NCBI GenBank assembly: GCA_009746045.1
Contig: RPFO01000102.1
Location: forward strand, 2,125,577-2,189,576
Direction: 5' to 3'
From: Mesostigma viride
Lineage: Eukaryota > Streptophyta > Mesostigmatophyceae > Mesostigmatales > Mesostigmataceae
DNA: 64,000 nucleotides
The position numbers and the translations under genes were made by a program. The notes beneath the pieces are model-generated. The model had not been told where the DNA came from. It did no database searches and saw only the letters and a list, made by a program, of their open reading frames with translations. This document shows positions 1 to 64,000 of this stretch, piece after piece. Position 1 is the first letter of the stretch. Each line of letters opens with the position of its first letter.

Positions 1-212
1 TTTACGCGGTTACGACGACGGTTACGGTTGCACGCGCCTATCTAGCGGCTCGTGGCGAGCCACGAAGCGATATGCGGACTTCAGCACTCGACCACGGGAG
101 ATCTCGTCAAGAAGTGGCAGCAAGGTATAAAAGCCGCCTCCCCACCTCGTCTCGCCACTCGCATCCCACTCGCTCAACGCACCCAACACTCTCCTCTCAC
201 ACTTTCGCAGCT
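1..212 (+). promoter_or_regulatory. Promoter region of the 213-1643 gene
   Basis: The first 30 bases hold repeated GGTTACG-type words. A 16-bp palindrome lies at 50-65 (TCGTGGC, two bases, GCCACGA). CCACGGG follows near 101 and a TATA box (TATAAAAG) is at 126-133, about 87 bp before the ATG at 213. The leader word CTCGCATCCCACTCGC also occurs before the gene at 19874, and a near-identical palindrome lies at 19722-19737. The shared palindrome, TATA spacing and leader indicate that the two genes use the same promoter type. Upstream sequence is cut by the window edge. Confidence 0.6.
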
Positions 213-1643
213 ATGGCGGAATACCAAGGCCCCTCGGATCTCGCCATCCTCCTGTGCGAGCGGGATATCTTCCTCAAGCGCGAAGTTTTTCTGGCCAGAG
301 GCGAGGCGCATTTCGGCAAGTTCAAGAAGCCTATCCCTTTTCTCCTCTACGAGTACAGCGGGAGGCCTTCCACCGACAAGTTCAAGCGCCATCGCACCTC
401 CCTTCACGGCTTGAAGAATGCTCGCAGCGTTTTCCAGAAGTCCGTGCAGCTCTTCAACGATCCGCCCAAAATCCACACCACGCCCACTCCGCGGGGTACC
501 TTCATTACGTGGTCATGCGACGCCAAGAACTGGAACGACAAGATCGAGCTCAGCCTCAACGACGAGCTGGTGGCGAAGGCGCACATGCAGAGGGAGAAGA
601 CGATCGAGCTCCTCTGCGACACCACTAAGGAGATCTGTTGGAACGGCTTTATGCACGCGAGGAGCGAGAAGGACGCCGAGAAGCTGGGCCAGAAGCTGGA
701 CATCAAGGAGCTGGTGCGCAGGAAGGACTTTTTCGACGAGAGGCGCATCTGGCTCGAGATGAGGGAGGCGGAAGACGCCAAGATGGAGTTCAAGAACACT
801 CCGTCGAGGTACTCCATCGACTGCGACGGGGGCAGGCCTTCCGCTTTGAAGTTCTTCGTGAACCACAACCCGAGGATGCACTCCAACCCCATCTGGATGC
901 TTACCAAGTCCAGGATGGAATTCAACATGTCCGCGCCTTCGGAGGAGCAGCTCGACACCAGCGAGAGCATCAAGCCGGCGATCAAGAACATGGAGGAAGT
1001 CGTTCGCAGGCTGAGGGATATCCGGTTCAAGGTGCACATGCGGAATCCCTCCCGGGACCCGATGGAATCCGAGAGGATGGAGAAGGCCTCCGAGCACGTC
1101 CCCTATTGGGTCCACAAGGGGTTCAGGGCCTTGCCCGCTTGGTGCCTGACCCCGGTGCTCGCGGATATCAAGAAGGAGCGCGCTGCGATCCCTCTGGAGC
1201 AGAGGGTCATGTACGAGTTTCCGGTCTACCACGCGCGGTTGCAGGAGGAACTCTCGGAGGAGCTGGGGGACTTCGAGAAGAAAACATATATGGATAAGGA
1301 GGATGTCGCAAAAATGCGTGCCGATTGCTTGATGCACAAGACCATGATGCTGTCGAGGCTGTTTGAGCAGGAGGAGAGGGAGCTGCAGGAGGAGAGGAGG
1401 CAGAAGGAGAAGAAGGAGCGCGAGGAGAAGATGTTGCAGGAGGAGAGGAGGAAGGCAGAGGGCATTCCGTCCGCCTTCTGCATGTGGCGCCAGGAGGAGC
1501 AGGCGCCAGTGGTGCGGGCTGTGGAGCAGGCGGCGCCGGTCGTGCAGATCACACAGATGATCCTGCGCAGCTCCTCGCGGAAGCGCGGGGAGATGGAGAA
1601 GATGGTGACCCGTTCTCGCGCCAAGGTGGCCAGGGTTGTGTAA
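213..1643 (+). CDS. Orphan protein with charged coiled-coil C-terminal part
   Basis: This ORF of 476 codons starts at the first ATG after the TATA box; the frame is open further upstream, but there is no reason to start before the promoter. I recognise no family. The first 330 residues look globular and mixed in charge. Residues about 360-430 are rich in Glu, Lys and Arg with heptad-like spacing (runs such as EQEERELQEERRQKEKKERE), which suggests a coiled coil. The last 20 residues are basic (SSSRKRGEMEKMVTRSRAK), which could be a nuclear localization or nucleic-acid-binding tail. There is no intron, signal peptide or membrane segment. The gene converges with the one at 3328-4044 across a large palindrome. 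That it encodes a real protein is well supported by length, bias and promoter; the function is unknown. Confidence 0.75.
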   Translation: MAEYQGPSDLAILLCERDIFLKREVFLARGEAHFGKFKKPIPFLLYEYSGRPSTDKFKRHRTSLHGLKNARSVFQKSVQLFNDPPKIHTTPTPRGTFITWSCDAKNWNDKIELSLNDELVAKAHMQREKTIELLCDTTKEICWNGFMHARSEKDAEKLGQKLDIKELVRRKDFFDERRIWLEMREAEDAKMEFKNTPSRYSIDCDGGRPSALKFFVNHNPRMHSNPIWMLTKSRMEFNMSAPSEEQLDTSESIKPAIKNMEEVVRRLRDIRFKVHMRNPSRDPMESERMEKASEHVPYWVHKGFRALPAWCLTPVLADIKKERAAIPLEQRVMYEFPVYHARLQEELSEELGDFEKKTYMDKEDVAKMRADCLMHKTMMLSRLFEQEERELQEERRQKEKKEREEKMLQEERRKAEGIPSAFCMWRQEEQAPVVRAVEQAAPVVQITQMILRSSSRKRGEMEKMVTRSRAKVARVV

Positions 1644-1674
1644 ATTAGGATGTCCTCGTACACACTTAGTCTAG

Positions 1675-1687
1675 CCCCGTGACGGGG
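1675..1687 (+). terminator. Hairpin after the stop codon (CCCCGTGACGGGG)
   Basis: A perfect 6-bp inverted repeat (CCCCGT / ACGGGG) lies 32 bp after the stop codon and is preceded by CTAG. The gene at 19874 has CTAG plus a different but again self-complementary CCCGTG hairpin after its stop. The pairing is kept while the bases differ, as expected of a selected RNA structure. It may mark the mRNA 3' end, as hairpins do in mimivirus-like viruses. Confidence 0.45.
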
Positions 1688-1803
1688 TGTAATCTATCCT
1701 TTATTTTTTAATGAAAAAACACAAGTCCAACAATGAGCCCAATCTCAACAATGAGTCACCCAAACTTTCGCGAAAAAACACAAGTCCTAAACAGCGTAGG
1801 CAG

Positions 1804-1968
1804 GTGACAGATGCGAGCATAGTCCACGGGAGTGACAGACGCAAGCATAGTCCACGGGAGTGACAGACGCAAGCATAGTCCACGGGAGTGACAGACGCAA
1901 GCATAGTCCGGCAGGTGACAGATGCGAGCATAGTCCGGCAGGTGACGGATGCGAGAAGCGCGACGAGG
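1804..1968 (+). repeat. 27-28 bp tandem repeat, six copies, carrying CCACGGG
   Basis: Units start near 1804, 1832, 1860, 1888, 1915 and 1942. Each reads GTGACAGA(C/T)GC(A/G)AGCATAGTCC followed by either ACGGGA or GGCAG. The first units contain the CCACGGG word seen in promoters of this block. The array lies just outside the left arm of the large palindrome. Confidence 0.85.
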
Positions 1969-1983
1969 CCCGCGGCAGTGTGG

Positions 1984-3195
1984 AGTGGAGATGGAGATAG
2001 TGGAGATTCATCTCCATACCCCCCCCTCCCTTCTCCTAAAACTTTTCTGGCAGGAAATACTCACGCAAATTCCAATATTGTCCCGTGGAATCCTAACTGT
2101 CCAATTCCAAGTATTTTACGCGACCGTGACAGACGCCGGCACGGGGTGGAGATAGTGGAGATGGAGGTGGAGATAGGTACCTCCACCACTTTGACCTTTG
2201 TGTTTCGAAAAGGAGAAGGATTTTGGAGGAAAGGGACAGCGGGATCGGATCGGGGGAGTCTCTAGGATTCTGATAAACCGGGTTTCATGACAAGTTTCTC
2301 GGTGCTCGAGAGCCAGTCCTCGGGATTCCACGGAGTGGAGATAGTGGAGATAGTGGAGATGCATCTCCATACCCCCCCCCTCCTTCCAAAAACTTTTTTG
2401 GCTGGAACGGAATGCAGTCTCTGCGCTGGCAGGTGCCGGGAAATGCTATGAATATACATAAAATTTTATGGGCAGCAGAGAGAAATAGTTGTAAATATAC
2501 AAAATTTTATGGGCAGCAGAGAGAAACTTTTATACTTCCCGTGGAATATATACAAAATTTTATGGGCAGCAGAGAGAAACTTTTATACTTCCCGTGGAAT
2601 ATATACAAATTTTTATGGGCAGCAGAGAGAAACTTTTAGACTTCCCGTGGAATATATACAAAATTTTATGGGCAGCAGAGAGAAATAGTCGTAAATATAC
2701 AAAATTTTATGGGCAGCAGAGAGACAGGGCTTGGCGGCAGACGCGAGAACTCTGGTCCAGGAAAAAGTTTTTCAAGGGAGGGGGGGGGTATGGAGATGAA
2801 TCTCCACTATCTCCACTATCTCCACTCTGTCGAATGCCGAGAATTCTCCCCACCCGGTGGGAACTGGGTCGAGAGAGGGGCGGGCACGGAAAGCCAGAGT
2901 GTCGCCTGATCGCATCCCGCTATCCGTTTCCTCCAAAAGCCTTCTCCTTTTCAAAAAACAAAGGTCAAAGTCGTGGAGGTACCTATCTCCACCTCTATCT
3001 CCACTATCTCCACCGCCCCGCGCACCCTCTTATGCTGTCACGCGTCACCATCGCGTAAAATACTTATAATTGGACAGTTAGAATTCCACGGGACAATATT
3101 GGAATTTGCATGAGTATTTCCTGCCAGAAAAGTTTTGGGAGAAGGGAGGGGGGGGTATGGAGATGCATCTCCACTATCTCCACTATCTCCACCCC
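1984..3195. repeat. 1.2-kb imperfect palindrome between convergent genes
   Basis: The left arm (about 1984-2410) matches the reverse complement of the right arm (about 2750-3195) almost base for base over long stretches. Shared words include TGGCAGGAAATACTCA, TATTGTCCCGTGGAAT and GAGATAGGTACCTCCAC. Each arm holds two copies of a GGAGATAGTGGAGAT / CTCCATACCCCCC module. The middle (2410-2750) is a separate tandem array. It could be a foldback transposon or a structural repeat of an inserted viral segment. No transposase is present. Confidence 0.8.
2455..2730 (+). repeat. Six-copy tandem array in the palindrome centre
   Basis: The word TTTTATGGGCAGCAGAGAGA occurs at 2464, 2505, 2558, 2611, 2664 and 2705. 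The spacing is 41, 53, 53, 53 and 41 bp, itself symmetric. The long units add a segment ending in CCCGTGGAATATATAC. Spacers are nearly identical, so this is a tandem repeat and not a CRISPR array. Confidence 0.85.
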
Positions 3196-3327
3196 CTATG
3201 CCAGAATTAGAGGAGACTCATTGTGGGCACGCATGTTTGAGACACAAGTCGAGTTTGCATTAAAAATAGGATTACGAGTTTAATAAATAGGAGAGAGGGG
3301 CTGACAGAGTCCTATTCCCCACAGTTT

Positions 3328-4044
3328 TCACAGTTTGACAGAGGCGGCCATGTCGTGCAGGCTCTTGCACGGATCGAAGGTGGTATCCAAGTCCAGATCG
3401 TCAAAGTTGCAGCCGAAGAACGTGTCATCCACGTCCAGATCCTGGCGGGGGGACTTGCTCCCCACCTCCTCCTCCTCCTCGGAGGAGGTGTAAGAGTACG
3501 AGGGGACGGAGCCTTCGAAATCGCTCATCTCATGATCCTGCTCCTCCTCCTCGACTTGGTCGACAGAAACGGGGGCCTCGCGATTTTCCCTGTCCATCCG
3601 GGCCAAACGGGCATTCTCCAGCTCGCGAGCGGCGTTTTCGCGGCCCAAAATCTCGTCGCGAGTCACCACCCAGGCGGCAAGCGGGTTGCCGCGAGAGAAA
3701 TCGGAGCACCGCATGGAGAGTCTGGGCAGATCCTTGACTCTGGCGCCCATCCCGTCGTGAGGAGGCTTGAAATCGCGGCGGCGGCGGGAGGGAACGCACA
3801 CCTTCTTGGGGGCGGGGAAGTTCTCCTCACGGGGCGTTTCGAAGAGCCCCATTTCCTGCTTCATCCGCTGCCATAGCTCCTCCTCCATCCTCTGCTTCTC
3901 GGCCTTGTTGCGCTTTGCGTTGGCGAGGCGTTTGGAGCGGCACTTGGAACAGCGACTCGTGCGCTTGCAACCGCGCTTGGGGAGGAACTCGGCGCTGTCC
4001 TTCGGGAAACGCAGGCCGCAATCGCGGCAGGCCGCAGTCGCCAT
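3328..4044 (-). CDS. Small acidic protein with N-terminal zinc-binding cluster
   Basis: This encodes 238 residues. Cysteines at about 6, 9, 26, 32 and 35 (CRDC, GCKR, CSKC) suggest a treble-clef or zinc-ribbon fold, followed by a basic, Lys/Arg-rich helix. The middle has basic and proline-rich stretches, and the C-terminal 80 residues are strongly acidic (EEEEQD, SSEEEEE). A zinc cluster plus an acidic tail would suit a transcription regulator, but that is inference. The ATG is supported by a TATA box (4117-4123 on the minus strand) 79 bp upstream, the spacing used by other genes here. The gene converges with the 213-1643 gene. I recognise no named family. Confidence 0.7.
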   Translation of the reverse strand: MATAACRDCGLRFPKDSAEFLPKRGCKRTSRCSKCRSKRLANAKRNKAEKQRMEEELWQRMKQEMGLFETPREENFPAPKKVCVPSRRRRDFKPPHDGMGARVKDLPRLSMRCSDFSRGNPLAAWVVTRDEILGRENAARELENARLARMDRENREAPVSVDQVEEEEQDHEMSDFEGSVPSYSYTSSEEEEEVGSKSPRQDLDVDDTFFGCNFDDLDLDTTFDPCKSLHDMAASVKL

Positions 4045-4403
4045 GGCAGGAAATGGAAAGGGTTCGAGAGCGTGAGAGAGAGAGCGAGAGTGCGTGCGAC
4101 GAGGAGGGCGGCGGGGTTTTATACCCGCGCGGTGCTCGCCTCGCCGCGTGAAAAAATTACGCGGTCGGCGGTTAGGTTCCGTTACGTGTCCGTGGACACT
4201 TATTCCGGCGCGAGACGCGCCACGTCTCCTCCGAAAACCGTTACATCCCCGTGCCGGGCCGCGGTTACGGACGGACTAAACGGCGGTTACGCGCCGACCG
4301 CCAGCCGTTACGGTACCACGGGCCGACCAGCGGGCCACGGGACGACCCAGAGCCGGCACACCGCAGGGGGGCCTAGGGGACCCTGGGAGGGACCCAAGGG
4401 GGG
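4045..4403 (-). promoter_or_regulatory. Promoter region with TATA box and GTTACG-type words
   Basis: A TATA box (TATAAAA on the minus strand) lies at 4117-4123. The 200 bp beyond it contain several CGGTTACG or CGTTAC words and CCACGGG at 4317 and 4337. The same two motif types occur at the left edge of the window before the 213-1643 gene. No ORF here is convincing. Confidence 0.45.
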
Positions 4404-5210
4404 CTATTTTTTGCAGGTGGCGCGTTTTCGAGTTCGCGCGTTTTTACGCACTCGTTTTTGGCCAGCCGGCGCATCGTGAAATTCGTCGTCACTGCTGTCG
4501 CTTACTTGTTTTTCCTTCGCGTCCTCGTAACCATCCGTCCCTGTATACTCGATATCATCCAGTTTGCCGCCGGATAAAGGGTACCAAAACTCTTCGCCGT
4601 GCTTCTCTTTCATGGTTTCCGCCGGAATGGTTTTATTCCGCTCTTGTCTGCGCGCTTTCAATTCTTCGGCTAATTCTGGTACCCCCCACTTCTTCTCTTC
4701 GGCTACCTTATATTCGCGTTGTTCTTGCTGGAAGGCTTTTGTGGACGCTTTGTTTTTGCGAGCGGGATCAAAATACATCCTCATTCGCGCTTCTCGCCTA
4801 TCCTTTTCCATTTGTTCGCGAGTTTCTCGTCTGCTGCTTTTGAAAACTCCGTGGTTCAAAGTTCCTAGATAAAGTTGGTTTAGTTTTTCAAACACAGGAC
4901 CGTGATGTTCGTACTTAAAATCTTTATCTGGGTTTCCGTCCCTGTCTCTCGTGTTTGTTTGGATCGTGTGCACCATCTCGTGAGCCATTATTCGCGCCAA
5001 AACCTCCATTTGTGATTCAGGTAGTATACTATCTTGATAGGTCTTGTCTTTCGGGTTTTCAGGTGCAAATGATTTCAAGAAAGCTTTCTTGTTCAAAGCG
5101 ATATATTTGCCATCGTTCATGTTGATTGCCCAGTGGTCTCCTTTACCAGATGCTTGTATGATATGCTTATTCAGACTCTCTGGTTCAAACTGGAAAGCGA
5201 CATCTTTCAT
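4404..5210 (-). CDS. SprT-like zinc metalloprotease domain protein
   Basis: This encodes 268 residues. The motif RIMAHEMVHTIQ near residue 76 supplies HExxH, with two zinc-binding histidines and the catalytic glutamate. About 30 residues later EHHGPVFEKL supplies the third histidine in the setting typical of the SprT/Spartan family (HG..F). Known members cleave proteins cross-linked to DNA. The C-terminal half is charged and ends in a basic tail (KRVRKNARTRKRATCKK), which would fit DNA binding or nuclear location. The ATG overlaps the stop of the upstream ORF in an ATGA arrangement directly after a run of eight G. Adding one G would fuse the two ORFs, so this may be the C-terminal half of one protein of about 579 residues. 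Confidence 0.8.
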   Translation of the reverse strand: MKDVAFQFEPESLNKHIIQASGKGDHWAINMNDGKYIALNKKAFLKSFAPENPKDKTYQDSILPESQMEVLARIMAHEMVHTIQTNTRDRDGNPDKDFKYEHHGPVFEKLNQLYLGTLNHGVFKSSRRETREQMEKDRREARMRMYFDPARKNKASTKAFQQEQREYKVAEEKKWGVPELAEELKARRQERNKTIPAETMKEKHGEEFWYPLSGGKLDDIEYTGTDGYEDAKEKQVSDSSDDEFHDAPAGQKRVRKNARTRKRATCKK

Positions 5211-6142
5211 GGGAAACCCCCCCCAAACATGTGTTTGTTTAGCACGTGAGCAGTTATATCAATATCATCGTCGTTAATGTCGAGTTTCCCGTTCTTCACG
5301 AGGCCGTCACGATTTTTTTTTAACCTCTCTTCCATTTCTCTCACGACATTTTTCATTGGGATTCGAAGATCGTCAAGGGTTTTCAGAGAATGGTCTACTT
5401 TTAGGAACGTGTCCGATGAAGGCGAACGGTTGAAATGGGCTCCTCTGCGACGTGGTTCGTCGTAAAGACTTCTCCCTTCCCGTTCCAGCTGCTTCAAATA
5501 CTCGTCCCTGCCACGTATGAACTCTTCTCGGTTTTGAAACGGATATTCATGCGGAAGAAGCCCAGCTGTCGCATTTTCGAAATACTCGACGTTCGGATCC
5601 GGCTCTTCAAAACGTTTCGTTTTAGGGTTAAACCACGTCTTTATGTCGTTAGGCTCTCTTTCCCGCTCCATAAACATGCGTGTGTCGATTTTATCTTGTA
5701 ACATTCGGTTACCGTCGAGGAGGTAGTTCTTCCGATCAAGATTGTCATACAACGGGCTTATTGTTCTCAGCTGTTTTATCAATGCCATTGATTCGGGCGA
5801 TAACCTAAATGTATTTTTTGGAATTTCGGAAAACTTTCTTAAGGGCTCTTTCACCTCTTGCTGCTTTATTTTTAGCAACCCCTTCATTCCTGCCTGCATC
5901 ACGCGCGGGTCGATCATTGGCTGTCCCGCCTGTTTCGCGATTTTGCGAGCGATGTCGGTCGGGATTCTATCCCACACGCCCGGGGCGAGAGGCGGGCCAT
6001 CTTCGAGCGATGGCGCCTTAGCTCGATGCGTGTTCCTTCTTCTCGCGGAACAAGCCAGATGAGTAGCGCAAGATTTGCAGCCGCGAGCAGCGGTTAGGAG
6101 ACATTGTCTGCCATCTTTCGTTTTTCTAAAACAGCGAGGCAT
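5207..6142 (-). CDS. Zinc-motif protein, probably the N-terminal half of the SprT-like protein
   Basis: This encodes 311 residues. The N-terminus (CFRKTKDGRQC, then CKSCATHL) matches a small zinc-binding module common in phage and virus proteins, with C..TK.G..C followed by C..H. Next comes an F-box-like stretch (WDRIPTDIARKIAKQ). The remainder is charged and of no known fold. The ORF ends in GGGFP at a run of eight G (plus-strand C run 5217-5224), and the next ORF opens at once in the neighbouring frame. With nine G the reading would continue through the same GGGFP into the protease domain. A single fused gene is the simplest reading; a real split by a one-base deletion is the alternative. 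Confidence 0.7.
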   Translation of the reverse strand: MPRCFRKTKDGRQCLLTAARGCKSCATHLACSARRRNTHRAKAPSLEDGPPLAPGVWDRIPTDIARKIAKQAGQPMIDPRVMQAGMKGLLKIKQQEVKEPLRKFSEIPKNTFRLSPESMALIKQLRTISPLYDNLDRKNYLLDGNRMLQDKIDTRMFMEREREPNDIKTWFNPKTKRFEEPDPNVEYFENATAGLLPHEYPFQNREEFIRGRDEYLKQLEREGRSLYDEPRRRGAHFNRSPSSDTFLKVDHSLKTLDDLRIPMKNVVREMEERLKKNRDGLVKNGKLDINDDDIDITAHVLNKHMFGGGFP

Positions 6143-6293
6143 ATTTAATTAAAGTACAGTTAAAAGTGATAGTGTGGATGAAAGTTGCGTTTATTAATAA
6201 TTTGGCACATGCCATCATCATCCATGCCGAATCGGCTTTAGAAACGCTGCAAAGTCGTTTCTGATACATTTCGTGCTTTATTTACACGCTGTA

Positions 6294-6521
6294 TTACTCG
6301 GGCTCGCTTTCGTTCATTGCGTTTATGCCCGCGGACGATTTTCTCCATTCATCGTACCGCCTTTCGAAATCCTCCAAATCTCGGGGCTCGAGTTTCGAGT
6401 CGCAGGGGACGGAAGCGAAAAGCTGCTTCCATGATTTGTCGAAAACGACTTGGTAATTGGCGTCCTCGCGAGTAATTTCGGAAGGAGGCGAGGTTGTTTC
6501 TCTCAAGCGGTATATGTACAA
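6294..6521 (-). CDS. Possible small acidic protein, start unclear
   Basis: This is an open frame of 75 codons without an ATG near its beginning. The C-terminal part (DLEDFERRYDEWRK...MNESEPE) has coding-like composition. It may be the rest of a longer gene whose start is lost through a frameshift, or a chance ORF. It lies opposite the 6663 gene across a short region with an inverted repeat. Confidence 0.3.
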   Translation of the reverse strand: MYIYRLRETTSPPSEITREDANYQVVFDKSWKQLFASVPCDSKLEPRDLEDFERRYDEWRKSSAGINAMNESEPE

Positions 6522-6525
6522 ACGC

Positions 6526-6568
6526 GGATGATGTCAAGGAGGAAAATATCTGCCTCGTGACATCATCC
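6526..6568. promoter_or_regulatory. 11-bp inverted repeat between divergent ORFs
   Basis: GGATGATGTCA (6526-6536) and TGACATCATCC (6558-6568) form a perfect inverted repeat with 21 bp between the arms. Each arm contains TGACATCA, one base from a CRE/ATF site. A TATA box (TATAAAAAA) at about 6617 serves the plus-strand gene at 6663. The position suits a shared binding site for a dimeric factor. Confidence 0.5.
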
Positions 6569-6662
6569 GGTTTGTAACGACAACTCGGTTTGTAACCGAT
6601 TTCGAGAAACAAAACGTATAAAAAAGGGGTCGCAAGCGTCACAAAGGCACCGGTTTTCGACA

Positions 6663-7346
6663 ATGGAAGCCACGTACGAGAACCTTCCACCCGAAGTCTT
6701 GACTCAAATCGTGAAAGAGTCTTGGCCTTACGGGTGCGCCATCAACAAAGCCACCCAACGCGAATACGACGTCGTTGCAGTCGCGAAAAAAGAAGAATTG
6801 AGCAAAAAGTTTCGCGTGAACGACCTTTTTCTTACCATCGGAACGGAGCTCTCGGTCCGAGAAACCTTGGTTCCAAATGCCCGGAGGTTCCAAATGATTG
6901 CCGCGTTCGCAGAACGTTCTGAAGACACACCCGAAAAAAAAACGGGATTTTCCCGTGGTGGCTCCTCCGATCGCCGGCCGCGAGTCCGATTTTCGGTTAC
7001 GATTCCCCTGGGAGTCCACGGGGTCCCTGGGATATTTTCAAAATATCTGAAAATATCTAAAATATCTCGGAAATATCTCGTGGATTCCTACGGGATCCGT
7101 ACTGCGCAGGCTACCACGGGGATCGGGCTTTGTGGCTGCCACGTGGCCTGCTGGAAACTTACCATACTTATACTAATGTGCAGCTTAGATATTTTTTCAA
7201 ACTGGTTTTGCAAACATCCACATCTTTATTACAAACATCCACATCTTTCCTGTCCAAGTCCCCAGTGTGTGGGGTGTGTTTCTTCTACTGCCTGTCACCT
7301 AAACCCCGTGGATGGGCTGGTTTCTAACTATGGCCCTTGTCTCTAA
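6663..7346 (+). CDS. F-box-like protein, paralogue of the 21623 gene, probably truncated
   Basis: The N-terminus (LPPEVLTQIVKESWP...INKATQREY) aligns without gaps to the protein from 21623 (LPAEIVHRLVELSWP...INKATQVQF). The opening LP.E....V resembles the start of an F-box; the INKATQ block is not part of any F-box I know. A TATA box lies about 45 bp upstream of the ATG. Similarity fades after about residue 95, where a run of nine A sits between CCCG and CGGG (about 6930-6946). After that the composition looks non-coding, with short repeats (KHPHLYYKHPHLSC), so the real gene probably ended or was broken there. Role in ubiquitin ligation is only a guess from the F-box-like start. Confidence 0.5.
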   Translation: MEATYENLPPEVLTQIVKESWPYGCAINKATQREYDVVAVAKKEELSKKFRVNDLFLTIGTELSVRETLVPNARRFQMIAAFAERSEDTPEKKTGFSRGGSSDRRPRVRFSVTIPLGVHGVPGIFSKYLKISKISRKYLVDSYGIRTAQATTGIGLCGCHVACWKLTILILMCSLDIFSNWFCKHPHLYYKHPHLSCPSPQCVGCVSSTACHLNPVDGLVSNYGPCL

Positions 7347-7353
7347 ACTAGAG
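7341..7353 (-). terminator. Hairpin after the RING gene stop
   Basis: CTCTA-AAC-TAGAG is a perfect 5-bp stem located 37 bp after the inferred stop at 7390-7392. Again CTAG lies within it. The position matches the hairpins after the genes ending at 1643, 21139, 22341 and 23797. Confidence 0.4.
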
Positions 7354-7389
7354 GGGTTTTTGACATCCAATGCTGTCATCTGTAACTCT

Positions 7390-8535
7390 TCAGTCGTCCT
7401 CGTTGCCAGCCGGAGTCCAGGTGGGGTCTGCAGCCTCGTCGTCGACGCCCTGTGCAGCAGCGTCAGCGTCTATGGCGTCCACGAGATCACCATGATTGGG
7501 TCAGTGGGGGCGTCGACGGGAATTGCTGTGTCCACTGCTTCCCCTGGACGAGGAGCACGCTGGGAAGAAGGGCCGGCAGCACTCGCTCCAGGCAGGCTGG
7601 CAAGGATGCGCCTGGCCTTCTCCGTGGTCACCCCAAACAACTGAGCCATGCGCTTGAAGACGTCTGGGCTGTCGCGCTCCATTGCAGCTGAGAGCGCCTC
7701 CACCTTGTCAAACACGCCCATCATGGCGCTAAGCTTCTTCGCAGACTCAGCCTCCGGGCAAGTCTCCATGTGCTCCTCGACGGCGCGTTTCTTGCCCTCA
7801 TAGCCGCAGCACATCTTGGAAGAAAGCGTCTCGTTGTCCAGCAGGCGGAACGAGACGGTGTTGCCACAGGTGTAGACGTTGTACTCGCACTCCTCCTCGT
7901 GCGCCGCCATCATGTTGCTTGGGATGATCGTAAAGCAGCCGGGGTGTTCGCAGGCCCGGTATTGCGTCCTCGACGCCAGGCTGTTGAGCTGCGGGTTGGG
8001 GACGAACAGCTGCCCAGACGAGCTCAGCGGCTTGCGGCACTGCGGGCACTGGTTTCTGAACGTGTGAAGCTTGGTAGTGGCACAGGTGTCGCAGATGATG
8101 ATGGAGCATGCGTGCGCGGGCTCGTTCTCGAGCATGAGAGTGACATACTTGTCTCTCTCCTCCGCGCAAATGGCGCATTCGATCTTGCTCAAGTCCAGGA
8201 CGAGCTTCGCCACCTTGAAAGTGTTCTCCAGATAGGGAAACACGTTGTTTCTTGTGTCGAAGTCCCCGTGATTATCGTGCACGGGCACAGGCTTGTTAGC
8301 CCTGTGAAGCTGCCGTTGTTCAGCGGTCAGTTCTGCATGCACGGGTGTGTGGGGGCAAGAAAACATAACAAGAAATGAGTACCAAAAGGCGGAAACGACA
8401 AGAAAAAGCGCTTTTGGGTGCAAAAAAACAAAGGCTCGTCACAAACCTGCTTCTCCAGTAGTCGTGTTCCTCGCAGCACGTCGCTTTCCCCTGCCACTTC
8501 CACTGCCACTGCCACTAGCTCCAGTAACACCACGG
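7390..8535 (-). pseudogene. RING/zinc-finger gene, 3' part, cut off from its promoter by E1
   Basis: Exon 2 (from 8332 downwards) encodes a RING-type cluster (CAICAEER, then CDTC...CPQC) at about 70 residues into the full protein, and a second Cys/His-rich region (CEHPGC...H...C). This resembles RING-TRAF-like E3 ligases. Exon 1 sequence continues at 8447-8535, separated by a 114-bp intron. The open frame stops at 7470, but adding one C in a short C run near 7500 would extend it to a stop at 7390-7392 with an acidic tail (PTWTPAGNEDD). E1 separates this part from the ATG and TATA box at 19040-19122. Both sides join in frame over the CCAAA duplication, so the gene was intact before the insertion. 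Confidence 0.85.
8333..8446 (-). other. Spliceosomal intron (114 bp, phase 1) in the RING gene
   Basis: On the minus strand the donor reads GAAGCAG|GTTTGT and the acceptor CATGCAG|AACTG. Exon 1, counted from the ATG at 19042 with E1 removed, is 130 nt, which leaves phase 1. Exon 2 then continues exactly in the RING frame. The frame match across both the intron and the insertion is strong support. Confidence 0.85.
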
Positions 8536-8540
8536 CCAAA

Positions 8541-8992
8541 AGTTAGATGAGATGCTTAGGCTGACACACGGATTTCCGGCCTGCGCGCCGCGTATTGCCT
8601 ACCGCGGCTGAGCGGGACACCTCAGTACAGTACGGCAGGGTGTACGGTACTGAGGTGTCATGTGGACCGATGTGCGGTTAGTGCCAGACTGTTCCTAGGT
8701 GCTAGCTCGACCCGCCAGGTCCGGTGTAGCCGGGCCTGACGGGCCGAGTCTTAGCTGGTTGCTAGTGACGTGGTCGCATGGCATTGCAGTGTACAGTTGT
8801 CCACTGGTCGTGTGCTGCAGGTAGCACCGCCATAGGCATATAGGCGTAGCACTGGGGAGTGCCACAGCACCCGAGTTTGCCCAGTTCCATTCTGAGCCCT
8901 CAGCTTTCATCGCTCTCTCATTGTATTATTGTAATACAATCATCATTCGCTTCAGCTTCGCAGTTGTTCGTCGTCCTAGTCTCCATCCAACT
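8541..8992 (+). repeat. E1 5' LTR
   Basis: This 452-bp LTR begins AGTTAG and ends CCAACT, which are inverted except for one base. Sequence after it starts TGGACTGAAAAG, the place of the primer-binding site; I cannot assign the tRNA. The adjacent base pairs 8536-8540 are the left target duplication. Confidence 0.92.
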
Positions 8993-9037
8993 TGGACTGA
9001 AAAGTTCGATATTTTTTTTACAAGCAAAAAAAAAGAT

Positions 9038-11411
9038 ATGGCTTCCAACAACGGCAACAACGGCAACAACAACAAGGGGAAGGCGCCTGCCAGGCGCACC
9101 TCACCCCGCTTTCGCCGGAGGGCACGCCCTCCACCAACGATGCGAGGGTGACGCCCAACGTCCCTTCCGCACGGTGGTCGCTGACCACCCAGGCGTCGGG
9201 GCCCGCAGGTGGGGCCCGGCGCCCGGGGATGGCGAGCGGTCGTCCGTTTGCCATGGCGGTTCGTCCGCCATGGCACCTGGGGGGCAGGTCCCCCGGGCAC
9301 GCAATTCCCCCGTCGCAGGTGACGGGGGTCGTGAGCGGAGTGATTCCTCGAGGAGGATGGCGAGGTGCCGCCTGCGAGGCCTCGGCCTTCGCTCGAGCTT
9401 TCGTCGCAGACACCTGCGACGTCTGGCAACCTTTCCGTGGGCCGACAGATGGCCACCATGGACATTGACCGGTATGGGGAACATGTTCCGCCCCCGGTCG
9501 CGTTCGGGCGCCCCCCCATTTTCTCCCCCTTGGGGAGGACGACATCCCGGCGTTCATTGCGGTGAACGGCCGGATCATGCACCAACGTTTTCAGTTGCTT
9601 CCAGATGAGGAGATACACGCGATAGAGGTTCATCGGGTGCACACGCTGATCGAGGGGCGTCTTAGGATGCAGATCCCACTGGTTCAGGTGGCGGTTTGGC
9701 TGTACTGTTTCGCCAATCGGCCGAGGCACAACCCCGGCACTGTTGATCAGTGGGCGTCCAGGCAGCGCCAGAGAGAGGCGCTGCGCGTGGTCCCAGACCA
9801 GAGATCGCGCTGACTCCGTTGGGGCCGTGGCCCCAAGTCACGCCAGTTGGCTGGGGCCCGGATAGGCGTGAGGCGGCTGCGATGCCGCCTGCGACGGGGC
9901 GCGGGGCGGCAGACGCCCCCAACACGCCCATGGGTGGTGAAGCCACCCAGGACCCTCTGGCAGGTCAGAGGGTCCAACCTCAGCCGCAGGCTCCCCCGCC
10001 CAGCGTGGGGGGCCAGGTGGCTGAGGAGGCCACCGGGGTCGCAGGGACCCCGGCGGCGACACAAGCGCCCGGGGTCGCAGGGACCCCGGCAGCGACGCCG
10101 GCGCCTCCGGCGCTGGCGGGGGATGCAGCCCCCATGGAGGGTGTCACGGGCACCTCCAGCGGCTCTGGGGGGCAGGCCCCCTCTAGTCGCAACAAGGACA
10201 AGTCCCTGGCAGGGCCGGAGGGGCCCCAGGGTCCCACCGCAGCTGGGCAGCAACCAGCACTGCTGGAGGGCGACCTGCAAGGTCGCGACTTCATCACCCT
10301 GGGTGATGAGGCCGTGTGGCGTGCCATACAGACAGCCACAGCCTCCTTCCGTGGGCTGGCCGACAGGAGCCAGCAGATGCATGTCGCGGAGGCGGGCAGC
10401 CTGGTGTGTGCAATCATCACGCACATCCTGGGCCTGCCCAACCTCCAAGCGGGCACACGTAGGGTGTGCGACGACCTGCTGCCTGCCCTGCAGGCTCTCC
10501 TCTCAGGGAGGAGGGTGCAGGGCAGCAGGGTGCGTCTGGTGCGTTTGCTGGAGCTCCTGCACAACGCCATCCTGAGAGGGGCGGGTAGGTGGCTAACTCT
10601 GCCTACCTGGTTGCATCATGATCTTACTAACCCTACTGACGATGAAGTGTCCCTCTCTCCCACCTTCCATGATTGGGAGGAGGCCCGCAGCAGGAGGCGG
10701 GAAGTGACACACACTCACACCCCCAACCAGCCCACCCCTATGTTGTCTAACCCTCCTACACAGCCCATGTTTGCCCATCCTGCTCAGCTCACTCAAGTAG
10801 CACTTCCCTCTCAGCAGGTCTCTCCTGTGAATGCTGCAGCAGCAACACCATCTTCTCCCTCTCCCCCTGCATCCCCCTCTAGGTTGCCCACTTACAATGA
10901 AAACCGTCCTGTGGATAGGATTAATGTCAGGGGGCTGCCTGAGGGGTATACTAGGGAGCAGGGGAATCATGCACTTCTCTCTCTGCAGCTGGCTAGGGAG
11001 GAACTGAATGTCAAGAATTGGTTTGGATCTCTCATGCAGGGGGATTTCTACCATCAGTCCTCTTCTCAGATTCAGAATCTCATTCTTGTCTTCCAGCGTA
11101 GGTATCCCAAGTGGCAGGACACGCAGGCTAGGGCAGTTTGGGAGGCTTTCATGAAGGAGCTAACTGACCTCCTCTCCACCCCCTCATCTGTGGACATATA
11201 TGGGGCATTCAGGTGGGTAGAGGAATACAGGGTCACATCAGTGGACTATGTGGCTGAGACAAAGAAATATGAGCTAGCCATCAAAGCACGTCCTGATGTC
11301 CAGCAGCTAGATCACAAGTTCTTGCTGCGTTCTTTCCTTGAGAAACTCAAACTTGACAAAAACACCTACGCTATGCTTGCCACAGGATGGCAAAGTACTG
11401 GGAGGACATGA
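9038..11411 (+). pseudogene. E1 gag, broken by frame changes
   Basis: Gag probably begins at the ATG at 9038 (MASNNGNNGNN). Coding-like sequence then moves through several frames up to about 9750, each change equivalent to a one-base loss. From 9750 to 11411 one frame stays open for about 550 codons. It holds a proline/alanine-rich region, then a helical region (about 10880-11400) typical of copia-type gag (NWFGSLMQGDFYHQ, LEKLKLDKNTYAM). The frame ends 25 bp into the next ORF, which carries the rest of gag. Consensus errors or real decay could explain the breaks; a programmed frameshift near 11355 (CAAAAAC) is possible but not supported. Confidence 0.65.
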
Positions 11412-11701
11412 AGGAGGCATTGGATTATATCAAGCTGGCCTTGGCTCCCCTTAGCCAGGGGGCCATGGGCACCTCTGTAAAGAGGGTCAGGGGGGAAGAG
11501 AGGGAGGAGGAGGATAGGGAGAGGGAAGACAGGAGCAAGAGACCTGTCACTATGGCAGAAGTCAAGTCCCTGCTGGGACAAATGTTTAAGGGCAAGGGCA
11601 AGGGCAAGGGCAAGGGCAAGGGCAGGGGCTGGGGCAAGGGCAAGGGTAAGGGGCAGTCTCCCTCCAAGGGGGGCAGCTCCAGCAACAACAACAACAACAG
11701 T

Positions 11702-11752
<51 letters not shown>

Positions 11753-13452
11753 AACAACAACAACAACAAGAAGCAGGACAAGGAGGACAAGTCTTCTCAG
11801 CGGTGCACCCGCTGTGGCATGAAGTACCACCTGCGGCCCACCTGCCGCAAGAACGTGGACGAGCTGGGGCATTTGGACGTCCTGTGCCACAAGTGCCACG
11901 GGCCGCCCCACGGTGACCCCAAGGACTGCAAGCGGCCTCCTTACGGCAAGAAGTGTGAGTCTCCCTCTCATGCTGGCTTGAGTGTGCCTGCTTCACCTTC
12001 TTCTTCTGCATGCCCCACTGTCAGAGCAGTGAGCAGTTCTGGAAAGGTGCTACAGCTGGTTTCAGAAGATTATGTCTCTAAACCAACCTTCACATCTATG
12101 GTTCCCAAGGTGTGCAGAGTGTCCCCAGCAGAGGATGCTCAGATCAGTTTTCAGGAGCTTGCTTTGCAGTTGCATTTCCTTTATGGGCATGAAGTGAGTG
12201 CAGAGGTGGTGGCAGCAGCAATAGGGGGGGCAGCACTCAGACGTGCATGCCAGGTGGTCAGATCCCACTGCCAGCATTGTCAGTTCAATGCACCCAAACC
12301 CCCTAAGTGGCATGTAGCTACCCCACCTAAGAGCAAGGGCAGGGTGGTAGGAGATGTCTTTCATATCAAAGGACAATCTTACTTGGCACTTAAAGATGCA
12401 TGGTCAAGGTACACAACCATTGAACCATTACCTGGAATGGACAAGACACAGTTGCTCAGGGCTCTCTTGATTGCTCAGGCCAGGTACTACCCTGTGGAGG
12501 CATTGTTACTGGATCAGCAGTTCACATGTCTTGCCAATGAACCAGGGTGTGAGGCTATTGATCTGGCTGGGCTAGAAGATCATGAGAGGCAAGGCATTAT
12601 TGAAAGGGCCATCAGGTCCATTAAAACCCTTGTAGCCAAAGAAGATGGCAATCTGCTGGCTGACAGTGGGTCCTATGCTGACAGAGCTCTGTGGTCCACC
12701 AGGTTGTGCCAAGTCCTCAACAGGAGGCCACTCATGAAAACCCCACAAGGGGTGGTCATTACACCAGATGGATTGCATGCAGGCATTTATCCACCTGAGG
12801 TACTAGCCCTCTACAACGCACAGCGAGCACAGACAGCTAGCAGGTTAGCTGTCAAGGATGCAAAGCATCCACGTCCCACCTTCAGAGAAGGGGATCAGGT
12901 CCTATTCTACAAGGAGTCGGGACTAGGCAAGGTGGGTACCTGGCATGGGCCAGCCACCATCCTAAAGTTTAACACCACTGGCAGGACAGTGTTAGTTAAA
13001 CACAATGACACGGGAAAAATTCACAGGTGTTCACCTCACAGGATGAAATTGTATTTTCCAACTGTGTCAGACGTGGCAGAGGAGGAAGAGCTGTTGGCCG
13101 ACAGCCCTGTACAGTTGCCTGGCATCCCAGCGTTGCCCAGTGAGTGGTTGTTTGGAACACCCACTGGTGAGTGTGAGAGCCACACCCACTGTGACACCCA
13201 GGTCACCCTTGATGATTGCAGGCAGTCACTGCAGGATTGGCCCCCTGCAGCAGAGGGTCACATTGGCAAAACAGGTGATCAGCAACCTATCACCTCTACA
13301 AGTGTGAACATAGCTCAGCCACTAGCTGCACCTTCCAAACGCAGCCTAGCAGACGCTGTTCGCATTTTACAAGCAGCTCATAGAGCCAAAGCTCAAACTG
13401 CTGCAGGATCAGCTAAGGTGGGGAAGGTTGGGCAGAATGACAATAGCCCATT
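11387..13452 (+). CDS. E1 gag C-terminus and integrase
   Basis: The ORF opens with the end of gag and a Gly/Lys repeat. A run of about 25 Asn (CAA/AAC repeat near 11684-11769) follows, then a CCHC zinc knuckle (CTRCGMKYHLRPTC, near 11804). Integrase follows directly with no protease between them. It has an HHCC-type zinc region (LHFLYGH ... CQHC), then catalytic D (GDVFHIKG, about 12352), D (LLLDQQF, about 12508) and E (GIIERAIR, about 12597). A C-terminal SH3-like part follows (FREGDQVLFYK ... WHGPA). The second D and the E are 29 residues apart. The open frame runs on into the nested insertion and ends at 13687; the genuine pol sequence stops at 13452 and resumes at 15416 in the same frame. 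Confidence 0.88.
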
Positions 13453-15415
13453 CATGTCCCACGTAGCTCCCACAAAAACCAGCATCTTCATTAAAACAAT
13501 AAGTGGAAGCATACATGTGACACTAATTGACATGCCCGGAGGCACGCCGTTCAAGGCCCTTCATGAAGTACGTTGCCCTAGAGGCAACCAAGACAAGGGT
13601 GGGTGGGTGGGGAGCAAAGAAAGAGGCCGACAAAACCAGCCAGAGCGGCTTTTAGTCGCAAAACCTCCCTTATCCCTAGCTAACTGACATCATTAAACCC
13701 TTATGTTTAGTGGATGCTAGTAAGACGCTAACCGTACAGACCGGGGGTAGAATATCCCGAATCTGCACGGCTAGTATTAAATAATGCGTAGGTTGTTCTT
13801 TTCAGGGGCACTGCACCTCACGCCCCGTTCCGCCCGGGTATAATCAACCCAAGCGCGGAACGCACATTTTATTTAATTCATTTTTCAACCATGCACTATA
13901 TTGCATCTACTAATCACAAAAGCTCTAGCCAAACAGCTACGAGTAAACACTGCGACCTATAAGCCGCTCATCCAGCGGCCTCTTGTTCCCGCATTCACGT
14001 ATAGAAGAAACTCCGTTCAAAGAACCCCGATTCATGTCCCACGTAGCTCCCACAAAAACCAGCATCTTCATTAAAACAATAAGTGGAAGCATACATGTGA
14101 CACTAATTGACATGCCCGGAGGCACGCCGTTCAAGGCCCTTCATGAAGTACGTTGCCCAATCACCCCCGCCCTGGCTTTCCCTTGAAGCCGCACTCCACC
14201 TTGCTCGTTGTCACAAGTGACCGCCCTGCCGCAAAACGGGAGCCCCCCCACATCGGGAGGCGTGTGCCCGGCGGCTGTGGATGCATGGCCAGGCCCAAAA
14301 AGGCCCAGCGCATTTGCACTGCGATTGCGCACGGCCAGCCTATCATGACCCCTCTCGGGGCCCCGAGTCGGTACCGCTATGGCCGTCTCCCCATAGACCC
14401 GGGGTGCTTCGAGAAAAAACGTGGACCTAGCCCAGGCCCCGCCAGCCCGGATGCCCGAGGCCACAGCCCCAGGCACCTGGCTGAACGAGAGTCCGTTCAG
14501 CCAAGACCGCATTCCCCCCGAGGTTTCTATGCGTGGGGAAAAAATTTCTAGCTTAGACGCTTTTCCCATCGCCGTCCCCAGCCCCAACCAACCCCCCCTC
14601 GGCGGAAGGCAATTGCAAAGTTTGCTGGCCAGCAGCAATTTCCGAAGAAAAAGCCGCAGGCCGCGGACCGAGACACGGGTCGCCAGTGCCAGCCATCCGG
14701 CTCCAACCCGGGGTGCAAGCATCCCCAGGTACGGAGCACCAGCTCGCGCACTGGGCCGACCAAGCGACAGTTGAGCACCTGTCACGGCATCCGGCCCACC
14801 AAAGACCCCAAGCTGGGGAAAAGGTGCGGACCGGAGGTAATCTTTTTCTTTTCTTTTAGTTAACCGGGCGAGGAACTACGCCTGGCCGGTTAACAACTGG
14901 AAGTCTCACCACTGGCCAAGTGGCCAGTGCAACCAGTGCTTTTGGGATTTTGCTCCGCAGCACCCATAGCTGCGGCTGCCGCCGCAACGACAACGAGCAA
15001 AGAAAGAGGCCGACAAAACCAGCCAGAGCGGCTTTTAGTCGCAAAACCTCCCTTATCCCTAGCTAACTGACATCATTAAACCCTTATGTTTAGTGGATGC
15101 TAGTAAGACGCTAACCGTACAGACCGGGGGTAGAATATCCCGAATCTGCACGGCTAGTATTAAATAATGCGTAGGTTGTTCTTTTCAGGGGCACTGCACC
15201 TCACGCCCCGTTCCGCCCGGGTATAATCAACCCAAGCGCGGAACGCACATTTTATTTAATTCATTTTTCAACCATGCACTATATTGCATCTACTAATCAC
15301 AAAAGCTCTAGCCAAACAGCTACGAGTAAACACTGCGACCTATAAGCCGCTCATCCAGCGGCCTCTTGTTCCCGCATTCACGTATAGAAGAAACTCCGTT
15401 CAAAGAACCCCGATT
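13453..15415 (+). mobile_element. Nested tandem insertion in E1 pol: A-x-B-A-C-B
   Basis: Block A (126 bp) occurs at 13453-13578 and 14033-14158. Block B (421 bp) occurs at 13612-14032 and 14995-15415. Between A and B lie 33 bp in the first copy and 836 bp in the second. So two head-to-tail copies of one element (580 and 1383 bp) are joined directly, and ATT precedes each of the three junctions. Removing all of it fuses integrase to protease in frame. B contains several stems, for example GCCGCT/AGCGGC at 15346-15362 and GTTCCGC/GCGGAAC near 15210-15240. No transposase, TIR or splice sites are evident. Helitron-like, retrozyme-like or ribozyme-bearing elements are possible. Confidence 0.8.
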
Positions 15416-17477
15416 TATGGTTGCAGTGGACACACAAGCCCAGGTCAGCATTATCAGTGCCCTGGCTGTGCCCCATTTGCCTTTGGAACCTTCACCCTGG
15501 CACCATGTGGCTGATTTCTCAGGGCAATCATCCCTCAAGGTATTAGGTCAGGTCATGTTGACTATACTTGGTATCCCCACTCCTTTTCAGGTATTGGAAG
15601 GTTATAAAGGGAATGCTCTGTTGGGGGATCCCTTTCTCTGTTACCCTGGTGTCATTATCTCCAGTGATAGACTATCCATTCAGGACCTGGGTGGTGTTGA
15701 TTTGAATCACTTCAAAATTTCTCTTGAAAAACTTCTTAACACCAACATTGCTTCTGTAAAATTTGCCACACCCAAGTATGCCCCAGGGCAAGAACCCTGT
15801 GTGGCAGACTTAGTTCATAACCAAAAACTTCACCCCACCTCATTTGGTTTGGGCAAGCATGATGTGGCTAAAATGTCTCCTCTTTCCTATGAACAGATAG
15901 AGCAAGACTGTCGCACACACATAGGATTTCTAAAATGGGTGGAGGCCTTTAACAAGGCCAGGGAAGAATGGGTAGTGCCAGATCCTCTTAGTCCTTCTCA
16001 TACTCCCCCTGTCACACCTATTGACAAAAAGCCTGCAGGGTGCAAGCACTTGCGCCTGAAGTTTGTGTGTAAACATAAGCCAGCAGCAGATGGGTCAGTC
16101 ATCTTTCATGCTAGACCTTGTGTGACAGAGTTCAAGGGCACCACTGATCTGACAGAGGCAGAGTTGTACACGCCAGGCATTCAGCAAACATCCCTAAAAA
16201 TCTTGCTGTCTGTCTTTGTGGGTCATCTCAATGATGGGGATGACTATATCTGTAAGGCTACAGACATTAAAAGGGCTTTCCTGAAAGGCTCACCTGAGAT
16301 AGCACAACAAGTGTGGCATGGTCAGGTGTACGTAGTCTCCACTCCCAGAGTTTGGGCAAAACACATCCCTCAGCAGTACCTGAAAGCTAACATAGGTGTT
16401 GAAGGGCTGCAATCAGCTCCTCGCATTTTCAGGATGTCAGCTCAGGCTGTGTTTGAAAAGTTAGGGGCTAGATATGATGACATAGACCCTTGCTTCTTTG
16501 TGGTCCCACACCCTCATGGCATACTCACCTTTGTGTGGCATGGGGATGATCAGCTGATTGCTGGGCCAAGGCGTGCTGTAGATGATTTTATTCAACAAGT
16601 GTCACAGCATTTTGAGATTGGCAAGCAAGTAGAGCTGGGCACCACTGCCATAAAATTTTGTGGCACAATGTTACAACTCCAGCAGCATCAAAACCAGTGG
16701 GTGTGTGCACTTTATTCTCCCAATGATTACATGCACAGCTGCTTGGAGGTTTTGCAAACAAAAATCAAACCTGGAGCCTGTCCTACCATTAGAGGCAAGC
16801 TGGGGTGGTTGTGCTCAACGTGTGCACCTCACCTGGCTGTGGTTAGCAGAGTTGATGATGATGTCTTGATGCAAGTAGGTCACAAAGCCATCACCAAAAC
16901 TCTCCAGGAGGGCCCTCCCCTTATCTTGCATTCCTTGGATCTCCACAAAACCATTCACATCCAAGCTATGATGGATAGTTCCATGGAGTCCAGGCAGATT
17001 ACCAAGTTGCAGGCAAGGGAGTCAGGCTTGTATTTTGTGCAGAATGATGATGCACCCTTGTCTCTCATTTCATGGTACAGCCGGTTGCATAGACGCAAGG
17101 CTGTCAGCAGCAACGCTGCTGAGTGCAGGGCAGTGGTGTCAGCAGTGCTTCATGCCAGGTACTTGAATCATGTGCTGGTTTGGTTGCAGATGCAAGCAGG
17201 CAGCAATGCTGGGGTGGTGGCACACTTGCTCACTGACAGTCAGTCAGTCCTCAGTTTCCTTGCTAACCCCTATGCTGTGCATACTGATCTTGACTGGGTG
17301 GTCCTTAAACAGGAGTCCACCTACTGGGAGTCCACCCGTCACGTGGAGGACAAACACAACGCTGCTGATGCACTCACTAAAGTGCCTCAGCAGGCAGCTG
17401 ACCAATACCAGCTGTTGTACCACTTGATGAACCCCTATGGCAAGCAGGCAACCCTGCCCCATAGGGGGGACGCCTAG
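15416..17477 (+). CDS. E1 protease, reverse transcriptase and RNase H
   Basis: The frame opens inside the nested insertion at 15366, but element sequence begins at 15416. A retropepsin-like domain comes first: VAVDTQAQVSII (active-site position) and, about 60 residues later, LLGDPFL. The usual DTGA or DSGA reads DTQA. Reverse transcriptase follows, with TDIKRAFLKGSPE (motif A) and FVWHGDDQLIAG (16539-16550) in place of YVDD. RNase H ends the protein, with D (MMDSSMES), E (AAECRA), D (LLTDSQS) and D (NAADALTK). This is the C-terminal order of copia elements except that the protease sits here and not before integrase. The protein ends at a normal stop, about 1.07 kb before the 3' LTR. Confidence 0.9.
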
Positions 17478-18546
17478 CAGGGTCCTGTTCACCAGGGCCG
17501 CCTAGGTCACCCAGTACCCCTTGGGCAGGTCCAAGGGGTACTAGGTTGTGGCTTCCAGCACGGGGGATTGGTTGGAGTCTGTTTTTCATACATCTGCGTG
17601 CCCGATGCCCAATAAAATCTGTTTTGATTTTTTCAACACCATGGAATTTCGTTGTGCACACCTTCATAGGTGGGCATGGGATGTATCTCACACCTTTATA
17701 CACTAGGGCGTATGCCTTGGTGGATTGGCCTTGAGCTCAGTGGCTCAGGTGCCCCCCATTCAAGTGGAGGGTCAAAGCTCCCTTGACAGGTGGTTACCCA
17801 GGACCCCAGTTCACTGTGGATATCCTGAGCCACCTGGCCTCACTGTTCAGTGGCAGTAAAGGCATGGGTGCTGTCATGTTGTCTAGTACAACGTGCTCAG
17901 CACAGGTGCAGGATGAAATATTCCTGTCACCTGTCACCAGGACTTTAGTCACCCATGTGCAGGGCAGGGGTGGCTGGTCTCACACGTGGTGCAGGTGCCA
18001 TGTGGCCAGGTCCAGGATGTCATAGTCCTGTCACCTGTCACTCGGACTTCAGCCCCCTCTGTGCAGGGCAGGGGTGGCTGGTCCTCACATGTTGTGCAGG
18101 TACAACATGGACAGTGCAGGGTGCAATAAACCTGTCCACTGTCACTCCTCAGGTTGCAGGTAACCTGAGCTCAGTTGACCCAGCCTGGCTGGGTATTTTT
18201 TCTCTGAGTGGGCGATGATGATGGAACAACATGGAACCTCTTAAACGGTTACCTTGGCATTTTTACATTGGCTCTCTTGGCTGGTGATGCACTCCCTGGA
18301 TAGGCAGACAGGCATAGCTATCTCCCTTGTGAGCTCGCGAGGAGGAGGAAGTCCCCGGGCATGTTGAGCTAAACGTGATGCCATCACAAGTATTGCACGA
18401 GTTCTGGGGCCCATCTTTTTCAGTCCAGATGTTGCAGTATGGGTGTCAGTTGCTCAGCACCTCAGTCAGCTTGGAGTCAGTCTCCTAGCTGGGCAGGGTC
18501 AGGCTTGAAGTCGCTAGCCTTCAACCTGAAAGGAAAACATAATGGG
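17478..18546 (+). other. E1 3' non-coding region with repeats and polypurine tract
   Basis: About 1.07 kb without a convincing gene. Near 17880-18150 a unit of roughly 100 bp recurs two to three times, recognisable by GTGCAGGGCAGGGGTGGCTGG and ACTGTCAC or ACCTGTCAC. An AATAAA lies at 17611. The last 20 bp (AAGGAAAACATAATGGG) serve as the likely polypurine primer for plus-strand synthesis. Confidence 0.6.
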
Positions 18547-19001
18547 AGTTAGATGAGATGCTTAGGCTGACACACGGATTTCCGGCCTGCGCGCCGCGTA
18601 TTGCCTACCGCGGCTGAGCGGGACACCTCAGTACAGTACGGCAGGGTGTACGGTACTGAGGTGTCATGTGGACCGATGTGCGGTTAGTGCCAGACTGTTC
18701 CTAGGTGCTAGCTCGACCCGCCAGGTCCGGTGTAGCCGGGCCTGACGGGCCGAGTCTTAGCTGGTTGCTAGTGACGTGGTCGCATGGCATTGCAGTGTAC
18801 AGTTGTCCACTGGTCGTGTGCTGCAGGTAGCACCGCCATAGGCATATAGGCGTAGCACTGGGGAGTGCCACAGCACCCGAGTTTGCCCAGTTCCATTCTG
18901 AGCCCTCAGCTTTCATCGCTCTCTCCTTGTATTATTGTAATACAATCATCATTCGCTTTCAGCTTCAGCAGTTGTTCGTCGTTCCTAGTCTCCATCCAAC
19001 T
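18547..19001 (+). repeat. E1 3' LTR
   Basis: 455 bp, matching the 5' LTR over its length with a handful of differences near the end (for example GCTTTCAGCTTCAGCAG against GCTTCAGCTTCGCAG). It is followed at once by CCAAA (19002-19006), the right target duplication. Confidence 0.92.
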
Positions 19002-19042
19002 CCAAAGTTGTAGCTAGCTGCGTATCTGGGGCGGGAAGCCAT
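19002..19042 (-). pseudogene. RING gene, first part of exon 1
   Basis: The ATG is at 19042-19040 on the minus strand. Thirteen codons follow before the CCAAA duplication and E1. The frame continues at 8535 after removal of E1 and one duplication copy, giving a basic, Gly/Ser-rich N-terminus. A TATA box (TATAAAG) at 19116-19122 on the minus strand is 80 bp upstream. Transcripts starting here now run into the antisense E1 LTR. Confidence 0.85.
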
Positions 19043-19109
19043 ATCCAGTGAGAGAGTTTTGGTGTGCTGAGCTGATGTGAGGTGAGCGAGTGGCGAGGAG
19101 ACGAGGAAG

Positions 19110-19873
19110 TCTGGTCTTTATACCTGCGCAGGCCTTGGTTGACGAGACAGTCCCGTGGCTGGCAGGCTATCTACGTGGTCTTGCACGGGCAATCTGGCTA
19201 CGTGGAAGCGCGCTCGTCGTTTATGCGCCAAAACCTTATCCACGGGACGCGTTTTTTTACGTTACAAATCCCGTGGCAGCATAACGGTCAGAAATATCCG
19301 TCCACGGGGATTAAGGATTTTCGGTTTTGAGCCCCGTGGCAGAGTAACTGTCGGATATTTTTGCCACGGGGAAAGAATTTTTACGTTACAAATCCCGTGG
19401 CAAAATAACGCTCGAAAATATCCGTCCACGGGGACAGAAAAAAACCGATTCGGGCCCCGTGGCAAAGTAACTGTCGGATATTTTTGCCACGGGGAAAGAA
19501 TTTTTACGTTACAAATCCCGTGGCAAAATAACGCTCGAAAATATCCGTCCACGGGGACAGAAAAAAATCCGATTCCGGTACCGCGGCAAAGTAACTGTCG
19601 GATATTTTTGCCACGGGGAAAGATTTTTTACGTTACAAATCCCGTGGCAAAATAACGCTCAAAATGTATGGCCACGGGAAATTTTTCCTCGTAACCGTCA
19701 TACCGTTTCCCGTTACAAACCTCGTGGCTCGCCACGAGCCGTCGATCTGCTGAATTCTTCTAGACCACGGGAATTGCAGCCCCGTGGGTATAAATGCAGG
19801 ACTTGCACCACCTCGCCTCGCATCCCACTCGCATCCACCCAGCTCTCTCAGCAACCAAAACCAACCAGCTCCA
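19110..19873. promoter_or_regulatory. Divergent promoter region with CCCGTGG repeat array
   Basis: The region separates the RING gene (minus, TATA 19116-19122) from the gene at 19874 (plus, TATA 19789-19794). From about 19250 to 19680 a unit of about 120 bp is repeated three times or so. Each unit has CCCGTGGCAAA, a stretch ending in ATATCCG and CCACGGGG in inverted orientation. Near the plus-strand TATA lies a 16-bp palindrome (19722-19737), matching that at 50-65, and CCACGGG at 19765. The design suits a shared binding-site array that serves both genes. Confidence 0.65.
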
Positions 19874-21139
19874 ATGGCTACCTCCTCCGCCATCTCTGCT
19901 CCTCGCCAGCGTGGGCCGCACAGTGCTCCCAAAGTCAAGAAAACTCGCCACTTCAACATTCTTTTCCACCCAGTCACCGGCGAGCATGCATGCGAAGTCC
20001 ACCTTCCTGAGGCTTCTCGCAGCGTTTTGAACGACATGATGGATCACTACGAGACGAGCAACATCATGATGAACAAGAAGCGCATTCGCTGCGTCGGCTG
20101 CGACAAGATGAGGTCTCTCAAGCACTTCTGCGAGTTTGACGAGGATTACAAGATGCGCAACAATCACAGCTTTTCCCCCTGCGACGGCCATTTCTGCGAC
20201 TCGTGCGAGTACCTTCAGCAGAACAACATGCTGAAGAGCATCCCCACGAAGGACTGCGCCAAGTGCAAGAAGCCGACTCGTGTGGATCTCCTCAAGATCG
20301 ACTGCAACGGCAAGGCCGAGCACTGCATCAGCTGCTGGGACCCCGCATTCGAGCAGTTCGCGTTCGAGCACGAGCGGACGAAGAAGAGGTTCCCCGAGCT
20401 GCTCCAGATCTACCCGGATATGGAGGACACCGCCGAGTTCATCAAGTGGCCCACGCCAGGCACCTACACCGTCTCTGAGCCGAACTTTGCTCTCACCGGC
20501 CCCACCGACCCTGGCAAGGTCAACGTCAAGGTCGAGGAGCGCGACCAGCCCTTTCTTCGCGGTGGCTACAAGAGGAAGCAGGAGGACACAAACGACTACC
20601 TGAGGTCTTGCGGGCTGTTCAACGACGCCATCAAGAAGCCCAAGGTCGACATCGAGAACTTCAAGAGCGACTTCACCAAGGAGATCTCCAGGATCAAGTG
20701 GGAGTGCGAGAAGCGCAACTATGTCTCCCACCTCAGCTTCGTCTCTTTCACGCTGTCCGAGTCCAACCTCACCAGCACCGTCACTCCCGGCACCAAGGAG
20801 TTCGAGCATCTGAAGAACAAGTTCTGCGGCGTCAAGGCTGCCAGCAAGCAGATGGGCTGCAACCACCAGTTGGACGTGCCCTCCAAGACCTGCAAGGTGT
20901 GCAACAAGAAGGCGCACTACCTCTTCACCGCCAACGGCCACAGCATCGACAACGACGTCGTCTGCAGCGAGTGCGTCCTCGACACTCTGCGGGAGGCTGG
21001 CACCAAGAGTGTCTCCTGCCCCATCTGCGAGGGCAAGGACTCCAAGCACGACCTGTGCTTCCCGTTTTTCCGCTACGACTCCGCAGAGTCCTGCTATGCA
21101 GCTGTCATGAACCAACTGGCCGCCCCGCGTGCCCTGTAA
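19874..21139 (+). CDS. Protein with two Cys/His-rich zinc domains, RING-like C-terminus
   Basis: 421 residues, start at the first ATG, 85 bp after the TATA box. The N-terminal third has paired cysteines (CVGC, CDGHFCDSC, CAKC, CISC) consistent with two interleaved zinc sites. The middle (about 160-300) is charged. The C-terminal part has CKVCNKKAHYLF, a GHSIDNDVVCSEC segment and CPIC, in RING-like C..C, H, C..C, C..C order. A RING-type ubiquitin ligase is the best guess; the exact family is not recognised. There is no intron. Promoter and 3' hairpin resemble those of the 213-1643 gene, and it is divergent from the RING gene that E1 disrupts. Confidence 0.75.
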   Translation: MATSSAISAPRQRGPHSAPKVKKTRHFNILFHPVTGEHACEVHLPEASRSVLNDMMDHYETSNIMMNKKRIRCVGCDKMRSLKHFCEFDEDYKMRNNHSFSPCDGHFCDSCEYLQQNNMLKSIPTKDCAKCKKPTRVDLLKIDCNGKAEHCISCWDPAFEQFAFEHERTKKRFPELLQIYPDMEDTAEFIKWPTPGTYTVSEPNFALTGPTDPGKVNVKVEERDQPFLRGGYKRKQEDTNDYLRSCGLFNDAIKKPKVDIENFKSDFTKEISRIKWECEKRNYVSHLSFVSFTLSESNLTSTVTPGTKEFEHLKNKFCGVKAASKQMGCNHQLDVPSKTCKVCNKKAHYLFTANGHSIDNDVVCSECVLDTLREAGTKSVSCPICEGKDSKHDLCFPFFRYDSAESCYAAVMNQLAAPRAL

Positions 21140-21159
21140 ATAGTTCAGAGAATCTCTCT

Positions 21160-21172
21160 AGTCCCGTGGACT
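21160..21172 (+). terminator. Hairpin after the stop codon (AGTCCCGTGGACT)
   Basis: AGTCC and GGACT pair around CGT, 21 bp after the stop; the stem is preceded by CT and overlaps CTAG. The counterpart after the 213-1643 gene keeps the CCCGTG core but has different, still complementary, stem bases. Confidence 0.45.
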
Positions 21173-21339
21173 TGTGTACAATTAAAGAGTAATTATATTT
21201 TTAATGAAAACAATTCACACGAACATCATGTCTTATTTTCCATGCTTGCAATCAAAGTAAAATTAACAATTGCACACGTCCCAAGTGTCCAAATTTAATA
21301 ATACTTAGCCGTTGAGACTTGGCAAAAATTTGAATTTAG

Positions 21340-21622
21340 CGCGGTTTTAGATTTATACTTCTGGCGCCGTCACCACGGGAAATGGCACGTGCCACGTGGC
21401 AGAATCCCGTGGACGTGCACCGGTCCGTACTCGCGCCGCGCCGTTCCGTATTTGCGCCGCGCTTATCCACAGGACGCGCGCGTCGCGCTCGCGCCGCGCT
21501 TATCCACAGGACGCGGACCAATCCCGTGGCAGATGTGGATATCCCTTCGTCTATTAAGTCGCGAGACGCAACAACTCTCGCAGCTATCCTCCTCTCCATC
21601 CACCACTACCACGAAAACAGCT
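21340..21622 (+). promoter_or_regulatory. Promoter of the 21623 gene
   Basis: CCACGGG or CCCGTGG occurs at about 21374, 21410 and 21523. A 50-bp unit containing CGCGCCGCGCTTATCCACAG is present twice (about 21450 and 21495). CTATTAAG near 21551 lies 72 bp before the ATG, where other genes of the block have TATA. The 200 bp before this (21173-21340) are AT-rich with no gene. Confidence 0.5.
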
Positions 21623-22341
21623 ATGGCTGACTCCGCAAAACCAGCTATGGCTGCCACCTTCGACAGCCTGCCTGCAGAAATCGTGCACCGCCTCGTGGAG
21701 CTCTCGTGGCCCAAACTGTGTGGAATCAACAAGGCCACGCAGGTCCAGTTTGAGAAGGTGAAAGAGGAAAAGACGATCGAAGCCACTGAGCTGCTGAATG
21801 CCATTGAGAAGGAGATTCAGATGCGCTCCCGCAGACGCCGAAGGAACCCTGGCGAGCTGCGCCACATGACTTCATGCGATCTCAAGATGTGCAAGCGGTT
21901 GCTGATTGGCAAGAAGCCCTATATCTTTCTCCGTCAAGCGAAGAGGTGGGTCGCCGAGGCTCACTGCTACAGGAAGCATCTGGCGTGCCTTGCCCAGAAT
22001 GTGTTTGACAAGATGTTCTGGGCTGTCATCGTCTTCGGACACGACGCTGACCTTGTCGCTCACGAGTACATCAAGTCCGTGCCGGATCTCGAGAAGGAAC
22101 GCACGGCAGAAGAGCACGGGCTCGAGCTCATCAATCGCATGAAGGAGGCGGTGCGCAAGGCCCTCGAGACAAGCGTGGCTCCTCACCACCGCCCCCCCGG
22201 ATGCAGAAGATGGAGGAACTGTGCAATTGGGAGTTAGACGTGTGGAAGAACCAACTGGCCAATGGCTATGTCAGCTGCAGGGAGTGCAGCCTTTTGAAGC
22301 CAAGCCATGAACGGAGGAAGGCGCATGCGATGTACAAATAA
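21623..22341 (+). CDS. F-box-like protein with C-terminal Cys motif, one-base frame break
   Basis: Starts at ATG 21623 (a second in-frame ATG is eight codons on). The opening LPAEIVHRLVELSWP ... INKATQVQF matches the 6663 gene. The middle is helical and basic (RSRRRRRNPGELRH), followed by a region rich in aromatic residues and histidine. The frame stops at 22237, but just before, at a run of seven C (22190-22197), the neighbouring frame takes over and runs to 22341. That tail, MQKMEELCNWELDVWK and then CRECSLLKPSHERRK, looks clearly coding. One more C would join them into about 240 residues. Function unknown; the F-box-like start hints at a ubiquitin-ligase adaptor. Confidence 0.65.
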
Positions 22342-22348
22342 GTACTTC

Positions 22349-22373
22349 CACTCCTACATTGAGAAAAGGAGTG
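22349..22373 (+). terminator. Hairpin after the stop codon (7-bp stem)
   Basis: CACTCCT (22349-22355) pairs perfectly with AGGAGTG (22367-22373), with an 11-base loop. It starts 8 bp after the extended stop codon, which also supports 22341 as the real gene end. AATAAAAG follows at about 22402. Confidence 0.5.
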
Positions 22374-22873
22374 TTGAAATGATTACTGTATTTTATTTTC
22401 TAATAAAAGCGTTTACGTAAACAAAGAGTCCTCACATCTCATGCATTATAAATAGGCCAATTAACAAATGCAATAGGTACGTAGCATATACTAAGCATAC
22501 AAAACAGGGTGCAAGTGACAGAATTCAAAAAGACTTAGCCGTTTAGGAGCTACACTTACTAGCACGGCCCCCTTAGTGCCCAGGACTTGGTGAAAATTCG
22601 GGACTTTGCACAGAAACACGCCTAACGCCGCGCCGGTACTGCGTACGACAGAAGTAAGGGCGTATGACACGGTGCTCGGGACTTGTGCAAATTTAATTAC
22701 TGACAAAGTACGCGCACTTGACCAATGCTAATTACTGTCAAAGTACCCACTGGGCCAATTGGCCCTTGCACAATGCATGCTCGGCCCCTAGCCGCAATGC
22801 AAAGGAATTTATTAAGAATGGGTGGGATGAATTAAACTCCATAGCCGTCGACAGCAACTTGTAACGATCAAGA
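22374..22873. other. Intergenic, no gene seen
   Basis: About 500 bp of AT-rich sequence. A short direct repeat (TAATTACTG.CAAAGTAC) occurs at about 22694 and 22729. The words ACTTAGCCGTT occur here and near 21304, after the neighbouring gene, so this part may be an old duplicate of that 3' flank. No clear TATA box precedes the gene at 22874. Confidence 0.4.
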
Positions 22874-23797
22874 ATGAAAGACAACCTTGCAATTCTCATG
22901 AATCGTGCCAGTTACGAGACGATTCTCACGATATTAGGGAAGCGTCTCGACGATGATATTAAGTCGAAAGAGAGAGAGGTGAACGTTGCAGAGAGGGGTG
23001 TGAGGGCGGACAATCGTGACAAGAAACGTGCTTCAGGAAGCAGGGCGCCTGCTGAAGATGCGAAGAATGACTCGTACGACCACTTTGACGTGTCCAAAAT
23101 AATAGATGCAAAGATGGTCGACAATGTTGTTGAGCTCCTTGTGGAGTGGTTTTACACAGACGAGGAGAGGCAGAAGGCCAACCGCCAGGGCAAATCGCTC
23201 CAGCGTTTTGACTGGCTGCCCATCTCAAATTTTGAGCCTGGATGCAACGAGATGATCATCAATTTCTGCAACACCTTCACTGGAACGCAGTCCGCCCAGT
23301 TTGCTAAGAAGTTTGGCACGAACCACGTTGCTATCAGAACGGCATGGATGGCTGTAATGCAGGAGAAGGCGGGGCAGGCGGAGGGGGGGAGCGAGCCTGC
23401 CTACAAGCGCACGAAGACCGAGCAGGTTTCGCGCGAGCGCACCCCTACAACCATTCCAAGCAAGCTCGGCGGGGAGAACCCCAAGAGCGCAGGCGACGGC
23501 CAGATGTTTGAGGATCCCCAGCGGGCTGCGATGGCCATCGGCATGAAGCTCAAGGCTAGCGAGAGGAAGCAGCAAGAGATCATGGCCGAGCTGGAAGCAC
23601 TCCGTGCCGAGAAGGAGGCGTGGCAGGCCTCTGTGAAGCGAGCCATCGAGGGTGTCAACGACGACAATGCAATCCCGTTGGACGATGATCCCAAGGACGA
23701 TGATCCTAAGGACGTGGATGCCAAGGATGGGCACAATGATGGTGATGATGATGATGATGAGGAGGAGGAGGATAATGACGAGGGAGATGCACACTAG
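22874..23797 (+). CDS. Orphan protein with acidic C-terminus
   Basis: 307 residues. The first 190 look globular and helical (ETILTILGKRLDDDIKSKEREV; VVELLVEWFYTDEER; TNHVAIRTAWMAVM). The last part resembles the BEN/DNA-binding type only superficially, and I do not claim that. Residues about 225-265 are a probable coiled coil (KASERKQQEIMAELEALRAEKEAW). The end is a long Asp/Glu tail. Such a tail is common in histone-binding and chromatin proteins, but function cannot be deduced. Composition and codon use fit the neighbouring orphan genes. Confidence 0.65.
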   Translation: MKDNLAILMNRASYETILTILGKRLDDDIKSKEREVNVAERGVRADNRDKKRASGSRAPAEDAKNDSYDHFDVSKIIDAKMVDNVVELLVEWFYTDEERQKANRQGKSLQRFDWLPISNFEPGCNEMIINFCNTFTGTQSAQFAKKFGTNHVAIRTAWMAVMQEKAGQAEGGSEPAYKRTKTEQVSRERTPTTIPSKLGGENPKSAGDGQMFEDPQRAAMAIGMKLKASERKQQEIMAELEALRAEKEAWQASVKRAIEGVNDDNAIPLDDDPKDDDPKDVDAKDGHNDGDDDDDEEEEDNDEGDAH

Positions 23798-23823
23798 ACA
23801 GCTATGATGGTAGTGTGGCAGCA

Positions 23824-23841
23824 CCAGCACAGCCATGCTGG
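23824..23841 (+). terminator. Hairpin followed by T run
   Basis: CCAGCA and TGCTGG pair around CAGCCA, 27 bp after the stop, and CTTTTTC follows. An AATAAAG polyadenylation-like signal lies at 23905. Confidence 0.4.
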
Positions 23842-24560
23842 CTTTTTCTTGGTGGTGGCAGCACCAATACACGTGACAGAGTCCATTCATGAAATATAAT
23901 CTGGAATAAAGAATTGTTTCATTAATAAATATCATTACATGTGTTTATTTCCATGCTTTACCACGAGGAATGCCATGTTATTGTGCATGCCTGTCAGCCC
24001 TCCAAAAGGGGGTCACTTTAGGTTTTTGTAGAAGCTAGTTGTCTAGATGGGGGCAATCGATTATGGGATATAGCTTAGGCATTACAACACTTGAAATGAT
24101 ATTAAGATCACTGAGTGTTACGTCCAGTAAACCTCTACCGCCACCTCTACCTCTACCCGGCCTAATGCTACCTAAACTAGTAAGGCCACCTCTAGTTAAA
24201 CCCCTAGCGAAAGACGAACGAGACGATCCAGATCTCAATGCATTTACGTATGTGCTACTATAATACGCCATATAAGCCATTTACACAAACCCGTTTACTC
24301 CAGGAATAGAGGAAGGAAACACAACTACACTGCCATGACCCAAGCTAATATGTGTTAATTCATTTAACACACGCCGAGTGCCAACACGAGGGGTAGAACG
24401 TGCATAAATGGTCACCAACGGTCCAGCATGCTTGGGCCGACCTGGCCCTCGCCTACAAATGTACAGATGCACGCTGGTCCACTACATTCTACCCGAAGGA
24501 TAAGGACCACTAATAAAGTGCGCGGCGCGACGCCCAAAAGCATCCAATGCACCACGGTAC

Positions 24561-24675
24561 TGTTACGTCGAGGACAACAGTGTCCCAGTACACACTACAC
24601 GTAAACCTAGGAACGACCGAGGCAAAAGACCTAATTTACGTCCGTAACTACAACGAATTGTTACGCGACGTAACA
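24561..24675. repeat. 115-bp unit with TGTTACGTCG...CGACGTAACA ends
   Basis: The ends form a perfect 10-bp inverted repeat and begin TG and end CA, as LTRs do. They resemble the ends of the E3 LTR (TGTTACGTCCCAGCCC). No flanking duplication was found, so it may be a fragment or a miniature element. Confidence 0.4.
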
Positions 24676-25496
24676 CCTCCCCCCCCACAAAGGTAGGGAG
24701 CCCTCTCCCTACGCACAGGGAGGAAACCAAGGGGTAGGAGTTAGCCTCTAGTCGTGGACATAGGCTAAGTACCAGATAGCAATGTGCTATCTGGGGTTTC
24801 GCACGTGTAGGCTCGGTCAGAAGTCCCGGCTATATGTGATTCGGCAGGCTAGACTATTAGATAGCCGAGTCCTGGTGACGGACGCCAGTACCCAAGCAGG
24901 ATTGGCGGTACGGCGTCGCCAGTACCCACTCGGGACTGACATTGAGGTGTCGGATGTTGGACTAAGGTCCTGAGAGTCTAGCAGTGGCGTCGCGCCACTC
25001 AGGCTGCACCACAGAGCCCAACGGCCACTGTCGGATGCTCCAGACGTGGCGGCCAGGCAGAGCGTTGCTTGTCGACAATGCTAAATGCCCTTGTGCACGT
25101 TGGGTGCGGGGCTTGTGATTTATTGTAATAAACACATGCGTTACAGTAGGCCATTGAGCATTGAGGGGTCCATTCGTTTATTAACTGTAGGAATAACCTA
25201 ACGCACCCAGCACACGCCAACACAATCGACAGGCCATCCAAGATATACAAAGCACCAACAAGTTAACTCGGTTCCACCCCGAGTGGTGTAGGGTTAACCA
25301 GCACCAAGCCTGGTGGGAGGATCCCCTAACTGCCTGGCACAGAGGCCTTGCCGGGAGGGACGGCACTGGGCAGGACACACAGAGTGAACAAAGTCAGCAC
25401 CAAGGACCAAGAACGACCAATCAACTGGCCAGAATATGAGGGCGACTCCATATACCGGAGGGACAACACCCTCAGGTCGGGCCTAAGGCCCTCTAT

Positions 25497-25688
25497 CTAG
25501 TTGCCATCAGTCTGGTAGGTGCCACGCGAGGCCAGCAGAACATCCAGATACGCATGGTAGTGGGCCACGTCGTCCGCGTTATCATGCCTATCTACAGTGA
25601 GGAAAACATCGGCCCACACGCCATCAGGAAAAAGGCCCAGAAGAAAGGCCCAGTAATACCTATCTATGCTGTCGCGTTCGCGTGCCAT
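25497..25688 (-). CDS. Possible 63-residue protein
   Basis: Begins with ATG just after TTAATTAATTAA. The product (MARERDSIDRYYWAFLLGL...) has ordinary amino-acid composition and one hydrophobic stretch, but no family or context supports it. It may be chance. Confidence 0.2.
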   Translation of the reverse strand: MARERDSIDRYYWAFLLGLFPDGVWADVFLTVDRHDNADDVAHYHAYLDVLLASRGTYQTDGN

Positions 25689-26103
25689 TAATTAATTAAT
25701 TAAACTCGTGCTCCCGTTGGGGAGTCACGGAGCACCGAAGTGCTTTTAATCCCTGTGTGTGCACTACAGGAGAAAGGGCAGAGACCCCCAGTCTCCTTCA
25801 TGCCAAAGGCATGCCACAGCTGCAATCGGGCGCGGCTAGCTAAAAGGACAGGCTAACGATCCGGCAAACTGTGGGTGCAATAAGACCCATGTGAGCATAT
25901 CATAGCAAGGAGCGTGGGCAAGTAATCTGAACATAGCCAGGGCGTAGCATGGCTGTACTAGGACTAGGCTAAGGCTATGGCTGGTTGTGTACCGTGCGTT
26001 GGCGGCACGTGACTAGGTGTGTTGGCTCAGCTAGGCAACATTCTAGGCATGGCTGCCTTAGCGGCAGTGACGCCAATGGTTACGAGCTAGGGCTATTGCT
26101 ATT

Positions 26104-27484
26104 CTAGCCCGCTGGGGGCGTCCACATCTTGTGGTTGATCATCAGGTCCCCGCCCCTCCAGTACACCTTGGGCTTCTGGGGGTCCTGCTTATGGCGGAGG
26201 TATTCCGGCCACAGGTCGCGTCGCTGCTGTTGCTGAGCGGGGGTGAGGTCGTCATCCAGCGTCCAGGTGAGGTCGTGCAACCGCTTGCGACGAGAGAGGA
26301 ACCGCTGCTTATCCTCATGCAGGGGAGGGGAAGGTGAGTAGGACTGGTGGGGGAGCCGCCTTGTCCCGTGAGTGGGGAAGGCGGTGGCACCCACGCAGTT
26401 CTACCTCACCTACCAGGCCCATGAGGGTAAGAAGCTGGTTCTTGAGCTCGTCAGCAAGAGAGGTTGACGTCTCACCTGGCTTCTGGGGGAAGCGACGTAG
26501 CACCACTCGGCACTCGCGGCGAGCGCGGTCGGTGACCTCCCGTTGCTGGGCCTGGCGGTGGTCCTCCAGCTCCTGGAGCTTTGTAGCGATGGCGTCGGTG
26601 GTGGAGGCGGTCGCTGACCGCAGCAGGTCCGCGTAGGAGAGCGGCGGGAGGTCGCCAGCATCCTGCCGGGGTGGCTGGGATGCAATGGTGGCCGTCTGCT
26701 CCGCTATCTTGGGGACCTGTGTGGCCAGGGCCTCGGAGTGGGCGGTGATGGCCTCAAGCTTTTTCAGGAGCACGCCACACTTGCCCTCCACCTGGTTAAG
26801 GCGAGAGACAAGTGCAGCATTCGTTTCCGAAGCCTGCGCCGCGGTGTGTAGCGCCGTGAACTGGGGTTGTAGCTTGTGGACGACCTTGGTTTCCACGTTG
26901 GAGACCCGGGCTTCCACCGTGTTGAGCGTCGTGTTCAGCGAGGTCAGCTTCTCGGCCAACGGCCAGGTCACGTGCTCCTCCAGCACTGCGCGGATGTCAT
27001 CCTTGCAGAGGGAGGAAGCCGATGGGGCTGCCGGCTGTGCGGGGGCTGGGGCGTTGAGTGCGTTCCGAAGTGCTCTGTGGATGTCGCCGAAGCTGCGCTG
27101 GTAGTAGCTGGTCAAGATAACCGTGCGTTGGCGGGATTCGCCACAGGTGTAGAGCCAGGACGTGTCGCGGTAGTCGATAGCCGTCCCCCCTCTCCAGGCC
27201 ACAAAGAGCTTCCGCTCCTGTGTGAGGAACTGGAGAACTTCGACGACTTCCTGCGGCGACAGCTTCTGCCACTCGAGGAGGGAGAACATTCCGTCGCCGG
27301 GCAAGTATTGGCTCCATTTGTGGCGATCGTGGCATGGTTTCTTGGGCTCAGGCGAGGCGCTTGGCGAGGGTTTGGCGGGTAAGCCTGGCGGCTGAACAAT
27401 GGCGAGGGCGAGAGGGTTGGGCTGGGCGCTGGGAAGCTGTGCCAGCTCCTTTTCCAGCCCTCGTTTTGCTTTGGTAGTCGTCAT
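26104..27484 (-). pseudogene. LINE ORF1-type protein, one frame break
   Basis: The reading runs from ATG at 27484 to about 26325, and then continues in the neighbouring frame to 26104. Residues about 170-290 form a long coiled coil. The end has the domain found in L1-type ORF1 proteins: CRVVLRRFPQ, then DLTPAQQQQRRDLWPEYL and VYWRGGDLMI. These proteins bind LINE RNA and act as chaperones. No reverse transcriptase follows, so this is a truncated or ORF1-only ('half-LINE') copy. The break near 26325 lies in TTCCCCTCCCC. The LINE at 40082 has a related ORF1. Confidence 0.65.
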
Positions 27485-28540
27485 AGCTCGCGTGCCATAT
27501 CATCCTGGACTGGTCATTATACCGCTACTTGGAATGCATCCACTGACATCAGCAGTAATCATGTGTGTGATATGCCACCTAAAAAAATGAGAATGAAAGG
27601 TGCGGTCCTTTAACGGCACCGCCACCTTCATGACAGGCAATCCGGCCCAACCAGCCGATAATTTCTTGAGACCATGCTTTATCATCAAAGCAACCAAAAG
27701 ACCTTTCAATTCCAATGAGAAACATGACGAATTACAAAGAGTGTCGAGTTGTAATGTTGTAGTTATAAGAGCAGCTGTGAGGTCCCTTGGTTGACGCCAC
27801 TGCAGGCCCCTTGTGGCGGCAGTGCGCGTGTGTTCCCGACCTAGTTCCTACTGGCATTCTTGCCAACGACGACCAGGGTGCCCGAAGGCCCTGTCCCTTG
27901 TCTCGTTCTCAGTCTTACACACATTCTTAACAAAAACAATACCTTGTCATATCCGTCAGTCCATCCTCATGGCAACTGACTGCATGCAACCACTCACGGG
28001 GGCTGCTCCGGGCTGCTCGAACTATTTCACCCCATGAAGACAACAAACCAGTTGTGAGGGAGAGAAACGGACGAACAACGACCACCATGGTTCATTGCTC
28101 ATCCTTCTATACATACTACTCAAAGCTCAAGCCTGGCGGCTGGCGCCACTAGCGCCACTTTAGACATCAGCCAATCATAACATTGTCTAATTTCCGACAA
28201 GCTACACGTCAAGCTTTATCTGTCAAGCGAACACAAATATACAAGGGCAAATCTATCGGCTATGCCAGGCACCGCCTGGGGCTTCCTTGCATTTGTGTCT
28301 GGTGTCCCACGTTGACATCCTGAAATTGCACATCTGCTCAGTGCCTCGCCGGCTTGCTGTGTACCAGCATTCGGCAAACTGCCCTTGTGACGAATGTTAG
28401 TGAAATTCAGGTCCGCCCAAAAGTTCCGTCAGCAAATTCAGCGGACTTGGCGCGTGAGTACAACTGAGATCCGCGGCGTCAGTACCGGGCCGCGGTATAG
28501 CAACCCGCACAAGGCTGCGGACGTCAGAATTACGCTAAAA
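27485..28540. other. Intergenic, no gene seen
   Basis: About 1 kb of mixed sequence between two minus-strand genes. I see neither a long ORF nor repeats. The part next to 27485 would hold the LINE 5' UTR. Confidence 0.4.
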
Positions 28541-28566
28541 TCTGGTAGCTACTCGTACCATGGTAG

Positions 28567-29256
28567 CTAAAATCTGAATTGCGGACGTGATAGATCACGG
28601 ACGCGACAATGCTGCGTAAGGACCAGGAATTCGATAAAGATGGGGGCGGTCATGCCGCATTCGGCGCACCTCAGCATCTTGCCGTGAGGGCAGCGGTTGG
28701 GGTTGCACGTGGCGCAGTGATCGGGCTTCTTGCCGTGCCAGCACCTCAGGAAGCACCCCTCCTGGCAGTCGGGCCTGTAGACGCCGTGCTGGCACTTGCC
28801 GCACTCGCGGCAGGCGAACTTGAACCTGTCGTGCTCGCAACGGTCCGTGTCCATGCGGGCGGACCCGCCGCGCTCGTAGAGGTCGATGAAAGTGGACGAG
28901 AGGCCGGCGTCCCTCACGAAGCGCTCGTTGGAGGCCTTGCCCCTCTGGCCCGGGTGGCACCACGGGCACTTGCTCTTCTGGAGGGCCTTCTTGCACAACG
29001 CGCTGTGCTCCTCGCAGATACCGAGGCGGCACTCCAGGTGCTTGCAGAAGTACGCCTTCCCGTGCGCGCACTTCTCCTTGCACTCCGTGCACCTCTCCTT
29101 CTTCGCGCCGTGCTTGCACAGCAGCGAGCAGCCTTTCAGGCAGCGGGGCTTGAAGCACCCGTGCTCGCACAGGTTGCACTTCGAGCAGGACGACGGACGC
29201 TTGCCGTGCTCGCACCCGCCTTCGGATCGTTTCCAGTAGCTCTTTCCACTTGCCAT
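28567..29256 (-). CDS. Cys/His-repeat zinc protein (CxHG...CxxC units)
   Basis: 229 residues with at least seven units of the form C-x-H-G/D, 5-8 residues, C-x-x-C. Examples are CEHGKRPSSCSKC, CKHGAKKERCTEC, CQHGVYRPDC and CWHGKKPDHCATC. Such arrays occur in uncharacterised proteins of algae, oomycetes and large DNA viruses; each unit probably binds zinc. There is no signal peptide. ATG at 29256 is preceded by a TATA-like GCATAAATAG about 50 bp upstream. A hairpin (AGCTAC/GTAGCT, 28547-28568) overlaps the stop. The last 25 residues no longer follow the repeat and may be read-through into non-coding sequence. The promoter lies inside a palindrome shared with the next gene. Confidence 0.7.
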   Translation of the reverse strand: MASGKSYWKRSEGGCEHGKRPSSCSKCNLCEHGCFKPRCLKGCSLLCKHGAKKERCTECKEKCAHGKAYFCKHLECRLGICEEHSALCKKALQKSKCPWCHPGQRGKASNERFVRDAGLSSTFIDLYERGGSARMDTDRCEHDRFKFACRECGKCQHGVYRPDCQEGCFLRCWHGKKPDHCATCNPNRCPHGKMLRCAECGMTAPIFIEFLVLTQHCRVRDLSRPQFRF

Positions 29257-29429
29257 GGTTGGGTGTGGTGCGTGTGTCCTTCTCCTCTCCTAGGTCTCTA
29301 TTTATGCCCGCCTGACTCGCATCATGCCCACGCTGCGCTCACCGAGGACGCGCACCTTTGGCGGGAAACTGGAAAGTGGCGCCGCGCCGCCGGGCCTGTT
29401 CCAGCTTGAACGGGTCCGTTCCGCCTTGG

Positions 29430-29945
29430 ACCGGGGGGGAGGGGCGGGCCAGGAACAGGCTGCTGCTTCGTGATTGGCTGGAAGCCCTAAAGGAAACAAA
29501 ATCCTGACTTCCGATTGGTGGATTCTGTCTAAACGCAAACACAAGTGTTCCGTTCCTGAAAAAACGCGCAGAACGGAGGGTGGTACGACCATCAGCTTTC
29601 GGCCAGGATCCCGTGGTTGCGGTATACAGGGGTGCCCCTACCATGCCATACCTGTTTCTTTTACTATGATTTTTTCACCATAAAATTTAGCCATATTTTA
29701 TGATCAAATTTTTCACCATAAAATTATGAAGAATATGGGAGAATAGATAGCCAAGGGGACAGTGATACGCAAACACGGGGTCCTAGCCGAAAGCTGATGG
29801 TCGTACCACCCTCCGTTCTGCATGTTTTTTAAGGAACAGAACACTTGTGGTTGCGTTTTTACAAAACGGGCCAATCACCGTGCAGGGATTTGTTTTCATC
29901 GGGCCAGCCGGCCAATCAGAGTGCAGGGATCCGCCCGGGGGTGTT
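29430..29945. repeat. Large imperfect palindrome between divergent genes
   Basis: Left arm (about 29430-29640) and right arm (about 29775-29945) are reverse complements over long stretches. GAACGGAGGGTGGTACGACC and CAGCTTTCGGC reappear inverted on the right, as do CAAACACAAGTGTTC and ATTGG (CCAAT) blocks. The centre is AT-rich with direct and inverted TTTCACCATAAAATT. CCAAT boxes in both arms suit a bidirectional promoter; a foldback element is the alternative. Confidence 0.7.
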
Positions 29946-30427
29946 CCGAGAACGGGGTCAAGGGGTTGTTCGTGCTGGAACAGCCCTGTCGCCCCTCGAT
30001 AAATTATGCCAGCAGTCAGGTGGGAACATGTGGGGTCTGTCGGAGGCCGCGACGTGGAGTGTCAGTGATCGTGCTGGCGGGAGGGCTCACCGTGGCCGGA
30101 CTGGGGATGTTCGGGTACGGGTCGCTCAAAACCCCGCAAGGAGACTACTATGAGAAGAGCTACCGGGAAGAAGAGGCCAGGTTGAAAAAGCTTACGATAG
30201 CGGGCGGGGTGCTGGCGGGCGTTGGGCTCCTCATAGCGGGCGTCGCTTTTTTGACATGGGCGTTAGGAGGTGACGGAGAAAAGAATCAGGTGACACCGTT
30301 GTACAGGGAACAGGGATACAACGAGGCTGGCAGGCGTGCTTTTGAGGAGTACCAGATTCAACAGCACGGAATGTATGAAAACGAATACGGGCATAGAATC
30401 CTTGGCCAAGACCCAAATAAAAACTGA
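29822..30427 (+). CDS. Small membrane protein, start uncertain
   Basis: The frame that ends at 30427 encodes two hydrophobic segments, VSVIVLAGGLTVAGLGMFGYG and TIAGGVLAGVGLLIAGVAFLTW. A charged loop (YYEKSYREEEARLKK) lies between them and a soluble Tyr/Gln-rich tail follows, so it is a two-pass membrane protein. The only ATG in frame is at 29822, inside the palindrome and before the CCAAT and TATA-like words. ATGs at 30006 and 30028, better placed after GATAAATTA, are in other frames. Either a short intron or a base error separates start and body. AATAAA lies at the gene end (30417). Confidence 0.45.
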   Translation: MFFKEQNTCGCVFTKRANHRAGICFHRASRPIRVQGSARGCSENGVKGLFVLEQPCRPSINYASSQVGTCGVCRRPRRGVSVIVLAGGLTVAGLGMFGYGSLKTPQGDYYEKSYREEEARLKKLTIAGGVLAGVGLLIAGVAFLTWALGGDGEKNQVTPLYREQGYNEAGRRAFEEYQIQQHGMYENEYGHRILGQDPNKN

Positions 30428-30858
30428 CACGTGGCGCCACGGGCCGCAACGACCCCGCTTGACCGCCGCGGAAGCTAGCATTAGGCGGAGCCTATGGGGT
30501 CAGCTTGCTTGGGCGTAGGCTTGGGCTGGCGCAGACTGCCCGGCCATAAGGAGAAAATCGACATATGATAACCGATGACTCATCTGGCACTTACGACCAA
30601 GAAAGCACTACTTTCCTACCTGTATTTTCCCAATCCTCTAAATCTGGCCATGCACAACCTACGAAAATCACGCATCGACATTCTGAGCAACATTCTGAAC
30701 CGTTTCTGGCCGCGAGACGCAAAATTTCAATGATAACGGCACGTAGGCAGCCATATCTCGTTACGCGCGCGCGAGCGAAAATTTCCCGCCAAAGTCACGT
30801 GATACTGTCTCAAGGCACGTTGTAATTACCAGGCTATGGCGAATATTACCCCCAAACC
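30428..30858. other. Intergenic, no gene seen
   Basis: Only short ORFs without recognisable content. The sequence up to 30858 leads to the left duplication of the SINE-like insertion. Confidence 0.35.
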
Positions 30859-30871
30859 TATGCATCACCTT

Positions 30872-31118
30872 AAAAACCTTAGAAGTCCGCAGGTGGAGGT
30901 TATTGGTCCTGAGGATAGCCGCTACACTACCGCCTCGCCATTACAGTAGAGGACAGCTCGGATCAGGATTACATCCCCATCTAGTGCTTAACAGTTGGGG
31001 GATGATGCAGACGATATTTGTTTAAACTTTTGTGTAATTATTTTTCTAATGAGATTAGCATAGTACTCCGTGGCATGCCTTTGCGCATGACACGCAAGTA
31101 CTTACTTACTTACTTACT
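30872..31118 (+). mobile_element. SINE-like or 5'-truncated LINE insertion with (ACTT)n tail
   Basis: A 13-bp direct repeat (TATGCATCACCTT) at 30859-30871 and 31119-31131 flanks 247 bp that end in five ACTT units. A target duplication of this length plus a simple-repeat tail is the hallmark of target-primed reverse transcription. I do not see clear pol III A and B boxes, so a truncated LINE 3' end is as likely as a SINE. Confidence 0.8.
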
Positions 31119-31131
31119 TATGCATCACCTT

Positions 31132-33314
31132 CGTACCTAAGTGTTCCCGGACCCACCGGACAACTTGCATACGTCACGGGTGGCGCGCGCGCGACGCTTG
31201 CGGCGCGGCGCGAATTACGACCGTTGGTCAAACTACCCGAAATTTCGGGTGGTTTACGGACTATGGGTTAAGGTGAGGGTCCCATGCAAGCACCCCTAAA
31301 ACCATATCATAGAATAACATGCAGGGCTGGCCTAGGGGTACCCAAGAGATGATTTTGGCATGTAAATAGGATATATTGGGGTCCATCCCACCACTTGTTG
31401 AGGGTGCTATACTGGCCTGCGCTGGTTGTCTCCTTGACAATAATAGGCCGGTATTGTGCTAAAAATAGCAAAAGATGCTATATATGGCACATTTTGCCTA
31501 GGACAATCGGGGCATCATTTTGCATGTTTCAATATATTCCCATTTAGTTCCCTGAGTTTGCAAATTTTCCAGCTAATTGGCACCCCAAAATAATCATTAT
31601 TCTATTAGTAATTAATTTTCCCCCAAAAAGGGTACTTTGGGGGGCTGGAAAAAACAAAACCAATCAATAACACATCATTTGGCCCTGGGGAGATATAAAC
31701 GATTACTAGACATAGACAAACATAATCCCACAAGGTTTGAGCTTATTCTGACTACAAACGCGGAAGAAATAACGTTGGGCAGTTAGCCACCTGTGCACAC
31801 GCTAAGGAAGGCAATAGTGAGTATCAAGGCACACTAACACGTTCTATGCCATCCAGATGGCTCCAGACCATGCCCAATTCGAGCACAACGTACAAGGAGG
31901 TGGCTGGGCACCTCATGCGCCCTTGCCTTACCTTGGCATGGGCAACCTCATGGGTGAGTGCACAGCAACAAGGCAGGTAGCTCTACATGTCTAGCCAACA
32001 CTTCTGAAGCATATTCTAGGCTTATGTTGTGAGCATCATACCAAAACCAAGGTGTCCAATGCAAATAGACGCATGAAAGCCATATCCACTGATTGCCCAG
32101 CCAAGGGGAACAACAGACAGTCCACAGAGGAAGCATACTAGTCATAAATGTTGCGTGCCAGGGCTTCTTACCATGGTTACTTTGCTAGCATGTGACAGGG
32201 CTATCCCATAATTCAGTGGGAGAGAGGCCAAGAAAACAATGGTACCCCCTACCTACATGCAGCTCCACCCATGCAATATGCCCCTCAGAACGCCCACTAT
32301 CGCCTTTCTTTCCAGCGCAATTGTTCGCTAAGAAACATCCTCAACCTTGTGAGGCTCTAGCTAAGCACACTGAAGCCGCTGCTAAGAAAGTGTGCGTCAA
32401 TATTCATACAAAACTGAGTGTTTTTACCAAACTGCTTCCAAGAAACCACTCGACAAATCCCTGACAACTTGCCAACATGCCACGGCTGACGATTTGACAC
32501 GTCCCAGCAATGCAACCTAGATAAAATCACTGAAAGCTGCCAGGAATCTGGCGATGCGCATCACGGAATGGCATACTACCTGGCGCTAACTGCGCGGAAA
32601 GAAGGCGAAAACTTGCGTTGACAACCCTTTAAAGAAGCGAAACATGTATAGGGGAACGCTACGCACGGGATCGTACCATTACCGGCAGTGTCCTTTGCCC
32701 AGCGGCGCAAGAAAGACCAACCTTCCATGGAAGGATGAGACGCGCATCCGGCGAGCCTGGACAGTGTCTCACCGATAATGACGGAGATCTTGCAAAACCG
32801 CGGCGAATTTCGTTAGGATTCTATAATAACAATGCAAACGCATCCTTGACGCTAAGTAAAGCCCATAAAACCTGACAATCACCGCCGCCAGCGTGCATTC
32901 TAATTTAGCCCTCGCGACGACAATTTCGGATTGGACCCCCGCGGCGATGGTCATCAATAAAATTATCAACATTGCAAAGCGCACAAACTTAGCTATGAAA
33001 TAACATTATAAACTCATCGTCTTCAAGATTCTCGCGATTTCTCTGCATTCCGCATGTTATATATATAAATATTTGTCTAGTTTTGCCTGATCGATTTAAG
33101 CCGTCGCCATGGCCAGCTCCGCTAGGGGTGCGCGGAGTACCGTGAACCACTTTTTCACGGTACGGACGGGTAGAATTTATCGGCGCCATAAACTTCGCGC
33201 AGGGACCGTCATCTTTAGTTGGGTCGAATAGGATTTCGGCATTATAGTTTCAGAGCAGTTCAGAATATTATTTTTTACTATCTTTAGTTAAAATTAGTAT
33301 AATTATTTATAGGT
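31132..33314. other. Intergenic, no gene seen
   Basis: About 2.2 kb with only short ORFs, none with a recognisable motif. Composition is more AT-rich than in the retroelements. Confidence 0.4.
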
Positions 33315-33393
33315 ATTCACGCCTTAAGTTTTTTTCACGCCTTAAGTTTGGGTTGACCCCTCAAAAACGTCGAAACCAACTTAAGGCGTGAAT
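33315..33393. repeat. 16-bp inverted repeat with an extra copy
   Basis: ATTCACGCCTTAAGTT (33315-33330) is perfectly inverted at 33378-33393. A further direct copy of TTCACGCCTTAAGTT is at 33334-33348. It could be a hairpin, the end of a miniature transposon or a binding site about 400 bp before the next gene. Confidence 0.7.
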
Positions 33394-33801
33394 GACTGTA
33401 CACAACCCTGATGTAACCGTTTCCACTTTCCAGTTCATGCCGAACCTTTCCGCAGGGGTCTCAAGGTCTGCTGTCTGGTGAGTGGTGACGCAGACGGCAG
33501 ATCCTGGCTAAAAACAACCTGCGCAACCTGCGAGAACATTTTTGTTGCGCAAAGCTTTCGCCTGGCGCCCGCGGCCCCGCGCCCATTTGCATGCGAGCCC
33601 AACCACACATCTTCCGGGCAATTATTATTCGTTCGAGGGCCTACCCCTGGCCTGCCTGGTGTTCTACGTACTGAAGGTGCCTGGAAGAGCCTTCTCCCCC
33701 GTTCCCACGAGCTCCAAATCCCAGTTCTTTGCAGGACTTCATCTATCTAGTGGAGCAGTAAATTGTTTCGTTGAGGAAACAAAAGAGGCCATTTTTAGAT
33801 A

Positions 33802-35367
33802 ATGGCGCTGTTTCTGGGAATTTTAGCCTGTCTCGCTTTGTCTCTGTATCTCTGGATCCCCTCAATGTGTCGAGCATGGAAGGGACGAGACAGGGGACTA
33901 GTCTATGGCGGCAATTCAAGGGTGGATGTCAGGGTTCTTCCTATTTCAATTGACGAGACTATTGACTACTACAAGTATTACTCATTTGCCGAGATGTGCA
34001 ATTATTGGTGGGATACTGCTATTCACGGAAAAGATCACGCTGCTGTATCCGTCAGGATTGCTTCCACTGCCTTGACGAGAATTGCCGCAGAGAAGGCTGC
34101 GAAAGATCGGGCACGCCAACTAGCGAAGCCAGGCGCTGCAACTGGACAAGCTGCCGTGGACGCAGGTCGTAATAAGGAGCTTAAGTGGCGTTTGTTAGAC
34201 TCAGCTCGTTACAATGACAGCCTTCTCTACTGGCTCGTGCTTGTGGTGCTACCACATCTGCCCGAAATCTTCTCCTTTTTAACTGAGTTTCGGCCTGTTC
34301 GGGTTCTTTTCTCAGCCATCATGAGCGTATTCGTGGAGCCGTTGTCACGAATGTTTGACCATTTGCAAGCAAAAGCTCTTGGGTTGGTGCCCGATCCTGC
34401 GGGAAACGAGAAGGTTACGGGGCCTTCACCTGTAAGAGACGTGGTACCTGTAGCCGGTATACTGAGGGCCGGGTGTCTTGCGAACGTAGAATACATGCGA
34501 CGAAGCTCTGCCCCCCGGTCGTCTCCAGCTGAAGTTGGACTGGTTTGGGATACGGCCTTCTCTTCGGGGCACATAATGGTCACCAGTATTCTTGGTTTGT
34601 GTATCTATGAGTGTCTTCTAGCTGACACTGTAGGAAAAGCCTCCTTGGGTTTTTTTCCTACGTTGCTTATTACAGTTTCCTTAACCTGGTTGTTCATTAG
34701 CACAAGTGTGGGTTATTACAAGAAGGGTGTAGACCTTGGTAAGGGCAAGACCAATGTACGGCTCGAGGCTGGAGAGGTGATAGCTAAATACAGGGACCTC
34801 AGGGGCCTGGTCCTGTTTGGGCATGCTCTCTTCGGCTTTGTGGCATGCTTGTTGGCTATCACGGGTGCAAGCTTGAAGTACAACTCTCATGAGATTCCAA
34901 GGCGTTTTGGGACCTCTGAGTTCCTTGTTTTCTTTACAGTCTTCAGCATGGTGTCAGTGGCCAGCGAAAAACACAATGCGTACACGAGTGGTGTGTACGA
35001 TGCCAGCACGTTGCGCTGCCTGGAGACGTCAGGGTCATTCAGGCTTTCCTCTATATTGTGCGAAAACCCATTCAACTTGATTAGCCACATGAAATTGGGC
35101 GAGAGGCCTGCTCTCAACGACGTTGTTTTTTGGCTTCATAGGCTCTCCCGTTTGGGCGCCATCTCCGTTGTGGGGAAGTTCAAATGTTGGGGAAAAGAGT
35201 TGAAAAACTCACGCTGTAGCGTTGAGGCTGATGTGCCGATGCTGCATGTCAAGTTTCCGATTCTTCTCAGAACCAAGACAGCAGAAGAGGTGAAGAAGGA
35301 TGCGCAGGGAGCTGTGGCCCTGATGGGTCCGGAAGGCGTTTATGATGGCGTGGGTCTTATTGGTTAA
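33802..35367 (+). CDS. Orphan multi-pass membrane protein
   Basis: 521 residues, intronless, beginning MALFLGILACLALSLYLWI, a signal anchor or signal peptide. A soluble part follows (about 25-140), with a Lys/Ala-rich helix. Further hydrophobic segments lie near 145-160 (LLYWLVLVVLPHL), 255-300 (MVTSILGLCIYECLL; FFPTLLITVSLTWLFI), 335-358 (LVLFGHALFGFVACLLAI) and 375-390 (FLVFFTVFSMVSVA). The C-terminal 130 residues are soluble and mixed. I recognise no transporter, channel or glycosyltransferase motif. Length and codon bias argue for a real gene. It could belong to the host or to an inserted virus. Confidence 0.7.
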   Translation: MALFLGILACLALSLYLWIPSMCRAWKGRDRGLVYGGNSRVDVRVLPISIDETIDYYKYYSFAEMCNYWWDTAIHGKDHAAVSVRIASTALTRIAAEKAAKDRARQLAKPGAATGQAAVDAGRNKELKWRLLDSARYNDSLLYWLVLVVLPHLPEIFSFLTEFRPVRVLFSAIMSVFVEPLSRMFDHLQAKALGLVPDPAGNEKVTGPSPVRDVVPVAGILRAGCLANVEYMRRSSAPRSSPAEVGLVWDTAFSSGHIMVTSILGLCIYECLLADTVGKASLGFFPTLLITVSLTWLFISTSVGYYKKGVDLGKGKTNVRLEAGEVIAKYRDLRGLVLFGHALFGFVACLLAITGASLKYNSHEIPRRFGTSEFLVFFTVFSMVSVASEKHNAYTSGVYDASTLRCLETSGSFRLSSILCENPFNLISHMKLGERPALNDVVFWLHRLSRLGAISVVGKFKCWGKELKNSRCSVEADVPMLHVKFPILLRTKTAEEVKKDAQGAVALMGPEGVYDGVGLIG

Positions 35368-36180
35368 TAAGTCTCGGCACTTGTTGCAGTGCATGTGGCC
35401 TGAGCGTCTCCCGTCGCGGCTGGCCACCGGATTGCCTCGGATCCCGTATAGTTGTACACTCAGAAAGTGGTACAATGACGGTCATTTTGACATGTGTATG
35501 GAAATTATATTATATACATTGTGGACTTTTCGTGATAGACTCGGCATGGACATGTGCTACACTAGACGTGACGGGCTCACACCCGGTCAGCCTCTTGGTT
35601 TGTCTGTAATATGGAGGCAGATGATACGCAAGGATAGATGGCAAGTAGTGATGAAGGAGACCACCCCAAAGTCTGTGGGGGCTCCGCGTGTGACCGCGTA
35701 TGGCATTCATAGCGATTCGGGCCACGGTGCCCACAACCCTGTAACTAGGACCTAGATAGCTTACACCATCCATTCCATCCTATGTTCCCCTCCCACTGAG
35801 GACTTATGCTCACGTGTCACAGTCACGTGTTATTAATTCATTCATTATGTACATTTATAGGGGCGAAATGTGTGACGAGCTTTAGCAACCATCATGGCGC
35901 TTCAAATGGGCCGGGGCGCCCGCAACCCTATGACTAAAGAATAGGTAGTAAGTCATCCATGCATTCTATATGAGCCCAATCAATTCCTAAGGTTTTATGC
36001 TCATGTGACGCAGTCTACGTGTTAGATTTAACCACTTGACGGCAGTTGTTTGTAATGTTTTTTCATTAATGATAAACGCAGTCACGTGTCTATTAACTAT
36101 AGGGTTAACTAATTAATTATTAATCAATGATAAACTAATTTATTTATTTACACGTAGACTGCGTCACGCACTCGTAACTA
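35368..36180. repeat. Intergenic region with diverged duplicate
   Basis: A segment around 35725-35860 (CAACCCT.TAACTAGGACCTAGATAG ... GCTCACGTG) recurs in diverged form at about 35925-36025. CACGTG and GTCACGTGT words are frequent (35812, 35825, 36083). No gene is visible. Confidence 0.45.
36005..36167. repeat. MITE-like unit with 18-bp terminal inverted repeats
   Basis: GTGACGCAGTCTACGTGT (36005-36022) is perfectly inverted at 36150-36167. The 127 bp between are AT-rich and non-coding. No clear target duplication flanks it. Confidence 0.6.
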
Positions 36181-36504
36181 GAGTGGTTGTTACATGCAAA
36201 CTTTCGCCCACCTCGACGACCAACACGCGGCAATATGTAGCACTAGCCAATAGTTTGGTCTCGAACGGCGCACTTCAATCGCACAGCAGTTTCCGCTCTG
36301 GCTCTCTCAGTAGATCTGCTCATCAGGCCATTCCTGCCAACTTACAAGGTAGTAGCAACTTTGATGCTACGGACGTCAGACGCGCCGAGAGACGGGACGT
36401 TTTTTCGCATGCCTCAGTGCCTATGTACGCGTTTTTGCATGGTCCCCATTTCGTTTCAATGTTTTTTTTCCTCTTCATTCCTTTTTCCTCTCTCATGTCA
36501 TATA

Positions 36505-39295
36505 TCTGCGAGTACGGCGTGCATGGCAAATCCACTCGTGTGCCATCGCTGCCCAAGGTGGAGCTTCGCGAGAAGTTCACCTCAGTAGGCACGGGTGCGA
36601 CGTTAGAGGAAGCCTATGAGCTCTTCCGAGCTCATTGTAACACCTATCGTTACGCCTCGGGGTGTCCTCTTCGCCATGAGATGGTGATGGATTTTATTCG
36701 CCTCTTTTTCCATGACCTGACCAAGAAGAAGGTCCAGGTTTTGGTCCAGCATTACCGAGCGCTCGTGGACCGGTGTCATCGCACGGACATCTGGTTTGCG
36801 CTCACGGACATGGGCACACCGGATCTCGACTCGATCATCTTCGATGTTGACCCGGCAGAGCAGCTGTGGCAGCAACTGCGGCTGGAGTACCCAGTTGAGC
36901 ACGTCAAGGCCATCGCGGAATGGAATGCATGGAGCGTTCACCGTCGCCGAGGGTGAGGATCCGGCTTTCTCCCTTACCGGCTCCTCGCATTTGCGGGCAC
37001 GGAAAGTGCCTGATTATACGCAAGCCAAGGCTAGTTGCCGGTTATGGCGGTCGAGTGCAGTGCCCCTGCTGGCCATCGATCTTCCGGAGCTGCCCGGTGG
37101 GGAGTGGACTTTGGTGACTCTCTGTGCAGCATTCAAGCGGTTGCTCAGGAAGCGTGCGGAAGGCGAGAAGGGTATCTCGTCTGAGCTGGCTGAGATGCGC
37201 AAGAAGATGGCTGAGATGGAGAAGGCCATCGCGGTCAAGGGTGGCCAGCGGCTGCCTGGTGCGGGGCGCGGTGAATATGTCGGCAGTCAGGGTGCAGTGG
37301 CAACGCCGGTCACGGGGGCAGCGGCGGTACGTGGCGGTCGATCAGGGTGGCAGCGGCTGTGTCGGTCGTGGTGGCGGCGGCAGTGGCTACGGTGCATGGT
37401 CGGGGTCGCGGTGGTGGTCGAGGCGGAGGCGGTCGCCCGCCCACCTCGGATGGGACTCAGGAGGCGCAGGGCGTGCAAGGCACGCTGGGCGCACCCACCC
37501 CGTCACGCGGTAAATGTTACCTTTGCGACAAGGATGGGCACCTTAGTCGCGAGTGTCCAAGCCGCTGCACGAGCCGCATGGGTCAGACACGAAGTGGCAC
37601 CTGATGAACAAGTGTCCAGCCGCGGGCATCAAGACGGTCCACTTCGCCGAGATGGCAGGCAAGACCGACACGATGGAAGCCCAGGTCGCTACCATCAAGC
37701 ATGGTGAGGATCGAGGCGACGGCGCCCCCCAACCAATTCGCGACGGTGTACCGAGAGGACCCATTCTGGGCGCCCATGCCGGTGACATCGAGATCAACGC
37801 TGCGGAGGCTGACCAAAGGCAAGCAGGCGCGCAGCCCGCTTTCTTTTCAGCAGGCACCCATGTTGCCTGCCGGGCAGTTGCCCGCGTCCTTTTCTATGCC
37901 GCTGGCTGGGGTGCAATCTGCTTTTGAGCATGCGAACCCGGCCTGCTGGGCTGGAGCAGTGTAGGCGATTGGCGCCTGTGTACCCAATGCCGTTCATTGT
38001 GGACGTACCCATGTTTTCAGCACGGCAGGTGTGCTGAAAGAACTGACAGGGTTTGCCTTTTCAATGCTGTGATTGGAACCCTTTGTGCCTGACCTTGCAG
38101 GTGCAGGCTATGGAGGTCCGAGTGAAGAGACTCAGCTAGAGACAGAGACTTGATAGAGGCAGAATGAAGAGTACCCTCAATAGGGGGGCTACTCCTTTTA
38201 TTGTTTCTTAGAATAGAAAAGATGTCATTTAGATGCTGCAGCATATTCTAGGAATATGCTGAGAGTGTGCTAGAAAGATGTTGTGGCCGCAGATGCTTAG
38301 GAATATGCTCTAGCATATGCTGGGAATATTCTGTCCAGCTCACAGGTTTCTAGAAAGTTCTGAGCATGAAACAGCAAGCTGCCATCTGTCATGATAATAT
38401 TGAAACACCTAGCTATTCTAATGAAAAGACACTTGTCAAACATTAAGAGCACCCACATCTGTTCAGTGAGTGACACCGGTTGGCATGACCACTGGTGTCA
38501 GTACTGTTGTCAGAACACTGTCATGTCAGATCAGTTGCCACTTGTGCTGCCAAGACACTAGGAAAGCTTTGACAGGCCATAACTCACTAAATACTTGTCC
38601 AAATTAAACCGGGACAAGTTCTGTAGAAACGTTAAAACAAACTCTATCTCAGTGGCCAGTCAGCAGCACTGTCTAGTCAGGGCAGGTGGGTACAATACAA
38701 GGACCATGTCCTTGACAAGGTGGTCGACACCTTCGGGCAGAAGGGGGTTGAGTGGCTGGGGTCGGTTGTGTCCGAAATCCAGTTGTTCGCAGATGGGCAT
38801 GATGCGCGCACCTTGAGCAATTATGAGTCCGTCACCTATGGGCGCCAGCCGGTAGAAGCCGCAGTGCCCGTGGTGCAAGCGGGAGTGGTCAGCACAAGTA
38901 GCCAGCAGTGCACTAGTGCAGTCCCCCAGGTTCCCACGGTGGTTCCATACCCCAATGGTGAGCCTTCCATAGCGTTCCAAGCAGTTGGAGCCTGTGGAGA
39001 TGTATGGAGCGACATGGTGACATCAAAGAGACAACCAGCGCATGTCCGTTGGTTGGCGCAGTCAAGCTTGATAGCGGTGCTCAGCCGCTAGTCATCAGCA
39101 TAGACTTGGCCACCATGCTGAACCTGACCTAGCTACGAGAACGGTGGCTTAGTGGAAAGCCCAGTGTCTGTGTCAGGTTGGCAGGGTCCGGCTAGTAAGC
39201 CGTACGCTATGACGGCGGTTAAAGTCAATGTGATTTTCAATCCGTTGCGCGCCTCTAGCATGACCACCGTGTCCGCGTATGCGCTGCATGGTGGT
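36505..39295 (+). pseudogene. E4 gag and protease remnants (Ty3-like)
   Basis: Gag-like helical sequence begins near 36505 (LREKFTSVGTGATLEEAYELF) and changes frame near 36930. It continues with a coiled coil (ELAEMRKKMAEMEKAI), a Gly/Arg-rich stretch and a CCHC knuckle (CYLCDKDGHLSREC, about 37515-37556) in a third frame. An LTR-like insertion (38030-38681) follows. Coding-like sequence resumes (HVLDKVVDTFGQKGVEWL) and reaches a retropepsin motif LDSGAQPLVIS near 39070. Stops and frame changes make it a pseudogene. Orientation and content suit the 5' half of the element whose methyltransferase and reverse transcriptase parts lie at 47100-49357. Confidence 0.65.
38030..38681. mobile_element. 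LTR-like insertion in E4
   Basis: Starts TGTGCTGA and is flanked by GGCAGG at 38024-38029 and 38681-38686. It is non-coding and rich in TAGAA/TTCTA and AATATGCT words (for example TTTCTAGAAAGTTCTGAG near 38347). A solo LTR is the simplest explanation; the right end does not read CA exactly, so the boundary is approximate. Confidence 0.45.
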
Positions 39296-39371
39296 CAACA
39301 AGTGTGGATATCACATCAATCCAAAAACGCGTTTTTGTTCCCTGGTAATTATTTCAAGATAGGCTAATAGT

Positions 39372-40081
39372 CAGTTTGGCCTCAAATTTGGCACCAAGGT
39401 ACCTAATCAGATATCTTATGATGCCATGTGGTCAAAAAAATTTTTGGGAGTCGGCACCATGGTAACATGGTGACATTTGCTAGCAAAAAATACCGTATTT
39501 TCAGCACTTTCTGGCATGTATGCATATATAATGACATCAAATGAACTCAGTTGGGCCTGGAACTTTGCACATGTTCTAAACACATCCCATGCAGCATGCC
39601 CACAAAGTTTCAGGCTGGTTGGATGACAAATTGGTGACAAATGCTAGCATAAATACCCAAAAAATGCAGTTTTTCATGGTTTTTTAAGGCTTTTATCACA
39701 CATATGCATACATAATGACACCAAATGAACTCAGTTGGGCCTGGAACTTTGCACATGTTCTAAACACATCCCATGCAGCATGCCCACAAAGTTTCAGGCT
39801 GGTTGGATGACAAATTGGTGACAAATTCTAGCATAAATACCCAAAAAATGCAGTTTTTCATGGTTTTTTAAGGGTTTTATCACACATATGCATACATAAT
39901 GACACCAAATGAACTCAGTTGGGCCTGGAACTTTGCACATGTTCTAAACACATCCCATGCAGCATGCCCACAAAGTTTCAGGCTGGTTGGATGACAAATT
40001 GGTGACAAATGCTAGCATAAATACCACAAAAATGCAGTTTTTCAGTGTTTTCCAAGGGTTTCATCACACATGTGCATATAT
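39372..40081 (+). repeat. 184-bp satellite, left part
   Basis: The word ATGAACTCAGTTGGGCCTGGAA occurs at 39541, 39725 and 39909, exactly 184 bp apart. A more diverged unit precedes these (from about 39372). The array is interrupted at 40081 by a LINE and resumes at 44311. Confidence 0.9.
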
Positions 40082-40111
40082 GGTCACCCAGAATGAAGTG
40101 CCGCCCCCAGA

Positions 40112-40639
40112 ATGAAGTGCCGCCCCCAGAATGAAGTGCAGCAACGCCAACGCAATATGGTAATCAAAGGCTTCCAGAAAGGCGCGGCAGCACAGGAGAC
40201 AGCACACTCACTTGCCGAGGAGCTGCGCGGCCCAGCGTTTCTGGGGAAGCTGCAGCTCCAGAACCGTGTTGCCATTGAACGTGCCATTCGGCTGCCAGGC
40301 CCTCTGGGCCTGGTCGTCGTCACCATGGCCTCCATGCACGACAAACGCCTCGTGCTGGGAGCACGTCGTCTGCTCCAACGCGGTGACTTCAGCCTCGACG
40401 AGGACTACACGACGGCTCAACTGAAGGCGAGGAGCGCGGTGTGGAACAGCACCATCGTCCAGGAGACCAAGAAGCAAGAGACCAAGGGTAAGCGCATTAA
40501 GTTGCGTCTGCTTCAGGATGGCTCCTTTGCAGCATTCTTTGATGGGCACAGGATTACAGGTGTTCCGATTAACACCCCCGGAGCGGAGTCTCGTCAGGCG
40601 TCTAGCCAGAAGGGTGCTGCCTCTGTTGGTAGACAGTAG
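40112..40639 (+). CDS. LINE ORF1 (RNA-binding C-terminal domain type)
   Basis: 175 codons. NMVIKGFQKGAAAQETAHSL, GLVVVTMASMHDKRLVLGARRLL and LDEDYTTAQLKARS follow the pattern of the C-terminal domain in L1-like ORF1 proteins (strand, helix, then 'ED.T..Q...R'). The N-terminal coiled coil usual in ORF1 is missing, so the protein may be a short version or the 5' end truncated. Related to the ORF1 at 26104-27484. Confidence 0.6.
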   Translation: MKCRPQNEVQQRQRNMVIKGFQKGAAAQETAHSLAEELRGPAFLGKLQLQNRVAIERAIRLPGPLGLVVVTMASMHDKRLVLGARRLLQRGDFSLDEDYTTAQLKARSAVWNSTIVQETKKQETKGKRIKLRLLQDGSFAAFFDGHRITGVPINTPGAESRQASSQKGAASVGRQ

Positions 40640-40713
40640 GTAGACAACCTTCCTCGTCGGCTCGCGGCTAACAGGCTTCGGGGACAGCCTCTAAATAGTC
40701 CCGTTCCACTACC

Positions 40714-43700
40714 ATGCATCGACCTAACAGTCGACTGAGACACATGGTGGTGCCGGTATCTCGGGCCAGAACGACAGCTCTCAGCAGCAAGATTAGCAAC
40801 ACCCAACGCATGCTAGATTTCCTACGCCTCTGCGTTGCGCAAGCATCCCCGAATACCCAGAGCAGGCGGCAGGCTCGCATCCTACGCCTGCAGGACAAAA
40901 TAAATGCGATGAAAAGCACTATTTCCACCGCTTCCCTTCCCCCCTCCGTTCCACCCCCACCTCCATTCCCCGCCGCACCCACCCCCATCACCCATCGTCG
41001 TTCTCCCCTGGTGGGCCAGCAGGCATCCTTGGCCCTTGCCACTTTTAACACCCGCACATTGCTAGATGACGACCATAGCTGCCGGATCGAGGAGCTAGTC
41101 GCATTTTGCATTGAGCATCGTGTATCTATATTAGGCGTCCAGGAACACCGCCGCACGGTGCCACTTGGCCTGGTGAGCACTGCTCGCTTGGCGGGTGGCT
41201 GGCGGTTTTACTTCGCTGGCAGCGGTACGTCTGGCCAAGGTGGTGTTGGTCTTTTGTGTTCGCCGCTGGCAGTTGCTAGCCTCAGCACGCTTAAGTTTCT
41301 AACCCCACGCCTTATGGTAGCACATTTCACCTCTGTCGAGGGGCGGTCTAAACACCACCTCACGGTGGGGGTGGGCTACGCACCCCACAGTGGTCTACCT
41401 GATTCGGCCCGTGAGGAGTTCTTCGAATCTTTGCATGACCTTGAGAGGGTCACTCCGGCCCGCCACTTTTTGGTTATGCTGCTCGACGCCAATGCCACGC
41501 TCCCCGTGGGCACTGCTGGCAGTCGCTTTGCGCCTGCTGACACGGAAGCTAACGCCAATACTCCCCTTTTCTCTGCCTTTTTGCGGGATAGCGGGATGGT
41601 TGCTGTCAACTGTCAATTCCAACGTCCCTCACAGGACTTGGTCACTTTTCGTGGCCCTAACGGCCGTCAGGCCTGTCTGGACTATGTGGTGGTACGGCAG
41701 CCCAGGTGTACCTCGGTTCTGGACGCCCGAGTGTTTGACACGCCCACGGTGTGCTCTGACCACCGGTTGGTGCGCGCGACCCTTCGGCTCCGGTTCCACG
41801 TCCCCACGCGCCGCGCCCAGTGGTCCGCCCTGACTGGTCTGCTCTACGTCCGGTCAAGGGAGATCCTGAGGACTGGACGGACGCCGAGCACGAGCGGAAC
41901 TGGTGCCGACGGAAGTACCTGTCGGCACTGGACGCCCGGGCGGACGTCGACAAGCTGGACAATGGTGCCCCCAACGCAGCCGTTTTTGCGGGCTTTGCGG
42001 CCCGTGCCCCGTTGCTGGCGGCCCGGCACCTGCCGGTCATGCCCCGCCGCCGCCCCGGCCCGCTCTACCGCCAGGACCCCAAGGTCTTGGCCGCCCGGCA
42101 CCGCCTCAAGCGTAACCGGGACCCGCTGCAGAAACCATCGCTCAAGGCCGCCCTTGTGGAGGCCTACGCGCACGCTCAGGACGCGGAGGCGGCCCAGTGC
42201 ATCGCGGATGCCAAGGCCTGCCAGGCCGCAACCAGGGCAAGGACATGTGGTACCACCTCGACCGGCTCGGCGGCCGGCGGCAGCGCACCCCGGTGGAGCA
42301 TACGGGGGACGGCACGGCGCCGGTAAGCCTTGACCGCTGGTTGGCCCACAATGTTTCCTTGACCGGTGGGGCTCGCGCCCCCCCCCGCCGCTGCACCCCG
42401 AGACGGCCGCCCGCCTCGGGGTCGCCGGACCCCCGCCGCCACCGGCGCCCCCTCCTCGGCCGCGGACTACCAAGTCCCCGCCTTGCAGGAGGGCCGCCTT
42501 GCCACTGACGACGTTGTCCCCCCTTCACTTTGGAGGAATTGGACGGCGCCCTTGCTCGCCTGCGGTACGATGCAGCGGTCGGTGCCGACCACCTTTCTGC
42601 TGAGCTGCTGAAGACCCCTGATCTGGCGGTTAGGGATCTTCTGCTGGCGTTCTGCAACCGTGTCCTGCTCTCTGACGAGCCTCCGCCTGCTGAGTGGCAG
42701 ACGGCCATCCGCGTCATGCTGTACAAGAAGGGCTCTGCTGCTGACCCCGGCAACTACCGGGGTGTCTGCCTCCAGAGCGCCGCGCTGAAGGTCTTCATGC
42801 GCATGATGCTGCACAGGCTCCGCGCCGCGCTGGACCCACACCTGGGTGAGTCTCAGATGGGTTTCCGTAGTGGTCGTAACACTGTCATGGCTGTGTTTGT
42901 CGCGCGCCGGTTGATGGAGGAGGTGCGTCGACTTCCCCCTGACAGTTTGCCGCTGGTCTTCATTTTTGTTGACTATATCAAGGCCTTTGACACGGTTCTC
43001 TGGGAGGCTCTTTGGGCCATCCTAGCTCTGGATCGGGTACCACCTGCGTTTATTGCTGCCATTCGCCGACTGTATGAGGGCTCACAGGCAGTAGTGCGGA
43101 CTGCGGAGGGCACCACTCCACCATTCCCCCTTCACCACGGGGTGTGGCAAGGTTGTGTCCTGTCCCCATACCTGTTCATTATTGTCGTGGATCACGTCAT
43201 GCGCCGGGCACGTGCGCGCTTTACTGCTCTTAAGGGGTTCGAGCCAGGCTTGGACATCCTTAACGTGAAAGAGCACGGCGGGGTTAGACCGGGGTACCGC
43301 CTTGCCGACCTGATTTATGCGGATGATACCACCCTCATCGAGAGCCCCGAGCACATTCAGACCTGGCTGGACTGCCTGGGCCTGGAGGCGCGGGCGGTGG
43401 GGTTGGAGATTAGTGTCAAGACTGAGGCGATGGTGATAGGGGCCTCCAGTAAACCACCGCTGCCGCGCCTGCTCGACGGGACGGAGGTCCCGTTCCGCGA
43501 CCGCTTCAAGCTGTTGGGGAGCTGGCTTCCTGACACCGACGACGATGTGGACACCCGCATCGCCCTCGCCTGGGCCAAGCTCCGTTCGCTCACACCTTAC
43601 TGGCGCTCGAAGGGCCTGGACGGGCACCGCAAACGCATGCTCTTCAAGGTCCTCGTCCTCACGGTGCTCACGTATGGCGCCGAGGCGTGGACCCTCCCAC

Positions 43701-44179
43701 CCAAACTGGCAGCTCGGCTCGACGGCACAGTTTACAGGATGCTCCGGCAGGTCCTTAACGTAGGTTTTTCCGAGCGTCCGTCATCAGAGTCTTTGTATCA
43801 TGGCATGCCTCGTGTTTCGGACGAGATTAGGCAGCGTAGGATAGCATTTGTAGGACACCTTGCCCGCACTAGCCAGGTCGACACCACCCTTGGTCTGGCC
43901 GGCCCCCAGCGGCTTGGCCAGCCAGGGCGGCATATTCTGACCTGGCCTGGCCCCGCGGACATTCCCAAAAGGGTAGGGAAACCTGTCACCAACTACGTTC
44001 AGATGTTGCTGGACGACCTAGTGGTCCCAGCCCAGTTTGAGCACCGCATACACTCTCTCTCCCGTCTTTGGACTGTCATGCAGGACAAGACGCGGTGGAA
44101 GAAGATTGTCAAGGCGCACACGCCCGACCCTGTGGGCAAGCCACCTCCCCCCAAGCGGAGGAGGCGTTTTGATGAGTAG
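40714..44179 (+). pseudogene. LINE ORF2: endonuclease and reverse transcriptase, several frame breaks
   Basis: The endonuclease (about 41030-41810) shows FNTRTL, VQEHRR, LLDANATL, LDYVVV and CSDHRLV, the catalytic set of APE-like nucleases. The reverse transcriptase (42530-44179) shows FVDYIKAFDTV, GVWQGCVLSPYLF and YADDTTLI, followed by FKLLGSW and TYGAEAW. Between them the coding frame changes near 41826, 42235, 42380, 42440 and 42517. Each change equals a one-base loss, several at C or G runs. Apart from these breaks both domains look intact, so errors in the consensus or a very young inactivation are possible. It nicks DNA and copies its own RNA at the nick. Confidence 0.8.
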
Positions 44180-44310
44180 TGTAGTTAGGATTTTCTAGAT
44201 AGCCTAGCGTTAGTATAGTTCGACCACGCGGCTTCCTCCACCCCATCCATCATGGAATATGTGCTACATGACCTCCCCACGGAGGCATGTTATAATTTAA
44301 TTTTAATTTA

Positions 44311-44480
44311 ATGTGCATATATAATGACATCAAATGAACTCAGTTGGACCTGGAACTTGGCACATGTTCGAAACACATCCCATGCAGCCTGCCCACAAAG
44401 CTTCAGGCTGGTTGGATGACAAATTGGTGACAGATGCTAGCATAAATACCACAGAAAAAGCAGCTTTCTATTGTTCTTAC
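44311..44480 (+). repeat. 184-bp satellite, right part
   Basis: Continues the array interrupted at 40081 with ATGAACTCAGTTGGACCTGGAA at 44334. The unit is about 93% like the left ones by eye and fades after about 44480. Confidence 0.85.
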
Positions 44481-44920
44481 AAGGGTTTCATGGCAATCAT
44501 TCCACCTTGGTGTACAGAAGGTTCCAAACAACACATCATTCCATTATGCATCATATTTACAATGCAGGAAGGCATACTTGGGGGCACATGCCTATAGTAC
44601 AATGCATTAATAACACAGCTCTAGCCAGCTAGCTAGCTATATAGTGGCTAATGCCACACCCGGGGGCACGTTCTCACGGCCCTGCTGCATCCTTTTCCTT
44701 TTCTTCTTCTCTGCATCTGACAGGGGCCTGCCCCCCATCTTCTCATCCACCAGCCTGGTGAGCACCCTGACGTTGGTGACTTGCGTCCGCTACCCTACCC
44801 CATGGCACGCTTGGCCTTACGCTTGGTGAAGGTGGAGGGGTGGGTGCGACAGTTGGTCTGGGTTTTCATCACCCCCTTCCTCCAGTGCATGCGTGTGCTC
44901 CAACGCCTAAGCAGAGAAGC
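44481..44920. other. Intergenic, no gene seen
   Basis: Contains AGCTAGCTAGCT near 44627-44640 and then unremarkable sequence leading to the simple repeats. Short ORFs only. Confidence 0.35.
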
Positions 44921-45017
44921 ACACACACACACACATACACACACACACACGTCGATCCCTTACCCACCCACCCACACACACATACACATGTATCCACCCA
45001 CCCATGCATACACGTAG
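44921..45017. repeat. (CA)n and CCCA-type microsatellites
   Basis: CACACACA runs at 44921-44950 and 44971-44984, mixed with CACCCACC, lead into the long CGCA tract. Confidence 0.85.
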
Positions 45018-45480
<463 letters not shown>

Positions 45481-45488
45481 GTCATACA

Positions 45489-46073
45489 TACCCTCCCTCC
45501 CTCCCTCCCTCCCTCCTCCCTCCCTCCCTCCCTCCCTCCTCCCTCCCTCCCTCCCTCCCTCCTCCCTCCCTCCCTCCCTCCCTCCCTCCCTCCCTCCCTC
45601 CCTCCCTCCCTCCCTCCCTCCTCCCTCCCTCCCTCCTCCCTCCCTCCCTCCCTCCTCCCTCCCTCCCTCCCTCCTCCCTCCCTCCCTCCCTCCCTCCTCC
45701 CTCCCTCCCTCCCTCCCTCCCTCCCTCCCTCCCTCCTCCCTCCCTCCCTCCTCCCTCCCTCCCTCCCTCCCTCCTCCCTCCCTCCCTCCCTCCCTCCCTC
45801 CCTCCCTCCCTCCCTCCCTCCCCCTCCCTCCCTCCCTCCCTCCCTCCCTCCCTCCCTCCCTCCCTCCCCCTCCCTCCTCCCTCCCTCCCTCCCTCCCTCC
45901 CTCCCTCCCTCCCTCCCTCCCTCCCTCCCTCCCTCCCTCCCTCCCTCCCTCCTCCCTCCCTCCCTCCCTCCCTCCCTCCCTCCCTCCTCCCTCCTCCCTC
46001 CCTCCCTCCCTCCCTCCCTCCCTCCCTCTCCCTCCCTCCCTCCCTCCCTCCCTCCCTCCCTCCCCCCTCCCTC
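45489..46073. repeat. (CCCT)n tract of about 585 bp
   Basis: CCCT units broken at intervals by CTCCT, so the phase changes often. One strand is pure pyrimidine and the other pure purine, a sequence able to form triplex DNA. The open frames (Ser-Leu-Pro-Pro) are artefacts of the repeat. Confidence 0.98.
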
Positions 46074-47040
46074 ATTCATACACCCGTTCATTCATGCATG
46101 CAGCCGCTCATCATTAACACGCCTCCGTTGGGAAACTCACGGGGTATGAACTATGAAACGGGCGGTAAGAAAGGAAGAAGGAGCCGCCTCCCCAACATGC
46201 CGCCCGGCAAAGGCAGCGATGGGCCGTCCAGGAGGGAAACACTGCGCTTTGCCTTGTACGCCGGGGTGCGCAGGCGACGTGCGGGCACTGTCGCGTGTAA
46301 ATTTGCCTGCCCGCCCCAGTCCTTCTCGGAACGCCTCCCCAGAGCATGCCGTCATGGTAAGAGCTCTTTTCGCCCGTCGCCGGAAGCTTAAACCACAAGA
46401 ATACGCCGGTTAATGACCAGAAAATGGGGGGTTGTCGACGTTATAAACCAGTAGCTGTGGTTTTTCCCGCACCCCGAGCACACTCCGGACGGGGCCAGCA
46501 AGCCCCGCCCGCAGGATAAACACCGGGCGATGTTGCTGCGCCCAAGCGAAGTCATATAGCTGCAAGAAAAGACGAAAAAGCGATTAAAAGCATGACATGC
46601 AGTGTTGCCCCTGTCAGCGCTCCTATAATTCTCACTTTTTCGCGGAAGGGGCGTAAAAATCGGAAACGCAAAATTAAGGGAAATCCTACGCTGGGTTTCT
46701 TTGAAATGATGTAAGGAACTGGTGGAACGTGTTCGTTTCCACCGTCAAGTAGTTTGGGCAACGAGACCTTACCTTAAAGATGCACGGGTCTGGTCGGACG
46801 GCGAGCAAAAACTGCGCCAACTGCGTGCTTGTCCTCGTTCACACCCAATACAGCAGCGTTTCGCGAGTTTTTTTGTGAATATTATTTTTCCCTATGACAA
46901 TGCCGTTCGAACAAGCGAAATCCGGTACACAATGGCTTCGTATTCCGTGAGCAATAAATTTTCAGCTACCATAGCCTTGCACACCGAATTTCAGTCAACA
47001 TTGCACGCGCGCACCGAATTTCGTCAACTTTCGCGCGGGA
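46074..47040. other. Intergenic, no clear gene
   Basis: About 950 bp with short ORFs in all frames. Some of it may belong to decayed E4 (a stretch near 47065 reads DVILHYSGWMSLL in one frame, which could be the end of a protease domain), but this is weak. Confidence 0.3.
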
Positions 47041-47097
47041 ATTACCGGGGAACAGCCCGGCGCTGCGCCGGATTGATGTGATTCTGCACTACTCGGG

Positions 47098-48560
47098 GTG
47101 GATGTCCTTGCTCGCGCCATGGTTCAGGTGGACTTCAGGGCGGAGGAGGCGTCTTACATCCCTGATTGGGATGGGGCTGGCCTGAAGCGGGCCGCCAATG
47201 TGCCGGTCTCATGCTTCAGTTCTTCAGCCGGGGCTGCACGCCTCAACCCATTCCGCGGCTGCGGGCGTGGTGGAGGTCAGCATGGTGGAGGTACGGGCGG
47301 CGGGCTCATCGGCGTGGGACAAGCATCGGATGGTGCTGCCTCAGCCAACGGCGAGAATTGCCAAGATGCGCACGCAGTGGTCGCTGGATGCTGTGACGTC
47401 CACGCGGCAGCTGGCTATGCGCAAGCGGATGACTGAAGCCGTCGTCACCATTCCTCAGATCCATGGCCAGCCATGGCCTCACTTTAGTGCAACCGGGTGT
47501 CTCGGAGGCCCAAGGTAATTTTTCTGCTGCAGTCTTACCGCAGGTCCCTGATTTTGCCAAGGGTGCGGTAGTGTTGGAACTGTTTGCGGGGATCGGAGGG
47601 GGCATTGCAGGCTTTTTAGCTGCAGGCGGCGCGTGTGCCGTAAACTCATCGCGGTAGAGCCATCGCACAAGGCGCGTCAGGTGTACTTCAGTCACTGTGG
47701 CGCCGGTGTTGTCGCGAGAGTATCCCGCGCAGTTTCCGCCATGCATCAGCATGGCGTGACCCGTTTGGGGAATGTCCTCGGGATATCCGAGCCATCGGTG
47801 AGGTGCAGGTGCAGCAGTTGTTGCGCAGGCATCATGCCATCGACTCGGTAATTGCGGGTTGGGAGTGCCAGGGCCTGAGCCAGGCAGGGCAAGGGCGGGG
47901 GCTAGCCGATCCACGTAGCGCGCTGTTCTGGGAACTGTTGCGTGTGGTGGGACTGTTGCAGTCGCGTCAGCCCCATCCGCCTGCGCATCTGTTTGAGAAC
48001 GTTATGGCGGGTGACAGCCCACATCAGGAGGTGCGGGAGGACTGGGCTACAATCGTGGCACTCCTGGGGGAGCCCATCGTGTGTGACAACGCAGGGTTGG
48101 GTGGGCCCACGCATCGTTTGCGTGCCTATTGGACCAACGTACGTGGCGTGTGCGACCGGTGTGCAGGCGGTCTTGGGGGCCGTAGCAAGGCAGCATCGGA
48201 GTGTGTCTGCGGAGGTAGCATTGCCTTCCCACCTAGTCACGCAGAAGGTGGATAGCGAGGATCGCCCACCGTATGCACGCGTCAACCGGGTCGGGAGCCC
48301 CATGTGTGCACTGCCGACCCTGGTCAGTTACCAAAGGTCGACAGCATACCGTGATCGGGGTAAGGGTCTCGTTTGGGACACTACCACCGGTCTGTTGGTG
48401 CAGCCACCCGCAGAATTAATTTCGTGAGGCCAGCATGGGTTTTCATGTCGGGGCCTTGGCGCTGCCGGGTGTGCTCGAGAGTGAGCGCTGGTCTTTGATA
48501 GGCCAGGCTATGTCGGTGTTGCAGGTCGGATATGTACTGCTTGCATCGGTTGCCGAGCGC
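47098..48560 (+). pseudogene. C5 DNA methyltransferase domain of element E4
   Basis: In three successive frames the C5 methyltransferase motifs appear in order. Motif I is VVLELFAGIGGGIAGF (47570-47620). The catalytic-loop motif is GWECQGLSQAGQGRG (about 47860-47900), where the usual PCQ reads ECQ with the nucleophilic Cys kept. FENV follows near 47993, HRLRAYWTNV near 48114, YRDRGKGLVWD near 48345 and a final LIGQAMSVLQVGYVL near 48500. Frame changes near 47640 and 47800 and a stop at 48255 inactivate it. A reverse transcriptase of Ty3 type follows at 49141, so the enzyme belonged to a retrotransposon. It methylates cytosine in DNA when intact. Confidence 0.8.
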
Positions 48561-49140
48561 CAGTCTGGGGGGGAGTCCCCAGCCAATCCGCCTCAGGTTG
48601 AGGCGCGCGCAGCCAAACTGAAGCGCCCTGCAGCGACGGGGACTGCATCAGCATGGGGGTGGCGTCTGCGACAGGTGTGGACTATCATTCTCATGACCGC
48701 CCTGCACCGTGCGGCCGGCAAGCCCACGCTGCATCGGGTAATACACCGTGCGGCACGCGAGGCTCCGGCGGTTGGTTTCACACCAGGTGTGGCAGCCTTT
48801 TCCTTGTTCCACGCCTGTCAATGCGGCTAGCTAGGGCGCCGCATTTTGAGGCACATGCGGTATAGCTGTTAGTGGGTGATCCCGCGGATACGCACCCCTG
48901 GGCTATTGGCAAACACCTTTCTGATGCGCAGCGCTCAGCCATGCTAAAGTGGCTAGGCACTGCAAGGGGGGCCTTCGCTTTCACAAGTGATGAACTGGGG
49001 TGTTTCAATGAATGGTTAGACCATGCGTGTTCCATTGGACACTGACACTCCTTTCTTTGTTCCGACGCCAGCATCGCCTGAGTCAGGCCGAGTTGGATTT
49101 TGTAGCCGAGCAATGCAAGGAGTTCGAGGATGCCGGTATC

Positions 49141-49357
49141 AATGATCAGGCAATCTTCCTCCAGCTATGCCGCTGCTGTTGTCGTTGCGCCCAAGAAGGA
49201 CGCTATCACCGGGGCATGGACGGGTATGCGCATGGCCACCGATAGTGCGGTTGCTGAATGCACACACACCCGTGGACCGTTACCCCATGCCACGAGTGGA
49301 TGATGTCCTGGATAAGATATCTCCTCATGTGAAGTTTGTGTCCTTGCTGGACCTGCG
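49141..49357 (+). pseudogene. E4 reverse transcriptase, N-terminal fragment (Ty3-like)
   Basis: SSYAAAVVVAPKKD, then (after a frame change) NAHTPVDRYPMPRVDDVLDKI and FVSLLDLR follow the start of Ty3/gypsy reverse transcriptases (S..A.PVV.VPKKDG ... NA.T..DRYP.PRIDD.L ... FS.LDL). The sequence is cut at LDLR by the LTR of E3 that begins at 49358. Confidence 0.75.
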
Positions 49358-50024
49358 TGTTACGTCCCAGCCCTTTTGGACGGACGTAACAATGGAATAA
49401 ATTATGTAGTTTGACTTGTTGTCATGGTCCGTAGGACTTTGGGACTCATTTCGGGACTTAATTTGGGAATTGTCCCTTGGTCAGGACTTTTGTATGGAAC
49501 TATGACAGTTTGGGTGATTCGGACCAGTTATTTTGGGCCTAGGTTGTTGTATGCGTGTATCTTCTAGGGCCGGTGCAGTCGCGCCGCGCTGCGTACTTTA
49601 TAGCTAGTTGAGATATTGTACTCATGCGTGGATTCTGTAGGCGAGGGTCGATGTCGACCCGAGGATCTTGTGTGGACTGCATGCTTTGGAAGGTCGGCGC
49701 CATGTCGGCGCCCCTTGCCAGCGTAGTGGCAGACCTGGGTGAAATTGGTCCGAGGACGAGAGTCTCGTCCTCTTGGTTTGATGAATGATAAGTGCGAATA
49801 CGCCTACACATTAAACCTGGGGCAACTATCCATTTGTAATTGGTATTGCTAGCCATTATAAGTGTGTATTAATTAGCTTGGCATCAAGTCGCGGTGCCAG
49901 ATATCTCACGACCCCAGTCGTGAAGCGCAATCTGCATTAGGCCACCTTGAATCTTCCTAATTCCGGCATGGTAGATCTTTCGCTACGTAGCTCAGGCTAG
50001 AGGTGTCTGGGCTGGGACGTAACA
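49358..50024 (+). repeat. E3 5' LTR
   Basis: 667 bp. The first 16 bases TGTTACGTCCCAGCCC are perfectly inverted at the end (50009-50024). This long terminal inverted repeat is unusual for an LTR but begins TG and ends CA. CTTTATAG near 49598 may be the TATA box. Confidence 0.75.
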
Positions 50025-50736
50025 CTGGCTATCGGAGGAAATGTGCTGGAGAGGTCAGCTAACTCTCGCGGAGAGGGTTAGGGAAGCCAATTAGGATACC
50101 AAGGCGGTGCTTGGCGTAGATAGAGGTTCCGGAATTCAACGATTGCTGACAGGTCGGCGGCCAGCCCGTAAAGGGATTCAACGACGACCTAGGCAGCAAG
50201 CGGCCAGTCCGGGATACTCGGCGGGGCTAGCAATAGTCCTGTGGTGAGGTGCTGTCAACGAAAGCGTTCAGCTCTCCTGTTTTCAACGACACCAAGTGGC
50301 GGCCAGGGCTTGCCTTCAACGACACCGGGTGGCGGCCAGCTCAGGAGGGATGAACGTCATCGAAGATGGTACGTCCCCTAGTTTAGATTTATCCTTCTAG
50401 ACGCTTGCCTTCTCTCCGGGACCGCACGCGTAGGGGGTTCATGTTCTACGTTGTACCCTCTATAGGTTGTGATTGTCGTTGGAGCCCATGGACGTCGCGG
50501 AGACGGACATTCGTTGTTTGACCTGTCGTGGGGGTGGATACCGTCTGGCTGTTGCCGACTGTGTTGACGGTGTTTACCTCCGTGTGTGCGTATAGCCCGT
50601 GCCTGCGGAAGGCTCGGGCGTGTGCTGTGCTACACTCCGTGCTCTCTCCTCGTTTGTTTAAGGTCACTGCATTAGAGGTAGCCTGGGTTTCCCCTTTCTC
50701 TCCTGCTTGCAAGCCGCTGCCAGACTATGATGTAAC
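50025..50736 (+). other. E3 leader
   Basis: About 700 bp between LTR and the first ORF, no gene seen. Near 50265-50345 two diverged copies of a unit with TTCAACGACACC.AGTGGCGGCCAG occur, with further TTCAACGA words nearby. Confidence 0.5.
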
Positions 50737-51075
50737 ATGCCACGACGTAAAATAAACAAGGGTGGACAGTCTGGATTTCCTTACTACGCAGTAGCTCACG
50801 ACGGGGATAAGGGTAGACCTGCTATATTCTACAGCTGGAAGACTTGTGAGGAGCATATTAGAGATAAGATATTGTCCCAAGGCTCTAGTGCTAAGTGGAA
50901 AGGGTTTGATAACATTACAGATGCAGATAGGTTTGTTAGGGAACACATGCCATTGCCTGAGGGGATGCACACCACTCGTGAATGCTCCAAGCCACCCACG
51001 ATCAGCAGTCAGGGGGAGGGGACAGCAGTTACAGTTACCTTCTCTCAGTTGACCATTGGCCCTAGCAGACAGTAG
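50737..51075 (+). CDS. Small protein of the viroplasmin / RNase H1 N-terminal family
   Basis: 112 residues. GFPYYAVAHDGDKGRPAIFYSWKTCEEH and AKWKGFDNITDADRFV (quoted in parts) follow the pattern YYAV..G...GI..SW..C...V.G......K.F.....A..F. This hybrid-binding fold is found at the N-terminus of RNase H1 and in caulimovirus viroplasmin. It binds RNA/DNA hybrids or double-stranded RNA. Here it stands alone, without a catalytic RNase H domain, upstream of E3 gag and in a different frame. It may help E3 reverse transcription, which is inference. The ORF is intact. Confidence 0.75.
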   Translation: MPRRKINKGGQSGFPYYAVAHDGDKGRPAIFYSWKTCEEHIRDKILSQGSSAKWKGFDNITDADRFVREHMPLPEGMHTTRECSKPPTISSQGEGTAVTVTFSQLTIGPSRQ

Positions 51076-51208
51076 AGGAGATTATTACTAGGGAATAGTA
51101 CTAGGTCCTACATATATAAGATCTATAGCACGTGGTTGCCCTCTCTCCCTCTCTCTCTTTCTTTCTGGGGAGGTGTTGCCTGCTGTGTAAGGTATCGGTA
51201 CGATCACC

Positions 51209-51539
51209 ATGCCACGGAAACGGAGAGAACCTGTCCACAGAGAGATAGAACAGGCAGACAACCACGAGCAAGGTATAGAGGTGGTAGAGGTACCACCGCA
51301 CGTCCAAGTAGGGACAGGTACAGGTGAGGTTATGGAGAGACCTGCGGAAGGCTCCCCACGATCCAGAGACCAGGGCCGCAGAGATTCATCAGATGAAGAC
51401 AGTCCAGACTCCAGGTTGGAACAAGGGGGGGACGGGCGCAGTCAGGAGATGCTCCAGGGGGGTTTCCAGCAGCAGCAACGGCAGCAGCAGCAGCAGGGTT
51501 CCCAGCAGCAGCAGGGTTTCCAGCAGCAGCAGCAGGGTT

Positions 51540-51572
<33 letters not shown>

Positions 51573-51596
51573 GACCACAGTGGCCGCCGCGGTATC
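51209..51596 (+). CDS. E3 gag, N-terminal part (split by E2)
   Basis: Starts MPRKRREPVHRE. The first 80 residues are charged; from about 51463 a CAG-rich stretch encodes Gln runs (QQQQGFQQQQQ). At 51596 the frame is interrupted by E2 in codon 130. The E2 target duplication GTATC (51592-51596, again at 59629-59633) allows exact joining to 59634, and the frame is then open to 61210, 654 codons in total. Confidence 0.85.
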
Positions 51597-52292
51597 AGTT
51601 AACGCCAAGCGCATTGGCGTGATCCTGATTCGGCATATCTCTGCGATTCCAGCGGCACCGGAACGAGTTCATTCCGACAAGTATCAAGAAAGTTATGGCG
51701 TTCCGACTTCCCGGTCGCGCGCGAGCGCGAGCCGGCTGTTCTTCTAAGTCGGACGTGAATATTTGCCGACGACATATGGGGTCGACAGTAATTCCTGGGC
51801 TGACAGGAATTAGGTGCTGTACCTACGACGGTATTGGATTAATACGTCGTACGCAGGAAATAGGAACCTTAACCTGTGGTCTGTTGGTACCGCAGGCTTA
51901 GTCCTGGACTTCTAGGTGCAGATGCAATAATCACTGTGGTGACTGTACTCTGTGGTCACTGTGCCTGTATGGCAGACCTACTGTATAGGAGCTGGGCGCT
52001 GTACAGGTAGTGAATACTGTACCGGGGTGTTATTACTGAGCAGGCCTCCTAGGCTGCTCAGGACTAGCAAGCACAGTGCACAAGTATATAAACAATAGGC
52101 CAGTGCCAAATGGGCATCTCTTGCGAGCCCGCCTCACGTGTTGTGCCTTGACTTGGCAAGCTCGTGTGCAAGCCTCAAGTGTTGAGCGCTGTAAACATTA
52201 TCCGATTTAACAAAGCTCCGTTTCCAACCATATTCACACATTGCTGCATTGCAACCATATCCTTCACATTGCGTGTGCGAAGAACGTTAACT
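51597..52292 (+). repeat. E2 5' LTR
   Basis: 696 bp with a TATA box (GTATATAAACAAT) at about 52084-52096 in the last third, where the R region should begin. A palindrome, GCCAAGCGCATTGGC, lies near the start. Sequence after the LTR starts CAAATTACAACC; the primer tRNA is not recognised. Confidence 0.93.
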
Positions 52293-52385
52293 CAAATTAC
52301 AACCAGTCTCAGCGGAACGGCCAGGAGGGTCGTTGCCGGTTGCGGTGTGCAGCTTTGACGACGAGAGGAGCTCGTCCGGTGGTGA

Positions 52386-53304
52386 ATGGTGCAGGAGGAA
52401 CAACGGCAGCAGGATTTCCGGTTTCGGCAGTCTGCTGGGGGTTCGATTTCTCCTGAATTACGCCGTGTCGTTCGGGATCTATCTTTGTTGCTTGCAGATC
52501 GTCCGCCTGTAAATCGCAGCTTCGTGCAATTCGTCGACGACCAGGTCGAAGATTGGGAGCGAATTCTGCGACACGTACAAACCATCGTCATTCCGGAGCA
52601 CCGGAGCATCGACGACCTTGAGCAGGAGCTTCACGGGTTGGTCGGCATCCAGACGGTGATTACTGCAGTAGCAGAGCGAGTGCGGACGGAGTTGGCAGCA
52701 AGGCGAGGCGAGGTTGCGGAGGCAGCTGGCGCAGGGCGACACGAGTTTGTGCCGACAGTAGCGGGCGCGGGAGTACCACGTGCTTTCGCAGGCGGCATCG
52801 GCGACGAGGGTGTTGCAGCGGGTCCAGTTAGGCGTGAACGACGCGGAGCGGAGCATCACAGGCGGCTTGCAGAGGTCGGGGCGACAGCGGAAGCCATCGC
52901 CGGAGGACCGCGCGCACAAGAGTCGGCAGGTTTCCAGAGCGAGTAAGAGTTCCTTTTCAGGAACTGCCCCCGCCCCTTCGCGTTCGTGTGACGCGTTGGG
53001 AGGAGTTTGCACCTCTTGGTACGAGAGTGACCTTGAGGTAGGAGCAGGGGGTGTCGCTGGGCTAGGCGACGAGGCACTCGGCGACCACGAGGTGCCAACG
53101 TACAATCCGCGAGGTGCCAACGACGGGTTGTCACCTGTCTACTTTACCAACGGTGACGATTCAGTCATCGCGGGCCGACAGCGGGTCGACGACGGCGCAG
53201 CAGGTAGCAGGGTACCAGAGCTGATTGTGGTGAGCGACAGCGACGACGACAGCGACAAGGAGAACCAGGACGCGCCTGGGGCCAGCCGTGGTGGTCTTGC
53301 CTGA
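52386..53304 (+). pseudogene. E2 gag-like leader ORFs
   Basis: Two overlapping frames (52386-52946 and 52780-53304) without known domains. The first, starting MVQEEQRQQDFRF, has helical coding-like content; the second ends in an acidic tail (SDSDDDSDKENQD). They may be an extra ORF or the broken N-terminal part of gag. A frame change near 52800-52940 would be needed to join them. Confidence 0.4.
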
Positions 53305-53406
53305 GTGGTAACACTTGGCACTTTCCTTTCTTGTTCAGTAGCTTATATTGCTTTAATTGCTGCTTGGCCACTTGGCTGGCTGTAGCAGATCTGAACAGAG
53401 GCCATC

Positions 53407-54592
53407 ATGGAGGATGGAGCTATCAACCAACAAGCGGGCTTTATGGGCTTCGGACGGCGCGGCGCTGGGCTGGATGGACGAGATGGACGCGATGGACGCG
53501 GTGGACGCGATGGACGCGGGGACGGCCAGGCGCTGGGAGACCAGGCTGAGGTGCCAGATAATCAGAGCCAAGGATCGCAGGGCGGGCAGCACGCGCCAGC
53601 CGCAGATCAAGCGGCGCCTAAGCGACCAACCGTTGCTGAGGGGTACGCGGTGCTAGGCCAGTTTCAGTCCATCAAGGACAATTGGCAGCCCCGGGATGCT
53701 GAGAGGATGTTAGAGGACATGAACTTGTACACGGAGATATACAACGGTGACAAGCTTCGCATCCTGGCGTCTAGTGCCTACATACGGCAGTCGGCGAGGC
53801 GGCTGTTCAAGTTTGTTCGGGAGCGACACGCGGCGGGGGACACCTGGGCGGCGTTTATGACGCGACTCAGGTGTTCCTGAGTGACAAGAGGACCATAGAT
53901 GGGTCCCACCTGAAGCAAGAATACCTGGACTACAAGCCCATCAAGGGGCAACTAGTGGTCCACGCCTTTGAAGACTTCGTCAAGCTGAGGGAGGACGCCA
54001 TGGCCAAGGGCTTCTTCGTCGCAGATCGGATGGCCATGGGCGACTTTCTCAAGTCGCTGCAACTGGATCCGGTCACCATGGATAATGTGACCATCCACAT
54101 GCGACAGGTCCATGGCTGGGCAGCCATGACGGATCAGTTGTATGAGTGTTTCAGCGGCAAGTACGTGGGGGTAAGCGCCCTCGTCAGAATGATGAGGAGG
54201 CCACTGAACCCACGGTTAAGTCCATGAGGGGATCGGGCCACGGGGGCCCAGCGTCCTCGAGAGGGCCTGAGACCTCTTCAAGGGGTCGAGGAAGGTCCAG
54301 GAGGGGGCGTGACAGAAGGGCTGGACGGGGGACCCCGCCGAAGTCGGGACATCCACAGTCCCAGTTTGACTTCAAGAGGGTGGGTGGTCCTCCCAAGGCT
54401 GGGCCCAGCAGTGGGACCTCACGGGACATCAGTCAGGTGGAATGTTATTTCTGCCAGGGGAAGGGTCACTTCAGGAATGAGTGTCCCTCGTACCTGAGGC
54501 AGGAAGGTCAGAGCAAGCCAGCTCAGGGTGGCAGCAAGGACAAGGCTGGTCCATCCCAGGACAAGGGCAAGGGCAAGGCTGCTGATCATTGA
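53407..54592 (+). pseudogene. E2 gag with CCHC knuckle, two one-base breaks
   Basis: Starts MEDGAINQQAGF, followed by a Gly/Arg/Asp repeat (DGRDGRDGRGG). The gag core (NWQPRDAERMLEDMNLYTEIY; LKQEYLDYKPIKGQL; LKSLQLDPVTMDNV) resembles copia-type UBN2/gag. Frame breaks lie near 53870 and at GGGGG (54167-54171); one added base at each restores a single frame. A knuckle (CYFCQGKGHFRNEC, 54443-54484) follows a basic region. The frame ends with TGA at 54590-54592, directly followed in the same frame by pol. So gag and pol differ by one UGA codon. Confidence 0.7.
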
Positions 54593-57500
54593 TATGAGCC
54601 TGCACACATCCCTGAACCCTGGAGGGTGCCCCCAGGGGTGTGTAATGAAGCTGCTAGTGACAGCAGTGAGGGGCAGCCCCATGCTCTAGTGAAAGAGCCT
54701 ATTGGACACGATGGGGCAAGCTTGGTTACCACAGAGAGTATGCCAGCTGTAGCTGCAGTGGTTACTCGCCAACGTGCCCGCCATGGCGGTGCTGAGCCTG
54801 AGGTAGGACCTGGTGATGTGGACCCAGGTGGATCTCAGAAGCATTCTGACCGTGCAGGACTGGCACAGGATGGTCAGGATGAGGATAGGGCTGGAGACAG
54901 TCTGACAGGCACGACCCTGGTGCCTCCTGTACATAAGGGATCTGTACATACCTTGAGTGCTAATAATGACAATAAAAGGTTTTCTCTCTTGTATGACATT
55001 GCCTCAAGGTTGCATACCATGTTTGGCCATGCAGCTCAGTCTTTGCAAGTTGCTAGACGGCTGGGAGGAAGTGAGTTGTACTCCATCTGCCAACAGGTTG
55101 CTCAAGCTTGCAAGTGCAGGCTAGTTGCTAGAAAGCCCAAGCAGTCTCATGCCAGGACTCCTATTTTGCAGCCAGGCCATGTGCAGGTAGATATTCAGAG
55201 AATCAGGGGTTTGAAGCTGCTGGTGGCAGTGGACAGATATACCAAGTACAAGACCCTAGAGATCCTGCCTGACATGGAGAAGCCTACATTGATTGCTGCT
55301 CTGAAGTTGACAAGGAGCAGGTACCCTGGGTTGGAGTTGTTGCAGTGTGACATTCAGTTTGAGTGCTGTGAGAACCTGCCAGAGTTTCCAGAGTTGCTGA
55401 TTACACCCAGGGAGAGCCACGGCCAGCAAGGGGTGGTGGAGAGAGCCATCCAAGAGATCAAGACTGTGCTGCTGGTGGAGAGGATTCCAAGGACGTCATC
55501 TGCCATTGTGACATCTGCATGGCTACGTTCTGTGGAGGACAGGCTGAACCTGAGGACTCCCATGTTCTTTGGTGACATTGCCATCAATCCTCTTATGCTG
55601 CATACCAGGATGCTGCCAGCTGATGCTGAGCAGGCATGGAAGGAGAAGCTAGAGGCCAAGTTCCTCAAGCTGAGGCAGAAAGACAAGGGCTGGAGTGTCC
55701 TAGAACCTAACGTTGGACAACAGGTTGTTGTGTGGAAGGAACCAAGCTTTCCAGGGAAACGTGGCAGCTGGCATGATGGGGTGGTGACCCGAGTAGAAGC
55801 CGCTGGCCATAAGTGCTGGGTGGCCATTGATGGCTCCCAAGCAGTGCACCGTCTGTCCTGGTCAAAGATCCGTCCCCGGGGAGGTAATCAAGGAGACCTC
55901 TTCCAGGTGCCCGCTGGTGTACAAGGCGGGGGTGACGTGGAGCTTCCTGATCAGGGTGCTACAGCTGTATCGAGCCCTCAGGGTGACCCTGGCCCGGCCC
56001 CTGGGGTACCTTCACATACGGTGGTTGGGCAAGCAGGCGGACAGGCTGCACCTCCGGAACGGCCCGACACCAGGCCTAGGGGTGTGCGTCTATCAGATAT
56101 TGTACAGGCTTTGCAAAGAGCCAAGAAGGAGCCTAAGGTGTCCAAGCTTGTCCAGTTGGATGAACCTGAGGTAGCTGCCATGGAGATAGATACCAATGCA
56201 CAGGTTTCTGTCATGGGACCTCAGCATACAGGAGAACTGCTGGTCGGAGAACCAAGTTGCCCCTGGGTGTCTGATTTCAGTGGTAGGACGCATCTAAGGG
56301 TGTTGGGAGAGGTTACTGCCCCTGTCATGGGTGTGGATGTGACCTTCCTTGTCCTAGAGGACTATGATGGCCCTGTGATTTTGGGTCAGAATTTTCTGGG
56401 CAATCCTGGGATTTCTATCAGAGCTACAGCTCTGAGAAGAGATGGCTGGGGGATGATTCCCCTAGAAAATTTCAGGACAACATTTCCAGTCAGGTGCAGG
56501 GCCAAGCCGGTCAAGGGTGTAAAATGGGATGAAGGGGAGGTGCCCCCAGCGGCCAGTTTGGTGATTCCAGCTGTGTTGCACCCCAGCAGTATTGGCATAA
56601 CTCACAGGAGCCTTGCTGCACACTCTCCTTTGACATATGACCAGCTGGTCCAAGAGATGAGCTCGCCTACTTTGTTTGAGGCTTGGAAGCTCGCCTTCTC
56701 CAAGGCATTGGAGGAGTGGTTGCAGTTTGAGTGTGCTGCACCAACAGACAGACGTCCCCCAGCATCAAGGAAGCTTGCTTTGAGATTTGTGCTGAAGAGG
56801 AAGGTTGTGGATGAGGTATCAGTGCCCCATGTCAGGCCTGTCCTGAATGAGTATCACGGCACGGGGAGTCTGCCAGGAGAGGAGCTATACACGCCAGGGA
56901 TGCTACACGACACATGGAGAATTTTGCTATGTCTCTACGTGGGGTTGCTGAACAGGGGAGCAGCTATGTCATCAGTGCTGCTGGACTTCAAGAGGGCATT
57001 TTTAAAATCTGATCCAGAAGTGGCCAGGAGGGTGTGGAAGCAGGATGAGCCTTACTGTGTTGAGGTGCCTGCCATCTGGAAGCTGGAGCTGCATCAACAA
57101 TTCCTGGTTATTCTGAAGGGCCTGGAAGGACTCAGGTCGAGCCCAATCATCTGGAGACTCACGCTGCAGGAAGCTCTGATCAGTGAGTGTGGCTTGAGAG
57201 TGTCTTCAGTTGATCCCTGTTTGCTGCTGGCCCAATGGGAGGGTCTGCCAGTGTATGCTAGTTTGCATGGAGATGATCTGCATTTGCTAGCCCCCACGAC
57301 CTGGCTGAAGAAGTTTATTCCTGTCATCAGTGGCAAGTTTTCACTGGGCAAGGAGCTGTGGCAGGAGCCCAACAAGCCTGTAGTGTTCTGTGGAATGCAG
57401 GCTACCCTGTTCAGGAGGGACGGGGAGTGGAGTATCAGGCTTCAGGCTGGAGGAGATTATAAACAGACCATTGTGAAGGCCTTGCCAGAGAAGATCACCC

Positions 57501-58183
57501 AGGCTGCAGGACCTGAGTTGAGAGGCATGTGGGCCTGGTTTGCCAGCATCTGTGGTCCGTCTTTGATGGTCCATAGCAGAATGCCTGATGAGGTGCTTGA
57601 GGATGAGAAGCCTCGAGTCATAGCCCGGTTGGTGGAGAGTACCCCTGATCTGATTTTGTCTGGGATTGACTTTACCCAGCCTATCACCTTGGAGATCTTT
57701 GTTGACAGTTCCATGGATGCTCGCCAGGTTACCAAGGTCAGGGGGAGATCTGCTGCTCTGTTTGCTTTTTATCAGAGCAGGGCAAGTTTGTTCAGCTGGT
57801 ACAGCAGACTGCAGAAGAGGGTCTGTATCAGTTCAGATGTGGCAGAATGCAGGGCCATATGCGAGGGGATCCAGTCCAGCCTGTACATAAAGGAGTTAAT
57901 GCTGGAGCTGGCTTCAGTTACCCCTTGGACCTTGCAGATGGAGACGTTGTTGCTAACAGACAGCATGGGTATGGTCCAGTTTGTTCACAAGCAGCTGGCC
58001 AGGAGCCGGGACCTGGATTATTTGTTGCTGAAGGAGTTGGCCAGTTTGGTTGACTTGAAGCATATCCCTGGCGAGGAGAACCCTGCTGATGCATTGACAA
58101 AGCTGCCACACAAGGCCCCAGCCCAGTACAATGTACTGAGGAAGCTCATGAATGCTGACTGTCAAGTCGGTCTATCTGTCTAA
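54593..58183 (+). CDS. E2 pol: integrase, protease, reverse transcriptase, RNase H
   Basis: One open frame of about 1,197 codons. Integrase comes first: zinc region (LHTMFGH ... CKC), D (VDIQRIRG, 55189), D (CDIQFE, 55345) and E (VVERAIQ, 55435), then an SH3-like domain (QQVVVWKEPSF). The last D and E are 29 residues apart, as in E1. The protease follows near 56187 (EIDTNAQVSVM) with VILGQNFLG 60 residues on; DTNA replaces DTGA. Reverse transcriptase has LLDFKRAFLKSDPE and SLHGDDLHLLA (57266-57277). RNase H has D (FVDSSMDA), E (VAECRA), D (LLTDSMG) and D (NPADALTK). All catalytic residues of the last two domains are present, so the element may be active. Confidence 0.93.
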   Translation, partial: YEPAHIPEPWRVPPGVCNEAASDSSEGQPHALVKEPIGHDGASLVTTESMPAVAAVVTRQRARHGGAEPEVGPGDVDPGGSQKHSDRAGLAQDGQDEDRAGDSLTGTTLVPPVHKGSVHTLSANNDNKRFSLLYDIASRLHTMFGHAAQSLQVARRLGGSELYSICQQVAQACKCRLVARKPKQSHARTPILQPGHVQVDIQRIRGLKLLVAVDRYTKYKTLEILPDMEKPTLIAALKLTRSRYPGLELLQCDIQFECCENLPEFPELLITPRESHGQQGVVERAIQEIKTVLLVERIPRTSSAIVTSAWLRSVEDRLNLRTPMFFGDIAINPLMLHTRMLPADAEQAWKEKLEAKFLKLRQKDKGWSVLEPNVGQQVVVWKEPSFPGKRGSWHDGVVTRVEAAGHKCWVAIDGSQAVHRLSWSKIRPRGGNQGDLFQVPAGVQGGGDVELPDQGATAVSSPQGDPGPAPGVPSHTVVGQAGGQAAPPERPDTRPRGVRLSDIVQALQRAKKEPKVSKLVQLDEPEVAAMEIDTNAQVSVMGPQHTGELLVGEPSCPWVSDFSGRTHLRVLGEVTAPVMGVDVTFLVLEDYDGPVILGQNFLGNPGISIRATALRRDGWGMIPLENFRTTFPVRCRAKPVKGVKWDEGEVPPAASLVIPAVLHPSSIGITHRSLAAHSPLTYDQLVQEMSSPTLFEAWKLAFSKALEEWLQFECAAPTDRRPPASRKLALRFVLKRKVVDEVSVPHVRPVLNEYHGTGSLPGEELYTPGMLHDTWRILLCLYVGLLNRGAAMSSVLLDFKRAFLKSDPEVARRVWKQDEPYCVEVPAIWKLELHQQFLVILKGLEGLRSSPIIWRLTLQEALISECGLRVSSVDPCLLLAQWEGLPVYASLHGDDLHLLAPTTWLKKFIPVISGKFSLGKELWQEPNKPVVFCGMQATLFRRDGEWSIRLQAGGDYKQTIVKALPEKITQAAGPELRGMWAWFASICGPSLMVHSRMPDEVLEDEKPRVIARLVESTPDLILSGIDFTQPITLEIFVDSSMDARQVTKVRGRSAALFAFYQSRASLFSWYSRLQKRVCISSDVAECRAICEGIQSSLYIKELMLELASVTPWTLQMETLLLTDSMGMVQFVHKQLARSRDLDYLLLKELASLVDLKHIPGEENPADALTKLPHKAPAQYNVLRKLMNADCQVGLSV

Positions 58184-58931
58184 AAGCTGAGAGCTGGGTG
58201 CTTAAGTCTCTGGATATCAGGCTGGGAGCTTGATTGTACATAATCCTGAGCACACCTTGAGGGGTGAGACATGTCTCTGGTGTGGGAATGTCTGACATTG
58301 TCTCTGATGGAGAGATGTCTATCTGGGGTTTTCATCTCAGTCTGAGGTTTCCCCAGATCTGTGGTTTGTGGGCGGGGTTCGATTCCCTGGTGCCGTCTTA
58401 AGGCGGAGTTTCACGGACTGGCTGACCCATCCACCATGCTGGTGAGGTGGCGACAGGTCCCCTGATTTTCCACGGTTGGAACGAGTAGAGGAGCTTGTGT
58501 TTTGCATGTGCTTCGCGTAGATGTTGTGTCTGGTTCGATAAGGGGCAGCAGACCGGCGCCGACTCCCGTCTGGGGGTCAGCAATGTTTTCTGATGAGCTG
58601 TTGTGGGTGATCTGTGGGGTTTCGCCTAAGGTCCTGAAGGTTGTACATACTTCTCAAGTTCTTAACTGAACACCTATGGGCTGCCACAGTTGGCCAACCT
58701 CTTGTACATGGGTAACACAACGAGCCTCCCGTGAAGGGATAGGGACTCATTGTAATTTGTTTGTGCTCCTGAGCCAGTATGGGTGCTATGTACATATAAT
58801 AAGGAATCCAAGCTGACTGTCATGCCCAGCGGGTTGTGACTTGTAGTCTGGGGAGGATATCCAGTACCCATTGTGTGTGTTTGTATGTAGACTTGTGTGA
58901 GCTGCTACAGCTCAAGAAAAGAAAGGATTGG
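58184..58931 (+). other. E2 3' non-coding region
   Basis: About 750 bp without a gene between pol stop and the 3' LTR, ending in the polypurine tract. E1 has the same layout with 1.07 kb. Confidence 0.6.
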
Positions 58932-59628
58932 AGTTAACGCCAAGCGCATTGGCGTGATCCTGATTCGGCATATCTCTGCGATTCCAGCGGCACCGGAACG
59001 AGTTCATTCCGACAAGTATCAAGAAAGTTATGGCGTTCCGACTTCCCGGTCGCGCGCGAGCGCGAGCCGGCTGTTCTTCTAAGTCGGACGTGAATATTTG
59101 CCGACGACATATGGGGTCGACAGTAATTCCTGGGCTGACAGGAATTAGGTGCTGTACCTACGACGGTATTGGATTAATACGTCGTACGCAGGAAATAGGA
59201 ACCTTAACCTGTGGTCTGTTGGTACCGCAGGCTTAGTCCTGGACTTCTAGGTGCAGATGCAATAATCACTGTGGTGACTGTACTCTGTGGTCACTGTGCC
59301 TGTATGGCAGACCTACTGTATAGGAGCTGGGCGCTGTACAGGTAGTGAATACTGTACCGGGAGTGTTATTACTGAGCAGGCCTCCTAGGCTGCTCAGGAC
59401 TAGCAAGCACAGTGCACAAGTATATAAACAATAGGCCAGTGCCAAATGGGCATCTCTTGCTAGCCCGCCTCACGTGTTGTGCCTTGACTTGGCAAGCTCG
59501 TGTGCAAGCCTCAAGTGTTGAGCGCTGTAAACATTATCCGATTTAACAAAGCTCCGTTTCCAACTATATTCACACATTGCTGCATTGCAACCATATCCTT
59601 CACATTGCGTGTGCGAAGAACGTTAACT
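58932..59628 (+). repeat. E2 3' LTR
   Basis: 697 bp, begins AGTTAACG directly after AAAGGATTGG and ends CGTTAACT, followed by the GTATC duplication (59629-59633). Differences from the 5' LTR include CCGGGAGTG against CCGGGGTG, CTTGCTAGC against CTTGCGAGC, and CAACTATA against CAACCATA. Confidence 0.93.
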
Positions 59629-59633
59629 GTATC

Positions 59634-61210
59634 CTGAGCAGACAGGGCACGAGAATGAAAACACGCAGTACTACCGTTATCATGCTCAGCTAGCCACGGA
59701 GCGACCATCGCAGCCCTGGGCTGGGCGCGGCCGCGCCATGGGACCTCCGCCGGCCACAACACACCGGGGCAGGCGTCGAGTGTCCTTTGGCCGTACTTCC
59801 CTACTACCCATGGTGTTGTGGAACTCTGAGGATGACGGGGAGGACACCGGGGCAGATGGCGAATTCGGCGATTTGGAGGGGGCCGTGGAGGAAGGCGAGG
59901 AACCAGGGGCACAGGACCCTCCCTTTGGAGCTCATAGGCCACGGGCCCGGCTAGGGGGTGACAGAAGCAGCGCCACCGCACACGACGAGGGGACTCAGAC
60001 ACCCGTCCAGCGACACGTCCCCCAACCGCAGCGACCTCGGGCGCAGGACAGCAGCATGGTCCACTCGCCTGCGGCCGTCAGCAACCTGAATTTCAGCAGG
60101 GTGGCATTGGATGACCCGGGGTATGAACACCCCTCATCGGTACAGGTGCGGCGGACGCACGGTACGCCGACCAGATCCGGATCTCTCCCCCGGTCGCAGC
60201 CCCCAGCCTTCGGCTCCATCGCCTACCGGGAGGTCGGTGGGCCCAAGCCTAATACGGTGAAGACCCCATCGATGCCCACTTTCAAGAATGTTCCCAAGCT
60301 GCACGCGGACATGAAACCGCGGGAGATTGACGAATCGGGGCGCATGTGGCAACAGCAGTATACCGTCTGGTCCAACCACCACAGTTGGGAACTTGCCACC
60401 TGCGATCTGATCCCGCATGTTGTCAACACCTGCATGGATCCTTCGGTGGTGAGCATCCTGAACTGTGAGAGCATCGCATCCCAGTCGTACCCGCAAACCG
60501 TGGAGGAGCTGATGGACCGGGTGCGCCGCAAGTTGATACCCCCAGACGCGGAGCTCCACGAGCGACTCGCCTTCGGCAAGCTGCGCCAGGGGACCACTCC
60601 ATATCGCGAGTTTCTGTCCAAGTTTGAGTCCAGCGCCGCCTATCTGACCGACATGACCTGGTATGAGTACAAGATCAGGTTCATCGAGGCACTCTGTCCC
60701 GAGCTGCAGGACGAGGTATTCAAGCACTACGCTGAGGTCCCTTGGGAGGAGTGGGACATCTTGAATATCCAGAGGTATCTTCTACAGGTGGCCGACGTGG
60801 TGGCTCGCGGGCGTGCACCCTCAGTGCGCCGTTTCTTCAGGCCAGCTCCCCCGCACGACGGCGAGGGGAACGAGGACTCCCCCGATGACCTGGAGGACGG
60901 GAACGCTGACCATGGCCTCAACGCCATCGACGCGAGTAAAGCCCGTTGCTTCATGTGCTTTGAGGTGGGTCACCTCAGGCGCGACTGCCCCAAACTCCGT
61001 AGCAGGCACGCTGGACGTGGCACGGGGGAGACCGAGCCCAGGTTTTCAGGCCCGGCGTTCGGCAGTCGCCCGGACTCCTCCGGCCCAAGGGACAAGCCCC
61101 GCAACGCGGAGGAGCGGGCGCCAGCAGGCCCGGCAGTTCACGACTCAGCACCAGCAGCCGCGGCCGCCAGCGATGAGTTCTACCAAGGGCGTGCTGCGCG
61201 CGGTCAATGA
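59634..61210 (+). CDS. E3 gag, C-terminal part
   Basis: Continues the frame of 51209-51596 when E2 and one GTATC copy are removed. It has a retrotransposon gag core (MWQQQYTVWSNHHSWELAT; AFGKLRQGTTPYREFLSKF; YKIRFIEALCPELQDEV) and a CCHC knuckle CFMCFEVGHLRRDC near 60952-60993. The ATG at 59738 is internal and not the original start. The end overlaps a frame (from about 61173, SSTKGVLRAVNEIEAHPL) that may be the start of pol by a -1 shift, until an AT-rich insertion at about 61297. Confidence 0.85.
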
Positions 61211-61296
61211 GATCGAGGCTCATCCACTAGCCTCCGGACAGCGTGTGACCTTTGAGTCACCAGCAGTGGCCGGTTACGAGTTTGCCGCTGGGAAGT

Positions 61297-61740
61297 ATAC
61301 TATAATATATATTATATAAGTATATTTAACTAATAATTATATTGTGATAATATGTTCATTTCGGTGCGCTTTTCCAGTCCTAGTGGCTGGCCACCTTAGC
61401 CATTCGGAGAATGCCCACCTGTGTAGGGCAAGGGGGGGGGTGTCTGTTTTGCCCCACATCTGTACCAAATACCAAGGGTGCATTGGTCCTGCACAGTAGC
61501 AGGTCACCCTGTTATCATGATGTCAGTAGTACGAAGGGTGCATTGGTCCTGCACAGTAGCAGGTCACCCTGTTATCATGCTATCAGCAGTAAGGGGGGTG
61601 TTTGGAATCATACACTGACCCCATGCATGGACGCCGTTGGCGGTAATGGGAAATTACTATTAGGCGTCTAGAACTAGTGGTTTTATATAGGGTACCGTTG
61701 GCGGTAATGGGATATTTTATATATGAGATTGTAATAATAT
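61297..61740. repeat. AT-rich insertion with tandem repeats in E3
   Basis: The pol-like frame before 61297 and the protease after 61745 are separated by about 440 bp. It begins TATACTATAATATATATTAT and ends in TATATATGAGATTGTAATAA. Inside, a 60-bp unit (AAGGGTGCATTGGTCCTGCA) is duplicated at 61474 and 61534, and GCCGTTGGCGGTAATGGGA occurs twice. A non-autonomous transposon is plausible; ends are not defined. Confidence 0.5.
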
Positions 61741-61744
61741 ATTC

Positions 61745-62145
61745 AGACACGGCCAACCAACCGTCATGGATGTCAAGTTTTTGGTCGTCACAGGCGCTTC
61801 CATGTCCTTCATCAACGCGGCACTGGTGCGCCGGCTGGGCCTGACGCCCAGCCCCCACACCGGACGGCCGTGCATCTGACCCACTCGGATGGTCGCCAAC
61901 ACCAATCGCCGGTCTGGCAGATATCACAGGTGTGCTGCAAGGCACCCCGTTCGACCTGGCTGCGACCATCGCACCGCTGGGCGCAGCGGACATCATCATT
62001 GGGCTCGACTTTGGACGCGCTGGATGTGGACATTCGCGTGCGCCGGCGAGTAGTTTGTTTTCCCGATGGTTCCTTTTGGTGCCCTGACGGCGAGTATAGG
62101 GCATATCGCATTACACACGAGCGCCCGGCGGTCCAGCATCCTTGA
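61745..62145 (+). pseudogene. E3 retropepsin fragment
   Basis: FLVVTGASMSFINAALVRRLGL resembles the N-terminal part of a Ty3 protease (LVDTGAS..SFI), with Val in place of the catalytic Asp. Further on, ADIIIGLDFGR and, after a frame change, ALDVDIRVRRRVVCFPDG correspond to the II.G.DWL region and what follows. The lost Asp and frame changes show that it is dead, or that base errors are present. Confidence 0.6.
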
Positions 62146-62149
62146 CTCC

Positions 62150-64000
62150 TTGGCAGTAATTGGACGATCGCGTGGACGCGTCGTCCCCGGGGGAAGGGGA
62201 GGGGTCGCAGAGCGTATGAAACCAGATGGCTGCTAATAATACCATATACTTCTTTACTATACCTACCTTTTATATACTAAGTACTTGTACTGGTCCACTA
62301 CACTTCTTTATGATACCATACTCTTCTTAATTATATTTAGCTCCTGTATGATCGGCACGGTTCGGCTTTGGATCGAGCCGGCCATCTATGTAGGAATCCA
62401 CCGCAGCCGCGCGTGGATCCGACGACCCTTCTACTGCCATGCCAGGGATCGATGCGCAGCCGCGCGTGGTTCCGACGACCCTTCTACTGCCATGCCAGGG
62501 ATCGATGCGCCAGCGTGCGGATATTATATATTTTCGATATTCTCTATTTTCTATATAATATATTTTCTCCATGATATATTCTCTATGGGATAATCTGCAG
62601 TTGGCGGTGGGCTTGAACTGGTCGTCCCGAAGAGGACCACGTCAGGCACTCAGCACCGCATGTGCACATGGTCCTGGCCTTTTTGGACATGGGCTCACCG
62701 GATGCTTGATGATTCTACTACTAAGGCGTCCGTACCGAGGCATCTCCGCGTGGGATGCCGGATTCGGCAGCGAGTGCCAGTGACCCCAGACTACGGCCTG
62801 ACTGCACGTCGCGTCCCGCGTGACCAACGGACGCGGAGTCCCATGGCACGCGGCCAAGTATTATTATAGGGAGTCTTCCGGCTGGCGGCTATGAGTCACG
62901 GCTCCCTGACTTCCTGGCGCATGAGGGACGCGCCTCGCTTCTCGTGCACCCGTACGTGATTAATTTCACCATTGCGACACGGTGCATGGAGACGGCACGG
63001 TGCGTGGAGGCTGTTGCAACCCCGATGCGACTGGGCGATCAGGCAGGGCGGAGCCTGTACTGAATCGTGGTCGGCCGGCAAACAGATGTACAGCACCTTG
63101 TTGAATTGTCGGTAGCCAACCAATTGGCTACCCCGGCATTGAGTCGACGCCTAGCTGGGTCAGGGCACTCCTGGGCTCGAGTAACCGTGCATGCGGGGCG
63201 CGCCCGCGTCCGCCGCGTCCGTCGGGAGTAAGGGCCCCCGGGGCTGCAAGCATATGCGGGCATGGTGCAGTTGCATGGCGACAGCACGTACTGCCGGCAG
63301 TAGTGGTGGATGACCCAGCCGGTCGTGGTTGCACTGGTTGCGCTGGTGCCGGTCGTGGTTGCATCAGAAGCAGGTGGCGGTGTCCGGTCATTGTCTCACC
63401 GCCTCAACAGTGCGCGTGCATGGTGCCGATGCCACATGATGTGGCGCTGTCGCCCCGCAGACTGCCGGTGTCCGAGTAACAACCGGTATCACTGCATAGG
63501 GCCGGTACATCCGCTCTGAGCGGACCCGGCGCTGACGCGCGCTGAGCCATGGCAGAGCACTGAGGTACGGGACGTGCGGGATCTGGCCGTCGAGGGCGAG
63601 TCACGGGGACTGTAGTAACGGCGACCCGAGACTGAGAGGCAGGCAGGACCGAGCTGCTGGAGTCTGAGCACCTGGTCACTGCCCGCGACCCTGTGCATGG
63701 CTACCATCGCGCAGTGTTCGCGTCCCTCCTGTGGGCTGAGCCCGGTAGGGAGTTGTTCCTTGCACCACTGGTGGAGGCCGATCGAGCGTGATTTGCAAGT
63801 GGCTCGTGTCCGCGCGCCTACGCCGGTTGCATGGATGAGGGACTCAGAGCATGGCGTTCCATGTGCATGGCGGGCGGGCTGGGTGGGCTTCAAAACGTAC
63901 TCTACCCCATGGCCATGCACTGGTACAGGGGTGGTGAGAGGCCTTCAAGCTTCGAGTGGGGGATGTGGCGATGCGCGGTGGGGACTGCATACATAGGGGC
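62150..64000. other. Right end of window: AT-rich repeats, then sequence without clear genes
   Basis: 62220-62600 is AT-rich. A 53-bp unit (CAGCCGCGCGTGG.TCCGACG ... GATCGATGCG) is duplicated at 62404 and 62457. From 62600 to 64000 the sequence is GC-rich, but ORFs are short and broken. Traces of decayed retroelement pol are possible; I see no motif that proves it. Confidence 0.4.

Follow-up and report, generated by a model that had tools for sequence, protein, structure and literature searches.

The window analysed here, a stretch of 64,000 nucleotides from the genome of the streptophyte alga Mesostigma viride, contains two LTR retrotransposons, E1 (8541-19001) and E2 (51597-59628), each with two LTRs, a short target duplication, a gag zinc knuckle, integrase, reverse transcriptase (RT) and RNase H. 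The target duplications are 5 bp long and not assigned to a strand: CCAAA flanks E1 (8536-8540 and 19002-19006) and GTATC flanks E2 (51592-51596 and 59629-59633). All other features described below lie on the plus strand unless stated otherwise. The 5' LTRs of E1 (8541-8992) and E2 (51597-52292) start with AGTT and finish with AACT, and the 3' LTRs are located at positions 18547-19001 and 58932-59628, respectively. The LTR pairs are identical in 451 of 455 (E1) and 694 of 697 (E2) aligned columns. Inspection by eye of the sequences beside the 5' LTRs revealed no usual initiator tRNA-Met primer site, and no tRNA genes were found in the window.

E1 possesses a gag-like ORF of 553 amino acids (9750-11411) without a Pfam match, and the pol ORF of E2 (1185 amino acids, 54626-58183) has a 100% match at 39 places in the genome. 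A sequence-only reading of this DNA had described both copies as nearly intact, which has to be corrected: the E1 pol is split immediately ahead of the protease-like domain by a nested insertion with internal duplications (about 13447-15419, not assigned to a strand), and interruptions are present in the E2 gag frames.

Order of the pol domains

In both elements, pol is arranged as integrase-like domain, retropepsin-like domain, RT and RNase H, with the integrase located behind the gag zinc knuckle. This order had been proposed in the sequence-only reading and is confirmed by the motif positions. In E1, a pair of zinc knuckles (11804-11929, starting at 11804 and 11885; CTRCGM.. and CHKCHG..) is followed by the integrase-like domain (12173-13060; HHCC from 12173, D at 12353, D at 12512 and E at 12602), the retropepsin-like domain (15405-15725; DTQA at 15429 and LLGDPFL at 15618), a copia-type RT (16026-16625, with the RT motifs from about 16050; HGDD at 16539, RVT_2 match at ORF residues 221-420) and an RNase H (16971-17384; MDSSME, AECRA, LTDSQS and ADALTK). 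The corresponding features of E2 are the zinc knuckle CYFCQGKGHFRNEC (54443-54484), the integrase-like domain (55013-55880; HHCC from 55013, D at 55190, D at 55349 and E at 55439), the retropepsin-like domain (56162-56488; DTNA at 56189 and ILGQNFL at 56378), the RT (56740-57600, with the RT motifs from about 56774; HGDD at 57266), which was assigned through the tree and the hhalign comparison of the group with the copia RT, and the RNase H (57698-58102; FVDSSM, AECRA, LTDSMG and ADALTK), assigned, as in E1, by hhalign against the copia RNase H.

The stretch between integrase and RT is the only retropepsin-like one found in E1 and in E2. A two-motif retropepsin pattern, composed after the sequences had been viewed, occurs at exactly two sites in the six frames of the window, which are the E1 and E2 domains, and in 0 of 20000 shuffles for each of three pol pieces; the two sites thus exceed chance. 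The forward frames contain further D-[ST]-x-[AS] sites, eight in E1 and three in E2, none of which qualifies as a retropepsin by eye. Two sites of E1 come closest in appearance. One is its RNase H motif at 17223, rejected by eye; the other is a DSGS motif at 12650, positioned after the catalytic residues of the integrase and absent from E2 and from the related elements P0001, L044 and L080.

The integrase catalytic residues are followed by a conserved C-terminal module in E1 and E2. Matches to rve are weak (E1, E 0.017; L037, E 0.066; P0001, E 0.15) and absent for E2, L040 and L044, and hhalign of the group integrase against copia integrase is likewise weak (E 0.024 and 0.04, probability 2.0 and 1.3). 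Taking the motifs together with these weak matches, we assign the domain as a putative integrase. Two families carry D rather than E as the third acidic catalytic residue.

Protease profiles did not match any of four knuckle-to-integrase segments and four gag ORFs, the E2 gag frames holding the knuckle being covered by the motif scan only. The copia-type protease Pol_BBD gave no match in the E1/E2 group at E-values up to 10. In E1, 81 residues separate the second knuckle from the integrase zinc motif; inside the ORFs of E2 and P0001, 129 and 158 residues, respectively, precede this motif. Based on the motif scan, the profile searches and the short E1 gap, we judge a protease upstream of the integrase to be unlikely.

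The relocated retropepsin-like domain

Three of six member segments of the retropepsin-like domain matched gag-asp_proteas, every match being under the curated cut-off. The best match was obtained for P0001 (E 0.0016, profile positions 14-91 of 92); the E-values were 0.065 for L040, a relative of E1, and 0.2 for E2. The best-matching families are aspartyl proteases, matched over a near-whole profile in two distinct element families. The segments of E1, P0002 and P0003 (3/6) had no retropepsin match, that of E1 had no Pfam match at all, and a search of NCBIfam gave none. A PDB search with a trimmed protease profile placed proteases at ranks 1, 2 and 4 of 4 (E 1.9-3), with no single stretch passing; neither longer profiles nor single sequences found a match in the PDB. 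As controls, eight linkers of copia elements and eight segments from upstream or gag regions were searched, and none had a retropepsin match. Comparison of the domain with the copia protease by hhalign gave no support (probability 0.3).

The canonical D-[ST]-G motif is missing in all six sequences and is replaced by DT-x-A, where x is N, Q, N, K, M and Q. Because the DTG glycine is missing, the proteolytic activity of the domain is only putative. At and near the motif, D, T, A, V and S are invariant, and the dN/dS ratio is 0.12 in the domain versus 0.40 in the linker ahead of it; the domain is under purifying selection. Both AlphaFold models of the domain are poor (pLDDT 43.9 and 54.2).

Affinity of the RT and RNase H

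RVT_2 was matched by E1 (E 1.1e-9) and L040 (E 7e-10), whereas E2, P0002, P0003, P0004 and L044, taken singly, had no match. No RVT_1 match was found in the group. Alignment of the group profiles with those of copia elements by hhalign gave probabilities of 98.1 for RT and 97.7 for RNase H. The tree included 12 of 16 reference contigs; L007, L008, L011 and L015 were left out because the motif lies outside the RT ORF or in a short ORF. The eight rows of the group fall on one side of a branch with a support of 100/100, and a very long branch divides their RT and RNase H from all 13 standard rows. All seven reference contigs scanned for domain order have the standard order. These comparisons indicate that the RT and RNase H of the E1/E2 group are of the copia type and very deep-branching. 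Going beyond the sequence-only reading, the analysis pairs a copia-type RT and RNase H with a protease that does not look copia-like.

Copies and relatives in the host genome

A search for further host copies, as the sequence-only reading had suggested, showed that the altered order is common to six sequences, E2, E1/L037, L040, L044, L080 and P0001. This count leaves out P0004, which starts inside the protease-like domain, P0006, which starts inside the RT, L038, which is cut inside the integrase, and L039, a recombinant with two RT parts. The genome contains uninterrupted natural copies with the altered order, belonging to several families, and because these share the order, damage or misassembly can be rejected as its source. 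The claim that the order does not reflect damage in one copy is thus upheld by these copies and by the well-supported group. Families with the domain are amplified to tens of matching genome places, and this amplification was recent.

Two copia families with the standard order, L078/L053 and L079, are present in the same genome. They share the RVT_2 reverse transcriptase with the E1/E2 group, but their pol order differs: L079 has Pol_BBD followed by the pre-integrase domain and rve, and L078 starts with an apparent Pol_BBD protease end (LLSVAQL, by eye), again followed by the pre-integrase domain and rve. Searches of viral_contigs, genome_contigs and phages revealed no relatives of the elements, and one ORF of the neighbouring window genes had no match in viral_contigs, giving no indication of a viral origin.

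Discussion

LTR retrotransposons are of two standard types, Ty1/copia (protease, integrase, RT, RNase H) and Ty3/gypsy (protease, RT, RNase H, integrase), each with its own pol order, and their superfamilies are defined and curated by this order. An integrase ahead of the RT is the copia arrangement. The order found here differs from both standard orders. The E1/E2 group resembles Ty1/copia elements (Pseudoviridae) in its RVT_2-type RT, copia-type RNase H, integrase upstream of the RT, 5-bp target duplication and zinc-knuckle gag, but differs from them in the AGTT..AACT LTR ends of E1 and E2 and in a protease that lies behind the integrase and lacks a Pol_BBD match. With Ty3/gypsy elements (Metaviridae) it shares a protease directly upstream of the RT and closer to gag-asp_proteas; unlike in these elements, the RT is of the RVT_2 type and the integrase precedes RT-RNase H. 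A changed pol order is also known from the Gmr1 group, described as a Ty3/gypsy lineage with a copia-like integrase position (PMC2774666). There, however, it is the integrase of a Ty3-type element that changed place, whereas E1 and E2 have a copia-type RT and a protease behind the integrase. No description of an integrase-protease-RT-RNase H order was found in the literature searched, in line with the sequence-only reading, which knew of no such clade. Of its proposal of a new element type, the order itself stands as real, shared and undescribed in the literature searched, while protease activity and processing path are putative.

We propose that the E1/E2 lineage probably represents a deep copia-type RT-RNase H lineage with an altered order, which lost the copia protease and gained a retropepsin of a different subtype. 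The copia-type protease ahead of the integrase would most likely have been lost and a gag-asp_proteas-like retropepsin would have come to sit between integrase and RT, that is, the order would have changed by loss plus replacement. Selection maintains the domain at this position, where it may fold and dimerise as a retropepsin. The altered order would imply a different processing of the polyprotein: if the domain cuts from its inner position, integrase would be freed on the N-terminal side of the domain and RT-RNase H on the C-terminal side. More tentatively, and with some doubt, one might speculate that this is a deep, recently expanding streptophyte-alga lineage in which a new pol order is combined with a replacement retropepsin able to function despite the missing DTG glycine and, in two of the families, with a D-for-E integrase.

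The missing glycine, replaced by varying residues in all six sequences, could also mean that a retropepsin fold is present but no longer cuts, the domain serving instead in a structural or dimerising role in front of the RT, with processing by an outside protease or none. We consider this unlikely, as the residues around the motif are invariant, the core is under purifying selection, the carrier families reached tens of matching places and the elements yielded no further candidate for a protease. It is less probable still that the order derives from a Ty3-like arrangement, by movement of the integrase to the front or fusion of modules of different superfamilies. A protease resembling gag-asp_proteas rather than the copia protease would fit such an origin, as would its position directly before the RT, the Ty3 order according to a plant reference survey (PMC6317226). 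Since RT and RNase H are copia-type and the integrase precedes the RT as in copia, moving or replacing the protease alone is simpler. Weak profile matches, poor structure models and the space ahead of the integrase zinc motif in E2 and P0001 leave some room for the view that the inner domain is something other than a retropepsin and that the elements have an overly diverged protease upstream or none. This is improbable given the near-whole aspartyl protease matches in two distinct families, the conservation of both motifs, the negative copia-linker, upstream and gag controls and the narrow gap in E1.

The same survey discarded elements whose domains came in an unexpected order, regarding them as likely mispredictions (PMC6317226). 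Filtering of this kind can hide real elements, because a conserved lineage with many copies has a third order. A protease behind the integrase is compatible with amplification, and both the DTxA motif and the integrase D variant occur in families with many near-identical copies. Together, the glycine-less motif and the D variant would help to probe how strict the catalytic rules of the two enzymes are.

The domain order in E1, E2 and related elements

E1 (8541-19001) is bounded by LTRs at 8541-8992 and 18547-19001, which agree at 451 of 455 aligned positions, with CCAAA at each flank, and E2 (51597-59628) by LTRs at 51597-52292 and 58932-59628, identical in 694 of 697 columns, with GTATC at each flank. 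The LTR termini in both families are AGTT at the start and AACT at the end, not TG..CA. The sequence-only reading had described these elements as a new type of LTR retrotransposon with the order integrase - protease - reverse transcriptase (RT) - RNase H, and this order, with a retropepsin-like domain in the place of the protease, is indeed seen in each. In E2, the integrase-like domain, the retropepsin-like domain, RT and RNase H are encoded by a single ORF (54626-58183), and in E1 the order is read across a nested insertion (about 13447-15419), which interrupts pol directly ahead of the retropepsin-like domain. The insertion contains two internal direct-repeat pairs of 425 and 133 bp, at offsets of 1383 and 580. 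The gag frames of the E2 copy in the window are interrupted; a TGA at 54590-54592 separates the knuckle region from pol in the same frame, is also present in copy L041 and is possibly the gag-pol boundary.

L037, a natural E1-type copy without the nested insertion, encodes all domains in one frame of 1505 amino acids, with knuckles at residues 269 and 296, HHCC at 392, DTQA at 822, LLGDPF at 886, HGDD at 1193, AECR at 1386 and ADALTK at 1468. The same order is found in L040, an 83% relative (1371 amino acids, uninterrupted), in two further families, those of L044 (protein P0003) and L080 (protein P0002), and in protein P0001, whose full-length sequence gives weak Pfam matches to rve, gag-asp_proteas and RVT_2, the copia-type RT profile, in this succession. 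As its best match in the genome assembly of the window is only 63-64%, P0001 comes from another genome. The order is therefore counted in six sequences, E1 and L037 being taken as one, and two further proteins of the tree described below, P0004 and P0006, show no order because they begin too far downstream. We conclude that the order is real, conserved and common to several families.

More copies were sought in the host genome (439.9 Mb, 2243 contigs; all counts are lower bounds), and E2 pol matched at least 39 places at 100%, not counting the copy in the window. P0001 matched at least 38 places at 63-64%, none of which is, by eye, among the listed E2 pol places. At least 63 places carry the E1 type, 46 of them at 95-100% and the other 17 at 83%, and the P0003 family gives at least 71 matches, fragments included. 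P0002 and P0003, filed in EukProt as jgi/Mesvir1, a label that we take to denote Mesostigma viride, match the assembly at 100%, which makes this streptophyte alga very probably the host.

The integrase was assigned by HHCC and three acidic residues that are in register across the group. Matches to rve are weak (E 0.017 for E1, 0.066 for L037 and 0.15 for P0001), as are hhalign comparisons of the group with copia integrase (probability 2.0 and 1.3). The second and third acidic residues are 29 residues apart in E1 and E2, the canonical spacing being 35. The third is E in E1, E2, L040 and P0001 and D in L044 and L080 (GLIDRH and GKVDRY, respectively); the L080 family nonetheless occupies at least 65 places at 100% in the assembly.

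The domain between integrase and RT

A protease upstream of the integrase was looked for, and none of eight upstream or gag segments of the group matched a retropepsin. Between integrase and RT, gag-asp_proteas matches three of the six members, all below the curated cut-off: P0001 (E 0.0016, profile positions 14-91 of 92), L040 (E 0.065, positions 9-90) and E2 (E 0.2, positions 69-91 only). Further matches below the cut-off are to Asp_protease_2 (P0001, 0.09), Peptidase_A2_2 (L040, 0.14) and one unrelated family, DUF6898 (E2, 0.11); the segments of E1, P0002 and P0003 gave no Pfam match, and no protease was matched by longer segments of E1 and E2. Among the control linkers between integrase and RT of standard copia elements, 0/8 match a retropepsin. 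A trimmed profile of the six rows yielded four PDB matches (E 1.9-3), with no single stretch passing alone; those ranked 1, 2 and 4 are recorded proteases, presumably retroviral, and rank 3 is an acetyltransferase. In the protease alignments, LLGQPFL of the group stands opposite IIGRNLL. AlphaFold models of the domain were poor, with a pLDDT of 43.9 (171 residues) and 54.2 (109 residues). The motif DT-x-A is present in all six sequences (x = N, Q, N, K, M, Q); DTG is near-invariant among active retropepsins.

For L037 and L040, dN/dS (NG86) was 0.12 in the retropepsin-like core and 0.066 in the stretch behind it, compared with 0.056, 0.082 and 0.093 in integrase, RT and RNase H, 0.40 in the linker ahead of the domain, 0.38 in the segment from knuckle to integrase and 0.39 in the gag part, ratios that are rough because several synonymous distances exceed 1. 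By this measure, the domain resembles the enzymes and not the linkers.

Relationship to copia elements

RVT_2 matches E1 (1.1e-9), L037 (2.4e-9), L040 (7e-10), P0006 (2.3e-4) and P0001 (0.014), and does not match E2, P0002, P0003, P0004 or L044 singly. In hhalign comparisons of the group with copia references, RT reached a probability of 98.1 and RNase H one of 97.7 (control with one LINE RT, 0.14). Eight group rows split from 13 standard copia rows in an RT-RNase H tree with a branch support of 100/100, across very long branches (2.55 and 2.11), and the tree program warned of long branches and of the unlike composition of the Mesostigma copia row, L053. Twelve reference rows are from contigs filed under prokaryotes, which we take to be eukaryotic contamination; in all seven reference contigs scanned for order, Pol_BBD, the copia protease profile, lies ahead of the pre-integrase domain and rve. 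An RVT_2 search of the host genome revealed further copia families, two of which were examined: the standard order is present in L079, and L078 agrees with it over the stretch analysed. The protease motif of L079, LDSAASSHM, lacks the glycine, as DT-x-A does.

The ICTV Belpaoviridae profile places integrase upstream of protease in Pseudoviridae (PMC8742986), against our reading, and the listing in the ICTV Pseudoviridae profile runs from protease through integrase to RT-RNase H (PMC8515867). Because this listing and the seven references put the protease first, we take the former sentence to be a slip. No description of the order integrase - protease - RT - RNase H was found in the accessible text of the literature searched, which covered few subscription papers. 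The report on the published M. viride assembly (441,847,188 bp) gives LTR retroelements as the top repeat class, at 27.9% (PMC6947507). The group is most likely a lineage with a copia-type RT that would have lost the upstream protease and carries a retropepsin of another subtype, with putative cleavage activity, between integrase and RT.

Other features of the window

ORFs at 3328-8423, 19784-21139 and 28567-29256 have weak SprT-like, RING or Cys/His-rich features; they gave no family above the cut-off, and one of them, compared with viral contigs, had no relative. Long spurious ORFs at 44875-46100 and 39495-40097 arise from an 8-bp satellite and purine/pyrimidine repeats, and 184-bp tandem repeats have an extra copy at 44288. 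A further retrotransposon gag ORF (59738-61210; weak Retrotrans_gag and zinc knuckle matches) adjoins E2, and a LINE-like ORF pair lies at 40714-44179 (Exo_endo_phos, E 4.9e-6; RVT_1, E 4.9e-24).
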